Shown: piece after piece, positions 1 to 56,788 of the stretch | Layout: each line of letters begins with the position of its first letter | Position numbering within the stretch: the stretch's first letter is position 1 | DNA from: Pseudoselenomonas ruminantium | Lineage (GTDB): Bacteria > Bacillota > Negativicutes > Selenomonadales > Selenomonadaceae | Direction of reading: 5' to 3' | NCBI GenBank assembly: GCA_902781305.1 | Contig: CACZIV010000006.1 | Coordinates: 1-56,788, forward strand | DNA: 56,788 nucleotides | The notes under the pieces: generated by a model | The model's input: the letters and a program-made list of their open reading frames with translations, nothing else | Database searches by the model: none | What the model was told of the DNA's origin: nothing | Program-made: the position numbers and the translations under genes

Positions 1-19
1 ACCTTGTATTTAGCCGCAT

Positions 20-46
20 AAAAAAGGCCGACAGACAAATCTGTCG
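20..46 (-). terminator. Rho-independent terminator downstream of the helicase gene
   Basis: On the minus strand a 7-bp stem (CGACAGA/TCTGTCG, 29-35 and 40-46) is followed after GCC by six T residues (20-25). It lies about 115 bases past the helicase stop codon, so it may end that transcript. A short open frame of about 39 codons lies between the stop and this hairpin; I could not support it as a gene. Confidence 0.6.
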
Positions 47-161
47 ACCAAAGAAATCTTATATTTTTTTATTGTCCTCTTGACGGGGAGCAGTTCAAAC
101 TGCAATTTCACAGCCTCATTTACTTGCATTTGATACTCTTTGGGCAGGTACTTCCCCCCCT

Positions 162-3100
162 CTATGCCTCTGTCTCTTCTTTATGCCAATCCGAAAGCAA
201 TTGCTCGGCCCGCTGCTGCACGTAGCGTGCCTGTTGCAGGCGGGCGGCACTGTCGATATTGTCCTGCGCATCTCCCGGCATAATACCCAGCGCTTCCAAT
301 TCAGCTTTCAATTTTTGCAGAGCGCTGTCGGGGTCTAAATACCACTGGCTGCCCCGCACGCGGACGAAATGCCAGCCCAAGCGTTCCAATACCGCCTGCC
401 GGTAGCGCTGGTTGGCCGCCTCTTTGATGCTGTCCACCCAATGCTCTCCATCGCAAGCAATGATTACCCGATGTCCGCCGCCTGTTACAGCTACCGGCAC
501 CGTCAGGCTGCCCACCGCCATATTCTGCAGAATTTGGTACCCCTCCTCCTGCAAGCTGCGGGTAACGGTAATTTCCAAAGATGTCGGTTGTTTTTCCTCG
601 CCATCCTCACTAATCTGCGGCGGATTTTCCGCATACTCAATAAGCCCTCGCCGCAAATCGCCTTCTTTCAAACTGCCTGCCGCCATGGAGTGAATAACCC
701 ATAGCTGGTCGCGGGCGCGACTAGCGGCCACATTATAGCGTTTGAGTGTATCACCGGCATGGCCTTCGCCGACCAGGCGCAGCATTTTGTCCTCCTCATC
801 ATTTGGCGCACTGTCCACCAGCGACAGGAAGATAACATCCCGCTCATCCCCCTGAAAATCAGCCGGATTGCCGCAGAGGAAACCGCAGGCCTCCAACGTG
901 CTGATACCCAGCCGTTCTGCCGCCAAAGCGCGAATGAGCTTGCCCTGTTCCTCGCCGAGCAGGGAGATAGCGCCAAAGGTCTTGCCCTGATAAGCAGGGT
1001 CTTCGAGACAGGCGGCCAAGGCAGCTACAATGTACTCAGCCTCCACGAGATTTTGCTTTTTCCCTTCGCTGCGGCGCCCCAGCACCTGTACGGCCACAGT
1101 CGGCTGCAAAATGCCGCCGGATTCGCGCAGGGGACGGATGCGCCCGTCATAAGCCAGCTGATTGGAATAGCCGATAATCTCCGGCACGCAGCGGAAATGT
1201 TCCGTAAGCATGCGCGCCGCAAAATTCATCTGCGCGATATCATAAAGGGAAGTATCCATGGTATACAGCGAAGCATGCTTAATCACGCCCTCGATGGTCG
1301 AGGACTGCAAATGCGTGATTTCCGCTGCCGTTACGCCCACCGCTGCAGGGCTGACCTGCTTGTCATCCCCCACGATGATGATTTTTTTGCCAAAGTACAG
1401 CAACGGCAGGGCGGTGATATCCGCCTGACTGGCTTCATCGATGAGAATGATATCAAACTTAGGGCTTTCCGGGTTGAGGTTCTGCCAGACGCGGGAAAGG
1501 GGCATAATCCACGCCGGCACCGCCTGCTGAGCTTCCAGCATACACGCACGGGCCTCCTGGATATGACGCGCCGCATAGCGGCCCTTGCCCTTCCCCACTT
1601 TCTGCACAGCCTTGCTCCAGCCGACCAGACTGGCCTGTAGGCCGGTTCCGCCCACGTTTGCCAATAAATGCTGCCAGGCGCGGGCTTCGGCAAGCTCTGC
1701 CGTCACCTCCGCGAGCCGCGTGCTCAGGCTTTCCACTTCTGCGGCCACTGCCTGCGCATCCTCCTTGGGCAACATGGCAAGCTCACGGCTAAACTGCGCA
1801 TAGAGCCACGCATCGCCAATATTTTCCGGCACCTGTCCGGCGCCGTCTGCCCCCTCCTGTCGGGCAATCCGGCCTGCCCACTGCGGTGCCAGCTGAGAAA
1901 GCCTGTCCAAAAGTTCCTGCCGTTCATGGTACAGCGGCAGGAGTTTTTCATATTCTGCGAGTTTTTCATAAGCCGCAGCATAGGCTTCTTCATCCCCGGC
2001 ATTAAGTGCCGCCGCAAATTGCCGGGCAAGCATGCCGTCAGCGGCTGCCACGGCCGCCCGCGTCTCCCGCAGGAAACTTACCGACTGCTGGCCATCAGCC
2101 TGCATCATCAAGAGTTCCTGCCAGCAGGGGAAATCCTCCCGCAGCCAGCGCAGCTGTTCTTTAAGCTCGCCATGCGGCGTGGCAAAACTTGCCGGACGGT
2201 AGACGCGTTCCAGATAGACCCCCGCCTGCCGCCAGAGAAGCATCAGCTCCTGCCAGACATTTTCCGGGAAGTGGAGATAGCCTTCTACCTCCCGCCAACG
2301 GGCGCTGAGCAAATCATCACAGTCATCCCCCTCCGCGGCCAAATCCTCATAGGAAACCATGCCGTAAGGTTCCAACAGCTGCCGCCACTTCACCTTCGCT
2401 TCATTGCGGGCCTGCTGCAGCGCCACATACTGCATGGCGAGCTGACAGTCCCGGCGGCTCTCCAGCCCATGACCATCAATAGAAAATTCCTGCCGCACCG
2501 CCAGCCAGTCCCGATGGCAAAGGCGATTCCACCAGGAAAGGCCACCATTATCAAAGGCCTCCGCCATTTCCGCCAGGGTCTGTATCAGTGCCTGATTCAG
2601 TTCCCGCTGTCCCCGGTAGGCAAAATCCAAACCGAAGAACTGCGTCATATTCTGCTGTTTAAGCTGCTGTACCTTGTCCAACGCCCGGCCCAACATCTGC
2701 CACATTTCCAGACGGGCACCTTTCTGCTTGCCGGCCAGCAGCGCTTCCTGCGCCCATTTTTCCTGCAGACGGTCAAAATCAATCTGTGTATATAAATCCG
2801 CCGCTTCCAGCAGCCGCTCCACGGAAAGTTCCCCTGCCACAGGCTGACCTTTATGACAAAGCAGCCCTTCCGCATCCAGCGAAACATCCGGCAGACAGGC
2901 CAAAAGTTCCTCCTGGCGATTCTTTTCCGCCACGGCCAGTCCAATAAAACGACCTGCTTCTTCCGGTGACAGCATCCGGCTCCTGTCCGGCAAAACTTCG
3001 GAAATTTCCTGCAAGGCTTCCGCACTAAGCAGGCTGTTGCTTTGATAAAGCGTACTCAACTCGCTCTCACTTAGCGGCAAAACGCCTTCCGCCACCGGTC

Positions 3101-4649
3101 CTGGCACCCGGTCCGCCAACTCCCTGTGGTCATGAAGAAAGGCCGCCATACGGGACAGCGACCAGACCTTGCCCCCCAGCACAAAATAATCCCGCTTGGC
3201 CTCAAAGCGCTGCATATTTTCGAGCACACTGCGCTTTTCCTGAATCGCAGCCAACAGCTGCTGACGTTCCTCCGTCAGGCTCTGCACCCTGCGGGTAAGC
3301 TCTGCCGTATCGCTATGAGCCAGCCGCTCGCAAATGCCCTGCACCGAGCGCTCCATATCGCCTTTGGCGCCGTCAATCAGGGAAACACACAAATCCCGCA
3401 CTCCAGCAGGCAGTTTCTCCTTGAGGACGGACAGGGCTTTGTTCGTGGCACTCGTCACCAGCACATGCTGCCCCTGGGACAGAAAATGCCCCAGCAGATT
3501 GGCAATGGTATGGGTCTTGCCCGTGCCCGGCGGCCCCTGCACCACCACAGCCGGCGAGGAGGCAATCTTTCTTGCAATGCCCAGCTGCTCGGCATTAGCC
3601 GCTTTCGTCAGCAAAATATCCTCCGCCTCGCCGCGGATATCGGCCAGATTCATCGTAAATGGTTCCGCCTGTTCCTGCGGGCTGTCAGGGTCCACAATGC
3701 GCAAAAGCGCCTCCGGCACATCCCCGGCCTGCTCAATCCGCGCCATAATCGCCGCAATCGAACGCTCCGTCCCCGGCTGTACGCGGCGCAAAAAGAGCAC
3801 CTGACGCGCATAGGTCAGATACCAGTCCGTTGGCAGCACATCAAAGCGATTGTCCGCAAACCGGCAGTTCGGCGTCAGCGCCGCCGCGGACTCTGCCAAA
3901 AACGCCGTTATCTTATCCCCCCAAGGATGCAAATCTGCCTCATCCATGGCTTCAGCAAAGGCACGAATCCCCTCAGGCTCCACCCCCGGCATATCCTGAA
4001 ACATATCCACATAAAGTTCCGTGGGATATTCGGCGGACAAAAGCTGCATCTTGCCTTTGTTGTCGTAATGCAGGCGCACCCGCTTCAAAATAATCGGATG
4101 ATTGATGGCCGAATCCAGACCGCTCAAAAAAAAGCCATTGCCTGCCACCAGTTCCAACCGTTCCGGGTCCTTGCGCAGTTTGTCGTAAAGCTCATACAGC
4201 TGCATAAAGAGCTCCTGCGTGCGGCTCTTGACCATTTCCCCGGCCCGCCAGAGCGTGCGCTGCCGCTTCCACTTTTCCAGTGCCGCCAGGCGCACCCCGG
4301 AATCCACAAACCGCTCCGTCACATCGCCCAAACGGTCATCATGGCGCAAACGTTCCTCCCGCACCTCGATATCCGTCACCGCAAAATCCCGCCAGTTCGG
4401 CGTACGAATCCAGCCAACGAGGTCAAAGGGCAGCTCCGGACAGGGAATAAACTCCGGCTTTTCCACCTCCAGCAGCACATCTTCCCCGGCACCTTCCGGC
4501 TGCACCCGAATCCGCTTGGGGTCCACTGGCAGCTCATCCAAATAGAGCGTCCACTCCTCATCCTTAATGCTGCGCACCAACTTCTGTCGCAAGGAAACCA
4601 CCTTGCGGATATAATCCAGTAACTTTAGAACCTTTTTCTGGTTATCCAT
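162..4649 (-). CDS. Large superfamily-1 helicase/ATPase with C-terminal restriction-nuclease-like domain
   Basis: This is a 1495-residue protein. A Walker A motif GPPGTGKTHT lies near residue 370 and a Walker B/DEAS-type motif (IILIDEASQAD) near residue 1065. About 690 residues, partly coiled-coil-like and rich in Leu, Glu and Gln, separate the two. Further helicase motifs follow (GDDKQVSP, NVAASRARDQLWV). The last 120 residues hold IACDGEHW and RLGWHFVRVRGSQWYLDP, which resemble the MTES_1575/Vsr-like endonuclease fold. An upstream in-frame ATG at 4745 is open, but the ATG at 4649 has a GAGG five bases before it and is preferred. The layout is like stand-alone helicase-nuclease defence proteins of the Hhe (DUF4011-helicase-Vsr) type, although I do not see a DUF4011 signature. 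A repair role is also possible. It stands alone, divergent from the next gene. Confidence 0.85.
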   Translation of the reverse strand: MDNQKKVLKLLDYIRKVVSLRQKLVRSIKDEEWTLYLDELPVDPKRIRVQPEGAGEDVLLEVEKPEFIPCPELPFDLVGWIRTPNWRDFAVTDIEVREERLRHDDRLGDVTERFVDSGVRLAALEKWKRQRTLWRAGEMVKSRTQELFMQLYELYDKLRKDPERLELVAGNGFFLSGLDSAINHPIILKRVRLHYDNKGKMQLLSAEYPTELYVDMFQDMPGVEPEGIRAFAEAMDEADLHPWGDKITAFLAESAAALTPNCRFADNRFDVLPTDWYLTYARQVLFLRRVQPGTERSIAAIMARIEQAGDVPEALLRIVDPDSPQEQAEPFTMNLADIRGEAEDILLTKAANAEQLGIARKIASSPAVVVQGPPGTGKTHTIANLLGHFLSQGQHVLVTSATNKALSVLKEKLPAGVRDLCVSLIDGAKGDMERSVQGICERLAHSDTAELTRRVQSLTEERQQLLAAIQEKRSVLENMQRFEAKRDYFVLGGKVWSLSRMAAFLHDHRELADRVPGPVAEGVLPLSESELSTLYQSNSLLSAEALQEISEVLPDRSRMLSPEEAGRFIGLAVAEKNRQEELLACLPDVSLDAEGLLCHKGQPVAGELSVERLLEAADLYTQIDFDRLQEKWAQEALLAGKQKGARLEMWQMLGRALDKVQQLKQQNMTQFFGLDFAYRGQRELNQALIQTLAEMAEAFDNGGLSWWNRLCHRDWLAVRQEFSIDGHGLESRRDCQLAMQYVALQQARNEAKVKWRQLLEPYGMVSYEDLAAEGDDCDDLLSARWREVEGYLHFPENVWQELMLLWRQAGVYLERVYRPASFATPHGELKEQLRWLREDFPCWQELLMMQADGQQSVSFLRETRAAVAAADGMLARQFAAALNAGDEEAYAAAYEKLAEYEKLLPLYHERQELLDRLSQLAPQWAGRIARQEGADGAGQVPENIGDAWLYAQFSRELAMLPKEDAQAVAAEVESLSTRLAEVTAELAEARAWQHLLANVGGTGLQASLVGWSKAVQKVGKGKGRYAARHIQEARACMLEAQQAVPAWIMPLSRVWQNLNPESPKFDIILIDEASQADITALPLLYFGKKIIIVGDDKQVSPAAVGVTAAEITHLQSSTIEGVIKHASLYTMDTSLYDIAQMNFAARMLTEHFRCVPEIIGYSNQLAYDGRIRPLRESGGILQPTVAVQVLGRRSEGKKQNLVEAEYIVAALAACLEDPAYQGKTFGAISLLGEEQGKLIRALAAERLGISTLEACGFLCGNPADFQGDERDVIFLSLVDSAPNDEEDKMLRLVGEGHAGDTLKRYNVAASRARDQLWVIHSMAAGSLKEGDLRRGLIEYAENPPQISEDGEEKQPTSLEITVTRSLQEEGYQILQNMAVGSLTVPVAVTGGGHRVIIACDGEHWVDSIKEAANQRYRQAVLERLGWHFVRVRGSQWYLDPDSALQKLKAELEALGIMPGDAQDNIDSAARLQQARYVQQRAEQLLSDWHKEETEA

Positions 4650-4737
4650 ATAAACCTCAGAACCATTCACATTATCACCACAGTTATCCACAAAATTATC
4701 CACTAATCCACAATTCTGGGGATAAACCTGTGGATAA
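4642..4737. promoter_or_regulatory. Cluster of DnaA-box-like 9-mers upstream of the helicase gene
   Basis: Two perfect TTATCCACA boxes are present: 4684-4692 on plus and 4729-4737 on minus. Between and beside them lie one-mismatch boxes at 4642-4650 (TTATCCATA), 4696-4704 (TTATCCACT), 4704-4712 (TAATCCACA) and 4717-4725 (minus, TTATCCCCA). The cluster overlaps the helicase start region. TTATCCACA is the established DnaA box. No dnaA or dnaN gene and no AT-rich unwinding element is seen in the window, so DnaA-responsive control or DnaA titration is more likely than an origin. Confidence 0.6.
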
Positions 4738-5032
4738 CTCACCATTATTTGTAGACCTTCTTAGAATATTCTACCCCATCCGCCCAGTTCCTGCAAAAGA
4801 TTCGTCTCCCCGGTCAGGAAAATCCACCAGGTCACGCAATGCATGCGTTTCCAGGTGGACTTTTTGATGGATTGATAAAATTGTCTTTCAACTTCTTTTC
4901 TTTTAATGAATTTATCCAAATAAAAATAGCTCATTATCCTAAAGCATATGCAGGTACAAAGAACCTCCATGTGGAATTAAGATATTAATCGAATCATCAG
5001 CTTACCTAAAAGTAAAAAGGAGCGAGAGAGCC

Positions 5033-6808
5033 ATGCTTCAAAAAGAATATGTATTCCACACATTTGATGAATTAGAAAGCATTGCCGCCGAAATAACTTC
5101 CAGCAATGCTTATAGAAATGCATCCGGTGTTCTTTTACAGCTCTATAATCCCAAGATTGACACTGCTGATGAGGAAATTATCGCGTACCTTCATGCAACC
5201 TGTGAAAAGGCCTGTCTCGTAGGGCTTACCTGCGCTAATATTGCGGACCAGGAGTTTGATATCAAGGATGAGCCGATTGAGCTGAATGTCACTTATTTTC
5301 AAACCACCAGATTACTGGCCTTTGACTTTGATATGAACCAGAAAACCGGATTTGTGGCAGGGCGTGTCTTGAACAATGCGCTAGAGGATATCTATGATGC
5401 CAGATGTATGTTGGTCTGCTATTCCTGCAGCAATGCCGCCATAAACGCCTTTACCAACGAATTCAGCCATCATAAACTTCCCCTCTTCGGTGCTAAGGCC
5501 GGGCGCAGCGTAAGGGCCTTGAATACGGCGCTGGTATATGGCAGGAGCCCCCATGCAGATGGCATTGTGGCCATTGTCTTTGCCGGGAAAAATCTGCATC
5601 TCTATATGGACAATTGCCTTGGCTTCAAGGAAATTGGCTTGGAGATGCGAGTGACCCAAACCAAAAGCGACCACATCATAACCGAGATTGACCACAAACC
5701 GGCAATGGAGGTTTATTCCAAGTACCTGAACGTAAAGCCCAACAAGTACTTTGTCCATAATGTATGTGAATTTCCTTTGATATTTTCGCAAAATGACTGC
5801 ATCTTTGCCCGCGTTCCCTTTGCCTATGATGAGGATGGCTCTATCTATTTTATTGCCGGTGTGGAAAAAGGTGCGAAGTTCCGGCTTTCCTACGGAACTC
5901 CTGACAACCTGTTCAACATCATTGACCAATCGGTTCAGAACTTGAAAAAATTCAACCCCGAGGCTGTATTCTTATTTGAATGCGGAAATCGGGTTCGTTT
6001 TCTCAAAGACCAGGCAAGACACGAGCCCGGCCAATTTCGGAAGTACTCGCCGGAATTATCTGTGGCAACAGGCTATGCCGAGCTCTTCTTTACCCCCACC
6101 GACAATAGTATCTTAAACAGCGCATTGGTCGCTGTCGGCCTCACCGAAGACGCTTCTTCTCAGGACGAGTTTCGTGCCTGCATAAAAATCAAAGAAGAAG
6201 ATGGAATCCCTGAGGAAAAGGAAAACGAAGTTATCCCCTTTGTGGATAGGATTCTGCATTTTCTTGAGAAAACCTCGCTGGAACTGGACCAGCTCAACAG
6301 GAAATTGGGAAAGATTGCTTATACCGACCGCCTTACGCGAATTTATAATCGTTGGGAGCTGGAGCACAAAATAAATGAGGCAATAAAACTCAGCAAGAAT
6401 GATCACAAACCGATTTCGTTGATTTTTATGGATATTGATCATTTCAAGCATGTCAATGACACCTATGGCCATGACGTGGGCGATATGGTCTTGCGGTCTA
6501 CTGTGGATTTAATCAAAGATAATCTACAATCCCAGCATGTCTTCGGACGCTGGGGCGGCGAGGAATTCTTATATCTGCTTCCAGACGCAGATCTGGACGA
6601 AGCCAGAGAATTTGCCGAAAAGCTGCGCATGCAGGTGGAAGAGAACAGCTATGTGGTGGTACGGCATGTAACCATGAGTTTTGGTGTTACCACCATCAGC
6701 GAGGACGATGATATGGCTTCCTTTGTGAAAAGGGCTGACGAGGCGCTTTATATCGCAAAGGAAAGCGGCCGAAATCGCGTGGTTACAAAGTCCAGCATCC
6801 GCAACTAA
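5033..6808 (+). CDS. FIST-domain diguanylate cyclase (GGDEF)
   Basis: This is a 591-residue protein. Residues 1 to about 370 match the FIST N and FIST C sensory architecture (small-ligand sensing), and residues from about 425 form a GGDEF domain with DRLTRIYNR, FMDIDHFKHVNDTYGH and active-site GGEEF. The family makes cyclic di-GMP from two GTP. The RxxD inhibitory site expected five residues before GGEEF is not there (QSQH occupies the place), so product inhibition may be absent. I see no membrane segment, so it is probably cytoplasmic. The start has AAAGGAG upstream. It is a single gene, convergent with the gal operon regulator, with two hairpin repeats between them. Confidence 0.9.
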   Translation: MLQKEYVFHTFDELESIAAEITSSNAYRNASGVLLQLYNPKIDTADEEIIAYLHATCEKACLVGLTCANIADQEFDIKDEPIELNVTYFQTTRLLAFDFDMNQKTGFVAGRVLNNALEDIYDARCMLVCYSCSNAAINAFTNEFSHHKLPLFGAKAGRSVRALNTALVYGRSPHADGIVAIVFAGKNLHLYMDNCLGFKEIGLEMRVTQTKSDHIITEIDHKPAMEVYSKYLNVKPNKYFVHNVCEFPLIFSQNDCIFARVPFAYDEDGSIYFIAGVEKGAKFRLSYGTPDNLFNIIDQSVQNLKKFNPEAVFLFECGNRVRFLKDQARHEPGQFRKYSPELSVATGYAELFFTPTDNSILNSALVAVGLTEDASSQDEFRACIKIKEEDGIPEEKENEVIPFVDRILHFLEKTSLELDQLNRKLGKIAYTDRLTRIYNRWELEHKINEAIKLSKNDHKPISLIFMDIDHFKHVNDTYGHDVGDMVLRSTVDLIKDNLQSQHVFGRWGGEEFLYLLPDADLDEAREFAEKLRMQVEENSYVVVRHVTMSFGVTTISEDDDMASFVKRADEALYIAKESGRNRVVTKSSIRN

Positions 6809-6904
6809 AAGACGTGGGAAGGGCGGCAGTAACTTTCGCCTTAGTATCTACCATACCTATCTCCTCTACGGGATGCCTTAGCACATCTTTGTAATATACG
6901 CAAT
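6809..6904. repeat. Decayed flank of hairpin-repeat array
   Basis: This stretch after the cyclase gene carries the tail motif GCCTTAG of the hairpin repeats twice (around 6836 and 6876). It also has the spacer motif TATACGCA just before the first complete repeat, but no complete hairpin. It looks like remnants of one or two further copies. Confidence 0.4.
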
Positions 6905-6994
6905 AAGCCCGTGGGGCCGGTGATGTTTTTCCGCAGCTTTTGACAAGCCTGTCTATGGCGAAAGAAAAATATTACCAGCCCCGCGGGCGCCTTA
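6905..6994 (+). repeat. Simple hairpin repeat, copy A
   Basis: A long inverted repeat at 6907-6988 with arms beginning GCCCG and ending CGGGC, followed by the tail GCCTTAG. The loop is the family core GACAAGCCTGTC. Arms pair over the GGGGC/GCCCC and TTTTT/AAAAA blocks with a few mismatches. There is no T-tract after the stem, so it is not a standard terminator. It lies between convergent genes. Confidence 0.85.
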
Positions 6995-7027
6995 GTATAT
7001 CGAGGTAAATCGATGTATTATACGCAG

Positions 7028-7117
7028 TAAGCCCGTGGGGGCTGACAATGTTTTTCGCAGCGTTTGACAAGCCTGTCTTAGCGAAGAAAAATATTGCCAG
7101 CCCCCACGGGCGCCTTA
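7028..7117 (+). repeat. Simple hairpin repeat, copy B
   Basis: The hairpin spans 7031-7110. The outer 14 bp (GCCCGTGGGGGCTG against CAGCCCCCACGGGC) pair perfectly. The inner part holds TTTTTCGC/GCGAAGAAAAA and loop core GACAAGCCTGTC. It is a tandem neighbour of copy A, 42 bases apart, and the spacer is also partly conserved. Confidence 0.9.
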
Positions 7118-7143
7118 GCACTATGATGTTTTATCGTAATAAA

Positions 7144-8166
7144 CTACATGGAAATCCCCGTAGTCTCCCTCTCAATCAGCACATTATCCAGCATAATCCG
7201 CTTGCTCTGTCCGCCATGAATATTTTCAATCAGCAGTTTAGCGGCATTGCTGCCCAGCTGGAACATATTCTGGTCCATGGTGGTGATTTTCGGTTCCACG
7301 AGCCGGGACAGGGAGATATTATCGTACCCCATAATGGAAATATCCTTCGGTACGGACAGCCCCAAACGCTTGCAGGCGTTCAGCGCACCTACGGCCATCA
7401 AATCATTGCAGCAGCAAATCGCCGTTGGCTTTAAGCGGGGAATCAGCCCCTGCAAGGCCTCCATTGCTGAATCTACGGTTTCCACACCGTTGCCTTCACC
7501 GATATTGAGGATATAGTCCTCCCGCAATGTGCCGTTTTCTTCCATAAACTGACGATAGGCTTCTTCCTTGATATCATAGGAATCGGAATTTGCTCCGCGG
7601 ACGAACATAATATCCTTATGCCCCAACCCAAACAGATATTCCAGCGCAATCTGAGAACCCAACTTTTCATCATTGCCCACATAGGAAACGCCCTTGATGC
7701 GGTGATAACCGTTGATAAACACGAGCGGCACCCGCGCCACCAGTTCTTCATAAAAGCGCTCACTAATATTCTTCGTGTTGGGACTGATGACGATAATCCC
7801 CGACACATTGCGGGCTACCAAAGCATTAATGGCATTCATTTCCTGCACCGGGTCATTCTTGGCACAGTTCAGCAGAAAGGAAAACCCATCCTGCCGGACA
7901 GCATCTTCGATGCCGTCAATAACTTCCGCAAAGAACATATTATGCAGACCTGGCACCACCACACCAATGGTGGAGGATTTGCGGGTATTGAGCTCTCTGG
8001 CCTGAACATTGGGCACATAGTTAAGGCTGCTGATGGCCTCCTTAACCCGTTCCTTCGTGTCCTGTTTCACCGGATAATTGCCATTCACTACCCGGGAAAC
8101 CGTGGCCACCGACACCCCCGCTTTCTTCGCCACATCCACAATGGTGGCCTGTTTTTTCACGTCCAT
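7144..8166 (-). CDS. galR: LacI/GalR-family transcriptional repressor of the gal operon
   Basis: This 340-residue protein begins with a LacI helix-turn-helix (ATIVDVAKKAGVSVATVSRVVNG, about residues 7-29). A hinge helix and a periplasmic-binding-protein-like sugar domain follow (IGVVVPGLHNMFFAEVIDGI). It is the last gene of galK-galE-galT-galR and starts 20 bases after galT. Two LacI-type operators TGTAAACGTTTTC flank the galK promoter, which makes autoregulation of the operon the simplest reading. A galactose-type inducer is inferred from context only. Confidence 0.85.
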   Translation of the reverse strand: MDVKKQATIVDVAKKAGVSVATVSRVVNGNYPVKQDTKERVKEAISSLNYVPNVQARELNTRKSSTIGVVVPGLHNMFFAEVIDGIEDAVRQDGFSFLLNCAKNDPVQEMNAINALVARNVSGIIVISPNTKNISERFYEELVARVPLVFINGYHRIKGVSYVGNDEKLGSQIALEYLFGLGHKDIMFVRGANSDSYDIKEEAYRQFMEENGTLREDYILNIGEGNGVETVDSAMEALQGLIPRLKPTAICCCNDLMAVGALNACKRLGLSVPKDISIMGYDNISLSRLVEPKITTMDQNMFQLGSNAAKLLIENIHGGQSKRIMLDNVLIERETTGISM

Positions 8167-8186
8167 GAAAACCTGCTTTCTGTCGA

Positions 8187-9695
8187 TTATTCGTCTTCAG
8201 AAACAACTTGCATAAACTTATCGAAAGCGGCCAAGCCCTGCTCATCACGCTTGTAAACACCGGCATGAACCAGTACCGTCTTAAAGACCTCACCGATTTC
8301 TGCCTGCAAAATGCCAGCGACTTTATCTTCCGTTACCGTCGGATATTTTTCCCGCAGCATCTTATACCAGTCAGCATGCTTTTGGAGTTCCTCAATGCCG
8401 GAAACATCCGCTGTACCGCGAATTAGTTCCTGCCCCAAATGGTGCATTTCCTGTTTCAGACGGGCAGGCAGTACCGCCAGCCCCATGACTTCGATAAGAC
8501 CGATGTTTTCCTTCTTGATATGATGAACTTCTGCATGCGGATGGAAAATGCCCAGCGGATGCTCGTCACTCGTGCGGTTATTGCGCAGAACCAAGTCCAG
8601 TTCATAGGCATTGCCACGGCGGCGGGCAATCGGCGTAATGGTGTTATGGGGCTGACCATCGCTTTCGGCCAGAATCCCCACGCTTTCATCGCTGTAAGCG
8701 CGCCATTTGTTCAGGATTTTTTCCGCCAAATCCGTAAGTTCTTCCCGATCCTCACCCGTCAGACGAATGGTGGACATCGGCCATTTTACGCGGCCAATCT
8801 TTACCTGTTCATAGCCCTTCACGCTGTAGGTGCGTTCCACAGGCGCCTTGGCCATGGCAAAGTCATAGCGGCCGCCCTGATAGTGGTCATGGGACAGAAT
8901 CGAGCCGCCCACAATGGGTAAATCCGCATTGGAACCTAAGAAATAATGTGGGAAAATGGTCACAAAATCCAACAGGTTTTCAAAGCTCTTGCGGTTTACC
9001 TTCATGGGGATATGCTTGCGGTTCAGCACAATGCAATGCTCGTTGTAATAGGTATACGGGGAGTATTGCATAAACCAGCGATGAGATGCCAGCCGTAAGG
9101 GAATCAGGCGGTGTGTCTGCCGCGCCGGATGGCCGGCATGACCAGCAAAGCCTTCGTTTTCCCGGCAAAGGAGGCACTGCGGATAGGAGCTGGATTTTAC
9201 GAGCTTCGCCTTGGCGATATCCCGCGGGTCCTTTTCCGGCTTGGACAGATTGATGGTGATATCCAAATCGCCAAATTCCGTAGCTGTCTGCCAAACGATG
9301 TTCTTGTCAATCCTGTCCTTGCGGATGTAATTGGAGGCAATGCTCATCTTGTAGAAATTGTCCGTTGCTGCCTTCGGCGCACGGGCATAGTCGCTCTGGA
9401 ATCTGCGCACCACTTCCGAAGGACGGGGCATAACGCAGTTCATCAGACGGGTATCGAATAAATCCCGCTCGCTGGTCGTACCTTCGATAAGTTTTTCCTG
9501 CACCGCAAAATCCAGCAGATTGGCCAGAATGGGTGCAGCCGTTTCCAAATTTTCTTCTATATCTTCCGGCACAAACTCCCCAACGTGTAAAACGTCAATG
9601 AGGAGATTGGCACTGTAATAATAATCGTCTTCGCTGATAAGACCGCGCTGCTTAGCGAAGTTCAGCAGACGGTTGATTTCTGTGTTGATGTTCAT
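8187..9695 (-). CDS. galT: UDP-glucose--hexose-1-phosphate uridylyltransferase (class II GalT)
   Basis: At 502 residues it has the length of the Firmicutes-type GalT rather than the roughly 350-residue E. coli type. It exchanges galactose-1-phosphate with UDP-glucose in the Leloir pathway, in the cytoplasm. Visible marks are RPSEVVRRF, the YNEHCIVLNRKHIPM stretch and the SHDHYQGG histidine-rich active-site stretch. It sits between galE and the regulator in the gal operon. The ribosome site (GGTGAAG) is weaker than those of its neighbours. Confidence 0.92.
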   Translation of the reverse strand: MNINTEINRLLNFAKQRGLISEDDYYYSANLLIDVLHVGEFVPEDIEENLETAAPILANLLDFAVQEKLIEGTTSERDLFDTRLMNCVMPRPSEVVRRFQSDYARAPKAATDNFYKMSIASNYIRKDRIDKNIVWQTATEFGDLDITINLSKPEKDPRDIAKAKLVKSSSYPQCLLCRENEGFAGHAGHPARQTHRLIPLRLASHRWFMQYSPYTYYNEHCIVLNRKHIPMKVNRKSFENLLDFVTIFPHYFLGSNADLPIVGGSILSHDHYQGGRYDFAMAKAPVERTYSVKGYEQVKIGRVKWPMSTIRLTGEDREELTDLAEKILNKWRAYSDESVGILAESDGQPHNTITPIARRRGNAYELDLVLRNNRTSDEHPLGIFHPHAEVHHIKKENIGLIEVMGLAVLPARLKQEMHHLGQELIRGTADVSGIEELQKHADWYKMLREKYPTVTEDKVAGILQAEIGEVFKTVLVHAGVYKRDEQGLAAFDKFMQVVSEDE

Positions 9696-9709
9696 TTCTA
9701 CTTCACCGC

Positions 9710-10699
9710 TTATTTTTCATATCCATTGGGATGTTTCTGATGCCAGTTCCAGGCCGTACCAATAACCTGCTTTACATCCGTATAGCGGGGATTCCAGCCT
9801 AAGATTTTTCTGGCCTTTTCACTCGAAGCAATAAGCTGTGCGGGGTCGCCGGCACGGCGGGCGCCCATTTCCACCTTGATATCCTTGCCTGTAGCTTCCT
9901 TTGCGGCTTCAATCATCTCCTTAACGGAGAAGCCCTGACCATTGCCGAGGTTGAAGATATTGCTGTCGCCGCCCTTGCGCAGGTATTCGAGCGCCAGCAC
10001 ATGTGCATCGGCGAGGTCGATTACATGGATGTAATCGCGCAGGCAAGTGCCGTCCGGCGTAGCGTAGTCATCGCCAAAGACCGTGATATGGTCGCGCTTG
10101 CCCAGGGGAACCTGCAGGATAAGCGGAATCAGATGCGTTTCCGGGTGATGGTCTTCACCGATGGAACCGTCGTCCAGAGCGCCTGCGGCATTGAAGTAAC
10201 GCAGGGACACATAGCGGATGCCGTCTGCACGGCTGACCCATTTCATCATCTTTTCCATCGTGAGCTTGCTTTCGCCATAGGTGTTGGTCGGGCAGGTTTC
10301 ATCATCTTCCATGATGGGGATTTTCTTCGGCTCGCCGTATACGGCAGCCGTGGAGGAGAACACAATCTTGTCCACATGATGGCGCACCATCGCTTCCAAG
10401 AGCACCTGCATACCATAGACGTTGTTGTTGAAGTATTTCAGCGGCTTCTCCATGCTTTCGCCGACCAGCGAATTGGCGGCGAAATGGATAACGGCTTCAA
10501 TTTTATTTTCCGTGAAGATTTTGTCGAGCACAGATGCTTCGCGGATATCCCCTTCGTAAAATTTAGCCTTGGGGTTCAATGCATCCCGATGACCGGTCTG
10601 CAGATTATCTACGATAACAACGTCTTCGCCCTTTTCCACTAACTGATGAACGGCATGGGAACCGATATAACCGGCGCCGCCGCAAACAAGAATCGACAT
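9710..10699 (-). CDS. galE: UDP-glucose 4-epimerase
   Basis: This 329-residue short-chain dehydrogenase-type epimerase has an N-terminal NAD-binding GGAGYIGS and the YGESK catalytic motif near residue 145. FSSTAAVYGEP gives the catalytic Ser/Thr region. It interconverts UDP-galactose and UDP-glucose. It is preceded by AAGGAG and is the second gene of the gal operon, 92 bases after galK and 14 bases before galT. Confidence 0.95.
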   Translation of the reverse strand: MSILVCGGAGYIGSHAVHQLVEKGEDVVIVDNLQTGHRDALNPKAKFYEGDIREASVLDKIFTENKIEAVIHFAANSLVGESMEKPLKYFNNNVYGMQVLLEAMVRHHVDKIVFSSTAAVYGEPKKIPIMEDDETCPTNTYGESKLTMEKMMKWVSRADGIRYVSLRYFNAAGALDDGSIGEDHHPETHLIPLILQVPLGKRDHITVFGDDYATPDGTCLRDYIHVIDLADAHVLALEYLRKGGDSNIFNLGNGQGFSVKEMIEAAKEATGKDIKVEMGARRAGDPAQLIASSEKARKILGWNPRYTDVKQVIGTAWNWHQKHPNGYEK

Positions 10700-10791
10700 G
10701 AGTCTACTCCTTCCTTATTCCACAACAGTATCACACAGAAATCGCTTTCTATTTTAGCATGCTTTCCGTCTGTTTTCTAGAAAATGTTTTC

Positions 10792-11976
10792 TTACTTAAT
10801 CCGATGCGTACCATCGGCAATGTTCGCCACATAGAAGCTCGGTGCATAGCCAATCTTCTCCGTATAAGCCTTGCCCACTTTTTCCTTGAACGCTTCGATG
10901 GCTTCGTTCTTCACGAGGCTTACCGTGCAGCCGCCAAAGCCTGCCCCCGTCATACGGGAACCGATAACCCCGTCAATCTGCCAGGCAAGCTCTGCCAAAG
11001 TGTCCAGTTCCTTGCCCGTCACATCGTAATCATCGCGCAGGGAATAATGGGATTCATTCATCAGCTTGCCGAATTTAACCACATCGTCGGCTTCCAAAGC
11101 TTCAACGGCTTCGAGCGTACGGTTGTTTTCGAGCACTGCATGGCGCGCACGCTGACGTTCCAGCGGTTCGCTGATGGCACCGGCCAGCTGATTGAACGCT
11201 TCATTGGAAAGCTCGCCCAAAGCATTCAGTTCCGGCTTTACTTCCTTTAATTCGTTCAGCGCGTGTTCACACTGCGCACGACGCACATTATAGGCGCTGG
11301 ACGCAAGGCTATGGGGCTTATTGGTATTGGAAATCACAATGCTGGCACCCTCTAAGGCAATTTTGCTGTAACGGTAGGAAAGCGTATTGCAGTCTAAAAG
11401 GATTGCGCAGTCCTTCTTACCCATGCCAACGGCAAACTGGTCCATAATGCCGCAGTTTACGCCCACAAAGGTATTTTCTGCTTTCTGGGAAAGTTTTACC
11501 ATTTCTACCATATCCAGACCAAAGCCGAAAGCATCATTGAGGATAAGCGCCGTCAGCACTTCAATGGATGCCGAGGAAGAAAGACCGGAGCCATTGGGCA
11601 GCGTGCCGTAAACCAGAATATCAAAGCCATGGGAAGCCTTATGACCGGCATCTTCAAATACTTTGACCACGCCCATGGGATAGTTGGCCCAGTTCTTTTC
11701 CTTGTCGTAGCTGAGGCCTGACATAGCAAATTCAATGACGCCCTTGTCCGCAAGGTTCATGGAGTAAATCCGCGTCTTGTTATCGGCACGGTCAGCCACC
11801 AGTGCATAAGTGCCCAGCGAAATAGCGCAGGGGAACACATGGCCGCCATTGTAATCGGTGTGTTCACCAATCAGATTCACACGTCCCGGAGAAAAATAAG
11901 CCCGCGTTTCCTGCGCACCAAACTTCGCAGCAAACTCCTCTTCCATCTTTGCCAGAATTTCATTTTCCTTTTCCAT
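10792..11976 (-). CDS. galK: Galactokinase
   Basis: This 394-residue GHMP-family kinase carries the galactokinase signature GRVNLIGEHTDYNGG (about residue 27), the ATP-binding LPNGSGLSSSASIEV and the C-terminal MTGAGFGGCTVSL. It phosphorylates galactose at C1, the first step of the Leloir route. It is the first gene of the operon with a strong ribosome site (TAGGAGGCTATGAC). Its promoter region has two LacI-type operators. Confidence 0.95.
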   Translation of the reverse strand: MEKENEILAKMEEEFAAKFGAQETRAYFSPGRVNLIGEHTDYNGGHVFPCAISLGTYALVADRADNKTRIYSMNLADKGVIEFAMSGLSYDKEKNWANYPMGVVKVFEDAGHKASHGFDILVYGTLPNGSGLSSSASIEVLTALILNDAFGFGLDMVEMVKLSQKAENTFVGVNCGIMDQFAVGMGKKDCAILLDCNTLSYRYSKIALEGASIVISNTNKPHSLASSAYNVRRAQCEHALNELKEVKPELNALGELSNEAFNQLAGAISEPLERQRARHAVLENNRTLEAVEALEADDVVKFGKLMNESHYSLRDDYDVTGKELDTLAELAWQIDGVIGSRMTGAGFGGCTVSLVKNEAIEAFKEKVGKAYTEKIGYAPSFYVANIADGTHRIK

Positions 11977-11997
11977 GTCATAGCCTCCTATATTATA

Positions 11998-12011
11998 TGT
12001 AAACGTTTTCC
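11998..12011 (-). promoter_or_regulatory. LacI-type operator O2, next to the galK ribosome site
   Basis: The sequence TGTAAACGTTTTCC is a near-palindrome around CG and fits LacI-family operators. It lies 22 bases upstream of the galK start codon. It is identical over 13 bases to O1 at 12124-12137, and the two start points are exactly 126 bp apart. Confidence 0.75.
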
Positions 12012-12023
12012 ATTTTCTTTTCT

Positions 12024-12073
12024 GAAACGCGGTGCAAGTTCATCGTTTTGCGGACCAACTCGCACCGCATTTC
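12024..12073 (-). promoter_or_regulatory. Hairpin in the galK leader, possible lacG terminator
   Basis: Stem GCGGTGC (12029-12035) pairs with GCACCGC (12062-12068), extended by AGTT/AACT inside and GAAA/TTTC outside. The T-run is short (three T). It lies downstream of the predicted gal start site, so it is part of the galK leader and may also stop read-through from lacG. Confidence 0.45.
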
Positions 12074-12087
12074 CTTTTGTTATTTCT

Positions 12088-12116
12088 AGTTTACGCTTGT
12101 GTTAAGGGAATGTCAA
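12088..12116 (-). promoter_or_regulatory. SigmaA promoter of the gal operon
   Basis: On the minus strand the -35 TTGACA (12111-12116) and -10 TAAACT (12088-12093) are separated by 17 bases. The -35 lies 7 bases from operator O1. Confidence 0.8.
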
Positions 12117-12123
12117 GTGTTTT

Positions 12124-12137
12124 TGTAAACGTTTTCT
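12124..12137 (-). promoter_or_regulatory. LacI-type operator O1, upstream of the gal promoter
   Basis: The sequence TGTAAACGTTTTCT lies immediately upstream of the gal -35 box. Together with O2 it brackets the promoter, the layout used for DNA-loop repression by GalR in E. coli. It also resembles a catabolite-repression cre site, so CcpA is the alternative reader. Confidence 0.75.
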
Positions 12138-12152
12138 TATTTTTTTCTATAC

Positions 12153-13583
12153 TTAATCGGCAATGTCATCTGCACCAACAATTTCACCCCGCTGGCTCAT
12201 GGCCTTATACCAATAAGCGCTTTTCTTGGGATAACGCTTCTGTGTGGCATAATCGACATAGAATAAGCCGTAGCGCTTGTTATAGCCATTACTCCAGGAC
12301 AGCACATCCATCAAGCTCCAGATATAATACCCGCCCACATGAACGCCTTCGCTAATGGCCTTCAATACAGCTTCCAAATGCCGGGTAACATATTCTATAC
12401 GGGGTGTATCATCGATTTTTCCATCCACGAAATCATCTTTATACCCCATACCATTTTCCGAAATGAAGATTTCTTTATAATTGGGATAATCACGCGCTAT
12501 GCGCTTCAGCTGCTTATACATCCCTTCCGGATAAATCGGCCAATCCCAATCGGTAGTCGGAACTGCAGGGTTGCTGACCCGCGCGCCAATACCTTTCAGG
12601 CAAAAAACGCTGGTGCCCTTTTCCCCGGTACTGTTGTTGACCACCTGGCTTTCGCCCTCATAAGCCTGCAGGAAATGACTGGAATAATAATTCATGCCCA
12701 AAAAGTCAATCTGTGCTGCAGCCTTGGCAAATTCCGCAAAATCCTGTTCTTCGGTAAGCAGGCTGCCACCATTCTTCTGCAGGATTTCATTGATGAAGCC
12801 CATCGTAGTTTCTGAATAGCGGCCTAAATAACAGGCATCCAGCATGAAACGGTTGGAAATGGCATCATCCAAATCACGGGCATGGTTGTTTTCCGGCGTA
12901 TCGTTGATGGCCTCCTTGCCCTCCAACGTATGAACAATACCGATTCTTCCCGGCAAATTCATGCTCTTGTAAAGATTCAACGCCTTTGCATGGGCTACCA
13001 TCAAATTATGCTCAATTTGAATAGCTTTTTCAATCTGGAAGGTTTCATGCGGGGGAAAATTGCCTGCCAGATAGCCATTTTGGGCAATCGACCACGGCTC
13101 ATTGAAGGTAGCCCATTTCATCACCCGGTCGCCAAAGGCTTCAAAACAGATTTTGGCATATGCCACGAATTTATCAATCAAATCCCGGTTCAGCCAATGC
13201 CCGTTTTGAAAAAAGGGTAACGGTGTATCAAAATGATGAAGGGTCACAAACGGCTCTACGCCCTGCCGGATGCATTCATCAATAAGCTTGTTATAGTAAT
13301 CAATACCTGCCTGATTGACCTTTCCCTCACCATCGGGAAGAATGCGTGTCCAAGACAGCGATATGCGAATGCCGTTTATATGAAAATCATGAGCCAATTG
13401 CAAATCCTGCTTATATTGATGATAGAAGTCACTGGCCGGGTCAGCATTGAAACGCGCTCCGGGACGATTCATATATTCATCCCAGACACAAGGGCCGCGC
13501 CCATCTTCACGGGTTGCGCCCTCTACCTGATAAGCTGCCGTAGCGCCGCCAAAGATAAAGCCCTCAGGAAATTTCTGTGCCAT
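12153..13583 (-). CDS. lacG: 6-phospho-beta-galactosidase (GH1)
   Basis: This 476-residue GH1 enzyme is close in layout to LacG of lactococci. It has FIFGGATAAYQVEGA at the N-terminus, acid/base NEP in TFNEPW, nucleophile ENG in ISENGMGYKD, and the phosphate-binding SWSNGYNKRYG loop (Ser, Lys, Tyr) that marks enzymes for 6-phospho sugars. It cleaves phosphorylated lactose or galactobiose from the PTS and releases galactose-6-phosphate. It is the last gene of lacA-lacB-lacF-lacG, 9 bases after lacF, with AGGTG before the start. Confidence 0.93.
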   Translation of the reverse strand: MAQKFPEGFIFGGATAAYQVEGATREDGRGPCVWDEYMNRPGARFNADPASDFYHQYKQDLQLAHDFHINGIRISLSWTRILPDGEGKVNQAGIDYYNKLIDECIRQGVEPFVTLHHFDTPLPFFQNGHWLNRDLIDKFVAYAKICFEAFGDRVMKWATFNEPWSIAQNGYLAGNFPPHETFQIEKAIQIEHNLMVAHAKALNLYKSMNLPGRIGIVHTLEGKEAINDTPENNHARDLDDAISNRFMLDACYLGRYSETTMGFINEILQKNGGSLLTEEQDFAEFAKAAAQIDFLGMNYYSSHFLQAYEGESQVVNNSTGEKGTSVFCLKGIGARVSNPAVPTTDWDWPIYPEGMYKQLKRIARDYPNYKEIFISENGMGYKDDFVDGKIDDTPRIEYVTRHLEAVLKAISEGVHVGGYYIWSLMDVLSWSNGYNKRYGLFYVDYATQKRYPKKSAYWYKAMSQRGEIVGADDIAD

Positions 13584-13592
13584 GCCTACACC

Positions 13593-13910
13593 TCATTTCT
13601 CCTTGAACATCTTGATAAAGCGTTTATCCATATCCGAAAGCAGCATCGCCGTCATCAAATGATCCTGGGCATGGACAGTGAGGAAACCAATTTCGATTTC
13701 TTCCCCTGCTGCCTCCTTGGTGATGAGTTCTGTCTGCTGATTATGCGCATTAAGAATCAGGTCATCACCTTCCTTGATTAAAGCTTCTGCCTTGGCAAAA
13801 TCCTTTTCACTGATTGCATCCATCGCCGCAAGGAACTTGGTCCGGGCATCACCTGCATAAGCCACGATCTCCATTGCAATCATAGCCATTTCATCTTTCG
13901 TCATAGCCAT
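13593..13910 (-). CDS. lacF: PTS lactose/cellobiose-type EIIA
   Basis: This 105-residue helical EIIA protein of the lactose/cellobiose family contains VHAQDHLM, with the phospho-accepting histidine of LacF. It passes phosphate from HPr to the EIIB domain of the EIICB encoded at 21300-22967. The start ATG (then GCT ATG) has GGGAGTG upstream. It lies in one operon with lacG and with lacA/lacB, 40 bases after lacB. Confidence 0.92.
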   Translation of the reverse strand: MAMTKDEMAMIAMEIVAYAGDARTKFLAAMDAISEKDFAKAEALIKEGDDLILNAHNQQTELITKEAAGEEIEIGFLTVHAQDHLMTAMLLSDMDKRFIKMFKEK

Positions 13911-13950
13911 AAAATATCACTCCCGTTTTTTCCTTTAATTATACCACTTC

Positions 13951-14466
13951 TCAATCATGGTAGTAACCTTCATCCCACTTTTGCAGGTACTCATCAAACA
14001 AATGGTCATTTTCAATGCAGTCATTTTCGCCAATCAGGCCGTCGATTTTGGCAATCAGGGCATCCTTTTCCGGAGTGGGCTTGTACTCGGCTTTCAAAAA
14101 GGCTTCCAAAATATATTCAATGCTGCCGATGCCGATAACACGGCCGCCACAGCCGATAACATTGGCATTGAGGTTTTCCTTGGCGGCAACAGCAGTCTGT
14201 ACATCAGCCACACAGGCAGCCCGTACGCCTTTCACCTTTTGGGCAGCATTATTGATGCCAATGCCGGTACCACAGATACATACGCCTAAATCCGCTTCGC
14301 CTGTGGCCACCAGTTTCCCCACTTTCCGGCCATAGATGGGATAATGGGTGCGGATAAAATCATAAGTACCCACATCGATAACTTCATGTCCCTGTTTCTT
14401 TAAGAATTCCGCCGCCTTGATTTTAATATCGGTCACAATATGGTCACAGCCAATGGCAATTTTCAT
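13951..14466 (-). CDS. lacB: Galactose-6-phosphate isomerase subunit LacB
   Basis: This is 171 residues, the usual LacB length, of the RpiB/LacA/LacB fold. It has MKIAIGCDH at the start and [20 protein letters not shown] as the active-site region. With LacA it converts galactose-6-phosphate to tagatose-6-phosphate. An in-frame ATG at 14484 overlaps the ribosome site, so the ATG at 14466 (GGAGGAAAACACG upstream) is the likely start. Confidence 0.93.
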
Positions 14467-14493
14467 CGTGTTTTCCTCCTCCAAAGTCGTCTG

Positions 14494-14913
14494 TCAGCAT
14501 TCACGGTTCAGCATATCGATACGAATCTGATGCCGCCCGCCATCGTATTCCGTCTTAACAAAATTCTCAGCCAGCTGGCAGGAGAGCTTTTCAGCCGTCA
14601 CATTGGCCCCCAGCGTGATAATCTGCGTGCTGTTATGATGGCGCGTCATCGAAGATGTATAATCTTCATAGGTGGGAGCACACACAATGCCATGATGCTT
14701 GGCCGCAATCATAAAGGGAGCCACGCCATAATCATCCACAATAATGCCGCGGGTAATTCCCTTCTCCTGAATGGCCGTCACCACATTTTCCGTAGCCGTA
14801 AAAATATCCTGGTTCGAAAAGTCCTCTATCTCATAGCCTTTGCTCTCCAAGTACTCCTTAATGGTGTTCTTGAGTTTTTCACCGTCCGTATTCGCAGCTA
14901 ATGCAACTTTCAT
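14494..14913 (-). CDS. lacA: Galactose-6-phosphate isomerase subunit LacA
   Basis: This 139-residue partner of LacB begins MKVALAANTDGEKLKN. It keeps the RpiB-like fold (IIVDDYGVAPFMIAAKHHGI) but lacks the full CGTGIG loop, as is usual for the LacA subunit. The ATG at 14913 is preferred over 14934 because AAAGGAAG lies in front of it. It is the first gene of the lacABFG operon, divergent from rpiR. Confidence 0.9.
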   Translation of the reverse strand: MKVALAANTDGEKLKNTIKEYLESKGYEIEDFSNQDIFTATENVVTAIQEKGITRGIIVDDYGVAPFMIAAKHHGIVCAPTYEDYTSSMTRHHNSTQIITLGANVTAEKLSCQLAENFVKTEYDGGRHQIRIDMLNREC

Positions 14914-14948
14914 AATCACAGCTTCCTTTCTCACTAAATGTTTAAGGG

Positions 14949-14962
14949 GATAACGTTTACTA
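14949..14962 (-). promoter_or_regulatory. Degenerate LacI/cre-like site in the lacA leader
   Basis: The minus-strand sequence TAGTAAACGTTATC resembles the gal operators (GTAAACGTT core). It lies just downstream of the lacA -10 box, where a bound repressor would block transcription. It may link lacABFG to GalR or to a CcpA-like catabolite regulator; this is inference. Confidence 0.4.
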
Positions 14963-14969
14963 TGCTTTT

Positions 14970-15020
14970 ATTATAGCCGTCAGAGAACCTGTTTGGTTTT
15001 CATCATTTGAAAGGATTTTC
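14970..15020 (-). promoter_or_regulatory. lacA promoter with RpiR-type 24-bp motif
   Basis: The 24-bp motif TTTTC-N14-TTTTC with central TTTGAAA lies at 14997-15020. It is followed on the minus strand after exactly 21 bases by TATAAT (14970-14975). No good -35 box is present, so an activator bound at the motif is suggested. The same arrangement is found at 17775-17825 and 23033-23083. Confidence 0.7.
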
Positions 15021-15048
15021 GCCTATGGCAAAACCGGAACAACGGCGT

Positions 15049-15054
15049 TATAAT
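15049..15054 (+). promoter_or_regulatory. -10 box of the rpiR gene
   Basis: TATAAT lies 34 bases before the rpiR start codon, with a weak -35 region. The 24-bp motif at 14997-15020 lies upstream and is shared with the divergent lacA promoter. Confidence 0.5.
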
Positions 15055-15087
15055 AAAAGATAATGAATTTCAAGGAGTTGATGAATT

Positions 15088-15894
15088 ATGTTAATTAAAA
15101 TTGACCACGATTTTCATGAACATTTGACCGAGACTGAACAAAAAGTCATTGGCTTCATCAATATGAATGCGGAGAAAATATCCTCCATGTCCATCAGCGA
15201 TGTGGCAGAGGCCACCTATTCCTCACCGGCAACGGTCAGCCGAACCATCAAAAAATGTGGGATTTCCGGCTTTGCCGAGCTGCGCTATCTCATCACGCAA
15301 AAGACTACCGTACACAAGGACAATATCGCCGTCAATGAAATTTTCAACAAAAGCCTGACCGAAGTAACTCAGACCATCGAACAGCTGAGCATAGAAACCA
15401 TTCTCGCCGTAGTCCGGGAAATCCGGCAGGCAAAGCGCATTTATCTTCTGTCTCGTGGTCTTACCGAACACGTTGCGGATGAATTTGCCTTGAAGCTCCA
15501 GCTGCAGGGCTTTAATGTCTTTGCCAATTCCGACCCATCCATTATGCAGGATGTAACCCGCCGCATGAAAAATCAGGAGCTGGTCATTATTTTCAGTCTG
15601 TCCGGAAAGACCCCGGAATTGCTCACCGCCGCCGAAAATGCTGCCTCCTTGGGCGCACGAATTGTAACCATTACCTGTGGGGCACCGGATACACCACTCG
15701 CCCGTATCGCCCATCTTGCCATATACGGTTTTAAACACAGCCATGTATCCATCAAAAATGTTGATGCCACCTCCCGGCTGCCCATCTATGTCATCAGCCG
15801 TATCATCATCGATTATCTGACCAAGCAGCAGGAAGAAGAACAGGAAAAAGCCGCCCACAAAGAGGCGGCCTATCGCAGGGAACATTACTTTTAA
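15088..15894 (+). CDS. RpiR/MurR-family regulator of the lac/galactan genes
   Basis: This 268-residue regulator has an N-terminal HTH_6 domain (ISDVAEATYSSPATVSRTIKK, about residues 36-56) and a C-terminal SIS sugar-phosphate domain (IYLLSRGLTEHVADEFALKL, IIFSLSGKTPELLTAAENA). Proteins of this family respond to phosphorylated sugars. It is divergent from lacABFG and next to lacC, which suggests galactose- or tagatose-phosphate as effector. The classical lac tagatose operon is controlled by a DeoR-type LacR, so an RpiR protein here is a regulator swap. Ribosome site CAAGGAGTTG. Confidence 0.85.
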   Translation: MLIKIDHDFHEHLTETEQKVIGFINMNAEKISSMSISDVAEATYSSPATVSRTIKKCGISGFAELRYLITQKTTVHKDNIAVNEIFNKSLTEVTQTIEQLSIETILAVVREIRQAKRIYLLSRGLTEHVADEFALKLQLQGFNVFANSDPSIMQDVTRRMKNQELVIIFSLSGKTPELLTAAENAASLGARIVTITCGAPDTPLARIAHLAIYGFKHSHVSIKNVDATSRLPIYVISRIIIDYLTKQQEEEQEKAAHKEAAYRREHYF

Positions 15895-15922
15895 GAATAC
15901 TTTGCTCACGCTATCTAATCAA

Positions 15923-16852
15923 TCAGGCAATTTTTTCTATGGCAATTCGGGGCAGCAAATCTTCAACCACCTGCTTTTGCACATATCCGCTTTCCGACTC
16001 CATTGCATTGGCTGTTCCACAGGCAGCCCCCAGCCGCATAATTTCTTCAACCGACAGTTTGCGCTGAAGTCCTGCAGCAATCCCCGCAACGTAAGAGTCT
16101 CCAGAACCTACAGGGTTCTGACAGTCAATTTCCGGCACAGTAACCCGATAAATACCGCCATCGACGCCAACCAGCGAGCCCTGACTTCCCAGGGAAATTG
16201 CCGCCATTTCAATCCCTTCATCCAAAAAGTGGCGTATTTCCCGCACCACATCAGCCTCACTATGCAGCCGATAACCACGCAAGGCCTCAATCTCATCCCG
16301 GTTGGGCTTGATGAAATCCGGTTTTGCCGATATTCCCCGCGCCAGCAAATCGCCACTGGTATCCAACAGGAATTTCTTCCCGGCTGCATGAGCATCCTCA
16401 ATCAACTCGGCATAAAAATCTACCGGTACGCCTTGCGGCACACTGCCGGAGGCCACCACAATATCCGCTTTGTCCAGAAGTTCCGCATATTTCTTGCGGA
16501 ACTTTTTTAATTCCTCCAGACTGACTTCCGGCCCCGGCTCCAAAATCTCTGTCTGCGCGCCATCCTCGGTAAGAATCGCCAAACAGGAACGGGTTTCTCC
16601 TGCCACATCCACAAAATCTCCGTTTATGCCATAATCCTCAAGTTTTCCTGCTACAAATTCACCGGTCTTGCCTCCCAGGAATCCCGTTACCACCGTATCT
16701 TCGCCTAAGATGGTATCTACATTTGCCACATGAATGCCCTTACCGCCTGGCGTATTATCCACGGATTTTGCCCGCACGATTTTTCCCTTGGCAAAATCGA
16801 CCAGTTCATAGCGTTTGTCCAATGAAGCATTCAGGTTTATTACCAGTATCAT
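15923..16852 (-). CDS. lacC: Tagatose-6-phosphate kinase (PfkB family)
   Basis: This 309-residue PfkB/1-phosphofructokinase-type kinase has PGGKGIHVA (sugar binding, about residue 36) and NPVGSGDSYVAGI (catalytic Asp and anion hole, about residue 247). It phosphorylates tagatose-6-phosphate to the 1,6-bisphosphate. The sequence alone would also allow fructose-1-phosphate kinase; the lac context favours LacC. It is the second gene after the aldolase, 25 bases downstream, with AAGGAAGGG before the start. Confidence 0.85.
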   Translation of the reverse strand: MILVINLNASLDKRYELVDFAKGKIVRAKSVDNTPGGKGIHVANVDTILGEDTVVTGFLGGKTGEFVAGKLEDYGINGDFVDVAGETRSCLAILTEDGAQTEILEPGPEVSLEELKKFRKKYAELLDKADIVVASGSVPQGVPVDFYAELIEDAHAAGKKFLLDTSGDLLARGISAKPDFIKPNRDEIEALRGYRLHSEADVVREIRHFLDEGIEMAAISLGSQGSLVGVDGGIYRVTVPEIDCQNPVGSGDSYVAGIAAGLQRKLSVEEIMRLGAACGTANAMESESGYVQKQVVEDLLPRIAIEKIA

Positions 16853-16877
16853 ATCCTTTACCCTTCCTTAGTTTTTC

Positions 16878-17753
<876 letters not shown>

Positions 17754-17774
17754 TCAGTTTAAAACCTTGATTTC

Positions 17775-17825
17775 ATTATAAGAAAACGCCCTCTCCCTTT
17801 GTTTTCGCCTTTTGGAAAGGTTTTC
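17775..17825 (-). promoter_or_regulatory. Aldolase-lacC promoter with RpiR-type 24-bp motif
   Basis: The motif TTTTC-N14-TTTTC (17802-17825, centre TTTTGGAAA) is followed on the minus strand after exactly 21 bases by TATAAT (17775-17780). There is no clear -35. The motif lies inside the loop of the galactanase terminator hairpin. Confidence 0.7.
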
Positions 17826-17836
17826 AGGGAGAGGGC
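17788..17836 (-). terminator. Terminator of the galactanase gene, overlapping the aldolase promoter
   Basis: Arms GCCCTCTCCCT (17788-17798) and AGGGAGAGGGC (17826-17836) form a perfect 11-bp stem, followed on the minus strand by GTTTTCTT. It lies nine bases past the galactanase stop codon. The loop is long because it contains the 24-bp regulatory motif. Confidence 0.7.
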
Positions 17837-17844
17837 TGCACTAT

Positions 17845-19692
17845 TTATTGCTGCAAATAAAACTCAAAGTTATCCAACGAACCCCAACTGCCGGCCTTGG
17901 CCTGCATTTCCACGCCGATAGTAGCTTTGCCATTTTTTACAATCACATCTTTGATTTCCACCGTCTGCCATTTATTCCAGCCATTGTCTGTAATCGGTGC
18001 TGTTTTCTTTTCGCCGTTATCGCCAATGATGAACAGTTCGTACTTGCTCTGTCCGCCACCGCCCTGCGTACTTACGGCCACAGTATATTTGCCATCCTTC
18101 AACCCTTTAACTTCCTGCTGCACAGCGAAAGCAAAATCTTTGTCTGACCAATAATGCATGGAACCTTGCCCCAGCGAATCGCCTGCTTTGCTCACCGCAT
18201 CTACAGCGCTCTTGTCACCGGTAATCGTCCAGCCATCCAGATTTACCTTTTCAAAGTCACCGTTAACCAACAGGTTCGCTTTTTTTATGACCGTAACGGT
18301 GCAGCTTACCGGCTTGTTAATACCTGCTACATTCCCCTTAACAGTATAGCTGCCTTCTTTGTCATAACTTGGGCTGGGCGTTTGCCAGTTTACAGGCAGC
18401 TTTTCGGCATGGTCATCGGTATAGGTCACCATAACTTTTTCCGGCAGGCTCACCGGTATGCCAACGCCGCCGGTCACTGCACAATGATCAATATCCTTGA
18501 CCTGCGCTGCTACAACCTTGCCATTTTTATCGGAGACCTTCGTAAATACTTCCCAGGAGTCCAGCGCCTGGCCATTTTTATCAAACATGGCCAGGTTATC
18601 CCATTCATTTCCTTCACCGGTTTTCCAACCAGCTCCATCCACAGCATACCAGTCAGGCTCCCAATAGAACATGCCTGTTCCCCGGCCGCCGGGCACATTG
18701 GCCAGACGTTCCATCACGGCTCTGAGGCCGGAAGCCTGCCCCTGTACCGTACTGCGGAAGCCGCCAATCTGTTCCTCCGCGGGACCATAGCAATTCTTTT
18801 GCTTATCGAAGTTTTCATTGGTATAACCGAAAGCCGTTTCCACGACAATAACATCCTTCTGATAGCGGGCGCTGATGTCATTGAGATTGTTCTGCAGCTG
18901 GTCTAAAGTCCCATGCCAGAAGGGATAGTAGGAAAGACCGATAATATCATAGTCCTTGACACCATTTTGGGTGATGCTGTCAAAGAAGCTGCGGTAAAAG
19001 GCATTATCCCCGCCATCCGGCAGATGTACCATCAGTTTGACATTTGGTGCTGTTTCCCGTACCGCTTTCAACCCGGCATTCAACAGTTCTGAAAACGCCT
19101 TATCCTTATCGTTGCTGGGCAGTTTCCCAATGGGCCAAAGCATGCCGCTCTTTACTTCATTGCCAATCTGAATCATCTCCGGCTCACAGCCTGCCTGCTG
19201 AAAATCCCGGACGACTTTTGCCGTATAGTCGTGAACATCCTTTACCAGCTGCTCCTTGCTATGCTTTTCCCATGCTTTTGGCGTAACCTGCTTGCCGGGA
19301 TCGGCCCACCAATCACTGTAGTGGAAGTCAATCAGAACTTTTAAGCCCAGGGCATGGGCGCGTTTCGTCATCGCAATGGCACGGGCTTCATCCGTATTGC
19401 CGCCGCCACCGGGGCCGGCTTTCGGATCATTCCAGATACGCAGACGAATCCAGTTGATGCCATGATTTTTCATAATCTGCAGTTCATCCATCTGCGTGCC
19501 ATCGGTATCATAGAATTTTGCCCCCAGGGATTCCATCTCCGGCAGCATGGAAACATCTGCACCCTTGATGAAATTATCACTGAGATTTGGAATCGGATTC
19601 ACCTGCACAGCGGCATCGGCGGAACTTGCCATCCACAGCGAACCCGCAGCCACAGCAGAAAGAATCAATGATTTTAACATAGATTTACGCAT
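17845..19692 (-). CDS. ganA: Secreted endo-beta-1,4-galactanase (GH53) with Ig-like and CBM61-like domains
   Basis: This 615-residue protein has a signal peptide (residues 1 to about 27, ending SSADA). A GH53 domain follows (about 40-400, acid/base in IQIGNEV, nucleophile in VIVVETAFGY). Then come a short Ig-like Big_4 stretch (about 405-465) and a C-terminal module (about 470-615, LLVNGDFEKVNLDGW ... WGSLDNFEFYL) resembling CBM61, a beta-1,4-galactan binder. It cuts pectic galactan outside the cytoplasm into short galacto-oligosaccharides. The long upstream open frame is not used: ATG at 19692 has GAGGTGACGATA before it. It starts 13 bases after the porin gene and is the last gene of the PTS-porin-galactanase run. 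Confidence 0.92.
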   Translation of the reverse strand: MRKSMLKSLILSAVAAGSLWMASSADAAVQVNPIPNLSDNFIKGADVSMLPEMESLGAKFYDTDGTQMDELQIMKNHGINWIRLRIWNDPKAGPGGGGNTDEARAIAMTKRAHALGLKVLIDFHYSDWWADPGKQVTPKAWEKHSKEQLVKDVHDYTAKVVRDFQQAGCEPEMIQIGNEVKSGMLWPIGKLPSNDKDKAFSELLNAGLKAVRETAPNVKLMVHLPDGGDNAFYRSFFDSITQNGVKDYDIIGLSYYPFWHGTLDQLQNNLNDISARYQKDVIVVETAFGYTNENFDKQKNCYGPAEEQIGGFRSTVQGQASGLRAVMERLANVPGGRGTGMFYWEPDWYAVDGAGWKTGEGNEWDNLAMFDKNGQALDSWEVFTKVSDKNGKVVAAQVKDIDHCAVTGGVGIPVSLPEKVMVTYTDDHAEKLPVNWQTPSPSYDKEGSYTVKGNVAGINKPVSCTVTVIKKANLLVNGDFEKVNLDGWTITGDKSAVDAVSKAGDSLGQGSMHYWSDKDFAFAVQQEVKGLKDGKYTVAVSTQGGGGQSKYELFIIGDNGEKKTAPITDNGWNKWQTVEIKDVIVKNGKATIGVEMQAKAGSWGSLDNFEFYLQQ

Positions 19693-19705
19693 TATCGTCA
19701 CCTCA

Positions 19706-21190
19706 TCAGAAGCTATAAGTAAGTGAAGCAAAGCCCGTGTCTTTATAACCGTCAAAAGCATCAGTGGAAGTATACGGCTTAACTTTATACCAGGCCAGTT
19801 CAAAGTTCGTATTGGGTGCCAACATATAGTCAAAGGCCAGTCCCCAGCCTCTCATGCCTGCGCCGCCATAGCCATTGCCGCCTGCTACATTTAATCTGTG
19901 CGCCCAGCCGCTGGAATCTACAGCCAGTCCGCCCAAGGCCAGATATTCACCATAAACCTTCCAGGTGCCACCTTTGTTCCAGTCCATCTTGCCATAGGTC
20001 AGGCGTGTCCACCAACCGTTCCTACCTTTGTCATGAACTGCACTGGATTTAGCTCCCCAATCGGCGGCACCGTCATAGGCATTCACCGTAACATCTGCAC
20101 CATTATGCACACCTTCAGCAATCAGGTTCCATTTGGGTGCCAGTTGTGCATTCAGACCATAGGCAAACTGCTTAAAGTTACGGCTCACCGTATCTTTCTG
20201 CTTCCAGGTCCAGGTTGCCCCGCCATCCCAGGTAGCATAGGCATCACTCTTGACCTGCGTATCCGAATGCGAATTATAGTATGCCGCCGTCAGGGTCAAA
20301 GCAGGACTGGCCTTGTATTTCAAATCCGCAAAGAAGGCATAGTCACTATTATCTGCCCAGGTTCCCGGCGTAGCATCACCATAACCGACCAGCAGACTGG
20401 CCTTGTCACCGAAATTCTTGCGTACCATAACCGCATCAATGGGATTTTCCCAATAAATAATACCCTGACCCAACGATAATTCATTACGGCCTATGGACAA
20501 AGTGAAATCATTTTTAGCCCGCCAATCCAGCTGCAGGCGATTGACACCGACTTTTTCATAACCAATACCATTCGCATTGTAATTGTTGCCATGATCTTTA
20601 TTGTTGCTGGACTTGGCTACATTATCCGTTTCAAATTTCAGCTGTCCGGTAACGGATAAATTATCCGCTGGTTCCCCATAGAAGCCCAGCCGCAAACGAA
20701 GTTCATTACTGTTCACCTTATTGAATTCGTTTTGCGGGCTTACCGCATAACCATTTTTAACCTCAGTCATCTTCTTATTGCGAAAATACCGTACACGGGC
20801 ATCGCCCCACCATTTAAAGGATGATATGCCTTTTTTCATCTCCTTGACATCATTTTCCACGGCGGTGAGCCGCACATCCATATCCTTTAATTCTGTGGCA
20901 AATTCCCGTTCCAGTTTCTTGAGCACGCCTTTATCCTTAAGCGCAGCTGTACCATATTTCTCCGATGCCTTGGCTACAATTTCCGCCATTTCATAGCGGT
21001 TCATCGTCTTCGTGCCGTTAAATGTTCCGTCCCCGTACCCTTCAATGACGCCGTCCTCGGCGAGCATTTGAATAGCATCATAGGCCCAATGTCCTTCGGG
21101 CAAATCCTTGAAGGGATTCGTAGCCGCAAAGGCCGTGGAACTCATGGCTGTAGCAGCCAAAATGGCAGCAACAAGAGCTTGTTTTTTCAT
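19706..21190 (-). CDS. SLH-domain outer-membrane porin (OmpM type)
   Basis: This 494-residue protein has a signal peptide (to about residue 23, ending STAFA), one SLH domain (about 24-85, NPFKDLPEGHWAYDAIQ) and a short coiled-coil (about 90-120). A beta-barrel rich in aromatic and Gly/Asn residues ends in Phe (SLTYSF). In Negativicutes the SLH domain ties the outer membrane to polyamine-modified peptidoglycan, and the barrel forms a channel. Its place between a sugar PTS and a galactanase suggests a channel used for galactan oligomers; this is inferred from position. Ribosome site CTAGGAGG. Confidence 0.9.
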   Translation of the reverse strand: MKKQALVAAILAATAMSSTAFAATNPFKDLPEGHWAYDAIQMLAEDGVIEGYGDGTFNGTKTMNRYEMAEIVAKASEKYGTAALKDKGVLKKLEREFATELKDMDVRLTAVENDVKEMKKGISSFKWWGDARVRYFRNKKMTEVKNGYAVSPQNEFNKVNSNELRLRLGFYGEPADNLSVTGQLKFETDNVAKSSNNKDHGNNYNANGIGYEKVGVNRLQLDWRAKNDFTLSIGRNELSLGQGIIYWENPIDAVMVRKNFGDKASLLVGYGDATPGTWADNSDYAFFADLKYKASPALTLTAAYYNSHSDTQVKSDAYATWDGGATWTWKQKDTVSRNFKQFAYGLNAQLAPKWNLIAEGVHNGADVTVNAYDGAADWGAKSSAVHDKGRNGWWTRLTYGKMDWNKGGTWKVYGEYLALGGLAVDSSGWAHRLNVAGGNGYGGAGMRGWGLAFDYMLAPNTNFELAWYKVKPYTSTDAFDGYKDTGFASLTYSF

Positions 21191-21234
21191 GAAAATGCCT
21201 CCTAGAATTTTGAATATTATGTGATTTTGGGTAT

Positions 21235-21284
21235 AAAAATACTCCTGCTGCCACTGTTGCCATATTCCAGTTGGCAGCAGGAGT
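21235..21284 (-). terminator. Terminator after the PTS EIICB gene
   Basis: A perfect 13-bp stem (ACTCCTGCTGCCA, 21241-21253, with TGGCAGCAGGAGT, 21272-21284) is followed on the minus strand by ATTTTTAT. It should reduce read-through into the porin and galactanase genes, giving lower or separately started expression of these two. Confidence 0.8.
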
Positions 21285-21299
21285 TTATTCCTACTTAAA

Positions 21300-22967
21300 T
21301 TAATGTGCCATCAACGCGAGGGCAAAATCCAAAGCCTTTTCCGGGTCACGGGTAAGCCCTACATATTCCCGGCCGCTGGTCGTTGCACTCTTGACCCCTT
21401 TGGCTTCGCAGTCCGTCTTCAGCTCATCATACATAGATGCCATCTGCGGTGCTAACACGACAAGGTCAAAATCCGTGATGATATCTTTATGCTGACCGTA
21501 AGCCATAGCAATGGATTCCACCGGAGCATGACGCTCTTGCGCACCTTTGGTGATTGCCTTGGCCAGCATGGAACTGGTAGCACCAGATGCGCAGAGTACC
21601 AGTACCCTCTTTTCATCCTGCGGCAGTTCAGCTGCAGCTACAGCCGGAGCGCCGACCTTTTCCACTGCTTCTGTAACCGTCGCCTCCTCTGTCTCAATAC
21701 CTGCTTTTTCCTTCTCCACCAGCTGGGCATCATAAACCCGGAAGAACGGATAATAAAGCACGGCATCTACAAGGAGGAGCAAGGGAGCCAGTACAAAGGC
21801 CAGTTTAGCAAAGCCCGTACCGATGATGAGACCGATGGGGGCCGGAGTAGTCCAGGGCAGAATATAGGTAAAGGAGTTCATGCCCAGTGTATCAACGAAA
21901 AACTTGAAAATCCATACATTGAAAATCGGTGCCAGGATAAAGGGGAAGAACAGTACCGGATTCAAAACAATGGGCGCACCAAACAGAATCGGTTCGTTCA
22001 CGGCAAAGGTAACCGGGATAATGGAAGCCCGTCCAACAGCTCTAAGCTGTTTGGATTTGGCGATAAACGCACACATCGCACAGAACATCAGCGTTGCGCC
22101 CGTGCCGCCAATGGTTGCGACAAAATACGAGGTCGGATGCGTGAGGATATTTACTGCGTGACCACCGTTGCTTACGATTTGCAGATTCGCTTCGATATTG
22201 GCAATATAAATTGCCGTTACTGCCGGTTCCACAATAGACGGGCCATGAATACCCATGAACCAGAACATCGCCATGGCTCCATAGATGATGGCAACACCGA
22301 TATAACCATCCGCTGCCACAAAGAGCGGCTTGAACACTTCCAGTACCCAGGCACCAAACATCATGCCCGTGGTTTCCTTAAAGACGATACCAAAAATCCA
22401 GTAAATCAGTACGGCTACCGACAAGGGGATAAGGTCGGCAAAAGTCTGTGCAATATAATGGGGAACTTCATCGGGCAGCTTGATGGTGATATTGCGCTTT
22501 ACAAAGAATTTGTAAATGTTTGGCACCGTAAACGCTACCACAAAAGCGGATAAGAGGCCCTTCGTTCCCATGAACTCCGTGGAAATGCCCCCCTCCACAG
22601 GAGCTACCGCCAACAGGAGCAAGCAGATAATGGATACAATCATGACCGAGACGTCATTAATCTGCCGAAGTTTCGGCATCTTCGTATTAATGCTGTCTGT
22701 CAGGCTTTTGGCAATGGTTGCCACCATGAGAATGCCCAACATACCCATGCTGTAGTTATAAGCCTGCCAAAGCACGCTGCTGATGGATTCCGGCCACTTG
22801 TAGTCGAAAATCTCCGGCACACAGGCCACCAGAATGAATAAGGACGAAAACAGGATTACCGGTATGCAGCTTACAAAGCCATCCCGGATAGCCCGCAGGT
22901 AGATATTGTTGGAAACCTTTTCAAACATCGGTTTCAAGGTCTCTACCATCTTGATCAGTTTTTCCAT
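21300..22967 (-). CDS. lacE: PTS lactose/galactobiose EIICB component
   Basis: This protein of 555 residues has an N-terminal EIIC permease of the lactose/cellobiose family (about 1-430, multiple hydrophobic segments, FAVNEPILFGAPIVLNP signature). An acidic/alanine-rich linker leads to a C-terminal EIIB domain (about 455-555) with the phospho-cysteine in VLVLCASGATSSM. It imports the sugar and phosphorylates it at C6, working with LacF. The ATG at 22967 is chosen because the 33 codons upstream lack family features. Its promoter carries the shared 24-bp motif. Lactose or galactobiose as substrate is inferred from the GH53 and LacG genes. Confidence 0.9.
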   Translation of the reverse strand: MEKLIKMVETLKPMFEKVSNNIYLRAIRDGFVSCIPVILFSSLFILVACVPEIFDYKWPESISSVLWQAYNYSMGMLGILMVATIAKSLTDSINTKMPKLRQINDVSVMIVSIICLLLLAVAPVEGGISTEFMGTKGLLSAFVVAFTVPNIYKFFVKRNITIKLPDEVPHYIAQTFADLIPLSVAVLIYWIFGIVFKETTGMMFGAWVLEVFKPLFVAADGYIGVAIIYGAMAMFWFMGIHGPSIVEPAVTAIYIANIEANLQIVSNGGHAVNILTHPTSYFVATIGGTGATLMFCAMCAFIAKSKQLRAVGRASIIPVTFAVNEPILFGAPIVLNPVLFFPFILAPIFNVWIFKFFVDTLGMNSFTYILPWTTPAPIGLIIGTGFAKLAFVLAPLLLLVDAVLYYPFFRVYDAQLVEKEKAGIETEEATVTEAVEKVGAPAVAAAELPQDEKRVLVLCASGATSSMLAKAITKGAQERHAPVESIAMAYGQHKDIITDFDLVVLAPQMASMYDELKTDCEAKGVKSATTSGREYVGLTRDPEKALDFALALMAH

Positions 22968-23032
22968 GATGATTCCCTTTCTTTCTTTGAACTTCGAGAG
23001 CTCATCAACCAGCTCTCCCCTGCTATGGTTAC

Positions 23033-23083
23033 AGTATAAGGCAAAATTGTTTCCGCGTGTTTTCACGTTTTGAAAATTTTTTC
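23033..23083 (-). promoter_or_regulatory. PTS promoter with RpiR-type 24-bp motif
   Basis: The motif TTTTC-N14-TTTTC (23060-23083, centre TTTTGAAAA) is followed on the minus strand after exactly 21 bases by TATACT (23033-23038). As at the other two promoters there is no good -35 box. Confidence 0.7.
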
Positions 23084-23164
23084 AACAACATAAAAGAAAC
23101 GACCATACTTATTTATCTTAACAGAATATCGCTTCAACGCAAATAGACTTTGTCCTATTCTGCC

Positions 23165-23193
23165 TTGACAAAGCCTTTTCTGCGTGCTATTAT
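23165..23193 (+). promoter_or_regulatory. SigmaA promoter of the trpS T-box transcript
   Basis: A perfect TTGACA (23165-23170) and TATTAT (23188-23193) are separated by 17 bases. Transcription should start about 23200 and read into the T-box leader. Confidence 0.85.
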
Positions 23194-23239
23194 TTTCTCG
23201 TATTTTATAGAAAACCGTTGAAGCGGAAAAAACAGCCGT

Positions 23240-23480
23240 TATGCTCTCCCAGAGAGTCCGGGATGCTGAAAGCCGGATAGAACACAGACTGCTGCATGGG
23301 CCGCCGAGGGCGCACCGAACAGAAGCCTTAGTGCTTGTCAGTAGGCTGCGACGTAAGACATACGTCAGTTGTCAGAGGTATGTTCGTACCTCGTTAAGGG
23401 CATGGCACAGCCATGAAACAGGGTGGCACCGCGAGAATTTCGTCCCTGACAGAAACTATTTTCTGTCGGGGACTTTTTGG
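23240..23480 (+). promoter_or_regulatory. T-box riboswitch (tRNA-Trp) controlling trpS
   Basis: The leader shows the stem I element GAGAGTCCGGGATGCTGAAA, a candidate specifier TGG (23297-23299), and the T-box core GGGTGGCACCGCG (23421-23433). The tRNA acceptor end pairs with this core. A terminator follows. Uncharged tRNA-Trp should favour the antiterminator and trpS expression. The specifier choice is an inference from the gene downstream and should be checked by folding. Confidence 0.9.
23442..23478 (+). terminator. T-box-controlled terminator before trpS
   Basis: The stem GTCCCTGACAGAAA pairs with TTTCTGTCGGGGAC and is followed by TTTTT (23474-23478). The left arm overlaps the 3' side of the T-box, as needed for the alternative antiterminator. 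Confidence 0.88.
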
Positions 23481-23510
23481 TTCCTGACAGGCCAAAAGGA
23501 GTAAGCGCAT

Positions 23511-24512
23511 ATGGAAAACAAAAAAATCATTCTCTCGGGCATTCAGCCCACAGGCACCTTTACCCTGGGCAACTATCTGGGTGCAGTGAAGAACTGGCAA
23601 AAAATGCAGGAGGACTACAACTGCTACTACTTTATCGCCGACCTGCACTCCCTGACGATTCACATTGACCCGTCCCAGCGCAAAAAGCAGACCCTCGAAG
23701 CCTTTGCCCTGCTGCTGGCCTGCGGCATTGACCCGCAAAAGAGCCTGATTTTCGTTCAGAGCCATGTCCGCAGCCATGCCGAAATGGGCTGGCTCATGAG
23801 CTGCTGTGCCCAGTTCGGTGAACTCAGCCGCATGACCCAGTTCAAGGACAAATCCAGCAAGCACCCGGAAAACATCAACGCCGGCCTCTTTACCTATCCG
23901 GCACTGATGGCCGGCGACATCCTGCTGTATCAGGCCGACTATGTACCCGTAGGCGCTGACCAGACCCAGCATCTCGAATTCACCCGCGACATCGCCACCC
24001 GCATCAACCATAACTACGGCGAAATCTTCAAGCTGCCGGAAGGCTACTTCCCCAAAGCCGGTGCCCGCGTCATGAGCCTGCAGGACCCCACCAGCAAGAT
24101 GAGCAAGTCCGACACCAATCCCAAGGCCACGATTTCCATTCTCGACGAAGAAAATGTCATTCTCAAGAAGTTCAAGAGCGCCGTTACCGACAGCGAAGCC
24201 AAGGTCTGCTTCCGCGAGGACAAGCCCGGTGTCAGCAACCTCATGACGATTTATTCCGCCATCACCGGCAAGACCATGGCGGAAATCGAAACCGAATTCG
24301 ACGGTAAGGGCTATGGCGACTTCAAGGCTGTTGTCGGCCAGACCGTAGCCGATGAATTAAAACCCATCCGCGAAAAATACAAGGACCTTATGGCCGATAG
24401 AAAAGCCCTCGAAGCCCTGATGAAGGAAGGCGCCGACAAAGCCGAGTACATCGCCCGCAAAACCCTCTCCAAGACCAAGAAAAAATTAGGCCTGCTGCCG
24501 GAAATCCGCTAA
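23511..24512 (+). CDS. trpS: Tryptophanyl-tRNA synthetase
   Basis: This 333-residue class I aminoacyl-tRNA synthetase of usual length has the HIGH-equivalent motif TGTFTLGNYLGA (about residue 14) and the KMSKS motif in SKMSKSDTNPKATI (about residue 196). It charges tRNA-Trp. The start has AAAAGGAG upstream and the gene is preceded by a T-box leader. It is a single-gene unit, convergent with the next genes, with hairpin repeat C between them. Confidence 0.96.
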   Translation: MENKKIILSGIQPTGTFTLGNYLGAVKNWQKMQEDYNCYYFIADLHSLTIHIDPSQRKKQTLEAFALLLACGIDPQKSLIFVQSHVRSHAEMGWLMSCCAQFGELSRMTQFKDKSSKHPENINAGLFTYPALMAGDILLYQADYVPVGADQTQHLEFTRDIATRINHNYGEIFKLPEGYFPKAGARVMSLQDPTSKMSKSDTNPKATISILDEENVILKKFKSAVTDSEAKVCFREDKPGVSNLMTIYSAITGKTMAEIETEFDGKGYGDFKAVVGQTVADELKPIREKYKDLMADRKALEALMKEGADKAEYIARKTLSKTKKKLGLLPEIR

Positions 24513-24621
24513 GCAATTTCCCCTGCCGCAAGCCGTAAAAATAAGCTCCCAATGAACCAGTGCAAAACACAATATTGCACATAGTCCACGCAGGGGCCAT
24601 GGATAGGTCTTCAGTACGTAT

Positions 24622-24713
24622 TAAGCGCCGGGGGGCTGAGTATAGATTTTCGCAGCGTTTGACAAGCTTGTCTAAGCGAAGAAAACCTATACTCAGCCCC
24701 CCGGCGCGTCTTT
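24622..24713 (+). repeat. Simple hairpin repeat, copy C
   Basis: The hairpin spans 24625-24707. The outer 21 bp pair perfectly (GCGCCGGGGGGCTGAGTATAG with its complement). The inner part TTTTCGC/GCGAAGAAAA closes on the fully palindromic loop core GACAAGCTTGTC. It lies between convergent genes trpS and the YbjN-like gene. Confidence 0.9.
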
Positions 24714-24724
24714 ATACCTGTTTG

Positions 24725-25186
24725 TTACTTGCCCCAAACCTGCCCCATAAACTCATCGTACACCTCTTCCAAATGCTGCACGAGCACGCTGAGCATGAGC
24801 TGTATCATCTTGCAATCAAAGGTATCATCCACAAAGGGCAGGCAGATATCCAAATAGACCTTCCCATCCTGATGGACATAATACTTAAAGCTCTTATAGC
24901 GGGCATTCAAGTCGTTGAGATATTCCTTGATTCTGGGCTGCTTGTCCTCCGGCAGGCCGCTGATTATCTGCGTGCGGATAACGGTGAAAATACTGGTATC
25001 AATCAGTATAGCCATCGGCAAAATCTGACCGCGCGCTTCAATGCGGGAACGGAACAGTACCGTAGCATAATCATCATCCATCGACTCCGTGCTGAACACA
25101 TTGATGTTGTTCTCAATCAGAAATTCCTGAAACTTAACCGCCTTTTCATTATTCTCTACAGTTTTTTTGGTACTTTTTCTTGGCAT
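24725..25186 (-). CDS. YbjN-like hypothetical protein
   Basis: This 153-residue acidic cytoplasmic protein starts MPRKSTKKTVENNEKAVKFQ. The alpha/beta core (INVFSTESMDDDYATVLFRS, GKVYLDICLPFVDDTFDCKMI) resembles the YbjN/type III-chaperone-like fold. No function can be read from it. An ATG at 25225 exists, but the one at 25186 has AAGGAG before it. It begins 13 bases after uxaC and is probably cotranscribed. Confidence 0.65.
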   Translation of the reverse strand: MPRKSTKKTVENNEKAVKFQEFLIENNINVFSTESMDDDYATVLFRSRIEARGQILPMAILIDTSIFTVIRTQIISGLPEDKQPRIKEYLNDLNARYKSFKYYVHQDGKVYLDICLPFVDDTFDCKMIQLMLSVLVQHLEEVYDEFMGQVWGK

Positions 25187-25199
25187 AACTACTCCTTCA

Positions 25200-26612
25200 T
25201 CAAAATGCAAAATAACGGCAGGCATTGTTGTAACTGATATCTTCCACCAGTTTGCCCAAGGTCTTCATATCCGCCGGATACTCCCCATTTTCCACGAGAT
25301 TGCCGATAAAATTACACAAAATACGGCGATAATACTCATGACGCGGATAGGATAACAGGGAACGGGAATCCGTCGGCGTGCCAATGGTATTGCCCAACAC
25401 CGATATGCTGGCCAAAATACGCAGCTGTGCCTCGATTCCTTCCTTGTTGTTGTTAAACCACCAGGCAGCCCCCTGCTGGATTTTGCCTAAGGCCTCTGTT
25501 CCAGAAAAAGCCGGCAGCAGTGCAGCAATCACGATATTATCCGCAGGATTCAGGGAAGAAATAATGGTCTTGGGCAAGTGTCCGTCCTTATTCAATTCAT
25601 TGAGGAATTTTGCCAAAGCAGGCGCACAGTTATGTGTATCCACAGCATCAAATCCGCTGTCGTGCCCCAAAAGCGTATACTGAACAGAATTGACATCACG
25701 AAGGGCCGAATAATGAATCTGCATCGTCCAACCGCGGCGGGCATATTCTTCACCCAGAAACAGCAGAATCGCGGTCTTATACTGCTCCATAGCCAACTTG
25801 GAGGGCATCCCCTTGCCGTTAATTACCTTGCCCACGACATCATCCAGCTCATATTCCTTAGCCGGAGCAAAAACCATATAGGGCAAGGCCTGGTCAGCAA
25901 TCTGACAACCTCTTTCCGCAAAATAATCCAGGCGTTTGACAATCGCGTCCCGGATATCGGCCATGGTGGATATATCATCCATCCCCGCAGCCTCACCCAG
26001 CTCATAACGCATATAGGCATCCCAGCCATCATCTTCAATGTTCAGAATGCTGTCTGCCCGGAAGGTCGGCAAAACTTCTGCCGGACATTTCCCATCTTCC
26101 TTGATTTTCGTATGCCATTTCAAATCTGAAGCCGGGTCATCCGTAGTACAGATGACCTGCACATTGGAATGTTCGATAATCCCCTGCGCCCGCATATCTG
26201 CCGCCTGCAGCCGTGCATTGCAAATATCCCAAATTTTTTCTGCGTTCTCTCCATTGAGAATCAAATCACAGTCAAAATAGCGCTGCAACTCCAAATGCGT
26301 CCAATGATACAGCGGACTGCCAATCGCCCGCGACAAACTCTCCGCAAAATACTGGAATTTTTCCCGCGAAGAAACCTCACTGCCCGTCACACAGCTCTCG
26401 GACACCGCATTGCTCCTGAGCAGACGCCATTTGTAGGTATCCGTCCCCAGCCAAGCCTGAGCAATATTGCGAAATTCACGATTTTCCGCTATTTCCCGAG
26501 GATTAATATGGCAATGATAGTCATAAATCGGCATGGGAGCGGCATGCTCATGATACAATACGCGTGCAGTTTCCGTTTGCAGGAGAAAATCCTCATCCAT
26601 AAATTTCTTCAT
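25200..26612 (-). CDS. uxaC: Uronate isomerase
   Basis: This 470-residue enzyme has the UxaC hallmark YDYHCHINPREIAENREF near residue 30, with the metal-binding His-x-His, and the late SRSLLSYPRHEYYRRILCNFIGN. It isomerises glucuronate to fructuronate and galacturonate to tagaturonate, in the cytoplasm. Together with the galactanase locus it fits use of pectic material. No other hexuronate genes are next to it. Start ATG follows GGGAGGGGTT. Confidence 0.95.
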   Translation of the reverse strand: MKKFMDEDFLLQTETARVLYHEHAAPMPIYDYHCHINPREIAENREFRNIAQAWLGTDTYKWRLLRSNAVSESCVTGSEVSSREKFQYFAESLSRAIGSPLYHWTHLELQRYFDCDLILNGENAEKIWDICNARLQAADMRAQGIIEHSNVQVICTTDDPASDLKWHTKIKEDGKCPAEVLPTFRADSILNIEDDGWDAYMRYELGEAAGMDDISTMADIRDAIVKRLDYFAERGCQIADQALPYMVFAPAKEYELDDVVGKVINGKGMPSKLAMEQYKTAILLFLGEEYARRGWTMQIHYSALRDVNSVQYTLLGHDSGFDAVDTHNCAPALAKFLNELNKDGHLPKTIISSLNPADNIVIAALLPAFSGTEALGKIQQGAAWWFNNNKEGIEAQLRILASISVLGNTIGTPTDSRSLLSYPRHEYYRRILCNFIGNLVENGEYPADMKTLGKLVEDISYNNACRYFAF

Positions 26613-26641
26613 AAAATAACCCCTCCCATCATTTTTACAAA

Positions 26642-28063
26642 TTATGAGTTACTGCCCAATGTGGTCTTATAGTACAGTACCACACATACTACAGCAAAGA
26701 CAATACCCACGGGATAGGAAATTGCGGTAGACAATTGCAGTCCTTCAGGAGCCTGCAGGATGTACGTGCAGGATACCGCTGACATAAAGGTTGCCGGCAC
26801 AAAAGGAATCTTCCATGCGCCAGAGCCTTTCTTTGTGCGGTAGAGATATACAGCACCCGTCCAAAGGACAATCATGGCCAGCGTCTGATTCGTCCAGGAG
26901 AAATAACGCCAAATGATGTTAAAATCCATTTGGGACAGAACGCCGCCCACAGCCAGCAGCGGCACAGCAAACATCAGACGCTTAGCAGCCTGGTTCTGAT
27001 TGACACCGAACCAGTCAGCCAGGGTCAGACGGGCAGAACGGAAAGCCGTATCACCAGAGGTAATCGGGCAGGCAATAACGCCCAGCATAGCCAAAACGGC
27101 ACCAACACCAGAGCCCATAAAGCCAACGCAGATATCATAAACCACCGTACCTGCGCCGCCTGCTTTCATTGCCGCAGCCAGTCCGCCCGTACCATCATAG
27201 AAAGTAACACCGGCAGCCGCCCAGATAAGGGCGATAATGCCTTCGGAAACCATGGCGCCATAGAACACCGGACGACCCATGCGTTCATCCTTCAGGCAGC
27301 GGGCCATAATCGGCGACTGCGTGGAATGGAAACCGGAGATAGCACCACAGGCCACCGTAATAAACATCAACGGCCAAATCGGCATCTTTTCCGGCCCTGC
27401 CGGATGGAGATTCTGCAGCGTCAGTTCCGGCATAGTGTGGCCGCCAACGCCAAAAAGCATGCCGCCCATAATGCCCAAAGCCATGACTATCAGGCAGATA
27501 CCGAAAATCGGATAGAAGCGGGCAATCAGCTTATCAATCGGCAGAAGCGTTGCCAGGAAATAGTAGCCCAGCACGCAGGGCAGGACAATCGTTACGGCTA
27601 CGCCCGTAAGCTTGGCTAACAGCCCTGCCGGCCCAGTCATAAACACCGTACCAACGAGTACCAAAAGCACCACCGAGAACACACGCATAATCATCAGCAT
27701 CGTGCCGCCCATATGGTTTCCGACTACTTCGGAGATACTCTTGCCATCCTCGCGCAAGGAAATCATCCCCGACAGGTAGTCATGGACAGCCCCGGCAAAA
27801 ATCGTACCAAAGACAATCCAAAGATAGACGCTTGGCCCCCAAATTGCACCACCAAGAGCACCAAAGATAGGTCCTAAGCCTGCGATATTGAGCAGCTGAA
27901 TCAAAAAAACCTTCCAAGTGGGCAGGGGAATGTAGTCCACCCCGTCATTATGCACCAGTGCCGGAGTTTTCGCGTCGGTGGGACCGAACACATTATCGAC
28001 GATTTTACCATAGACAAAATAGCCGCCAATCAAAGCACATAGAGCAACCAAAAATGTAACCAT
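26642..28063 (-). CDS. cstA: CstA-family carbon starvation/pyruvate-peptide transporter
   Basis: This 473-residue integral membrane protein is the short Firmicutes form of CstA. Diagnostic stretches are VDYIPLPTWKVFLIQLLNIAG near residue 43, HDYLSGMISLREDGKS, and CPITSGDTAFRSARL about residue 315. The family imports peptides or pyruvate. It has its own divergent promoter region shared with the TSUP gene, and ends 30 bases from the uxaC start, so uxaC may be read from it. Ribosome site AATGAGGTG. Confidence 0.9.
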   Translation of the reverse strand: MVTFLVALCALIGGYFVYGKIVDNVFGPTDAKTPALVHNDGVDYIPLPTWKVFLIQLLNIAGLGPIFGALGGAIWGPSVYLWIVFGTIFAGAVHDYLSGMISLREDGKSISEVVGNHMGGTMLMIMRVFSVVLLVLVGTVFMTGPAGLLAKLTGVAVTIVLPCVLGYYFLATLLPIDKLIARFYPIFGICLIVMALGIMGGMLFGVGGHTMPELTLQNLHPAGPEKMPIWPLMFITVACGAISGFHSTQSPIMARCLKDERMGRPVFYGAMVSEGIIALIWAAAGVTFYDGTGGLAAAMKAGGAGTVVYDICVGFMGSGVGAVLAMLGVIACPITSGDTAFRSARLTLADWFGVNQNQAAKRLMFAVPLLAVGGVLSQMDFNIIWRYFSWTNQTLAMIVLWTGAVYLYRTKKGSGAWKIPFVPATFMSAVSCTYILQAPEGLQLSTAISYPVGIVFAVVCVVLYYKTTLGSNS

Positions 28064-28157
28064 GAAAGTTCACCTCATTTTTACCACTTTTAAAATAATT
28101 GCGAATACTTTCGTTAAACCCTGCCAGCCCTCCTTTGTATTGAATTGGCATTTATGC

Positions 28158-28163
28158 TATAAT
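28158..28163 (+). promoter_or_regulatory. Likely -10 box of the TSUP permease gene
   Basis: TATAAT lies 85 bases before the start codon in the divergent region, with TTGTAT 17 bases upstream as a weak -35. Confidence 0.5.
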
Positions 28164-28247
28164 GAGTATTCGTAATTCGAGGGGCGAACTCCTGCCCCCT
28201 GCAAAAAGTTTTTCTCTGATAATTTTATTGTCGAAAGGAGTTTATTT

Positions 28248-29039
28248 ATGGAAATTCTCTTGTTTCTGCTCTTAGGTATTGGTGTCGGCACTTTCGGCAC
28301 GCTGGTGGGTATCGGCGGCGGCCTTATCTGCGTACCGATTTTTATTTTGTTTCTGTCGCAGGGGACAGCACATCCCTTCTTTGAAACAGCTGCGCAGATT
28401 ACGGGCACTTCCCTCGTCATCGTCATGGCCAATGCCCTGTCGGGTACGCTTGCCTATATCAAACAAAAGCGGGTGTACTTTAAGGCAGCTGTTCCCTTCG
28501 CCATTGCCACCCTGCCCGGTGCCTTCTTCGGCTCCTATATCGTGGACAATTTCAATATGCCCATGCTCAACTTCTACTTCGGCATTTTCCTCTTATTCAT
28601 GGCTTCGATGATGTATATGAACAGCCGCCGCAAGCCGCCTGTAGATGTGGATGGTCTGCCGGAAGGCTTTACCTTCAATCAGTTCTGGGGCATCGCGTCC
28701 AGCTTCGTGGTGGGTTTCCTCTCCAGCATCTTCGGCATCGGCGGCGGCGTTATTCATGTCCCCCTGATGATTTACCTCCTAGGCTTCCCCGTACATATGG
28801 CAACGGCCACCTCTCACTTCGTACTGGCCTGCTCCTCTGCCTTCGGCGTGGTGTCCCACTTTATGCTCGACCACATCATCTGGCTGCCCGCCATCTGTAT
28901 CTCCATTGGCGCCGCTATCGGTGCACAGATTGGGGCAAAGATTTCCAAGAAAACAAAATCTAAAGTCATTTTGGCACTGCTCTCTTTGGCCATGTTTGCA
29001 TTAGGATGCAGACTAATACTGATGGGCAGTGCGCAGTAA
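28248..29039 (+). CDS. TSUP (TauE/SafE) family membrane transporter
   Basis: This 263-residue protein with about eight hydrophobic segments carries the two family repeats, each with a glycine-rich signature (GTLVGIGGGLICVPIF near residue 20 and FGIGGGVIHVPLMIYLLG near residue 165). The family exports or imports sulfur-containing or organic anions; the substrate here cannot be told. Start has AAAGGAG. It is a single gene convergent with a small minus-strand frame, with hairpin repeat D behind it. Confidence 0.88.
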   Translation: MEILLFLLLGIGVGTFGTLVGIGGGLICVPIFILFLSQGTAHPFFETAAQITGTSLVIVMANALSGTLAYIKQKRVYFKAAVPFAIATLPGAFFGSYIVDNFNMPMLNFYFGIFLLFMASMMYMNSRRKPPVDVDGLPEGFTFNQFWGIASSFVVGFLSSIFGIGGGVIHVPLMIYLLGFPVHMATATSHFVLACSSAFGVVSHFMLDHIIWLPAICISIGAAIGAQIGAKISKKTKSKVILALLSLAMFALGCRLILMGSAQ

Positions 29040-29065
29040 TTTCCTTGCTGTTGTTCGCTATACAA

Positions 29066-29156
29066 AGCGGCGGGCAGGGGCGGCCATAACTTTCGGAAGC
29101 GCTTAGACAAGCTTGTCCAACACTTCCGAAAGCCACAGCCGCCCCTGCCCGCCTTA
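29066..29156 (-). repeat. Simple hairpin repeat, copy D
   Basis: Outer arms GGCGGGCAGGGGCGGC (29069-29084) and their complement (29138-29153) pair perfectly, and inner arms CTTTCGGAAG/CTTCCGAAAG pair perfectly. The loop core GACAAGCTTGTC (29106-29117) is the family core. The flanking bases show that this copy is oriented opposite to the other simple copies. Confidence 0.85.
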
Positions 29157-29184
29157 ATTTATCTTATAGCGATAGTTGACCAGC

Positions 29185-29385
29185 CTATTCATTTGCCTGC
29201 GGATTAAAAACCAACCGAATATGCCGTGGCTCTAACCATACAACAGATTTCTGCTTACGATAATATTTTAAACTGATATAAGCATTGGCAATGTTGTAAC
29301 AAATATCGGCATCCTCAACAAATCCATCCGGTGTATTCCGGCATACAGCGTAACAAGGCACATCTACAGGAAAAAATATATTCAT
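29185..29385 (-). CDS. Small hypothetical protein (66 residues)
   Basis: A short frame starts MNIFFPVDVPCYAVCRNTPDGF, without signal peptide or recognised domain. Only AAAGAG, placed rather far upstream, could serve as ribosome site. The composition is protein-like (balanced charge, no low-complexity run), but I cannot confirm that it is expressed. Confidence 0.35.
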   Translation of the reverse strand: MNIFFPVDVPCYAVCRNTPDGFVEDADICYNIANAYISLKYYRKQKSVVWLEPRHIRLVFNPQANE

Positions 29386-29515
29386 TGCTTCGACTCTTTT
29401 TCGGTATCATATTTGATAATCAGTGGACTACCTCATCTATTATAATACGTTTTTCCCCCCGCGAAAAGGCTTTTTCTAATAAATTAATAATATATCTTTA
29501 ATTTACTTTTAATAT

Positions 29516-29565
29516 GGCGAAGGAAAATATTACCAGCTCCGCGGGCGCCTTTGTATCTCGATGTA
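29516..29565 (+). repeat. Half copy of a simple hairpin repeat (E1)
   Basis: The sequence from GGCGAAGGAAAATATTACC through CGCGGGCGCC and the following ATCTCGATGTAC matches the right half and tail of copy A. The loop and left arm are missing, so it cannot fold on itself. It ends abruptly at AT-rich DNA at its left edge. Confidence 0.75.
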
Positions 29566-29587
29566 CGACAATACTATATTAACGCAC

Positions 29588-29674
29588 CAAGCCCGGTGGC
29601 TGATGATGCTTTCCCGTCGCGTTTGACAAGCCTGTCTAAGCAGAGGGAAAGTATTATCAGCCACCGGGCGCCTT
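29588..29674 (+). repeat. Simple hairpin repeat, copy E2
   Basis: The hairpin spans 29591-29669: GCCCGGTGGCTGAT pairs with ATCAGCCACCGGGC, and CTTTCCC pairs with GGGAAAG. The loop core is GACAAGCCTGTC. It ends 21 bases before the stop codon of the methyltransferase-like gene on the minus strand and 22 bases after half copy E1. Confidence 0.88.
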
Positions 29675-29695
29675 TTCATATCAATGTAAACCAGC

Positions 29696-30505
29696 CTATT
29701 TCAGCAACGCCAAAACCCTTTCCCGATGACAACAGCTTTCCGCAATAAAATCCTGCAGATACTCCGGAAATATCCCTTCCTGCGCACAAAGAGCCTGCAC
29801 GCGTTCCAGATTTTCCGCCCGCTGCACATCATACTCAATGCGGTGCAGAATACGAGCCAACTCCTTACGCACCGCTGGGCTGTATAATCCTTTGAGATTT
29901 GCCACAGCCGCCGTACTGCACGCGGCGCGGAACAGGTAACGGCTGACGGAGAGTTCATGGTTGATATTGGCGTATCCTGCCTCCTCCCATAATGCCTCCG
30001 CTTCGCTGTTATCGTCACTGTCCCCCGGCACGAAATCGATTTCCTTAAACAGTGTATCATCCAACAGCCGTACCATTTCGCTCTTGGCATAAAGATGTTT
30101 TTCCCGTACCGGAAATTCGCCCTGCTTTAGTGCTGTAAGTACACCCGTGTAGCGCACATTGAGAAAATCGCCATAAAGCACGCCTACATCCGTAAGCTTG
30201 CGGCTGATATCCATGAGTACATCATAAGGTTCATACGCCAGCGTTAATAGATTTTCCGCCAAAACAGCGTCAAAAGAATTTTCCGCAAAGGGCAGTTTTT
30301 CCCGGCGATAGTCCAGAACATGCCATTCGATTGGCCGGCCTGCAAACACCGACAACTCTGCCGCTTCCTCGATTTCCGTCACCACAACCAGGCGGGCATT
30401 CGGATATAAGGCTATGAGTTTTTCAATATAAGTCAGGCTTTCAAGCAGCAGCCAGCGCATCGGTGCCGGGCCGCCACTAAGGAAACACGTTAAATCCTGC
30501 TTCAT
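29696..30505 (-). CDS. SAM-methyltransferase-like protein of unknown target
   Basis: This 269-residue protein begins MKQDLTCFLSGGPAPMRWLLLE. It has a Rossmann-like stretch (ARLVVVTEIEEAAELSVFAG, then VLDYRREKLPFAENSFDAVLAENLL) that reads as class I methyltransferase motifs I and III/IV. The second half is helical. The start ATG overlaps the stop of the upstream GT41 gene in the form ATGA, so the two are translationally coupled. They may act on the same substrate. The target is not known. Confidence 0.6.
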   Translation of the reverse strand: MKQDLTCFLSGGPAPMRWLLLESLTYIEKLIALYPNARLVVVTEIEEAAELSVFAGRPIEWHVLDYRREKLPFAENSFDAVLAENLLTLAYEPYDVLMDISRKLTDVGVLYGDFLNVRYTGVLTALKQGEFPVREKHLYAKSEMVRLLDDTLFKEIDFVPGDSDDNSEAEALWEEAGYANINHELSVSRYLFRAACSTAAVANLKGLYSPAVRKELARILHRIEYDVQRAENLERVQALCAQEGIFPEYLQDFIAESCCHRERVLALLK

Positions 30506-31950
30506 AGCGCAAAATCGCCCCTTTCCGCCCACAAATCAACGCAGGCGCGCCAAAAAGCCTGCCCATAGGCTGCGCGGTCACACAGCGGTGAATGTTCGAT
30601 TTCCGTTCGCAGATTCGCCTGCGTAGAAGTCAAAAATGACCGGTCAGCGGCCAGCTGCAAGGCGATTTTCACATAATCACGCGGGGTATCGGCTATCCAT
30701 TCCCCATAACCTGCGGCCGTCAGCAAGCTGGCCCCAAAGCGGGCACTATGATGATTCCCCCTGAGCGTGACCACTGGCACGCCCATGTAAAGGGCTGTCG
30801 CCGTCATTGCCCCGCCATTATAAGGAAAGGTATCCAGCATAACGTCCACTTCCGCATAATTGGCCAGATAATTATCCGTCCCCAAACGCACCTCTGTGCG
30901 CTCCATGGGCAGTCCGGCCTTTTCGAGCCGCTTTTCTACCGCCTGTCGCCGTTCGGGCAGGCGTGTGGTATCCTGTACAATCAGCCGGGCACCAGGCGAA
31001 AGTTCCAATATTTCCCGCCACAAAGCCAGTACATCCGTATTGATTTTCATGGCATTTTGAAATGAGCCAAAGGTCAGTGGACTATTTTTTCCGCGCCGCG
31101 GGCAAATACTTTTTTGCATGGCTTCATTGGGCATGAAGCAAAAAGCCTGCGGCAGCTTTACCAGTTTTTCGCTAAAATATGCTGCATCGCTCGCCAATGG
31201 GTCAAGGACACCATCCGTAAGCAATCCATCCACCGCCGCCAAACCTGTGGTGTCAAAATAGCCCACGGCAGACAGCTGCACCGGCGCCGGCTTTTTCGCC
31301 AGCACCATAAGCGTCAGCCCGCCTGCCGTATGACCGGACAAATCCACCAAAATATCAATTTCATCCCAACGGATAGCCTCTGCCATTTCCACCAGATTTT
31401 TTCCGGCCAGACAGCGGTAAATCAGTCCGCCGCCCTGCAACCGATGGGTAAAGCTGTCTTCTTCATCCTCCAGCGCATAGAGATATGTACTGGCATAACG
31501 CACATCCAGCCCCGTTACCAAGGCTTCATAAAACCGCGCTGCCGCACTGTCACAAAAATCACTCGCGATAAAACCGATACGCAGGCGGCTATGCGGTGCT
31601 GCCTTGCGCACCGGCAGACATTCTTCCTCCCGGTAGAGTTCCTGATAGAATTTATGCTGCTGGGCTAAATCTTCCGCACTAAGTCCCGGCAGATAATGCA
31701 GGGCAAAGAGGTAATTGGAATAATGCTCACGTTGGCTGCGCAGGTATTTATCGCATTGCGCGGCATTGCTGTATGCCGCTGCGGCGCCTTCGGGGTCAGC
31801 CAAATCGTGAAACACCGCACCATACAGCTCATGGAGCCGCCATTCTTCTTCCGGCGCTATCTGCCCCCGCAAAGCACCCAATTTCTCTCGTGCCAACTGG
31901 GTCTTTCCCCGCTGCAAAAGGGCAATGATTTCCTGCCACTGCGTCTCCAT
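30502..31950 (-). CDS. GT41 (O-GlcNAc transferase-like) protein glycosyltransferase
   Basis: The protein has 482 residues. The N-terminus (1 to about 110) is helical and may be degenerate TPR. The rest matches the catalytic part of family GT41: LRIGFIASDF, DILVDLSGHTAGG, PAPVQLSAVGYFDTTG, LTFGSFQNAMKINTDVLALW and MLDTFPYNGGAMTATALYMGVPVVTL. GT41 enzymes add GlcNAc or other hexoses to Ser/Thr of proteins. The ATG at 31950 with GAGGTG before it is used rather than the GTG at 31959. It is followed by the coupled methyltransferase-like gene and preceded by a metallophosphoesterase gene. Acceptor protein unknown. Confidence 0.85.
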   Translation of the reverse strand: METQWQEIIALLQRGKTQLAREKLGALRGQIAPEEEWRLHELYGAVFHDLADPEGAAAAYSNAAQCDKYLRSQREHYSNYLFALHYLPGLSAEDLAQQHKFYQELYREEECLPVRKAAPHSRLRIGFIASDFCDSAAARFYEALVTGLDVRYASTYLYALEDEEDSFTHRLQGGGLIYRCLAGKNLVEMAEAIRWDEIDILVDLSGHTAGGLTLMVLAKKPAPVQLSAVGYFDTTGLAAVDGLLTDGVLDPLASDAAYFSEKLVKLPQAFCFMPNEAMQKSICPRRGKNSPLTFGSFQNAMKINTDVLALWREILELSPGARLIVQDTTRLPERRQAVEKRLEKAGLPMERTEVRLGTDNYLANYAEVDVMLDTFPYNGGAMTATALYMGVPVVTLRGNHHSARFGASLLTAAGYGEWIADTPRDYVKIALQLAADRSFLTSTQANLRTEIEHSPLCDRAAYGQAFWRACVDLWAERGDFAL

Positions 31951-31968
31951 GTCAATCACCTCTTTTTC

Positions 31969-32898
31969 TTAATCGGTCAGCCGGAAATAGGCAATCTCCG
32001 GCGGACAGCCAATGCGCATCGGCAGCCAGCTGCCATTGCCGCTATGAACATATCCTAGACTTGCCCCCAGCTTTACAAAGCCACGATTGTATTTATACAC
32101 GGGGATAAGCGGCAGGCCAAAAATTCCCACCTGGCCGCCATGGGTATGACCGGTAAGGGTCAGCGGAATGCCCAGTTCTGCGCCATTATCAATATACTCT
32201 GGATGATGTGCCAGTAAAATGGTATTAACGAGCTCCTCCTGCGGAATATCCTTTACCGCCTTTTGCGTAAGGGATGCTTTTTCCATGGCAAAGCTTTCGT
32301 CATCGCGGGAAAAGGAATATTCTGCCCCCGCCAGCCAGAGGTTTGTCCCCGGCACTTTTTCTGCTCGGCCAACGAGCACATGCACCCGCGTTTTCGCCAG
32401 CAGTTTTGCCGTACGCCCCCAGTTGCGGTAAGTCTCATGGTTGCCGATACAGAAGTAAATCCCCTTGGGAAATAAATCCACGGCTTCATCGAGCACCTTT
32501 ACCGCCTCCGGGTTCATCTGCACATCATCGAACAAATCCCCGGTCACGGCCAAAATATCCGGCTCATCTGCCGCCACCAGCTGCAAAAGCTGGCGCAAAT
32601 CTTCTATCGAAAAGAATTTTCCCAAATGCACATCGCTTATCTGCGCAATGGTCAAACCTGCCGCTTCTGCCGTCAGGGGGAACTTTACATCATAGTAACG
32701 CTTGACCTGATGGCGCCGCTCATAATGGTAGCCATAATAGCTGCCACCTGCCATGGCCGCAGGGTAAAGGGTAAGCCCTTTCAAAAAACGCCGCTTATTC
32801 TTATCCACGGGAATTCTCTGGTAAATCAAACAGGCCAGCACCGCCGGTAAGAAAATAAACAGCAATGCCGCACAAAATACAACCGATACCCAAAACAA
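31969..32898 (-). CDS. Membrane-anchored metallophosphoesterase (YkuE/YaeI type)
   Basis: This 309-residue protein has an N-terminal membrane segment (about 4-26) and a calcineurin-like domain. All metal motifs are visible: QISDVHLG, TGDLFDD, GNHETY, LLAHHPE and TGHTHGGQ. Relatives hydrolyse UDP-2,3-diacylglucosamine or other phosphoesters at the membrane. The gene starts an apparent three-gene run with the GT41 and methyltransferase-like genes, 18 bases before the GT41 start. Confidence 0.88.
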   Translation of the reverse strand: MFWVSVVFCAALLFIFLPAVLACLIYQRIPVDKNKRRFLKGLTLYPAAMAGGSYYGYHYERRHQVKRYYDVKFPLTAEAAGLTIAQISDVHLGKFFSIEDLRQLLQLVAADEPDILAVTGDLFDDVQMNPEAVKVLDEAVDLFPKGIYFCIGNHETYRNWGRTAKLLAKTRVHVLVGRAEKVPGTNLWLAGAEYSFSRDDESFAMEKASLTQKAVKDIPQEELVNTILLAHHPEYIDNGAELGIPLTLTGHTHGGQVGIFGLPLIPVYKYNRGFVKLGASLGYVHSGNGSWLPMRIGCPPEIAYFRLTD

Positions 32899-32952
32899 AA
32901 AACCGCCTCCTATATATTTCCTTGCTAATCTATTATATCCTATATCTTTGGC

Positions 32953-32981
32953 AAAAAAAATAGAACCGGCTCTGCCGATTC
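32953..32981 (-). terminator. Terminator after the 79-residue gene
   Basis: On the minus strand GAATCGGC and GCCGGTTC form an 8-bp stem with a 3-base loop (G-U pairs allowed). It is followed by TA and eight T residues (32953-32960). Confidence 0.85.
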
Positions 32982-33028
32982 CAACTTACAAACTGATAAT
33001 AGCATAATGATAATCGTATTCTAAGGTA

Positions 33029-33268
33029 TTATGCCAAACCACGCAGGTGAGCGTTTTCCGCTTGTCTTTCCCTGTAATACCAGCGGATGGATTTGCCAAT
33101 GGCGCAACGAATAGCATCCAGCTCCCCAGCCAATGCCAGTTTACGCAGTTTCGTCACATCAAAGCCATTGACCGACAAGTAACTTGCAGAAAGGAAACCT
33201 CCTCGTTTTAATTGTTTGCGAAAAATCGCGCTGTCACGACGGTCCATCTCTATGTTCTTGATAGCCAT
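33029..33268 (-). CDS. Small basic hypothetical protein (79 residues)
   Basis: A 79-residue protein starts MAIKNIEMDRRDSAIFRKQL and is rich in Arg and Lys, without a domain I can name. A TATAAT (33330-33335 on the minus strand) lies upstream and a good terminator follows, so it may be an independent unit. The longer frame from 33400 overlaps the ferredoxin gene and is not preferred. A nucleic-acid-binding role would fit its charge but is not shown. Confidence 0.5.
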   Translation of the reverse strand: MAIKNIEMDRRDSAIFRKQLKRGGFLSASYLSVNGFDVTKLRKLALAGELDAIRCAIGKSIRWYYRERQAENAHLRGLA

Positions 33269-33387
33269 ATAAACAACCCCCCATAATCCCCTATGAAGTA
33301 TATTTACATGCTCTCTGCGTTGCACCTTCATTATAGCATAATATTGTAAACTTGTATATATATTTTTCTTTTTTTGGAAAATATGCT

Positions 33388-33573
33388 TTATTTCAGACAA
33401 ATTGCCGCTACGGGGCAGTCCTCGATTGTCTGCCAGACATCATCCACAATATCTTGTGGTATATCCTGATTTCCCTCGGCTAAACCATCGCTGCCGAAGT
33501 GAAATCCCAACGGACAGGAGTCCACGCACATGCCACACGCCACACACTTGTCTTTATCCACATAAATCCTCAT
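33388..33573 (-). CDS. Single-cluster 4Fe-4S ferredoxin
   Basis: This 61-residue acidic ferredoxin contains CVACGMCVDSCP near the N-terminus and a fourth cysteine in DCPVAAICLK, enough for one [4Fe-4S] cluster. It carries electrons in the cytoplasm. Its ATG overlaps the stop codon of the upstream proline-rich membrane protein, so translation is coupled; no redox enzyme lies beside it. Confidence 0.9.
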   Translation of the reverse strand: MRIYVDKDKCVACGMCVDSCPLGFHFGSDGLAEGNQDIPQDIVDDVWQTIEDCPVAAICLK

Positions 33574-34490
33574 ATCCGCACCTCAAAACGCTGTTCGTCT
33601 TCTTTCGGAGCAGGGCGAGGCTTTACCGGGGGCTTAGACTTTGCCTTTTTCTCCGGAATCTGGGCAGTCAGTTGTTCACGATACTGCCTTGCCGCATGCG
33701 GTGGCGGGCTGACGTTTACCGGTATGCGGCCTGCCTTTTGCAAACGTTCTTTGGCTTCAGCGCGTGCCTGTCGCATTTCCTGGCGCAAGGCTGTTTCTTC
33801 ATCATGAGCCAGCTTGGCTAATACTTCGTCCGGCGTTAGGCCGCGAAGTTCGGCAAAAGTTTCCACTTGTTCACGATTGCGGGAGGATTTGCGCGGTAAG
33901 GATTTGCTGCTGTTTTTTACGCCTTTTTCCGGCAGCGGCACAGGGGCTGCTGCACCGTCAATATCCGCAAAGCTTAGCGCACCTTTTTTCCCATCCTTGC
34001 GCGCCATGATTTTGCGGATGCCAAACCAGACCACCACGCTCATCAATACGAGTACCGCCCCCCAAAAAAGCGCACCATGGGAGGCAAATTGTTCCCAGCC
34101 ATTATGGGGGCTTTCGGCCTGCGTCTGCGATTGGGTCTGTGCCTTGGCATCTTCCATGGCCTGCTGGCGGGGATTTTCTTCATTCAGACCATTCTGCGCA
34201 GGGATAACCTGTACGGAACTTGCCTGATTTTCCTGTGAAGCACCGCCGCTGGCATCCACAGGCTTATTCGTCTTTGCCGTTTTCTCCGGCTTAGCCTGGG
34301 TGGTTTTGGATAAAGCTCCATCCCCACGCGCTACGGCCTGCCGTGCCTGCGCTTCTGCCTGCTCGTCGCCGGTCTGCTGCTTATCCTTGGGAATATTTGT
34401 TTCCTGCGTGGTGCCACCATCCTTCAAGGTTACACCCGGTACGCTGGGCGGCGTAGGGGGTGTGGGGGCAGTGGGGGCCTTTATCGCCAT
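33570..34490 (-). CDS. Proline-rich single-pass membrane protein of unknown function
   Basis: In this 306-residue protein, residues 1-30 are rich in Pro and Thr, and 30-125 are low-complexity with many Gln, Ala and Lys. One membrane segment lies at about 140-158 (LFWGAVLVLMSVVVWFGI). The C-terminal half is strongly charged and ends in a basic, Pro/Lys-rich tail. There is no recognised domain. The long disordered N-terminal part could reach across the cell wall. A TATAAT (34525-34530, minus) and GGGAGGG before the start support expression. It overlaps the ferredoxin gene by ATGA. Confidence 0.6.
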   Translation of the reverse strand: MAIKAPTAPTPPTPPSVPGVTLKDGGTTQETNIPKDKQQTGDEQAEAQARQAVARGDGALSKTTQAKPEKTAKTNKPVDASGGASQENQASSVQVIPAQNGLNEENPRQQAMEDAKAQTQSQTQAESPHNGWEQFASHGALFWGAVLVLMSVVVWFGIRKIMARKDGKKGALSFADIDGAAAPVPLPEKGVKNSSKSLPRKSSRNREQVETFAELRGLTPDEVLAKLAHDEETALRQEMRQARAEAKERLQKAGRIPVNVSPPPHAARQYREQLTAQIPEKKAKSKPPVKPRPAPKEDEQRFEVRI

Positions 34491-34580
34491 TGGTCATCCC
34501 TCCCTTCGATTAGTTACTGTCTCTATTATAGCTTATTTCCCTGTTGGTTTACATCGATATTTTCATAGTAAGTACGATTT

Positions 34581-34781
34581 GGTGGCGGGGACAGGGTATT
34601 GCACGGTCAGCTATGCCTTTGGGCTGAAAGAATTTTTGCCTTTTAATTCAGTATCGCTACCAGTCAAAACTCGCTGCGCTCAAACAGTAGACTGGTAGCG
34701 ATAAAACAGATGTAGGCAAAAATTCTTTCTTAACGCCCTACGGCATCACGCTTCCCTTAGCAATTCCCTGTCCCCGCCACC
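34581..34781 (-). repeat. Compound triple-stem hairpin element H
   Basis: Three nested perfect stems are seen: outer 16 bp (GGTGGCGGGGACAGGG at 34581-34596 with 34766-34781), middle 15 bp (GAAAGAATTTTTGCC at 34626-34640 with 34715-34729) and inner 14 bp (TATCGCTACCAGTC at 34652-34665 with 34690-34703). The inner loop on the minus strand is TGTTTGAGCGCAGCGAG. It lies upstream of the proline-rich protein gene. Confidence 0.9.
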
Positions 34782-34973
34782 CTCGTTCATGCTCTTTTCC
34801 TCCCTCAACGATTCCCCCTCACTCATACACTTTCCTACCACTAGCCATTCCACCTTCACTTATGCAGCTTTTCGCCCCATCTGCACTACCGCACGCCAAT
34901 GCGATAGCGAGGCGTAAACAGCACTATCCTGCACACCACAGAGCACCAACCGTCCAGATTGCCACAGACGCGA
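34782..34973. other. Non-coding spacer between two compound hairpins
   Basis: This pyrimidine-rich spacer has no open frame that I can support, no clear promoter and no stable hairpin. A stretch near 34905 (GCGATAGCGAGGCG) faintly recalls the inner-loop motif of the neighbouring elements and may be a remnant. Confidence 0.3.
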
Positions 34974-35159
34974 GGTGCGGGCAGAGCACTGTTCTAAGCG
35001 ATGCGTTTGACCGCTGGCGTAAAAAAAAGACTTTATTTGCGGCGGCTGAAAAATCTACTGTTTGAGCGAAGCGAGTTTAGATTTTTCAGCCGCGAATAGC
35101 AAATAAAGTCTTTTTAGCCAGAGGTCTAAGCAGCGCGTGAACAGTGCTCTGCCCGCACC
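34974..35159 (+). repeat. Compound triple-stem hairpin element I
   Basis: The outer stem is 21 bp and perfect (34974-34994 with 35139-35159). The flanks of the inner module read GCGTTTGACC and GGTCTAAGC, the same junction as in the simple repeats. The middle stem is GACTTTATTTGC (35029-35040 with 35099-35110) and the inner stem CGGCTGAAAAATCT (35043-35056 with 35079-35092). The inner loop is TGTTTGAGCGAAGCGAG. Confidence 0.92.
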
Positions 35160-35190
35160 GCCTTGCGCCACGAACGCCCCATGGTGGTAA

Positions 35191-36177
35191 TTAAAGCAGG
35201 TGTGCCCGCAGTTCCTCACCGGACTTAGCCGACAGATAGCTCGGCGCAATATCGAGCACCGTCTTGCAGCCCGTCACGCCTTCTTTGGCCAGGCGATAAG
35301 CTGCACGTGCATAGCAAACGAGCACGCTGGTCGTAAATTCCGGATTGGAATCGAGGTCGAGCTTGAACTCAATCACATGCTTATTTTCCCCATCATGTCC
35401 CGTAACACCGGAACGAATTACGCTGCCGCCATGGGGCAGGCCCTTGTGATTTTTGTCCAGTTCTTCCTGGCTGATGAAATGCACCGTCGTGTCGTATTCA
35501 TCAAAGTAGTTGGGCATGGTCTTGATTTCCTGCTCAACCTTAGCCGCATCAGCACCTTCTTCAAGTACCACATAGCACTCACGGGTATGTTTTTCCCGCG
35601 TGGTGAGTTCCGGATTTTCACCGGCGCGAACAGCAGCCAGCGCTTTTTCTACCGGCACCGTGTACTGACGGGCATCGGCTACGCCTTCAATGCGGCGGAT
35701 GGCATCCGAATGGCCCTGCGATACGCCGCGGCCCCAGAAGGTATAATCCTTGCCGTTCGGCAGGATGGCGTTGCTGTATACGCGGGCAAGGGAGAACAGG
35801 CCCGGGTCCCAGCCTACGGAAATGATACCTACATGACCGTTTTCCTTGGCAGCCTTATCCACATTTGCAAAATGCTCAGGAATCCGCGCATGCGTGTCGA
35901 AGCTGTCCACCACGTTAAAGAGTTTCGCATAGTGCGGCGTCTGCACCGGCAGGTCAGTAGCACTGCCGCCGCAGAGAATCATAACATCAATTTTATCTTC
36001 CCATTCTTCCACATCGCTGACATTGACCACGGGAACACCGGGCGTCTTGATGGTCAGCAGGGCCGGGTCACGGCGGGTAAATACCGCCACCAATTCCAAA
36101 TCATCATTGGCCTTTACAGCGCATTCCACGCCGCGGCCCAAATTACCATAACCTAAAATACCGATACGGATACTCAT
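35191..36177 (-). CDS. ddh: meso-diaminopimelate D-dehydrogenase
   Basis: This 328-residue NADPH enzyme has the N-terminal GILGYGNLGRGVE, then DSFDTHARIPEH, SVGWDPGLFSLARVY and FWGRGVSQGHSDAIRR, all typical of Ddh. It makes meso-diaminopimelate from tetrahydrodipicolinate and ammonia in one step for lysine and peptidoglycan. It is a single gene; compound hairpin I ends 31 bases past its stop. Confidence 0.95.
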   Translation of the reverse strand: MSIRIGILGYGNLGRGVECAVKANDDLELVAVFTRRDPALLTIKTPGVPVVNVSDVEEWEDKIDVMILCGGSATDLPVQTPHYAKLFNVVDSFDTHARIPEHFANVDKAAKENGHVGIISVGWDPGLFSLARVYSNAILPNGKDYTFWGRGVSQGHSDAIRRIEGVADARQYTVPVEKALAAVRAGENPELTTREKHTRECYVVLEEGADAAKVEQEIKTMPNYFDEYDTTVHFISQEELDKNHKGLPHGGSVIRSGVTGHDGENKHVIEFKLDLDSNPEFTTSVLVCYARAAYRLAKEGVTGCKTVLDIAPSYLSAKSGEELRAHLL

Positions 36178-36290
36178 AAGCTGCCTTCTTTCTATCTATA
36201 ACAGAAAAGTAATAGTAACTTCCCTTACTATACCACACCTACGCATAATTGAAAACGATTTTCGTAAATATTTTCCCACAAAAAGCACAT

Positions 36291-36324
36291 AAAAAGCGGC
36301 CGCTATTTCCCCGTAGCGGCCGCT
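36291..36324 (-). terminator. Terminator after the 219-residue gene
   Basis: A perfect 11-bp stem AGCGGCCGCTA/TAGCGGCCGCT is followed on the minus strand by TTTTT (36291-36295). It lies 8 bases past the stop codon. Confidence 0.9.
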
Positions 36325-36332
36325 GTAAAATC

Positions 36333-36992
36333 TTATTCTTCCATCTTGGCAGTCTGCTTAACGCCCATTTCTTCATAAAGCTTGTTGAAACGGTTGGTAA
36401 TCTCAGCCTGCGTGTCTTTGGTAATCTGGGGCATTTCGTCCTGTCCCATAGCATCCTTCCAAACAAGACCTGCCTGCTTGAACCCTTCTTCGACAGCTGC
36501 CTGCATCTGCTGGAGTTTTTCCGGGTCACCGCCCGCGATAGCCGTTGCCATGTCCATGATGCGAGTAGCTACGCTGTCAACGGAATACGCTCCGCCTTCG
36601 CCAATGGCTTCAGCAGCTTCTTCCGGCGTGGTTCCGACTGGCGGCAGCGCAAATTTGTCCGTGCCGAACAGAATCCCGTCAAAATTCAGCTGGCCAATGC
36701 CTTCATCGAGATAACCCTGCAACTTTGCATTCTGCTCCGTGAGGGTCTTAATCATCAGCTGATAGCTCTTGTTAATGCCATCCTGCAGGGCATCTACCTG
36801 CTCACTGGTGAGTTTGCCCAGCGCCGTGGATGCTTTCTTTGCTTCAGCGGAAATATCCACCGAAAAAGCCTCGGTACTGGTGGTTGTGGTTTCCTTCGTC
36901 GCTTCATTGGTCGTCGTGGTCGTACTCTTGGTGTAGTTCGCCTTCACTGCGGCCGAAGTCTGCGACAAAGAAGAAATCATATTGACATCCAT
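36333..36992 (-). CDS. Hypothetical secreted- or flagellum-like soluble protein
   Basis: This 219-residue protein begins MDVNMISSLSQTSAAVKANY, followed by a Thr-rich stretch of about 20 residues and FSVDISAEAKKAS. That start resembles flagellar hook-associated or DUF5610-like proteins, but I cannot assign a family. The C-terminal half is helical and acidic. There is no classical signal peptide. GGAGGAAG lies 7 to 9 bases before the ATG at 36992; the ATG at 36998 is too close to it. Single gene with its own terminator. Confidence 0.6.
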   Translation of the reverse strand: MDVNMISSLSQTSAAVKANYTKSTTTTTNEATKETTTTSTEAFSVDISAEAKKASTALGKLTSEQVDALQDGINKSYQLMIKTLTEQNAKLQGYLDEGIGQLNFDGILFGTDKFALPPVGTTPEEAAEAIGEGGAYSVDSVATRIMDMATAIAGGDPEKLQQMQAAVEEGFKQAGLVWKDAMGQDEMPQITKDTQAEITNRFNKLYEEMGVKQTAKMEE

Positions 36993-37133
36993 GTTCATCT
37001 TCCTCCTTTATCTATGAACCAAAAATCAGTTCAAACAGATATTTCTCCTAACTACATTATCGGCGAAACCAACAGAAAAAGCAAGCAATTTTTTGACGAT
37101 TTTGATTGTTTTTAGATTATATTTTATGTGCAT

Positions 37134-38414
37134 TCAGGAAAGAATCTGTTTAATCAGTTTCGCCAGTGCACGCTGGTCATTGCCATGCATGAGTTCCCGC
37201 GCGGAATGCATGGCCAGCAGGGGCACGCCAATATCCATCGTGCGCAAAGGGACAAGCGCCGAGGCAATGGAACCTAAGGTCGAGCCGCCCCGGCTGTCGC
37301 TGCGGTTGACAAAATGCTGCCAGGGAATATCGCAGGCCTCACATACGCCCCGCACGATGGCCACCGCTTCCGTATCGCCGGCATAAGACTGACTTGCGGC
37401 CTGCTTTAACACGACACCGCCGCCCAGCACCGGCTTATGGCTGGGGTCACACTTATCCATGAAGTTTGGATGCAGGGCATGAGCCACATCCACGGAGAGC
37501 ATAAAGCCTGCGGCAATAGCGGCCAGCATTTCTTCACGGGACTTGCCCAAAACGAGATAAATCCGCTCCAACACCTGCAGCAATACCGCTGAACCTGCCC
37601 CCTGCTTGGTCTGACTGCCCACTTCCTCATTGTCAAAGAGCGCCGCCAACCGCAAGCCGGTCATTTTCGCCGTGTCCACAGCCATAATCCCCTGCAGGCA
37701 GGCCAGTACCGAAGTCAGATTGTCAAGTCTGGGCGAGGAAACAAATTCCTCATTTAACCCGCAAAGGCTCCCTTCCTCATAAGGATAAGCTGACAGCTCA
37801 TAGGAAAGAATATCTGCCGGTTCAACCTGTAACTGCTCAGCCAGCCATGCATGGAAAAACTCTGCCGTAAGTTCTTCCCCACCAACGGTTGCCAGCGGCA
37901 GCATATCTTTCTGCGCGTTAAGTTTTCCCTCGTCATTGACTTCTCTGTCCATATGAATAGCCAATGAAGGAATCGTAAGCAAAGGACGGCCAAAGTCCAC
38001 CAATTTTACCTGCGGCGTAAAGGGGTCAGCACTGCGCAAAGCCACCTTGCCAGCTAATGCTAAAGGCCGGTCCAGCCAAGTGCGCAGCATCATGCCGCCG
38101 TATTTTTCCACATTGAGCACGCCATAGCCTTCCCGCGTGATTTCCGGCTGCGGTTTCAGACGAAAACAGGGAAAATCCGTATGCGCTGCCGCGATTCGCA
38201 ATGGGCCACCTTCCGTACCCAAGGCAAAAACCAACAAGGTGGAATCAAAAGCCTTCACAAAGTACCGCCCACCGGGCTGCAATTGCCATACTTCACTGAG
38301 TTTCAATTCTGTAAAACCAGCTTTTGCCAGCCGTTTAGCCGACGCCGCCACGGTATGATAAGGCGTAGGCGCCTCCTGGATAAAATTCAGCAGTTCCTTG
38401 ATATCCTTCTTCAT
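37134..38414 (-). CDS. apeB: M18-family aminopeptidase
   Basis: This 426-residue zinc peptidase of family M18 has AAHTDFPCFRLKP (first metal His-x-Asp), FDNEEVGSQTKQGAGS (catalytic Glu pair) and DVAHALHPNFMDKCDPSHKPVLGGG. It removes N-terminal acidic or neutral residues from peptides in the cytoplasm. Its start codon overlaps the stop of the thioesterase gene (ATGA), so the pair is coupled. Confidence 0.93.
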   Translation of the reverse strand: MKKDIKELLNFIQEAPTPYHTVAASAKRLAKAGFTELKLSEVWQLQPGGRYFVKAFDSTLLVFALGTEGGPLRIAAAHTDFPCFRLKPQPEITREGYGVLNVEKYGGMMLRTWLDRPLALAGKVALRSADPFTPQVKLVDFGRPLLTIPSLAIHMDREVNDEGKLNAQKDMLPLATVGGEELTAEFFHAWLAEQLQVEPADILSYELSAYPYEEGSLCGLNEEFVSSPRLDNLTSVLACLQGIMAVDTAKMTGLRLAALFDNEEVGSQTKQGAGSAVLLQVLERIYLVLGKSREEMLAAIAAGFMLSVDVAHALHPNFMDKCDPSHKPVLGGGVVLKQAASQSYAGDTEAVAIVRGVCEACDIPWQHFVNRSDSRGGSTLGSIASALVPLRTMDIGVPLLAMHSARELMHGNDQRALAKLIKQILS

Positions 38415-38851
38415 GCGTCCTCGTTCCCTTCCTCAACAAACTTGCCCAGCACATAAAAATTCCCATGTGCCTTGGCAAAAATCTTGCCATCCTCGCTTTT
38501 GAGTTCACTTTCACAGGTCATGGTATGCCGCCCGTCATGCAGAACCTTCGCCGTGGTTACGACCTTGGCCGTCAACGGCACCGCATGCAAAAAGTCCGTG
38601 GTCAGGCTGATGGTGACAACCTTCTTATTGCAGGCCAGGCACGCCGCTCCCATAGCCGTGTCGGCCATCGTCATGAGCACGCCGCCATGGGCAATGCCGT
38701 ACAAATTGGTATGCACCTCGTCAATGGGCAGTTCCAGCCGCACTTCCCCCGTGGGCAAAGGCTGTACCTGAATATGGAGATATTCCACAAAGGGATTATG
38801 ATGATAAAAGCGCACAATCTGCTGCTGTAATTCCGTAAGTTCCTGACTCAT
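38411..38851 (-). CDS. PaaI-type hotdog thioesterase
   Basis: This 146-residue hotdog-fold protein has HTNLYGIAHGGVLMTMADTA, which contains the catalytic region of the PaaI/YigI thioesterases. It hydrolyses acyl-CoA; the acyl group is not known. The start at 38851 has GAGGTG in front, and the GTG at 38863 is not preferred. It is followed by apeB with overlapping codons. Confidence 0.85.
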   Translation of the reverse strand: MSQELTELQQQIVRFYHHNPFVEYLHIQVQPLPTGEVRLELPIDEVHTNLYGIAHGGVLMTMADTAMGAACLACNKKVVTISLTTDFLHAVPLTAKVVTTAKVLHDGRHTMTCESELKSEDGKIFAKAHGNFYVLGKFVEEGNEDA

Positions 38852-38982
38852 AAAGCACCTCACCTATTCTTTCTTCTGCTCAAATTATACTCCTCTCCTT
38901 GAAAAAATACCATTCAGCAATTTTGCTCCATAAATAACCAACTGCTAAATAATCCCGCCTAAGCAAAGCAATCACAACAAAC

Positions 38983-39067
38983 TAAGCCCGCGGATGCTGG
39001 TAATGTTTTCCGCAGCTTTTGACAAGCCTGAGCGAAGGAAAATATTGCCAGCATCCGCGGGCGTCTT
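38983..39067 (+). repeat. Simple hairpin repeat, copy F
   Basis: The hairpin spans 38986-39062. GCCCGCGGATGCTGG pairs with CCAGCATCCGCGGGC, and TTTTCC with GGAAAA. The loop lacks TCTA compared with the other copies (GACAAGCCTGAGCG). It sits in a divergent intergenic region, upstream of both flanking genes, so a role in transcript ending is unlikely for this copy. Confidence 0.88.
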
Positions 39068-39167
39068 TTAGACGATTTGTAAGAATCGCTAATCCTCACA
39101 AGGTTTTTCTCTCCCTGATGACGAATATGTAAAAATGTGTTGTTCTATGCAGAAAGAAGGTTTTACG

Positions 39168-40232
39168 ATGCAAACGTATAAAATCGCCGTAATTGCCGGC
39201 GACGGCATTGGCCCGGATGTCATCAATGAGGGCAAAAAGGTACTCTCTGGCATTTCCAAAATGGATGGCAGTTTCCAGGTAGAATTTACCGATTTCCCCT
39301 GGGGCTGTGAATATTACCTCAAAGAAGGCAAAATGATGCCCGAAAACGGGTTGGAAATTCTCAAAGATTTTGATGCTATCTACTTAGGTGCGGTCGGCTA
39401 TCCCGGCGTACCCGATGATGTTTCCCTGCAAGGCCTGCTCTTAAAAATCCGCAAGGGCTTTGATGAGTACATCAACCTGCGCCCGGTAAAACTCCTCAAG
39501 GGTGCGCCCTGCCCCCTCAAAGATGTAAAAGAAGAAGATATCGACATGATTGTGGTGCGTGAGAACAGCGAAGGCGAATACGCTAACGTCGGCAGCCGCC
39601 TTTATCCCGGCACAGAGCAGGAAATCGCCCTGCAGACCGGTGTTTTCTCGCGCAAAGGCTGTGAACGCGTTATCCGCTATGCCTATGAATTGGCAAAAAA
39701 AGAAGGCAAGACCCTGACCAATATCAGCAAGGCCAATGCCCTTGGCTACTCCATGGTGTTCTGGAATGAAATCTTTGCCGAAATCGGCAAGGAATATCCC
39801 GAAGTCGAAACCTCCAGTCTCATGGTTGACGCCGCCAGTATGTTCTTCGTCAAGAACCCCGCCCGCTTCCAGATTGTCGTGACCAGCAACCTCTTCGGCG
39901 ATATCCTGACGGATTTGGGCGCCGCCATCGCTGGCGGCATGGGCCTGGCTGCCGGAGCCAACCTCAACCCCGAACGCCAATTCCCCAGCATGTTCGAGCC
40001 CATCCACGGCAGCGCCCCGGATATCGCGGGCAAAGGGTTAGCCAATCCCCTCGCCGCCATTTGGAGCGTCAGTCAGATGCTCGACTTCTTCGATCAGGAA
40101 GAATGGGGCAGGAAGGTCATCGACGCCATTGAAACGCTGCTGCAGGAGAAAAAGACGCTCACGCCCGACCTGGGCGGCACCGCCAAAACCGACGAAATTG
40201 GCGAAGCAATTCTTGCCATCCTTCGCCGATAA
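39168..40232 (+). CDS. Tartrate/D-malate-type beta-decarboxylating dehydrogenase
   Basis: This 354-residue enzyme of the isocitrate/isopropylmalate dehydrogenase family has IAVIAGDGIGPDV, FPWGCEYYLKEGKMMP, YLGAVGYPGVPDDVSLQ, VVRENSEGEYANVG and the metal/cofactor region TSNLFGDILTDLGAAI and FEPIHGSAPDIAGKG. The FPWGCEYY segment points to the TtuC/DmlA (tartrate or D-malate) subgroup rather than LeuB. It oxidises and decarboxylates a 2-hydroxyacid. ATG at 39168 with AGAAGG is preferred over 39135. Single gene. Confidence 0.85.
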   Translation: MQTYKIAVIAGDGIGPDVINEGKKVLSGISKMDGSFQVEFTDFPWGCEYYLKEGKMMPENGLEILKDFDAIYLGAVGYPGVPDDVSLQGLLLKIRKGFDEYINLRPVKLLKGAPCPLKDVKEEDIDMIVVRENSEGEYANVGSRLYPGTEQEIALQTGVFSRKGCERVIRYAYELAKKEGKTLTNISKANALGYSMVFWNEIFAEIGKEYPEVETSSLMVDAASMFFVKNPARFQIVVTSNLFGDILTDLGAAIAGGMGLAAGANLNPERQFPSMFEPIHGSAPDIAGKGLANPLAAIWSVSQMLDFFDQEEWGRKVIDAIETLLQEKKTLTPDLGGTAKTDEIGEAILAILRR

Positions 40233-40252
40233 AAACATAATTAGGCAAAACT

Positions 40253-40461
40253 AAGCCCGCGGGGCTGGTGATGTTTTTCCGTAGCTTTTGACCGTAAGCG
40301 TTAAGAAACAAATTTTGACCATACCAAAAATAGCTCTAAAAGCCATTTGTCTGAGCACAGCGAGTTTATGGCTTTTAGAGCTATTTTATTAAAAGGTCAA
40401 AATTTGTTTTAGCTTACGGTCTAAGCGCAGACTGGCAAAGCATCACGGCCACACCGGGCAC
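40253..40461 (+). repeat. Compound hairpin element G joining simple and nested architecture
   Basis: The outer arms begin AAGCCCGCGGGGCTGG and end CGGGC as in the simple repeats but pair imperfectly (40255-40459). The junction TTTTGACC...GGTCTAAGCG is that of the simple loop. Inside are GACCGTAAGC (40290-40299 with 40412-40421), AAACAAATTTTGACC (40306-40320 with 40395-40409) and a perfect 20-bp inner stem (40327-40346 with 40368-40387). The inner loop is TTTGTCTGAGCACAGCGAG. It lies between convergent genes. Confidence 0.92.
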
Positions 40462-40479
40462 GCTTATCTGTCAGAGAAC

Positions 40480-41022
40480 TTAGTAATTCTCTGCATGAAC
40501 CTCGAAGTAACTCTGCGGATGTGCACACGCCGGGCAAATCTGCGGTGCCTTGGTGCCCACCACGATATGGCCGCAGTTGCGGCATTCCCAAACTTTTACT
40601 TCGCTCTTTTGGAACACTTCCTGCGCCTCCACATTTTTCAGCAGGGCACGATAGCGTTCCTCATGGTGCTTTTCAATGTCGGCCACCAGACGGAACTTCG
40701 CCGCCAATTCCTTAAAGCCTTCTTCTTCGGCAGTCTTGGCAAAGCCAGCGTACATATCCGTCCACTCGTAGTTTTCCCCATCGGCAGCATCCTTCAGATT
40801 CGTTGCCGTATCGGGTACAGCACCATCATGGAGTTCCTTGAACCACATCTTGGCATGTTCTTTTTCGTTGTCGGCAGTTTTCAAGAACAGGGCAGCAATC
40901 TGCTCAAAGCCGTCTTTCTTGGCTTTTGAAGCATAGTAGGTGTACTTGTTGCGCGCCTGGCTTTCCCCGGCGAAGGCGGCTTCCAAATTCTTCTCAGTCT
41001 GGGTTCCTGCATATTTGCTCAT
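40480..41022 (-). CDS. rbr: Rubrerythrin
   Basis: This 180-residue protein has an N-terminal four-helix di-iron domain with [18 protein letters not shown] and NEKEHAKMW and a second Glu/His set ([10 protein letters not shown]). A C-terminal rubredoxin domain carries two Cys-x2-Cys pairs (CRNCG and CPACA). It reduces peroxide in anaerobes. Start has TAGGAGG. Single gene. Confidence 0.96.
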
Positions 41023-41075
41023 AAATTCTACCTCCTAAAATATAATTGACTACACATGAATATTTTACCATGAAT

Positions 41076-41102
41076 TAGCCGCTCCCGTAAACGGAGCGGC
41101 TA
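41076..41102 (-). terminator. Hairpin downstream of the chemoreceptor gene
   Basis: TAGCCGCTCC and GGAGCGGCTA form a 10-bp stem with a short loop 20 bases past the stop. The T-run is weak, so it may stop transcription only partly. Confidence 0.55.
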
Positions 41103-41121
41103 GTCCAAGTTATGAACTTAA

Positions 41122-42915
41122 TTACACTTTGAACTTCTGCACTTCATCCTGCAGCATGCCCGCCATCTTCGCGAGCTGTTCACTGTTGGTGTTCATTTCA
41201 TGAACGGATGCCGACTGCTCCTCGGTTGCCGCCGATACGGTTTCGGAATTGGACACCACACTGCGGCTCATTTCCTCAATATCGCGAATAGCCGACTGGC
41301 AGGATTCCGCATTGTCCGTTGCTTCCTTGGACGCAGAAGCAATCTGCTGGGAACGGTTGGAAATCTTTTCGACCAGTTCCACAATAGCGGAGAATTCCCG
41401 GCCGGTTTCCTCAACGCTGTCTTTCGCCGTAGCCAGATTTTCCGTACCTTCGTTCATACTGCTGACCGCCTGCTGCGTTTCGCTCTGAATCTGACCGATA
41501 AGGCCGGCAATCTGACTCGCTGCCTCTTCCGACTGAGCAGCCAATTTGCGGATTTCATCAGCCACTACGGCAAAGCCCCGGCCTGCATCACCGGCGCGGG
41601 CTGCTTCGATAGCCGCGTTAAGGGCCAGCAGATTCGTCTGTTCCGCAATGCCGGAAATGGTATCGGTAATGCGTCCGATGGTATCGGAGCGCTCGCCCAA
41701 GCTGTTAACCACACGGGCAGATTCGCCCACGACTTCTGAGAGCCTTGCCATATCCTTGACGGTACGGGTAACGACCTGATTGCCGTTCTGGGCTTTTTCC
41801 GTCGCCTGCTGGGTTTCCACAGCAGCCCGGCGGGCATTATGGGCCATACCGCCAATGCGTTCCATCAAAGTATCCATGGACTGGGAAGCATCGTCGATAG
41901 CGGACAGCTGTTTGTTGGTTGCTCCGGCCACATCGGTGATGGATTCAGCCACCTGCTGACTGGCTGCCGCTGACTGAGTGGTCATTTCATTGAGCTGCGC
42001 CGCATCATTGGCTACCTGTTCAGCTGATTCTCTGATGGAGCCCATGAGCTGACGCATATTGCCCCCCAAGACCTTGAGGATTTCCACCATCTCGCCGATT
42101 TCGTCTTCGCGCGCCGTATATTCCGGCTTAACGGGTTCTGCCCGATAATCTCCATGGGCAAATTTCTGTAATCTGCCCGTCACAAAGCTGATGGGGTCGC
42201 CAAAACTCTGGGCAATCTTTACACCCAAAGCAGCCATGATTGCCGATACAATCACAATGATAATAGACGAAATCACGATTTTCTTATAGAGGGCTTCCTG
42301 ATTTTCCTTCATGTATTTAGCAGATTCCGCATCAATGTAGTCAATCCAGGAGCCGGTACCGACAATCCAGCCATAAGGCTTGAATTCCATAACATAGTTG
42401 CGTTTGGGCAAAGGCTGGCTTTCACCCGGTTTCGGGTAGGAAAAATTAACGAAACCGCCGCCATCCTTCTGACCTTCTTTTAACATATTTTCCATATAGG
42501 GAACGCCATTGGGGTCTTTTTCACCCCGGCGCATTTTGCCTTCAGCACTGCGGTTGCCGGCATGAGCCACGCAGATACCCGTGTTCTTTTCATCGGCAAA
42601 GAAATACCCCTTGCCTTCGTCATAACGCACAGCGCGCAGGACATCGAGGCACAATGCCTTGGCCTGAGCTTCGGTTAATTCCCCGGACTGCTGGCGCGCA
42701 TAGATGCCATTCAGCGAGGAAACCACACCTTCTGTCTGCAAGCGCAATTCCCTATCGTAATGGTCAGCCAATTCCTTGTGATATTCTTCCACTAACTTAT
42801 CGTTATCTGTGATGGTGACGTACAGAAAATAACAGCCCACCGCCATCGTAGCAAAGACACTGACCGCCACAAACAGGGCCGTCAATTTGCCTTTTACCGA
42901 CTTCATAAAAAACAT
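41122..42915 (-). CDS. Methyl-accepting chemotaxis protein with Cache sensor
   Basis: This 597-residue protein has TM1 at about 12-32, a periplasmic single Cache (sCache_2) domain with [22 protein letters not shown], and TM2 at about 210-232. HAMP follows, then a long signalling domain with the MCP hairpin tip (about 420-450, [20 protein letters not shown]). It passes ligand signals to CheA; members with this sensor often bind carboxylates or amino acids. The ATG at 42915 has AGGAGGGAGAG upstream. No other chemotaxis gene is near. Confidence 0.94.
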
Positions 42916-43044
42916 AAGCTCTCCCTCCTTAGAATCTTTTCGAATATTGCGTTTTATAGGAATAATTCTATTTTAACAGGCAGTTTCCTGCCTGCGAGTA
43001 AAGTTTTCTTTTAGTTCGAGGTATCGGGGGGCGAGGTACAAGGC

Positions 43045-43240
43045 GCGGCGGGCGGGGGATATCTGTCTTCCGCTAATGCCTAGAGCTAAAATATTTTTTG
43101 CCCTTAATTCATTAGCTGGGAAAGTCAAAACTCGCTCCGCTCAAACAGTAGACTTTCCCCGCTAAAAACAGGGGTATGGCAAAAAATATTTCTTAACGCT
43201 CTATGCCTTACGCTTCAGCCAGACATCCCCCGCCCGCCGC
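43045..43240 (-). repeat. Compound triple-stem hairpin element J
   Basis: The outer stem is 16 bp and perfect (GCGGCGGGCGGGGGAT at 43045-43060 with 43225-43240). The middle stem is AATATTTTTTGCC with GGCAAAAAATATT, and the inner stem GGGAAAGTC (43118-43126 with 43151-43159). The inner loop on the minus strand is TGTTTGAGCGGAGCGAG. Spacers such as GCGTTAAGAAA and TTAATTCA match element H. Confidence 0.9.
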
Positions 43241-43286
43241 TCGCTGTCGCATTGCGTATCTTCGGATGACCTTATTTGAATATACG

Positions 43287-43329
43287 AAAAAGTTCCCTGC
43301 ATAAGAGATTACCCTATTGCAAGGAACTT
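43287..43329 (-). terminator. Terminator of the candidate structured RNA / sua5 transcript
   Basis: On the minus strand AAGTTCCTTGCA pairs with TGCAGGGAACTT (one U-G pair) and is followed by TTTTTCG. The wobble pair is only a valid pair in the minus-strand RNA, which supports transcription in this direction. Confidence 0.75.
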
Positions 43330-43384
43330 CACATTTCATATAAATCGTAGCAGCGAGCGCTGATAAGCAGCAGCCAAGTAACTT

Positions 43385-43558
43385 GGCGCAGATGCTTGCT
43401 TTTTGGTCACAGCCCGCTGCTGCAGGCTGGCTCCTAAACGAAAAAACCTAAACACAACGCTGAAAGCCGCGACGTGGTAACCGGAGCAAGTCCCTAAACC
43501 AACGGCATCAACCGAGGGAGCCATTCAGGGCGAAGACCCAAAAGCAAGCACCTGCGCC
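43385..43558 (-). ncRNA. Candidate rod-like structured RNA (6S-like in size and shape)
   Basis: The ends of this 174-base segment form a 24-bp stem (43535-43558 with 43385-43408) with one G-U pair and one mismatch. Internal stems GCCC/GGGC and TGGCTCC/GGAGCCA follow, then a terminal domain of about 80 bases. The G-U pair is valid only on the minus strand. A terminator follows about 55 bases on. Length and rod shape recall 6S RNA, but I do not recognise its sequence. I found no RNase P, tmRNA or SRP signatures. It lies 14 bases after sua5. Confidence 0.5.
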
Positions 43559-43572
43559 AATACGCACTACCT

Positions 43573-44634
43573 TTAAGCTCGTATGCTCCGAAACCCACTA
43601 GCCTTATGCAGCCTATTCATAATCGCCAGCCCCAATCCTTCCGAGGTCGTTCCCTCCCCCAACAGAATATCGGCTTCTTTTTCATCAAAGCTGCGCAATG
43701 CCTCATAGATATTGGCCGCAATGGCGGGCAGCTGCCCTTGATGGCCGTAATCTGCCATCAGCTCTGCCGGAACAATATCATGGAGTTCCTGCAGCACTTC
43801 ATGGCTCGCAATCACGCCGACCTTATGGCCTTCGTTCTGCAAGCGCTCAATTTCCCGCCGGAACGCACGTGCCATACGGGTCGGCATGCCCTCAATCATG
43901 GTCAGGGGGGCTTTGGGCGCATAGTGGGTGTATTTCATGCCCGGTGCCTTGGGCACGGAATCTGCTCCCACGAGGGCGGGGTCGATAATAACACTGCCCG
44001 CGCCCAGCACTTCTTCGAGCATTTCCTTGGTAATCGCCCCTGGCCGCAAGATAACGGCCTTATCCCCCGACGCGTCCACAATGGTGGATTCCACGCCGAA
44101 ATCGCAGGCGCCGCCGTCGAGAATCATGGGGATTTTCCCGTCCATATCCACCAGAACCGACTCGGCCGTTGTGGGACTGGGACGGCCGGAGATATTGGCC
44201 GAAGGGGCGGCGATGGGCACGCCGGCTGCCGCAATCAAAGCGCGGGCCACGTCGTGTTCCGGCATGCGCACGCCGACAGTCGCCAGCCCACCGGTAATCC
44301 TATCCGGCACGATGCTCTTGCGGGGCAGAATCAAGGTGATGGGGCCGGGGCAAAAGGCGGCAATGAGCTTTTCGGCCTTTTCGGGAATCATGGCCGCAAT
44401 CTGGTCAATCATGGAGCGGTTGGCCACATGGAGAATCAAGGGATTGTCCGAAGGACGCCCCTTAGCCTGATAAATCTTGGCACAGGCGTCGGCATCAAGA
44501 CCATTGGCGCCTAATCCATACACCGTTTCCGTCGGAAACGCCACGACCTCTCCCTGACGGATAAGCTCACCGGCGGCGTGAAGCGCTTCTTTTTGTGCTT
44601 TTACATTATCTATCTGAATCAGCTTGGTTTCCAT
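43573..44634 (-). CDS. tsaC: L-threonylcarbamoyladenylate synthase (Sua5 type)
   Basis: This 353-residue protein has an N-terminal YrdC domain with PTETVYGLG and IYQAKGRPSDNPLILHV (Lys, Arg, Ser, Asn active set), and a C-terminal Sua5 domain (about 220-350). It makes threonylcarbamoyl-AMP for the t6A37 modification of tRNAs. It follows prmC by 8 bases in the translation cluster prfA-prmC-sua5, an order known from Firmicutes. Confidence 0.95.
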   Translation of the reverse strand: METKLIQIDNVKAQKEALHAAGELIRQGEVVAFPTETVYGLGANGLDADACAKIYQAKGRPSDNPLILHVANRSMIDQIAAMIPEKAEKLIAAFCPGPITLILPRKSIVPDRITGGLATVGVRMPEHDVARALIAAAGVPIAAPSANISGRPSPTTAESVLVDMDGKIPMILDGGACDFGVESTIVDASGDKAVILRPGAITKEMLEEVLGAGSVIIDPALVGADSVPKAPGMKYTHYAPKAPLTMIEGMPTRMARAFRREIERLQNEGHKVGVIASHEVLQELHDIVPAELMADYGHQGQLPAIAANIYEALRSFDEKEADILLGEGTTSEGLGLAIMNRLHKASGFRSIRA

Positions 44635-44642
44635 TTATCTTG

Positions 44643-45521
44643 TCATGCCTCTTTTTTCCATGCCACAACTACCCGGTCAATGCCCGCATAGTCCTTTAAG
44701 ATTTCCGTCCGTTCAATCAGCGGATTTTCCTTGGCCAGTGCCGCCACCGCCTGTGCCTGCTCAATGCCCACTTCAAAGGCCATAAAACCGCCATCATTCA
44801 GCATAGCAGGAGCTTCAGCGCAAAGCCTGCGGTAAAAATCCAACCCGTCCTCGCCGCCATCTAAGGCCGTATGCGGCTCACTTACCCGCACATCTGCCGC
44901 CAAGCCCGCAATATCTTTCGCCGGGATATAGGGCGGATTAGATAGGATAGCCGTATAGCTCTTTCCCTGCAAAGGAGCCAACAAATCCCCGGTAAAGAAA
45001 TGCGCCCTGTCCGCAAGTTCCAAATTAGCTGCATTTTCCTCAGCCACTTCTCTAGCTTTGGGTGAAATATCCACGGTATCGAGCTGGGCATCTTTTACAA
45101 AATGCAGGACACTTAATCCCACCGCGCCTGTACCAGTACCGATATCGGCAATCTGTGGCTTTTCCTGCCCTGACTGGCGCAGCCTTTCCACAGCCCCCTG
45201 CACGAGAATTTCTGTATCGGGGCGCGGCACCAATGTCGCTTCCGTGACCTTAAAGGTCAGGCCCATAAATTCTTTTTCGCCTAAGATATAAGCAACCGGC
45301 ACATGATTGATGCGCTGCTTAATCATCTCGCGAAAAGCCGCCAGTTCTGCCGCCTGCAAGGGTTCGTCAAAATGCACATAGAGGTAAATCCGCTGTTTGT
45401 GCAGGACATGGCCGAGCAAAACCTCTGCATCTAAGCGGGGATTTTCAATGCCCTTTTGGGCAAAGTATTCCTCCGTCCATTTGAGGATGCGGCCGATTGT
45501 CCATATTTCATTTCCTGCCAT
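44643..45521 (-). CDS. prmC: Release factor glutamine methyltransferase
   Basis: This 292-residue enzyme has an N-terminal helical substrate domain and a SAM-binding domain with ADIGTGTGAVGLS, and the NPPY motif in ILSNPPYIPAKD. It methylates the Gln of the GGQ motif in RF1 and RF2. It is immediately downstream of prfA, whose last base is at 45521, so they are coupled. Confidence 0.96.
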   Translation of the reverse strand: MAGNEIWTIGRILKWTEEYFAQKGIENPRLDAEVLLGHVLHKQRIYLYVHFDEPLQAAELAAFREMIKQRINHVPVAYILGEKEFMGLTFKVTEATLVPRPDTEILVQGAVERLRQSGQEKPQIADIGTGTGAVGLSVLHFVKDAQLDTVDISPKAREVAEENAANLELADRAHFFTGDLLAPLQGKSYTAILSNPPYIPAKDIAGLAADVRVSEPHTALDGGEDGLDFYRRLCAEAPAMLNDGGFMAFEVGIEQAQAVAALAKENPLIERTEILKDYAGIDRVVVAWKKEA

Positions 45522-46588
45522 TATTTCACCTGTTTCAGCCGTTCTGCCTGGTCGGCAGTAATCAGGGCATTTAAGATTTCATCGAGGTCACCGGCAAGCA
45601 CCGCATCAATGCGGTGCAGGGTCAGGCCGATGCGATGGTCGGTCACACGTCCCTGCGGGAAATTGTAGGTGCGGATGCGCTCACTTCTATCGCCGCTGCC
45701 CACCTGATTTTTGCGGTCAGCCGAAATGCTGTCCATCTGTTCCTGCTGTGCCTTGTCGAGCAGCCTTGCCCGCAGTACCTTCATGGCCTTGTCCTTGTTC
45801 TTGAGCTGGGAGCGCTCGTCCTGACACTGCACCACGATGCCCGTGGGAATGTGGGTGATGCGGATAGCACTTTCCGTACGGTTGACATGCTGACCGCCCG
45901 CACCGGACGCACAGTACAGGTCGATATGCAAATCGTTGGGATTGATATCCACGTCCACATCTTCGGCTTCGGGCAGTACCGCCACCGTCACCGCCGAGGT
46001 ATGAATGCGCCCGCCGGATTCGGTTGCCGGCACGCGCTGTACGCGATGGGTGCCGCTTTCGTATTTGAGCTTGCTATAGGCGCCAAAGCCCGTGACCATA
46101 AAGGAAATTTCCTTATAGCCGCCAAGCTCTGTAGCATTCGCGTCAATGATTTCCATTTTCCAGCCCTGCTTTTCCACATAGCGGCCATACATGCGGAAAA
46201 GGTCACCGGCAAAGAGCGCCGCTTCCTCACCGCCAACGCCGCCGCGGATTTCCACGATGACGTTTTTATCGTCATTGGGGTCTTTGGGCAAGAGCAAAAT
46301 GGGCAGCTCATTATCGAGGACTTCCTTCTGCGCCTTTAATTCAGCCAGTTCTTCTTCGACAAACTTGCGCATTTCATCATCCAAGGATTCATCAAACATG
46401 GCCTTGGCTTCGTCAATGCCCTTGACTACTTCCTTATACTCGCGGAATTTTTCCACGATGGGCGCCAGGCTGGCATGTTCCTTGCTGTACTTCTGCCAGC
46501 GGCTCATATCGGCAATCACATCCGGGTCGCTGATCAGCGATTCCAGTTCCAAAAATTTATCTTCAACGGCTTGGAGTTTTTCCAGCAC
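45521..46588 (-). CDS. prfA: Peptide chain release factor 1
   Basis: This 355-residue protein of usual RF1 length has the codon-recognition motif PAT in [16 protein letters not shown] and the catalytic GGQ in [16 protein letters not shown]. It ends translation at UAA and UAG. It lies 17 bases after yqhQ and overlaps prmC. Confidence 0.97.
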
Positions 46589-46604
46589 TTATTTCACCTC
46601 AAAC

Positions 46605-47561
46605 TCATTCTGTAACAGCAGCGGCCACAGGAGCGTTATCCTCCACTTCATTTTCAGCCTCTGCCTTATGAATATAATCCGGCGTACCTTCTAAAATTTC
46701 TTTCTCGGGCAGAACCGCCTTCAGCGATTCAATCGCCACTTCCACCATTTCATCATCAGGCGGGCGGGTAGTCAGATATTGCAGCCAAAGACCCGGACGG
46801 ATAGCGGTCTGAATCAGACTGTTCTGACTGCGCCCGGCAAGTCTTATAATCTCATAGGAAATCCCTGCCACCACCGGCAGCAGCAGGATACGGCTGGCAA
46901 TACGCTCCCATAAGGAGGGCCAGCCCAGGAACGCAAACACAAAGATGGACACGAGCATGACAATCAGCAAAAAGTTCGTGCCACAGCGCGGATGCAGGCG
47001 CGGGAACTTCTGCACATTTTCCACCGTCAGCGGCAGACCTGCTTCATAGCAGAAAATCGTCTTATGCTCTGCCCCATGATACTGGAACACGCGGCGAATG
47101 TCCTTCATACGGGAAATCCCCCAGATATACAGGAGGAAAATCACCAACCGCAAACAGCCTTCCAAAAGATTCAATACCACCGGGTCTTCCGTGGCACCAT
47201 GAATCAGTTTAGCCGCCCCTGTAGGAATGGCAATAAAAAGAATACTGGCTAAAGCCAGGGCAAAGACAATCGTGCCCGCCATTTCCTTATCGGATAGCTG
47301 TTCATCTTCCTCGCCGGCCATCTTGGCCGAATAGGACAGCGACTTCATGCCGATGACGAGCGACTCGATTAACGACACTGTACCGCGCAAAAAGGGCTTT
47401 TTCAAAATGGGAAATCTATCGCTAATGGAATTTACGGGCTTGGTCTCGACCTGAATCTTGCCTTGCGGGTCGCGTACAGCTGTCGCCGTGAGTTTCGGCC
47501 CCCGCATCATCACGCCTTCAATAACGGCCTGACCGCCTACCATTAATTTCTTATCACTCAT
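46605..47561 (-). CDS. yqhQ: DUF1385 membrane protein YqhQ
   Basis: This 318-residue protein starts KLMVGGQAVIEGVMMRGP, the DUF1385 signature, and has about four hydrophobic segments in the middle (VFALALASILFIAIP, LLIVMLVSIFVFAFLGWP) and FQYHGAEHKTIFCYEAG. The family is common in Firmicutes next to rpmE and prfA. Its function is not established. Ribosome site TTAGGAGGAAAG. Confidence 0.92.
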   Translation of the reverse strand: MSDKKLMVGGQAVIEGVMMRGPKLTATAVRDPQGKIQVETKPVNSISDRFPILKKPFLRGTVSLIESLVIGMKSLSYSAKMAGEEDEQLSDKEMAGTIVFALALASILFIAIPTGAAKLIHGATEDPVVLNLLEGCLRLVIFLLYIWGISRMKDIRRVFQYHGAEHKTIFCYEAGLPLTVENVQKFPRLHPRCGTNFLLIVMLVSIFVFAFLGWPSLWERIASRILLLPVVAGISYEIIRLAGRSQNSLIQTAIRPGLWLQYLTTRPPDDEMVEVAIESLKAVLPEKEILEGTPDYIHKAEAENEVEDNAPVAAAVTE

Positions 47562-47623
47562 GGTCTTTCCTCCTAACGTACACTTGGAAACACCGAATAT
47601 TCAATATTTATGCTGATACTAAA

Positions 47624-47650
47624 TAAAGCAGAGCAATTTGCTCTGCTTTA
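47624..47650 (-). terminator. Terminator after rpmE
   Basis: A 12-bp stem TAAAGCAGAGCA/TGCTCTGCTTTA with a three-base loop is followed on the minus strand by TTTAGT. It lies 13 bases past the rpmE stop codon. Confidence 0.8.
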
Positions 47651-47662
47651 CCATAACGTATC

Positions 47663-47863
47663 TTACTTCTTGGCGTAACGCTTGTTGAACTTTTCGATAC
47701 GACCGCCTGCCTGTACGTCACGCTGACGACCCGTGAAGAACGGATGGCATTTGGAGCAAACATCGACGCGCAGTTCTTTCTGCGTGGAACCCGTGGTGAA
47801 CGTGTTACCGCAACCGCAAGTTACCGTAGCTTCGAAATATTCCGGATGAATACCCTGTTTCAT
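47663..47863 (-). CDS. rpmE: Ribosomal protein L31 (zinc form)
   Basis: This 66-residue L31 keeps the zinc ligands: CGC near residue 16 and CSKC near residue 37. It ends in the usual basic tail (FNKRYAKK). It is part of the large ribosomal subunit. It starts a translation-related cluster but has its own promoter and terminator. A leader of about 140 bases precedes it. Ribosome site GCGAGGTG. Confidence 0.96.
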
Positions 47864-47879
47864 GATTTACACCTCGCTT

Positions 47880-48006
47880 TCACCCCAACGAAACTGGGAA
47901 TTGATACAAGCAAGCTATGCGCGAGCTTGGTTTAGACCTAGCCTACCTTTTGGGGCAAAGCCAGTCAAGTTTTGACTTGGAACCAGACGTCAGTACGTCC
48001 AGTACC
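47880..48006 (-). promoter_or_regulatory. Structured 5' leader of rpmE (possible L31 autoregulatory leader)
   Basis: Between the predicted start site near 48005 and the ribosome site the transcript contains inverted repeats such as CCAGTCAAG/CTTGACTGG and GTACTGACGT/ACGTC and a run GCCCCAAAAGG. Leaders that bind L31 are known in several bacterial groups. I cannot match a specific consensus by eye. Confidence 0.35.
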
Positions 48007-48011
48007 CGAAT

Positions 48012-48040
48012 ATTATAGCACGAGCAAAGTCACTATGCAA
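48012..48040 (-). promoter_or_regulatory. SigmaA promoter of rpmE
   Basis: On the minus strand TTGCAT (48035-48040) and TATAAT (48012-48017) are separated by 17 bases. Confidence 0.75.
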
Positions 48041-48059
48041 GGAATCCTTGAAAATTTGC

Positions 48060-48088
48060 TTGAAAATTTTTCCTTCCTATATGATAAT
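48060..48088 (+). promoter_or_regulatory. SigmaA promoter of the ClpX-like gene
   Basis: TTGAAA (48060-48065) and GATAAT (48083-48088) are separated by 17 bases, 52 bases before the ATG at 48141. Confidence 0.65.
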
Positions 48089-48140
48089 GGTAGTGTATAT
48101 CAAGATATTACGCGACTTCACATACAGAAAGGAAATTATT

Positions 48141-49418
48141 ATGGCTAAACAAACCATGCAACATCAGTGCAGCTTCTGCAAGCGGATTATCAATGTCCGT
48201 GACCAGTATGACCTGCCCATCTACGACCCCAACACCGGCTTTGCCATCTGCCGCAACTGCATCAAGGAAGTCAACCACTTCTTAGAGGAGCACGATGCCG
48301 CACAGGTGCAGGATGAAAAGCAGGTCTTTGCCGGCGAACTTGACGATATTCTCGCCAAGAACAAGCCCCATATCATCAAGCAGTACCTCGATGAATACAT
48401 TATCAATCAGGACAGAGCCAAGAAGATTCTCTCGGTGGCCGTCTACAACCACTACAAGCGCATGAAATACGGCTATCAGCAAAGTGACGGCACCGAAATC
48501 GAAAAGTCCAACGTCATCATGCTCGGCCCCTCCGGCTGCGGCAAGACGGCGCTTTTATCCCACCTCTCGAAACTTTTGGACATTCCCTTTGCCGTAACGG
48601 ACGCTTCCAGCCTCACCGAAGCCGGCTTCGTCGGCGCTGACGTAGAAGTCGCTGTCCGCAACCTCTACTACGCTGCCGACAAAGATGTAGAAAAGGCTGA
48701 ACACGGCATCATCTATCTCGATGAATTCGACAAGATTGCCCGCAAGTCCGGCGCCAACAACTCCATCACCGCCGACCCCGGCCACGAAGGCGTACAGCAG
48801 GCCCTCTTAAAGATGCTCGAAGGCAGTGTCGTGGAATTCACCTCCCGCGGCCAGCGCAAACATCCCGAAGCGCCCACCATCAAAGTGGATACGAAAAACA
48901 TCCTCTTTATCGTAGGCGGTGCCTTTGTCGGCATTGATGATGTGATTGCCAAGCGCCTCAGCAAAACCAGCACGATTGGCTTCGGCGCCGAAATTCAGGG
49001 CAAGGAAGACAAGCCCAAATTTGACGAACTCATCCATAAGGTTCGCCCCGAAGACCTCATGCAGTACGGCATCATCCCTGAAATCATCGGCCGTCTGCCC
49101 GTTATCTGCACGCTCGAAACCTTGGATGAAGATGCTCTCCTGCGCATCCTCACCGAGCCCAAGAATGCTCCGGTCAAACAGTATGAAAAACTTTTGGCCA
49201 TGGATAACGTCGAACTGGAATTCCAGGAAGAAGCCCTGCGCGCCGTCGCCCGCAAGGCCATCGAGCGCAAGACCGGCGCCCGCTCCTTGAAGGGCATTAT
49301 CGAAGACTTGATGCTCGACGTCATGTTCGATATCCCCAAATCCAACGAACCACGCAAAGTCATCATCACCAAGGCCTGCATTGAAGACGGTGCTCAGCCT
49401 GAAGTGGTGAAGAAGTAA
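48141..49418 (+). CDS. clpX: ClpX-family AAA+ unfoldase (divergent copy)
   Basis: This protein of 425 residues has an N-terminal zinc-binding domain (CSFCK and CRNC), Walker A GPSGCGKTAL, pore-loop GFVG in LTEAGFVGADVE, Walker B IIYLDEFDKIARKS, the RKH loop (GQRKHP) and the IGF loop (TIGFGAE) that docks on ClpP. All working parts are present, but several near-invariant ClpX stretches differ (ITADPGHEGVQQ for the usual ITRDVSGEGVQQ, GPSGCGKT for GPTGSGKT). No clpP or tig is adjacent. It may be a second ClpX-like unfoldase. ATG at 48141 has AAAGGAA. Confidence 0.85.
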   Translation: MAKQTMQHQCSFCKRIINVRDQYDLPIYDPNTGFAICRNCIKEVNHFLEEHDAAQVQDEKQVFAGELDDILAKNKPHIIKQYLDEYIINQDRAKKILSVAVYNHYKRMKYGYQQSDGTEIEKSNVIMLGPSGCGKTALLSHLSKLLDIPFAVTDASSLTEAGFVGADVEVAVRNLYYAADKDVEKAEHGIIYLDEFDKIARKSGANNSITADPGHEGVQQALLKMLEGSVVEFTSRGQRKHPEAPTIKVDTKNILFIVGGAFVGIDDVIAKRLSKTSTIGFGAEIQGKEDKPKFDELIHKVRPEDLMQYGIIPEIIGRLPVICTLETLDEDALLRILTEPKNAPVKQYEKLLAMDNVELEFQEEALRAVARKAIERKTGARSLKGIIEDLMLDVMFDIPKSNEPRKVIITKACIEDGAQPEVVKK

Positions 49419-49425
49419 CACAAGC

Positions 49426-50589
49426 TTACTTCTTTGGTTCCGGCAACAAAAACGTTGCGGCCGCACAGCAGATGGAGATGACGAAAATCACCACCATCAC
49501 CGCGGCAATGCCAAAGCTGTCTGCATACCAGCCTAGCGACGGCACGATAATTCCGCCTAAGCTGAAGGACAGGCCCAAAGTTACACCGGAAGCAAACCCC
49601 AGGCTCTTAGCCAGATAACTCTGTCCGAGCACCACAAACGCCGCATATGGTCCCTGCATGGCAAAACTCATGGGAATCAGCATGGCATAAACCGCCCAAA
49701 TGCTTTGGGTAAAAATCACCACAGCCAGACACGGCACCAACAGGCAGCAGCCATAGCGCAGGGTTTTGACATAGCCCTTGCGGTCAGCTAATCTACCGCC
49801 CACCAGGGTCGCCAATACGCCGGTTATCGAAATAATCGACAGCGTAGCACTGCCTACGGCAGGAGTTGCCCTCAACGCCTGAATGCAGAACAGCGGCAGA
49901 AAGCTGCTGATAGCCGTAAAGAGCGTGGAACGAAAGACAATCACCAAAAACAGCCGGGAAAAGGCACGCCAATCATTTTCCCGCGCAACAGCAGCTGCCG
50001 CGGACTTATGTTGAGCCTGTTGCAGCTGCTTTTTGCTTTCCCGTGCAATGGCCGGTGCCGCCAGGAAAATCATACCGCCCGTAAACAGGGACGCAATCCC
50101 GTAAAAGGCCGTTCCCTGCATGCCAAATGTCGTAACGAGAAAGACCGCCAGCAGCGGGCCCAGACCAAAGCCGCCATTGCCGCCCACGCTGAAAATGCTC
50201 ATGCCCTGACCTTTTTTCGCCCCGGCAATAGCATTAACATTGCGAGCCGCTTCCGGGTGAAAGATGGAGCTGCCAATGCCCATCAATGTTACGGCAGCAA
50301 AAATCCCCCAGTAATTGGTCACAAAACCGGTTGCCGCCAGCGACAGCCCCGCCATAAGCACGCCGAGCACCATAAACCACTGGCGGGAACCTTTATCCGC
50401 CAACCAGCCAAACAGCGGCTGAATAACCGAGGACAAAAAAGACGAGGCAAACATCAGCCCCGCAATCGAGGTATAATCCATGCCGTATTCACTGACGAAA
50501 AACGGCAACAATGCCGGCAGGGAACCACTGTTGATATCCACACTTAAATGCCCTGCCGAAAGCATATAGAGATACTTTTTATTCATCAC
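49426..50589 (-). CDS. MFS exporter of the fosmidomycin-resistance (Fsr) type
   Basis: This 387-residue protein with 12 predicted membrane segments has GHLSVDINSGSLPALLPFF at the start and GIGSSIFHPEAARNVN plus GMSIFSVGGNGGFGLGP, both typical of Fsr. It exports small molecules by proton antiport. The real substrate in this cell is unknown. It is convergent with the ClpX-like gene, whose stop is 7 bases away. Confidence 0.85.
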   Translation of the reverse strand: MMNKKYLYMLSAGHLSVDINSGSLPALLPFFVSEYGMDYTSIAGLMFASSFLSSVIQPLFGWLADKGSRQWFMVLGVLMAGLSLAATGFVTNYWGIFAAVTLMGIGSSIFHPEAARNVNAIAGAKKGQGMSIFSVGGNGGFGLGPLLAVFLVTTFGMQGTAFYGIASLFTGGMIFLAAPAIARESKKQLQQAQHKSAAAAVARENDWRAFSRLFLVIVFRSTLFTAISSFLPLFCIQALRATPAVGSATLSIISITGVLATLVGGRLADRKGYVKTLRYGCCLLVPCLAVVIFTQSIWAVYAMLIPMSFAMQGPYAAFVVLGQSYLAKSLGFASGVTLGLSFSLGGIIVPSLGWYADSFGIAAVMVVIFVISICCAAATFLLPEPKK

Positions 50590-50673
50590 GTCAAGCTCCT
50601 TAAAAAATTTATTCCTATTGTAACAAATTTTTCCATCACGAGCAATTTACCTTGCAATTGAATATCACCAAAG

Positions 50674-50719
50674 AAAAAGCAGGCCAGTCGGTCAAAAATG
50701 ACCAACCGCCTGCTTTTTT
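50674..50719. terminator. Bidirectional terminator next to the 70-residue gene
   Basis: AAAAAGCAGGC (50674-50684) pairs with GCCTGCTTTTT (50708-50718), and an inner stem GGTC/GACC closes the loop. Runs of A on the left and T on the right give a T-tract on either strand. Confidence 0.8.
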
Positions 50720-50726
50720 ACGTCAA

Positions 50727-50939
50727 TCAACGATTATTTGCGTTACCATCATCCCAGCAATAGCCTCTATGACCATGACCACGGCCACGACCGCCGCAGT
50801 ACCAGCCATCATCGGACTGATTAGCTGTATCCTGCCAGCAATACCCCGGACGAGCATCCACTTTCGTATCCGCTGCCAATGCCGGAACTGCGCTGGCCAG
50901 CATCAAGCCAGCAGCGAAGGCTGCAAAAATTTTCTTCAT
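50727..50939 (-). CDS. Small secreted Gly/His/Arg-rich protein
   Basis: This 70-residue protein has a clear signal peptide (MKKIFAAFAAGLMLASAVPALA) and a mature part of about 47 residues. The mature part contains three cysteines in a repeated GYCW/WYCG pattern and the stretch GGRGRGHGHRGYCWDD. The His and Asp content suggests metal or polyanion binding, but this is not shown. No family recognised. It has a terminator behind it and stands alone. Confidence 0.7.
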   Translation of the reverse strand: MKKIFAAFAAGLMLASAVPALAADTKVDARPGYCWQDTANQSDDGWYCGGRGRGHGHRGYCWDDGNANNR

Positions 50940-51034
50940 GGTAAAACCCCCTGTACATGTACATCTTCCTGTTAACAGTCGATTAACAGTTTTATTTTAC
51001 CAGTTAATTGTGACGTTAATGTGACTTTTATCAA

Positions 51035-52066
51035 TCAAATATCCATGGAACTAATCTTTTCCGCTTTCATAAAGGCAGAGATTTTTTGTACGCCCCGCAT
51101 AACCTCATTGTAATTCTCCGGAGTCAGCGACTGCGGACCATCAGAAAGAGCCTTGGCAGGATTCGGATGAACTTCCATCATCAAACCGTCAGCACCAGCA
51201 GCAATGGCCGCAAAGGCCATGGGTTTTACCATTCTCCATTTACCCGTGCCATGGCTCGGGTCAACGATAATCGGCAGGTGGGACAGGTGCTTTACAGCCG
51301 CCACTGCACTTAAATCGAGCGTATTGCGCGTATAGGTTTCGTAGGTGCGAATACCGCGCTCACAGAGCACCACATTGGGATTGCCTGCATTCATAATGTA
51401 TTCGGCGGCATTGAGCCATTCGTCAATCGTTGCCGCCAGACCACGTTTTAAGAGCACCGGCTTGCCGCATTTGCCCACTTCTTTCAAAAGGCCAAAGTTC
51501 TGCATATTGCGGGCGCCAATCTGCAGCATATCCGCATATTCTACCACCCGTTCAATGGCTTCAACCGTGGTAACTTCCGTCACCACGCGCAGGCCCGTAC
51601 GCTCACGGGCTTCGGCTAAGTATTTCAAACCTTCGACTTCCAGCCCCTGGAACGCATAAGGGGAAGTGCGCGGCTTATAAGCACCGCCGCGCAGGAATTG
51701 CGCACCGGCCTTTTTCACGATTTCTGCCGCTTCAAACAGCTGTTCTTTTGACTCTACCGCACAAGGACCTGCCATAACCACAGGCGTACCATCACCGATT
51801 TTTACCCCGGCCACATCAATAACGCTGTTTGCGGGATGGAATTCCCGGCTGGCCAGCTTGTAGCTCTTGGAAATCTCCACGCTCTTTTCCACGCCGTCCA
51901 ATGCGTCAATAGGCACCGAAGCCAACCTCGTCTTATCACCGATAACGCCGACAATCTTCTGCTGACTGCCCTCCATCACCTTAGCCTGCAGGCCTGCGCC
52001 CTCAATAACCGCAATGACTTCTTTAATGTTTTCCGCCGTAGCATCCACATTCATAATAATAACCAT
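51035..52066 (-). CDS. aroF: 3-deoxy-7-phosphoheptulonate synthase (DAHP synthase)
   Basis: This 343-residue protein has an N-terminal ferredoxin-like regulatory domain (about 1-70, MVIIMNVDATAENIKEVIAV) and a catalytic barrel with MAGPCAVES, RGGAYKPRTSPYAFQG, LLKRG and IIVDPSHGTGKW. It condenses PEP and erythrose-4-phosphate at the entry of aromatic biosynthesis. It lies 26 bases after pheA, so the first and a late step are cotranscribed. Confidence 0.96.
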   Translation of the reverse strand: MVIIMNVDATAENIKEVIAVIEGAGLQAKVMEGSQQKIVGVIGDKTRLASVPIDALDGVEKSVEISKSYKLASREFHPANSVIDVAGVKIGDGTPVVMAGPCAVESKEQLFEAAEIVKKAGAQFLRGGAYKPRTSPYAFQGLEVEGLKYLAEARERTGLRVVTEVTTVEAIERVVEYADMLQIGARNMQNFGLLKEVGKCGKPVLLKRGLAATIDEWLNAAEYIMNAGNPNVVLCERGIRTYETYTRNTLDLSAVAAVKHLSHLPIIVDPSHGTGKWRMVKPMAFAAIAAGADGLMMEVHPNPAKALSDGPQSLTPENYNEVMRGVQKISAFMKAEKISSMDI

Positions 52067-52092
52067 AATTCCATCCCCTTCTATATAAATGC

Positions 52093-52929
52093 TTAATTAA
52101 CCGTAAGTACGGGGAACGTCCCCAGATTCCGCAGCCAAATACTTTTCTTCTTCACCGCTGCCAAAGACTCTGCTAACTGCGGCGAATCGCTGTACTCCAA
52201 ATCAAAAAAGAATATATACGCGCCCAGCTCCGTTCTGGCAGGCCGCGATTCAATACGCGTCATATTGATGCCCCGCTGGGCAAACTCCTTCAAGACTTCA
52301 AAGAGTGCACCGGCCTTCTGCCCATCAATCTGACAGATGACCAATAATTTTTCCTTGGGCAAAAATTCCAAGGCCTGCCGGCCCACCTGGAAAAACCGCG
52401 TGCAGTTGGCGGCACTGTCCTGAATCTCTGTGGCAATCGGCACAAGGCCCAAAAGCTCTCCCGCTCTGGCCGTAGCAATGGCCGCACTGCCGGAATCGGC
52501 CGGCGCTTCGGCCACAATCTCCGCCGCCCGCGCGGTACTGGCCACCTTGATGAGTTCTGCCTGCGGATAATGCGCCTGCAAAAACGCCCGGCACTGGGAA
52601 ATCGGCTGCGCATGAGAATAAATCCGCTTAATCTCACCCTTACGCCGTGCTAACAGCTGATTATGGACAGGCCAGATAAGCTCCCGCCAGACCGTCAGCC
52701 CCTCACTGCGTGCCAACGTGTCCAAGGTAATATTGATGGCACCCTCCAGCGAGTTTTCCACCGGCACCAATGCCGAATCCACCTCACTATTTTCGACCGC
52801 CTGCAAACAGTCAAAAATATCGGCAAACAGCACCAATTTATAATCCTCGCCTGTCTGGCGCTTCAAATACACCGCCGCCGCCTCGCTATGGGTTCCCGCC
52901 GGCCCCAGCACGCCCAAAGTCATCGCCAT
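52093..52929 (-). CDS. pheA: Prephenate dehydratase
   Basis: The protein has 278 residues: a dehydratase domain with GVLGPAGTHSEAAA and VPVENSLEGAINITLD, the TRFF motif (SAANCTRFFQVG), and a C-terminal ACT domain containing GINMTRIESRPARTELGAYIF, which binds phenylalanine for feedback control. It converts prephenate to phenylpyruvate. The ATG at 52929 has GGGGGAG at proper distance; the GTG at 52935 is too close. Confidence 0.95.
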   Translation of the reverse strand: MAMTLGVLGPAGTHSEAAAVYLKRQTGEDYKLVLFADIFDCLQAVENSEVDSALVPVENSLEGAINITLDTLARSEGLTVWRELIWPVHNQLLARRKGEIKRIYSHAQPISQCRAFLQAHYPQAELIKVASTARAAEIVAEAPADSGSAAIATARAGELLGLVPIATEIQDSAANCTRFFQVGRQALEFLPKEKLLVICQIDGQKAGALFEVLKEFAQRGINMTRIESRPARTELGAYIFFFDLEYSDSPQLAESLAAVKKKSIWLRNLGTFPVLTVN

Positions 52930-52962
52930 AAACACTCCCCCAGAATCTCAACAATTGACAAT

Positions 52963-52991
52963 ATCATAGCATAATAGCCATAAATTAACAA
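52963..52991 (-). promoter_or_regulatory. SigmaA promoter of pheA-aroF
   Basis: On the minus strand TTGTTA (52986-52991) and TATGAT (52963-52968) are separated by 17 bases. Confidence 0.6.
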
Positions 52992-53081
52992 GCTTTTCCA
53001 TAAAAAGTTACAATAAGTTCATTGTAAACAAACATCCATACTAAATACAGCGACATTATTGATAATAAGCATATAGACTGA

Positions 53082-53270
53082 GGGGGCTGGCGGCTGTTGC
53101 GACAATGCGTTAGCGGCGCGGCGTAAAGAAATGATTTTTTCCTCACCAAAAAAGCAGCTAAAAAAAGTCAACTGTCTGAGCACAGCGAGTTTTGACTTTT
53201 TTAGCTGCCTAAAAGGAAAAAATCATTTCAGCCGCAGAGCGAAGCAGTGCCGCAACAGCCGCCAGCCCCC
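53082..53270 (+). repeat. Compound triple-stem hairpin element K
   Basis: The outer stem is 20 bp and perfect (53082-53101 with 53251-53270). The middle stem is GAAATGATTTTTTCC (53128-53142 with 53215-53229). The inner stem is GCAGCTAAAAAA with TTTTTTAGCTGC plus GTCAA/TTGAC. The inner loop is CTGTCTGAGCACAGCGAG. It ends 20 bases past the stop codon of the exonuclease gene. Confidence 0.92.
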
Positions 53271-53290
53271 GCCAAGCACATAGAGCCGAA

Positions 53291-53956
53291 TTATTCTTCC
53301 AAATCGTTCTTTAACTTTAGTAAATCCGGGCACAAATCCCCAATTGAGCTGGCCAAATCATCCTTCGGCTGCAAAATATCGAGCACCGGCTGCATGGTCT
53401 TGCGGAATTTTTCATCATCCTGCATGAGCACCAATATCGCACTGGTATTGATGGCATCCGCCAGCGCCGTATGCTGCGTTCCTTCGAACTTATGGTCCAT
53501 CGCCCCCAAAGCGTGCTTGAGTGCCAAACTGTTATGGAGGCCCAAACGGTCATCAAATACCTGCTGCAAGTCCACCCAACGGCTGTCGAGCCAATTCACA
53601 TCAAAATCTGGCAGCTTGAAACGGCATTCCTTTTTGAGCTGCTTGATATCCGACATGCTCCAGGAATAAATTTGCGTTTCTTCCTCACCAATCCAGTCCA
53701 CAAAACGCTGAAAAGCCTCGGCATAGTGCCCATGTCCATCCACCATTTCCTGCTTGATGCCAGTAAGATTCGTGATATGTTTCTTGATCTTGCCGTACTC
53801 CGGCTCCACATAGCACTGGAACTCCGCTTCCTGCTGGAAGTTCTCATCCAGGCGCACCGCGCCAAATTCGATAACCTCTTCCTTCATGTGTTTCTTGACT
53901 TCGCGAAAATCCCGGTCTACAGGATTCATTTCCAAATCTATAACAACATACTTCAT
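53291..53956 (-). CDS. DEDDh-type 3'-5' exonuclease family protein
   Basis: This 221-residue protein has the exonuclease motifs I (VVIDLEMNP, Asp-x-Glu), II (YSWSMSDIKQL) and III (HTALADAINTS, His and Asp), giving the DEDDh set. It resembles KapD/ERI-1-like exonucleases. It could trim RNA or DNA 3' ends; the substrate is not evident. Single gene. Confidence 0.85.
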   Translation of the reverse strand: MKYVVIDLEMNPVDRDFREVKKHMKEEVIEFGAVRLDENFQQEAEFQCYVEPEYGKIKKHITNLTGIKQEMVDGHGHYAEAFQRFVDWIGEEETQIYSWSMSDIKQLKKECRFKLPDFDVNWLDSRWVDLQQVFDDRLGLHNSLALKHALGAMDHKFEGTQHTALADAINTSAILVLMQDDEKFRKTMQPVLDILQPKDDLASSIGDLCPDLLKLKNDLEE

Positions 53957-54034
53957 TCACTTATCCCTGCGCTTTCCTTATACTTTACTATTAATATTCT
54001 ACTGAAAAGCGCCGTTTCCTTCAATACATTTTAC

Positions 54035-55138
54035 TCAGCGGGCACATAAAAATTGCACCAATCGCACAGCTGCTGCAATATCGTCCAAGTCATACTGACG
54101 CACGGACAAATCCCTATGCTCACCAGAGCTAAAGACCGCTACCGTATCGTCATCTACCACCAGATTTCCCAGCCCGCGCCACAACGAGATTTTGGGCGCC
54201 GTACCATGACTGCGGCTTTCAAGCAAAACCACATCCACATCCGTAAGCCGCTCTGCAATAGCCAAAAGGCTGGCTCTCTGCTCCGTTCGCTGTTGGATAA
54301 AGTACCCGGAGGGCGATACCACCGCCACACCATCAGCGCCCGCTTGCCGGAATCGCCAACTGTCCTTGCCTTTCTCATCCACATCATAACCATGACAATC
54401 CCCCTTGACCACACCGACCCGCAGGCCTTGTTCCTTGAGATGAGGAATCAGTTTTTCAATAAACGTGGTCTTGCCCGTATTGGACTGCGGCGCAGACACC
54501 GTTATCATCGGCACAGGCCGCCGTTCATTCAGCAATCTTCCCTGCACCAAACGAAAATCCGCCGGCGTATTGACATTAAAAAATGCATCACTATCCGCAA
54601 GCTCCACCAATTTATGCGGTACCTGCTCAATAACCTGACCAATTTTATTCGCCCCTTGTTCAAGCGCCCTTTCCACCACCGGCAGAATCTGCCGATGATA
54701 GAGACCTGCCAGCGGCTGCCTGCGGCCCCCCACCACAGGAATAATCGCCAGTTCCCCAGCTGCAGCGGCCAACAAGGGTCGCAAATGCTCATAAGCAAAC
54801 AAGGGCATATCACAGGACACCGCCAAAACATAATCCGCCTGCAACCGCGCCAGCCCGGAACGAATCCCCTCCAACGGTCCCGCCGCAGGACGCGCATCTG
54901 CCACAAAAGCCAAACCATATGCAGAACATAGCGCAACCAGCTTTTCCGATGCCTCCGCCCCACACAAATACCGCTCCCGAAAAGGAATCGCCGCCGTTTT
55001 TTTCAGCATGCGTTCAAGCATGGAACACCCAGCCAACGCCAAAAACCGCTTATCCCGCCCCATCCGCGAACTCCGTCCGCCGGCGATAACCAGCACAGCA
55101 ATATCTTGAAAGTTCACCTGACAGCCGCCCCCGTTCAT
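54035..55138 (-). CDS. mobAB: Fused MobA-MobB molybdenum cofactor protein
   Basis: The protein has 367 residues. Residues about 1-195 form a MobA nucleotidyltransferase (LVIAGGRSSRMGRDKRFL, AVSCDMPL), which adds GMP to molybdopterin. Residues about 205-367 form MobB with a P-loop (SAPQSNTGKTTFIEKL) and VGVVKGDCHGYDVDEKGKDS. Such fusions are known in anaerobes. The start is uncertain: ATG at 55138 has only AAGAAG before it, and a GTG at 55117 is possible. Hairpin repeat L begins 19 bases upstream of this ATG, inside the presumed leader. Confidence 0.9.
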   Translation of the reverse strand: MNGGGCQVNFQDIAVLVIAGGRSSRMGRDKRFLALAGCSMLERMLKKTAAIPFRERYLCGAEASEKLVALCSAYGLAFVADARPAAGPLEGIRSGLARLQADYVLAVSCDMPLFAYEHLRPLLAAAAGELAIIPVVGGRRQPLAGLYHRQILPVVERALEQGANKIGQVIEQVPHKLVELADSDAFFNVNTPADFRLVQGRLLNERRPVPMITVSAPQSNTGKTTFIEKLIPHLKEQGLRVGVVKGDCHGYDVDEKGKDSWRFRQAGADGVAVVSPSGYFIQQRTEQRASLLAIAERLTDVDVVLLESRSHGTAPKISLWRGLGNLVVDDDTVAVFSSGEHRDLSVRQYDLDDIAAAVRLVQFLCAR

Positions 55139-55154
55139 ACTTCTTATCGCGAAA

Positions 55155-55240
55155 CAGCCCGTTGGCAGGTAATATTTTTCGCAGCGTTTGACAAGCCTGT
55201 CTAAGCGAAGAAAAATATTACCTGCCAACGGGCGTCCTTA
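55155..55240 (+). repeat. Simple hairpin repeat, copy L
   Basis: The hairpin spans 55157-55233. It is the best-paired copy: 24 bases from GCCCGTTGGCAGG through TATTTTTC match their complement, and the loop is GTTTGACAAGCCTGTCTAAG. It lies in the leader of mobAB. Confidence 0.92.
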
Positions 55241-55284
55241 TTAGCAGAATCCCCGCCAATGGCCTCCTTACTAGAACGACACGC

Positions 55285-55372
55285 CAGCCCGGCAGCAGGT
55301 AATGTTTTTTCGTAACGTTTGACAAGCCTGTCTAAGTGAAGAAAAAATATTACCTGCTGCCGGGCGTCCTTA
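55285..55372 (+). repeat. Simple hairpin repeat, copy M
   Basis: The hairpin spans 55287-55365. GCCCGGCAGCAGGTAAT pairs with ATTACCTGCTGCCGGGC. The loop core is GACAAGCCTGTC. It is a tandem neighbour of L (53 bases apart), with a different stem sequence. Confidence 0.92.
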
Positions 55373-55401
55373 GCACCTCGATGTACCCCCGAAATCAAAA
55401 A

Positions 55402-56223
55402 CTAAGCAATCTCCTTAACAACCCATGCCAGCAGATTTTCCTCCACTGCGCACCCCACATATTTAGCCACCTTTTGCGTTTCCGGATGGGCATTAGCCGC
55501 CGCAACTCCAATATCGGCCTCAGCCAGCATTTCATTATCGTTGAGGTAATCCCCGCAGGCAATAATCTCCACGCCCGGCAGCTGCTCGCGGATAGCTGCG
55601 ACCATCGCACCCTTGGACACATGCTTTGCCACGAATTCATAGTAGTTATCCTCGGAGTAAAAGCCATTTGCCAGGGGAGCTACGCCCATTTCTTCCGCTA
55701 AAGCCACATATTTTTCCAAATGCTCATGCTTGTCACAGGCAAAGAATTTAAGCCACGGCGTTCTTACCGTATCCGTAAGGTTGCCAAGCTCCGTATGGAC
55801 ATATCGGTAATACTCATGCGGCAAGCGCGGGTCGTCATTAGCTGCCGGCGTGATGATATGGCAGTTATCCGCCGTATAGACCTCGATACAGGCTTCGGGA
55901 AATTCTGCCAACGCACGCTGGGCGAATGCAGGCCAAAGATTATCCGTATCCCCCGCCGTAAGCGGCATGGTTTTGAGCACCTTTTTCGCCGCCCAGTCGT
56001 AGAGCATGGCCCCGTTAAAGAACACAGATGGCGCATTGATGGGCAATCCTTCCACATAGCCTGCCGCCGCCTCCGGCGTGCGGCCCGTAGCAATGGCAAA
56101 CAGCCCGCCCTCAGCCACAAAATCCGCAATCGCCTGCCGGTTCTCTGCCGAAATTACGCCGCCGCGCGGAATCAACGTGCCGTCCAAATCGGAAATAATC
56201 ATCTTACCTGTATATTTGCCCAT
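55402..56223 (-). CDS. HAD-superfamily phosphatase, Cof type
   Basis: This 273-residue protein has catalytic Asp-x-Asp in MIISDLDGTLIPRGG, the Cof-type cap in the middle, and the late metal motif CGDYLNDNEMLAEADIG. It removes phosphate from sugar phosphates or similar metabolites; the substrate is not known. ATG at 56223 with GGAGGATTC is preferred over 56238. It follows the response-regulator gene by 16 bases and may be cotranscribed. Confidence 0.9.
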   Translation of the reverse strand: MGKYTGKMIISDLDGTLIPRGGVISAENRQAIADFVAEGGLFAIATGRTPEAAAGYVEGLPINAPSVFFNGAMLYDWAAKKVLKTMPLTAGDTDNLWPAFAQRALAEFPEACIEVYTADNCHIITPAANDDPRLPHEYYRYVHTELGNLTDTVRTPWLKFFACDKHEHLEKYVALAEEMGVAPLANGFYSEDNYYEFVAKHVSKGAMVAAIREQLPGVEIIACGDYLNDNEMLAEADIGVAAANAHPETQKVAKYVGCAVEENLLAWVVKEIA

Positions 56224-56239
56224 CGTGAATCCTCCCAAA

Positions 56240-56788
56240 TTATAACTTTATCCCCACGGTGATTTCCTGCATAAAGGCCTTAGGGGTGGTATGCAAATAT
56301 TTCTTAAACACCTGACTGAAATTCTTGTACTCACCAAACCCCGTCTGCTCTGCGACTTCATAAACCCGCCAGGTCCCGGCCTGCAGCATTTCAATGGCCT
56401 TTTGCAGACGGTACTGCGCCAGAAGACTGCCAAAGGTCTGCCCCGTTTCCTCTTTAAGCTTGCGTGACAAATAACTCGTAGAAACGCCGAGTTCAGCCGC
56501 AATCGCCTCGCTGCTGAGTTTGCCGGCAAAGCCCGCTTCAATACGCTTAAGAACTGCCTGCACATAGGGATTGCCCGTATGATAGGCCGCTTTTAAGCCC
56601 TCATCCCAGGAAATGCTCTCCTGCGGCACAGGCTGTTCCTGTCGGTCAATTTTGGCCAAGGCCTTAGCCAAATCTTCTTCATTGACCGGTTTTAGCAGAT
56701 AGTCGCAGACACCTAAATGCAGGGCAGTTTGTGCGTAGGAAAAATCAGCATAACTGGTCAGGTAGATGACCTGCGGCGGATTTTTCTC
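56240..56788 (-). CDS. YesN/AraC-type response regulator (N-terminus cut by window end)
   Basis: The frame is open to the window edge, giving 182 residues. The first part is the end of a receiver domain (VIYLTSYADFSYAQTALHLG, then CDYLLKPV with the conserved Lys). The last 100 residues are an AraC-type double helix-turn-helix (AAELGVSTSYLSRKLKEETG and VYEVAEQTGFGEYKNFSQVF). The phospho-accepting Asp lies outside the window. It would act with a sensor kinase not seen here. Confidence 0.9.
   Translation of the reverse strand, partial: EKNPPQVIYLTSYADFSYAQTALHLGVCDYLLKPVNEEDLAKALAKIDRQEQPVPQESISWDEGLKAAYHTGNPYVQAVLKRIEAGFAGKLSSEAIAAELGVSTSYLSRKLKEETGQTFGSLLAQYRLQKAIEMLQAGTWRVYEVAEQTGFGEYKNFSQVFKKYLHTTPKAFMQEITVGIKL

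What the first reader, a model, noticed from the sequence alone, without database searches (positions are those of the whole stretch)
34581..53270. Compound elements of about 200 bp with three nested stems and a conserved inner loop
Elements at 34581-34781, 34974-35159, 40253-40461, 43045-43240 and 53082-53270 each contain three nested stems, most of them perfect, between 9 and 21 bp. Stem sequences are unrelated between copies, but the innermost loop is always TGTYTGAGCRNAGCGAG followed by a TTT-containing edge. Spacers such as GCGTTAAGAAA and TTAAAAGG recur at the same junctions. Three copies lie in one direction and two in the other. Such large folded units in short intergenic regions should make very stable RNA or cruciform DNA.
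Basis: seen in the sequence. Interest (0 to 1): 0.9.

Follow-up and report, generated by a model that had tools for sequence, protein, structure and literature searches.

The report
Mobile folded DNA repeats behind genes
The five folded elements belong to a family of about 200-base repeats scattered through rumen Selenomonas genomes, mostly sitting right behind genes, whose hairpin shape is kept although most of the stem letters change; they look like mobile DNA that has settled as gene endings, and their job is unproven.

Summary
All five elements are there (covariance-model E at most 1.4e-40), with the loop motif 5 of 5 (0.10 expected). Most copies of the family have four helices, not three (50 of 81). 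"Unrelated stems" is half right: stem columns range from 36% identity (outer stem) to 72%, the loop 91%. Pairing is strongly kept: 40 of 52 pairs show double-sided changes, covariation 0.571 against 0.166 shuffled. The window lies in a Selenomonas ruminantium-like genome; 21 of 22 genomes of the genus carry the family, a single-contig relative at 34 places. A convergent stop codon lies within 60 nt in 86 of 129 Selenomonas copies; 2 of 129 lie between divergent genes. Close pairs run "- then +", 6 of 6 in that relative. Two other species hold 95-100% identical copies in bulk, so the family moved recently there. Best reading: REP/BIME- and MITE-like palindromic DNA repeats with a GNA-type mini-hairpin tip, kept as gene 3' ends. 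They fail the REP tests (GTAG/CGTC tag, RAYT). No transposase, transcript or binding partner was found. New variant of a known kind.

The parts
34581..34781 (-). Element 1. Outer arms 34581-34602/34760-34781, stem 2 34626-34641/34714-34729, stem 3 34652-34665/34690-34703, apical loop 34670-34686
   Evidence: (162 bits)
34974..35159 (+). Element 2, partner of element 1 in a '- then +' pair. Outer arms 34974-34994/35139-35159, stem 2 35024-35040/35099-35115, stem 3 35042-35057/35078-35093, loop 35059-35075. Its right end is 31 nt from the stop codon of ORF 35191-36177 (-)
   Evidence: (137 bits)
40253..40461 (+). Element 3. Stem 1b region 40287-40308/40403-40424, stem 2 40306-40320/40395-40409, stem 3 40327-40346/40368-40387, loop 40348-40364; outer arm imperfect and hybrid. 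Between convergent ORFs 39135-40232 (+) and 40480-41022 (-); 18 nt to the latter's stop
   Evidence: (136 bits)
43045..43240 (-). Element 4. Outer arms 43038-43068/43217-43247 (84%), stem 2 43089-43102/43178-43191, stem 3 43112-43126/43151-43165, loop 43131-43147
   Evidence: 169 bits
53082..53270 (+). Element 5. Outer arms 53082-53108/53244-53270 (93%), stem 2 53128-53143/53214-53229, loop 53173-53189. Right end 20 nt from the stop codon of ORF 53291-53956 (-)
   Evidence: 153 bits

Best explanation
These are copies of a genus-wide family of interspersed palindromic DNA repeats, of the same broad kind as REP/BIME and MITE repeats. SHOWN: one strand can fold into a nested hairpin with covarying helices; the most conserved parts are the apical loop, with a two-pair mini-hairpin around an RNA (GNA/ANA) triloop, and the spacer before stem 2; copies mostly sit with their right end against a gene's stop codon, some as inverted pairs; near-identical copies occur in bulk in two species, and in relatives copies lie in units that end in inverted repeats AAATTRCAGTTTG. 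INFERRED: the family spreads, or spread, by an unidentified transposase acting in trans that reads the folded shape or the unit ends. Once behind a gene the copy takes the place of its terminator and is then kept as the 3' end, so that pairing rather than stem letters is under selection. Stems change mostly as whole paired modules, by exchange between copies or by replacement, not by steady drift.
For: Family: 21 of 22 genomes at E<=0.01, own genome 32 rows, G019 60, row counts including mirror hits on the other strand; 34 distinct places in the single-contig genome G010, one of them partial (list typed into). Structure: 40 of 52 pairs with double-sided changes, covariation 0.571 against 0.166 shuffled and at most 0.128 when the partner is slid. 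Apical mini-hairpin: closing pair G-C 103, A-T 19, G-T 1, A-C 1 of 124 Selenomonas copies; 32, 6, 1, 0 of 39 copies below 80% identity, one of them Fusicatenibacter. Mobility: clusters of 14 and 4 copies in G019 and 11 in G012 at mean 98.5-99.2% identity (from 15 and 11 loci). Units with both terminal repeats were read in G019, G001 and G018; in G012 only one end. The terminal pattern occurs 21-71 times in 8 of 9 genomes, reversed control 0-1. Placement: stop codon of a convergent gene within 60 nt in 86 of 129, divergent context 2 of 129; close pairs '- then +' 6 of 6 in G010. Replaced terminator, by eye at the orthologue of gene 35191-36177: G005 and G013, without the element, have an ordinary terminator behind the stop; G000, G003, G006, G010, G011, G016 and G017, with the element, have none between stop and element. 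Constraint: of 29 G010 copies tried against the held part of G011, 19 had an orthologous copy; in 12 of the 19 stems differ 1.8% against 6.4% in flanks, in 7 stems differ 14.1% with 28 double compensations (classes split by me at 7% stem difference). Module exchange: 31 of 6,903 copy pairs share stems 2 and 3 at >=90% but stem 1 at <=60% (no chance baseline).
Against: No transposase or autonomous partner was identified. Y1 transposase was not found in 9 of 22 genomes, all of which carry the family (G001, G002, G006, G009, G010, G011, G014, G017, G018), and the close terminal-repeat pairs that I read off the cut list were at most about 710 bp apart. Flanks of the window copies and of the G010 copies (90 nt printed) show no terminal repeats by eye, so their own mobility is inferred from relatives. 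G012 keeps an ordinary terminator in front of its unit, against the replaced-terminator reading there. Where G011 lacks the G010 copy in a readable way (L190), it is a deletion in G011, not a clean insertion; the second case (L194) is unreadable. A simple scan finds no canonical terminator spanning an element, only two small hits inside the left arm of element 3, but its loop limit of 8 nt makes it nearly blind to these hairpins. No expression data. G008 has no match. In the conserved class single-arm changes (23) were not compensated (1). The constraint could also reflect gene conversion.
Confidence: 0.6

Rival explanations
1. A structured non-coding RNA family: each copy is transcribed from the loop-motif strand and works as RNA, and the repeats are paralogous RNA genes or 3' UTR domains.
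For: Covariation in 40 of 52 pairs; G.U exceeds A.C on the motif strand, 54:28 and 29:11 in non-redundant sets; conserved wobble positions such as columns 49/157 (G.U 17, G-C 4, A-U 3 of 24); a left-hand gene running with the motif strand in 56 of 129 copies.
Against: G.U is only about 1.6% against 7.8% in 8 tRNAs; the motif strand is antisense to the right-hand gene in 91 of 129 copies; no Rfam family at gathering, and at E<=1 only four matches, all to microRNA precursor families far below their gathering scores; by eye no conserved T-run at the right end.
Confidence: 0.2
2. A folded single-stranded DNA recombination or transposition site, read by shape like an integron attC site or an IS200/REP hairpin; stems are free, while bulges and the tip are read by an enzyme.
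For: Conserved tip and asymmetric spacers, freer stems; the tip core GCGNAGC is the known extra-stable DNA mini-hairpin (passages of PMC4686876); closing-pair covariation; young near-identical copies; the same tip occurs on other palindromes in Fusicatenibacter, a Bacteroidales MAG, a viral contig and another Bacillota genome.
Against: No enzyme found; Y1 transposase does not track the family; integron integrase not searched; single-strand cleavage cannot be tested here.
Confidence: 0.35
3. Ordinary long bidirectional terminators that evolved in place, with no mobile history.
For: Position at stop codons; A/T-rich stem 2 with T-runs on both strands; absence of another terminator between stop and element in seven genomes at the site read (by eye).
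Against: Shared loops and spacers across many loci need common descent; bulk identical copies and terminal repeats in relatives; atypically large and nested.
Confidence: 0.12
4. Palindrome arms kept alike by a mutation mechanism (arm-templated repair at stalled forks), with no function.
For: Long near-perfect palindromes are classical substrates for it (recalled); the concerted stem changes would fit.
Against: In 12 conserved orthologue pairs single-arm changes outnumber compensated pairs 23 to 1, so arms are not quickly homogenised; it does not explain conserved unpaired loops.
Confidence: 0.08

Closest known systems
REP / BIME (repetitive extragenic palindromes; GTAG and CGTC super-families; passages of PMC3733652 and PMC2817692)
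   Same: Intergenic hairpins in many copies, inverted pairs with a spacer, partly variable stems
   Different: About 200 nt with nested helices instead of 20-40 bp; no GTAG or CGTC tag; Y1/RAYT transposase does not follow the family; stems change through compensated modules
Bacterial MITEs (passages of PMC10969869 and PMC3049150)
   Same: Short, apparently non-coding, highly base-paired; units with terminal inverted repeats in G001, G018, G019 and near-identical copies in G012, G019
   Different: Window copies lack visible terminal repeats; no partner transposase; no clear target duplication seen; copies persist under constraint
Pneumococcal BOX / SPRITE repeats (passages of PMC3049150)
   Same: Interspersed repeats with extensive secondary structure, BOX being modular; SPRITE resembles a terminator
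   Different: Nested, not tandem, modules; stems free in sequence
Integron attC sites (passages of PMC8946536)
   Same: Imperfect hairpin with unpaired bases that set strand preference (analogy only)
   Different: Copies are single or in inverted pairs; the most conserved part is the tip; integrase and cassettes were not searched for
d(GCGNAGC) GNA mini-hairpin DNA (passages of PMC4686876)
   Same: The tip core GC-RNA-GC has this sequence class in 90 of 124 copies with a GNA triloop
   Different: The ANA triloop seen in 34 of 124 copies is outside the GNA/GNNA set named there; folding in the cell is untested

Membership tests
REP (GTAG/CGTC super-families) | GTAG or CGTC tetranucleotide at one end of the palindrome | tested here: not met
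   2 and 2 of 58 copies below 85% identity, one of the 58 being Fusicatenibacter
REP (GTAG/CGTC super-families) | Cognate RAYT (Y1/HUH transposase) in the genome | tested here: not met
   PF01797 in 13 of 22 genomes; not found in 9 that carry the family, some of them incomplete
REP (GTAG/CGTC super-families) | Extragenic hairpins in many copies, often as inverted dimers | tested here: met
MITE | Terminal inverted repeats | tested here: inconclusive
   Both ends read in G001, G018, G019, one end in G012; not seen by eye around the five window copies
MITE | Near-identical copies at many sites | tested here: met
   mean 98.5-99.2% identity in clusters of 14, 4 and 11 in relatives, not in the window's own genome
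MITE | Target site duplication and a parent transposon with the same ends | tested here: inconclusive
   No clear duplication by eye in the units read; no parent among pairs read by eye off a cut list
Structured non-coding RNA | Covarying helices | tested here: met
Structured non-coding RNA | Known Rfam family | tested here: not met
   none at gathering over the window; chance-level matches at E<=1 over 34500-53400
Structured non-coding RNA | Transcript from the folded strand | not testable with these tools
   no expression data
attC-like site | Tyrosine recombinase IntI and R/L box sequences | not tested
   integrase and box motifs not searched

The most novel reading that the evidence does not exclude
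A DNA repeat family whose heritable identity is a fold rather than a sequence: stems are swapped or rewritten as paired modules, while an ultra-stable GNA-type DNA mini-hairpin at the tip and asymmetric bulges are kept as the recognition signal of an unknown single-strand DNA enzyme working across phyla, and the host uses the copies as its gene 3' ends.
Probability: 0.2. Interest if true: 0.85.

Novelty: new variant of a known kind. Interest (0 to 1): 0.62.

Why it matters
If right, it adds a repeat class in a major rumen genus, for which I found no description, in which shape is conserved more than letters. It would give a natural test set for how DNA palindromes evolve (drift, module exchange or repair), and a way to look for the enzyme that reads the GCGNAGC tip. 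It would also show mobile repeats serving as gene 3' ends.

Tried and rejected
RAYT/REP: rejected as membership. Insertion sequence in the loop as the origin of the elements: the element (HTH plus integrase frames; naming it IS3 family, IS150-like, is mine) ends in the tip at C19, C74 and G016 C102 (3 of the 20 IS ends printed), and by coordinates at G016 C149; the other ends printed lie elsewhere, many terminator-like by eye, so it uses the element as one target. Plasmid or phage origin: no blastn match of the 34581-35159 pair in plasmids or phages. Rfam: nothing convincing. Literature: loop-sequence searches returned 2 and 6 papers, unrelated by listing; 'Selenomonas ruminantium' with 'palindromic' gave 8, none about such repeats by listing and abstract start; Selenomonas with MITE or 'repetitive extragenic' gave one unrelated paper each. 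I saw no prior description, but the library holds open-licence papers only and no preprints. Passages, not whole texts, were seen of PMC3733652, PMC2817692, PMC4686876, PMC3049150, PMC10969869 and PMC8946536.

Lagging-strand bias: counted by hand positions, motif strand on the lagging side in 23 of 34 copies; confounded with gene direction, so not used. Origin-proximal clustering (1 of 28 loci in 46.5% of the genome) was chosen post hoc. A hybrid copy (L102, - strand) that joins halves of two families may be an assembly chimera in a MAG. Terminator scan: little use because of its loop limit. Rows left out: one search skipped five non-Selenomonas loci; one search dropped the truncated or hybrid copies (L072, L101, L102 -), leaving 78 copies, of which 27 below 80% identity; one search dropped three of these (L004, L037, L058, arms replaced or odd), so A1 holds 24, four of the five window copies among them. 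Searches used only copies that match fixed loop patterns, with enough flank; they had let in three and one non-Selenomonas loci (132 and 125 copies), which removes (129 and 124). The non-redundant sets still hold one Fusicatenibacter copy. Neighbour genes are longest open frames, not annotations; orthologues were not collapsed; the left neighbour was unresolved in 32 and the right in 8 of 129.
Full report
WHAT IS THERE. All five reported elements are real. The loop motif occurs exactly five times in the window, three on the plus and two on the minus strand, against 0.10 expected. A covariance model built from 24 copies less than 80% identical (four of the five window elements are among the 24) finds all five at 136-169 bits. 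Antisense mirror hits of 38-50 bits, expected from palindromes, were not counted as copies. Three elements folded on their own gave z-scores of -12.5, -9.3 and -11.5.

ANATOMY. Reading 5' to 3' on the motif strand: outer stem (about 21 bp), internal loop with AGCGNAGCG-like letters on both sides, stem 1b (10-12 bp), spacer CGTnAAGAAA, A/T-rich stem 2 (15-16 bp), a variable bulge, stem 3 (about 14 bp), tip ACTGTYTGAGCRNAGCGAGT, then the mirror arms, often with TTAATTAAAAGG and TTTTAGC as right-hand spacers. Under a strict Watson-Crick rule 50 of 81 copies show four helices, 22 three, 5 five, and 4 fewer. Mean column identity: tip 0.91, spacer before stem 2 0.84, stem 2 0.72, stem 3 0.58, stem 1b 0.43, stem 1 0.36.

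THE FOLD IS UNDER CONSTRAINT. 91.3% of cells pair, 40 of 52 pairs have a double-sided change, and the covariation score is 0.571, against 0.166 after shuffling and 0.08-0.13 when partners are slid. The structure came from the same alignment, which inflates the paired-cell figure somewhat. The tip holds a two-pair mini-hairpin R-C(RNA)G-Y: R and Y are G-C in 103, A-T in 19 and mixed in 2 of 124 Selenomonas copies (earlier count with one foreign copy); 32, 6 and 1 of 39 copies less than 80% identical. GC-GNA-GC is described as an extraordinarily stable, nuclease-resistant DNA mini-hairpin, Tm 78 C for GCGAAGC (passages of PMC4686876). Its formation in the cell is inference.

DISTRIBUTION. The host is Selenomonas ruminantium-like: 55 of 57 stretches with an exact 25-base tip pattern in genome contigs are Selenomonas records, one is Fusicatenibacter and one a Bacteroidales MAG. 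In a draw of 120 genomes (own genome included), 12, all in the genus, carry the exact pattern. The model finds the family in 21 of 22 genus genomes (row counts include mirror hits). In a draw of 398 genomes of the phylum one genome outside the genus, G190, had two tip matches. Outside the genus the tip sits on other palindromes; of these only Fusicatenibacter L074 fits the model well over its full length (85 bits), while L132 and one stretch of L137 fit weakly (39 bits), and L133, L110 and another stretch of L137 only over the tip.

PLACEMENT. Of 129 Selenomonas copies with loop-pattern matches and enough flank, the right neighbour is a convergent gene in 91, a same-strand gene in 30 and unresolved in 8; 2 lie between divergent genes (correcting). 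In 86 of 129 the stop codon is within 60 nt. A left-hand gene running towards the element was called in 56, mostly 280-440 nt away, where the partner of a pair often lies. In G010, 34 distinct places form 28 loci, including six pairs closer than 1.2 kb, all "- then +". Copies cluster in the origin-side half by GC skew: 1 of 28 loci in 1.21-2.52 Mb, two largest gaps matched by 4 of 20,000 random sets (region chosen after seeing the data).

HISTORY. At the gene next to the window pair (found in 21 of 22 genomes) the model finds elements in 8 of the 21 (pairs in G000, G003 and G016; single copies in G006, G010, G011, G012 and G017); the loci of G001, G002 and G012 end 155-337 nt behind the gene. 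By eye, remnants remain in G004, G006, G010 and G017; G005 and G013, without the element, show an ordinary terminator; G012 keeps a terminator in front of its unit. G010 and G011 share a gene 97% identical there but carry different elements (72%). Of 29 G010 copies tried against the held part of G011 (about 1.2 Mb), 19 had an orthologous copy, 2 had both flanks but no copy, and 8 could not be placed on both sides. Of the 19, 12 differ little in stems (1.8%; flanks 6.4%) and 7 differ strongly (14.1%; flanks 7.8%) with 28 double-compensated pairs and 62 single changes; in the first class single-arm changes outnumber compensated ones 23 to 1. I read this as constraint plus replacement or exchange of whole paired modules; the class border of 7% was set by me. 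Module mosaics exist (31 of 6,903 pairs of copies with like stems 2 and 3 and unlike stem 1; no chance baseline). At L190, G011 has lost the hairpin and kept both flanks.

MOBILITY. In G019 and G012 copies are 95-100% identical within clusters of 14, 4 and 11, often at contig ends. Units bounded by AAATTRCAGTTTG ... CAAACTGYAATTT were read in G019, G001 and G018; in G012 one end only. That terminal pattern is abundant in 8 of 9 genomes tested, also around units of about 600 bp in which the model was not found (L318-L320); 16 of 52 outer flanks fold with z below -2, many as terminators by eye. An insertion sequence that I take for IS3-type has landed in the element's tip at least four times, as IS1397 is recalled to do in E. 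coli palindromic units (titles seen in a reference list).

READING. I commit to a mobile palindromic DNA repeat, now kept at gene 3' ends, at 0.6. The mobile step is supported only in relatives; the 3'-end role is inferred from placement, absence of another terminator at the site read, and constraint. It resembles REP/BIME in organisation but fails the tag and RAYT tests, so it is not filed as REP. RNA function is not excluded: the motif strand is mildly favoured by wobble counts (54:28).

Noticed in passing
window 38979-39069, 55157-55233, 55287-55365: Short hairpins (arms 24-33 nt); the copies at 55157 and 55287 share a loop with GTTTGACAAGCCTGTCTAAG, and the left arm at 38979 resembles the left arm of element 3 at 40253.
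   Followed up: partly
window 43383-43560: 33-nt inverted repeat (85%), 112 nt apart, ending 12 nt from the stop codon of ORF 43573-44634 (-); it may be the pair partner of element 4 from another hairpin family.
   Followed up: no
L318-L320, L324-L328, L332, L333 (G010): A second family of about 600-bp units, most with ends AAATTRCAGTTTG, with long nested palindromes and GAACGCAGTGAG-type loops, several directly behind intrinsic terminators by eye.
   Followed up: partly
L112, L113, L131 and G016:C149: Insertion sequence ends inside the element's tip; the same IS elsewhere often lies next to terminator-like hairpins by eye.
   Followed up: partly
G010:C1: Element copies are concentrated in the origin-proximal half of the chromosome.
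   Followed up: partly
L074, L110, L132, L133, L137: The same tip sequence crowns other palindromes in other bacterial groups.
   Followed up: partly
L102, minus-strand copy near 2793: Hybrid element whose left and right halves come from two families; outer arms pair, inner ones do not; possibly a MAG chimera.
   Followed up: no
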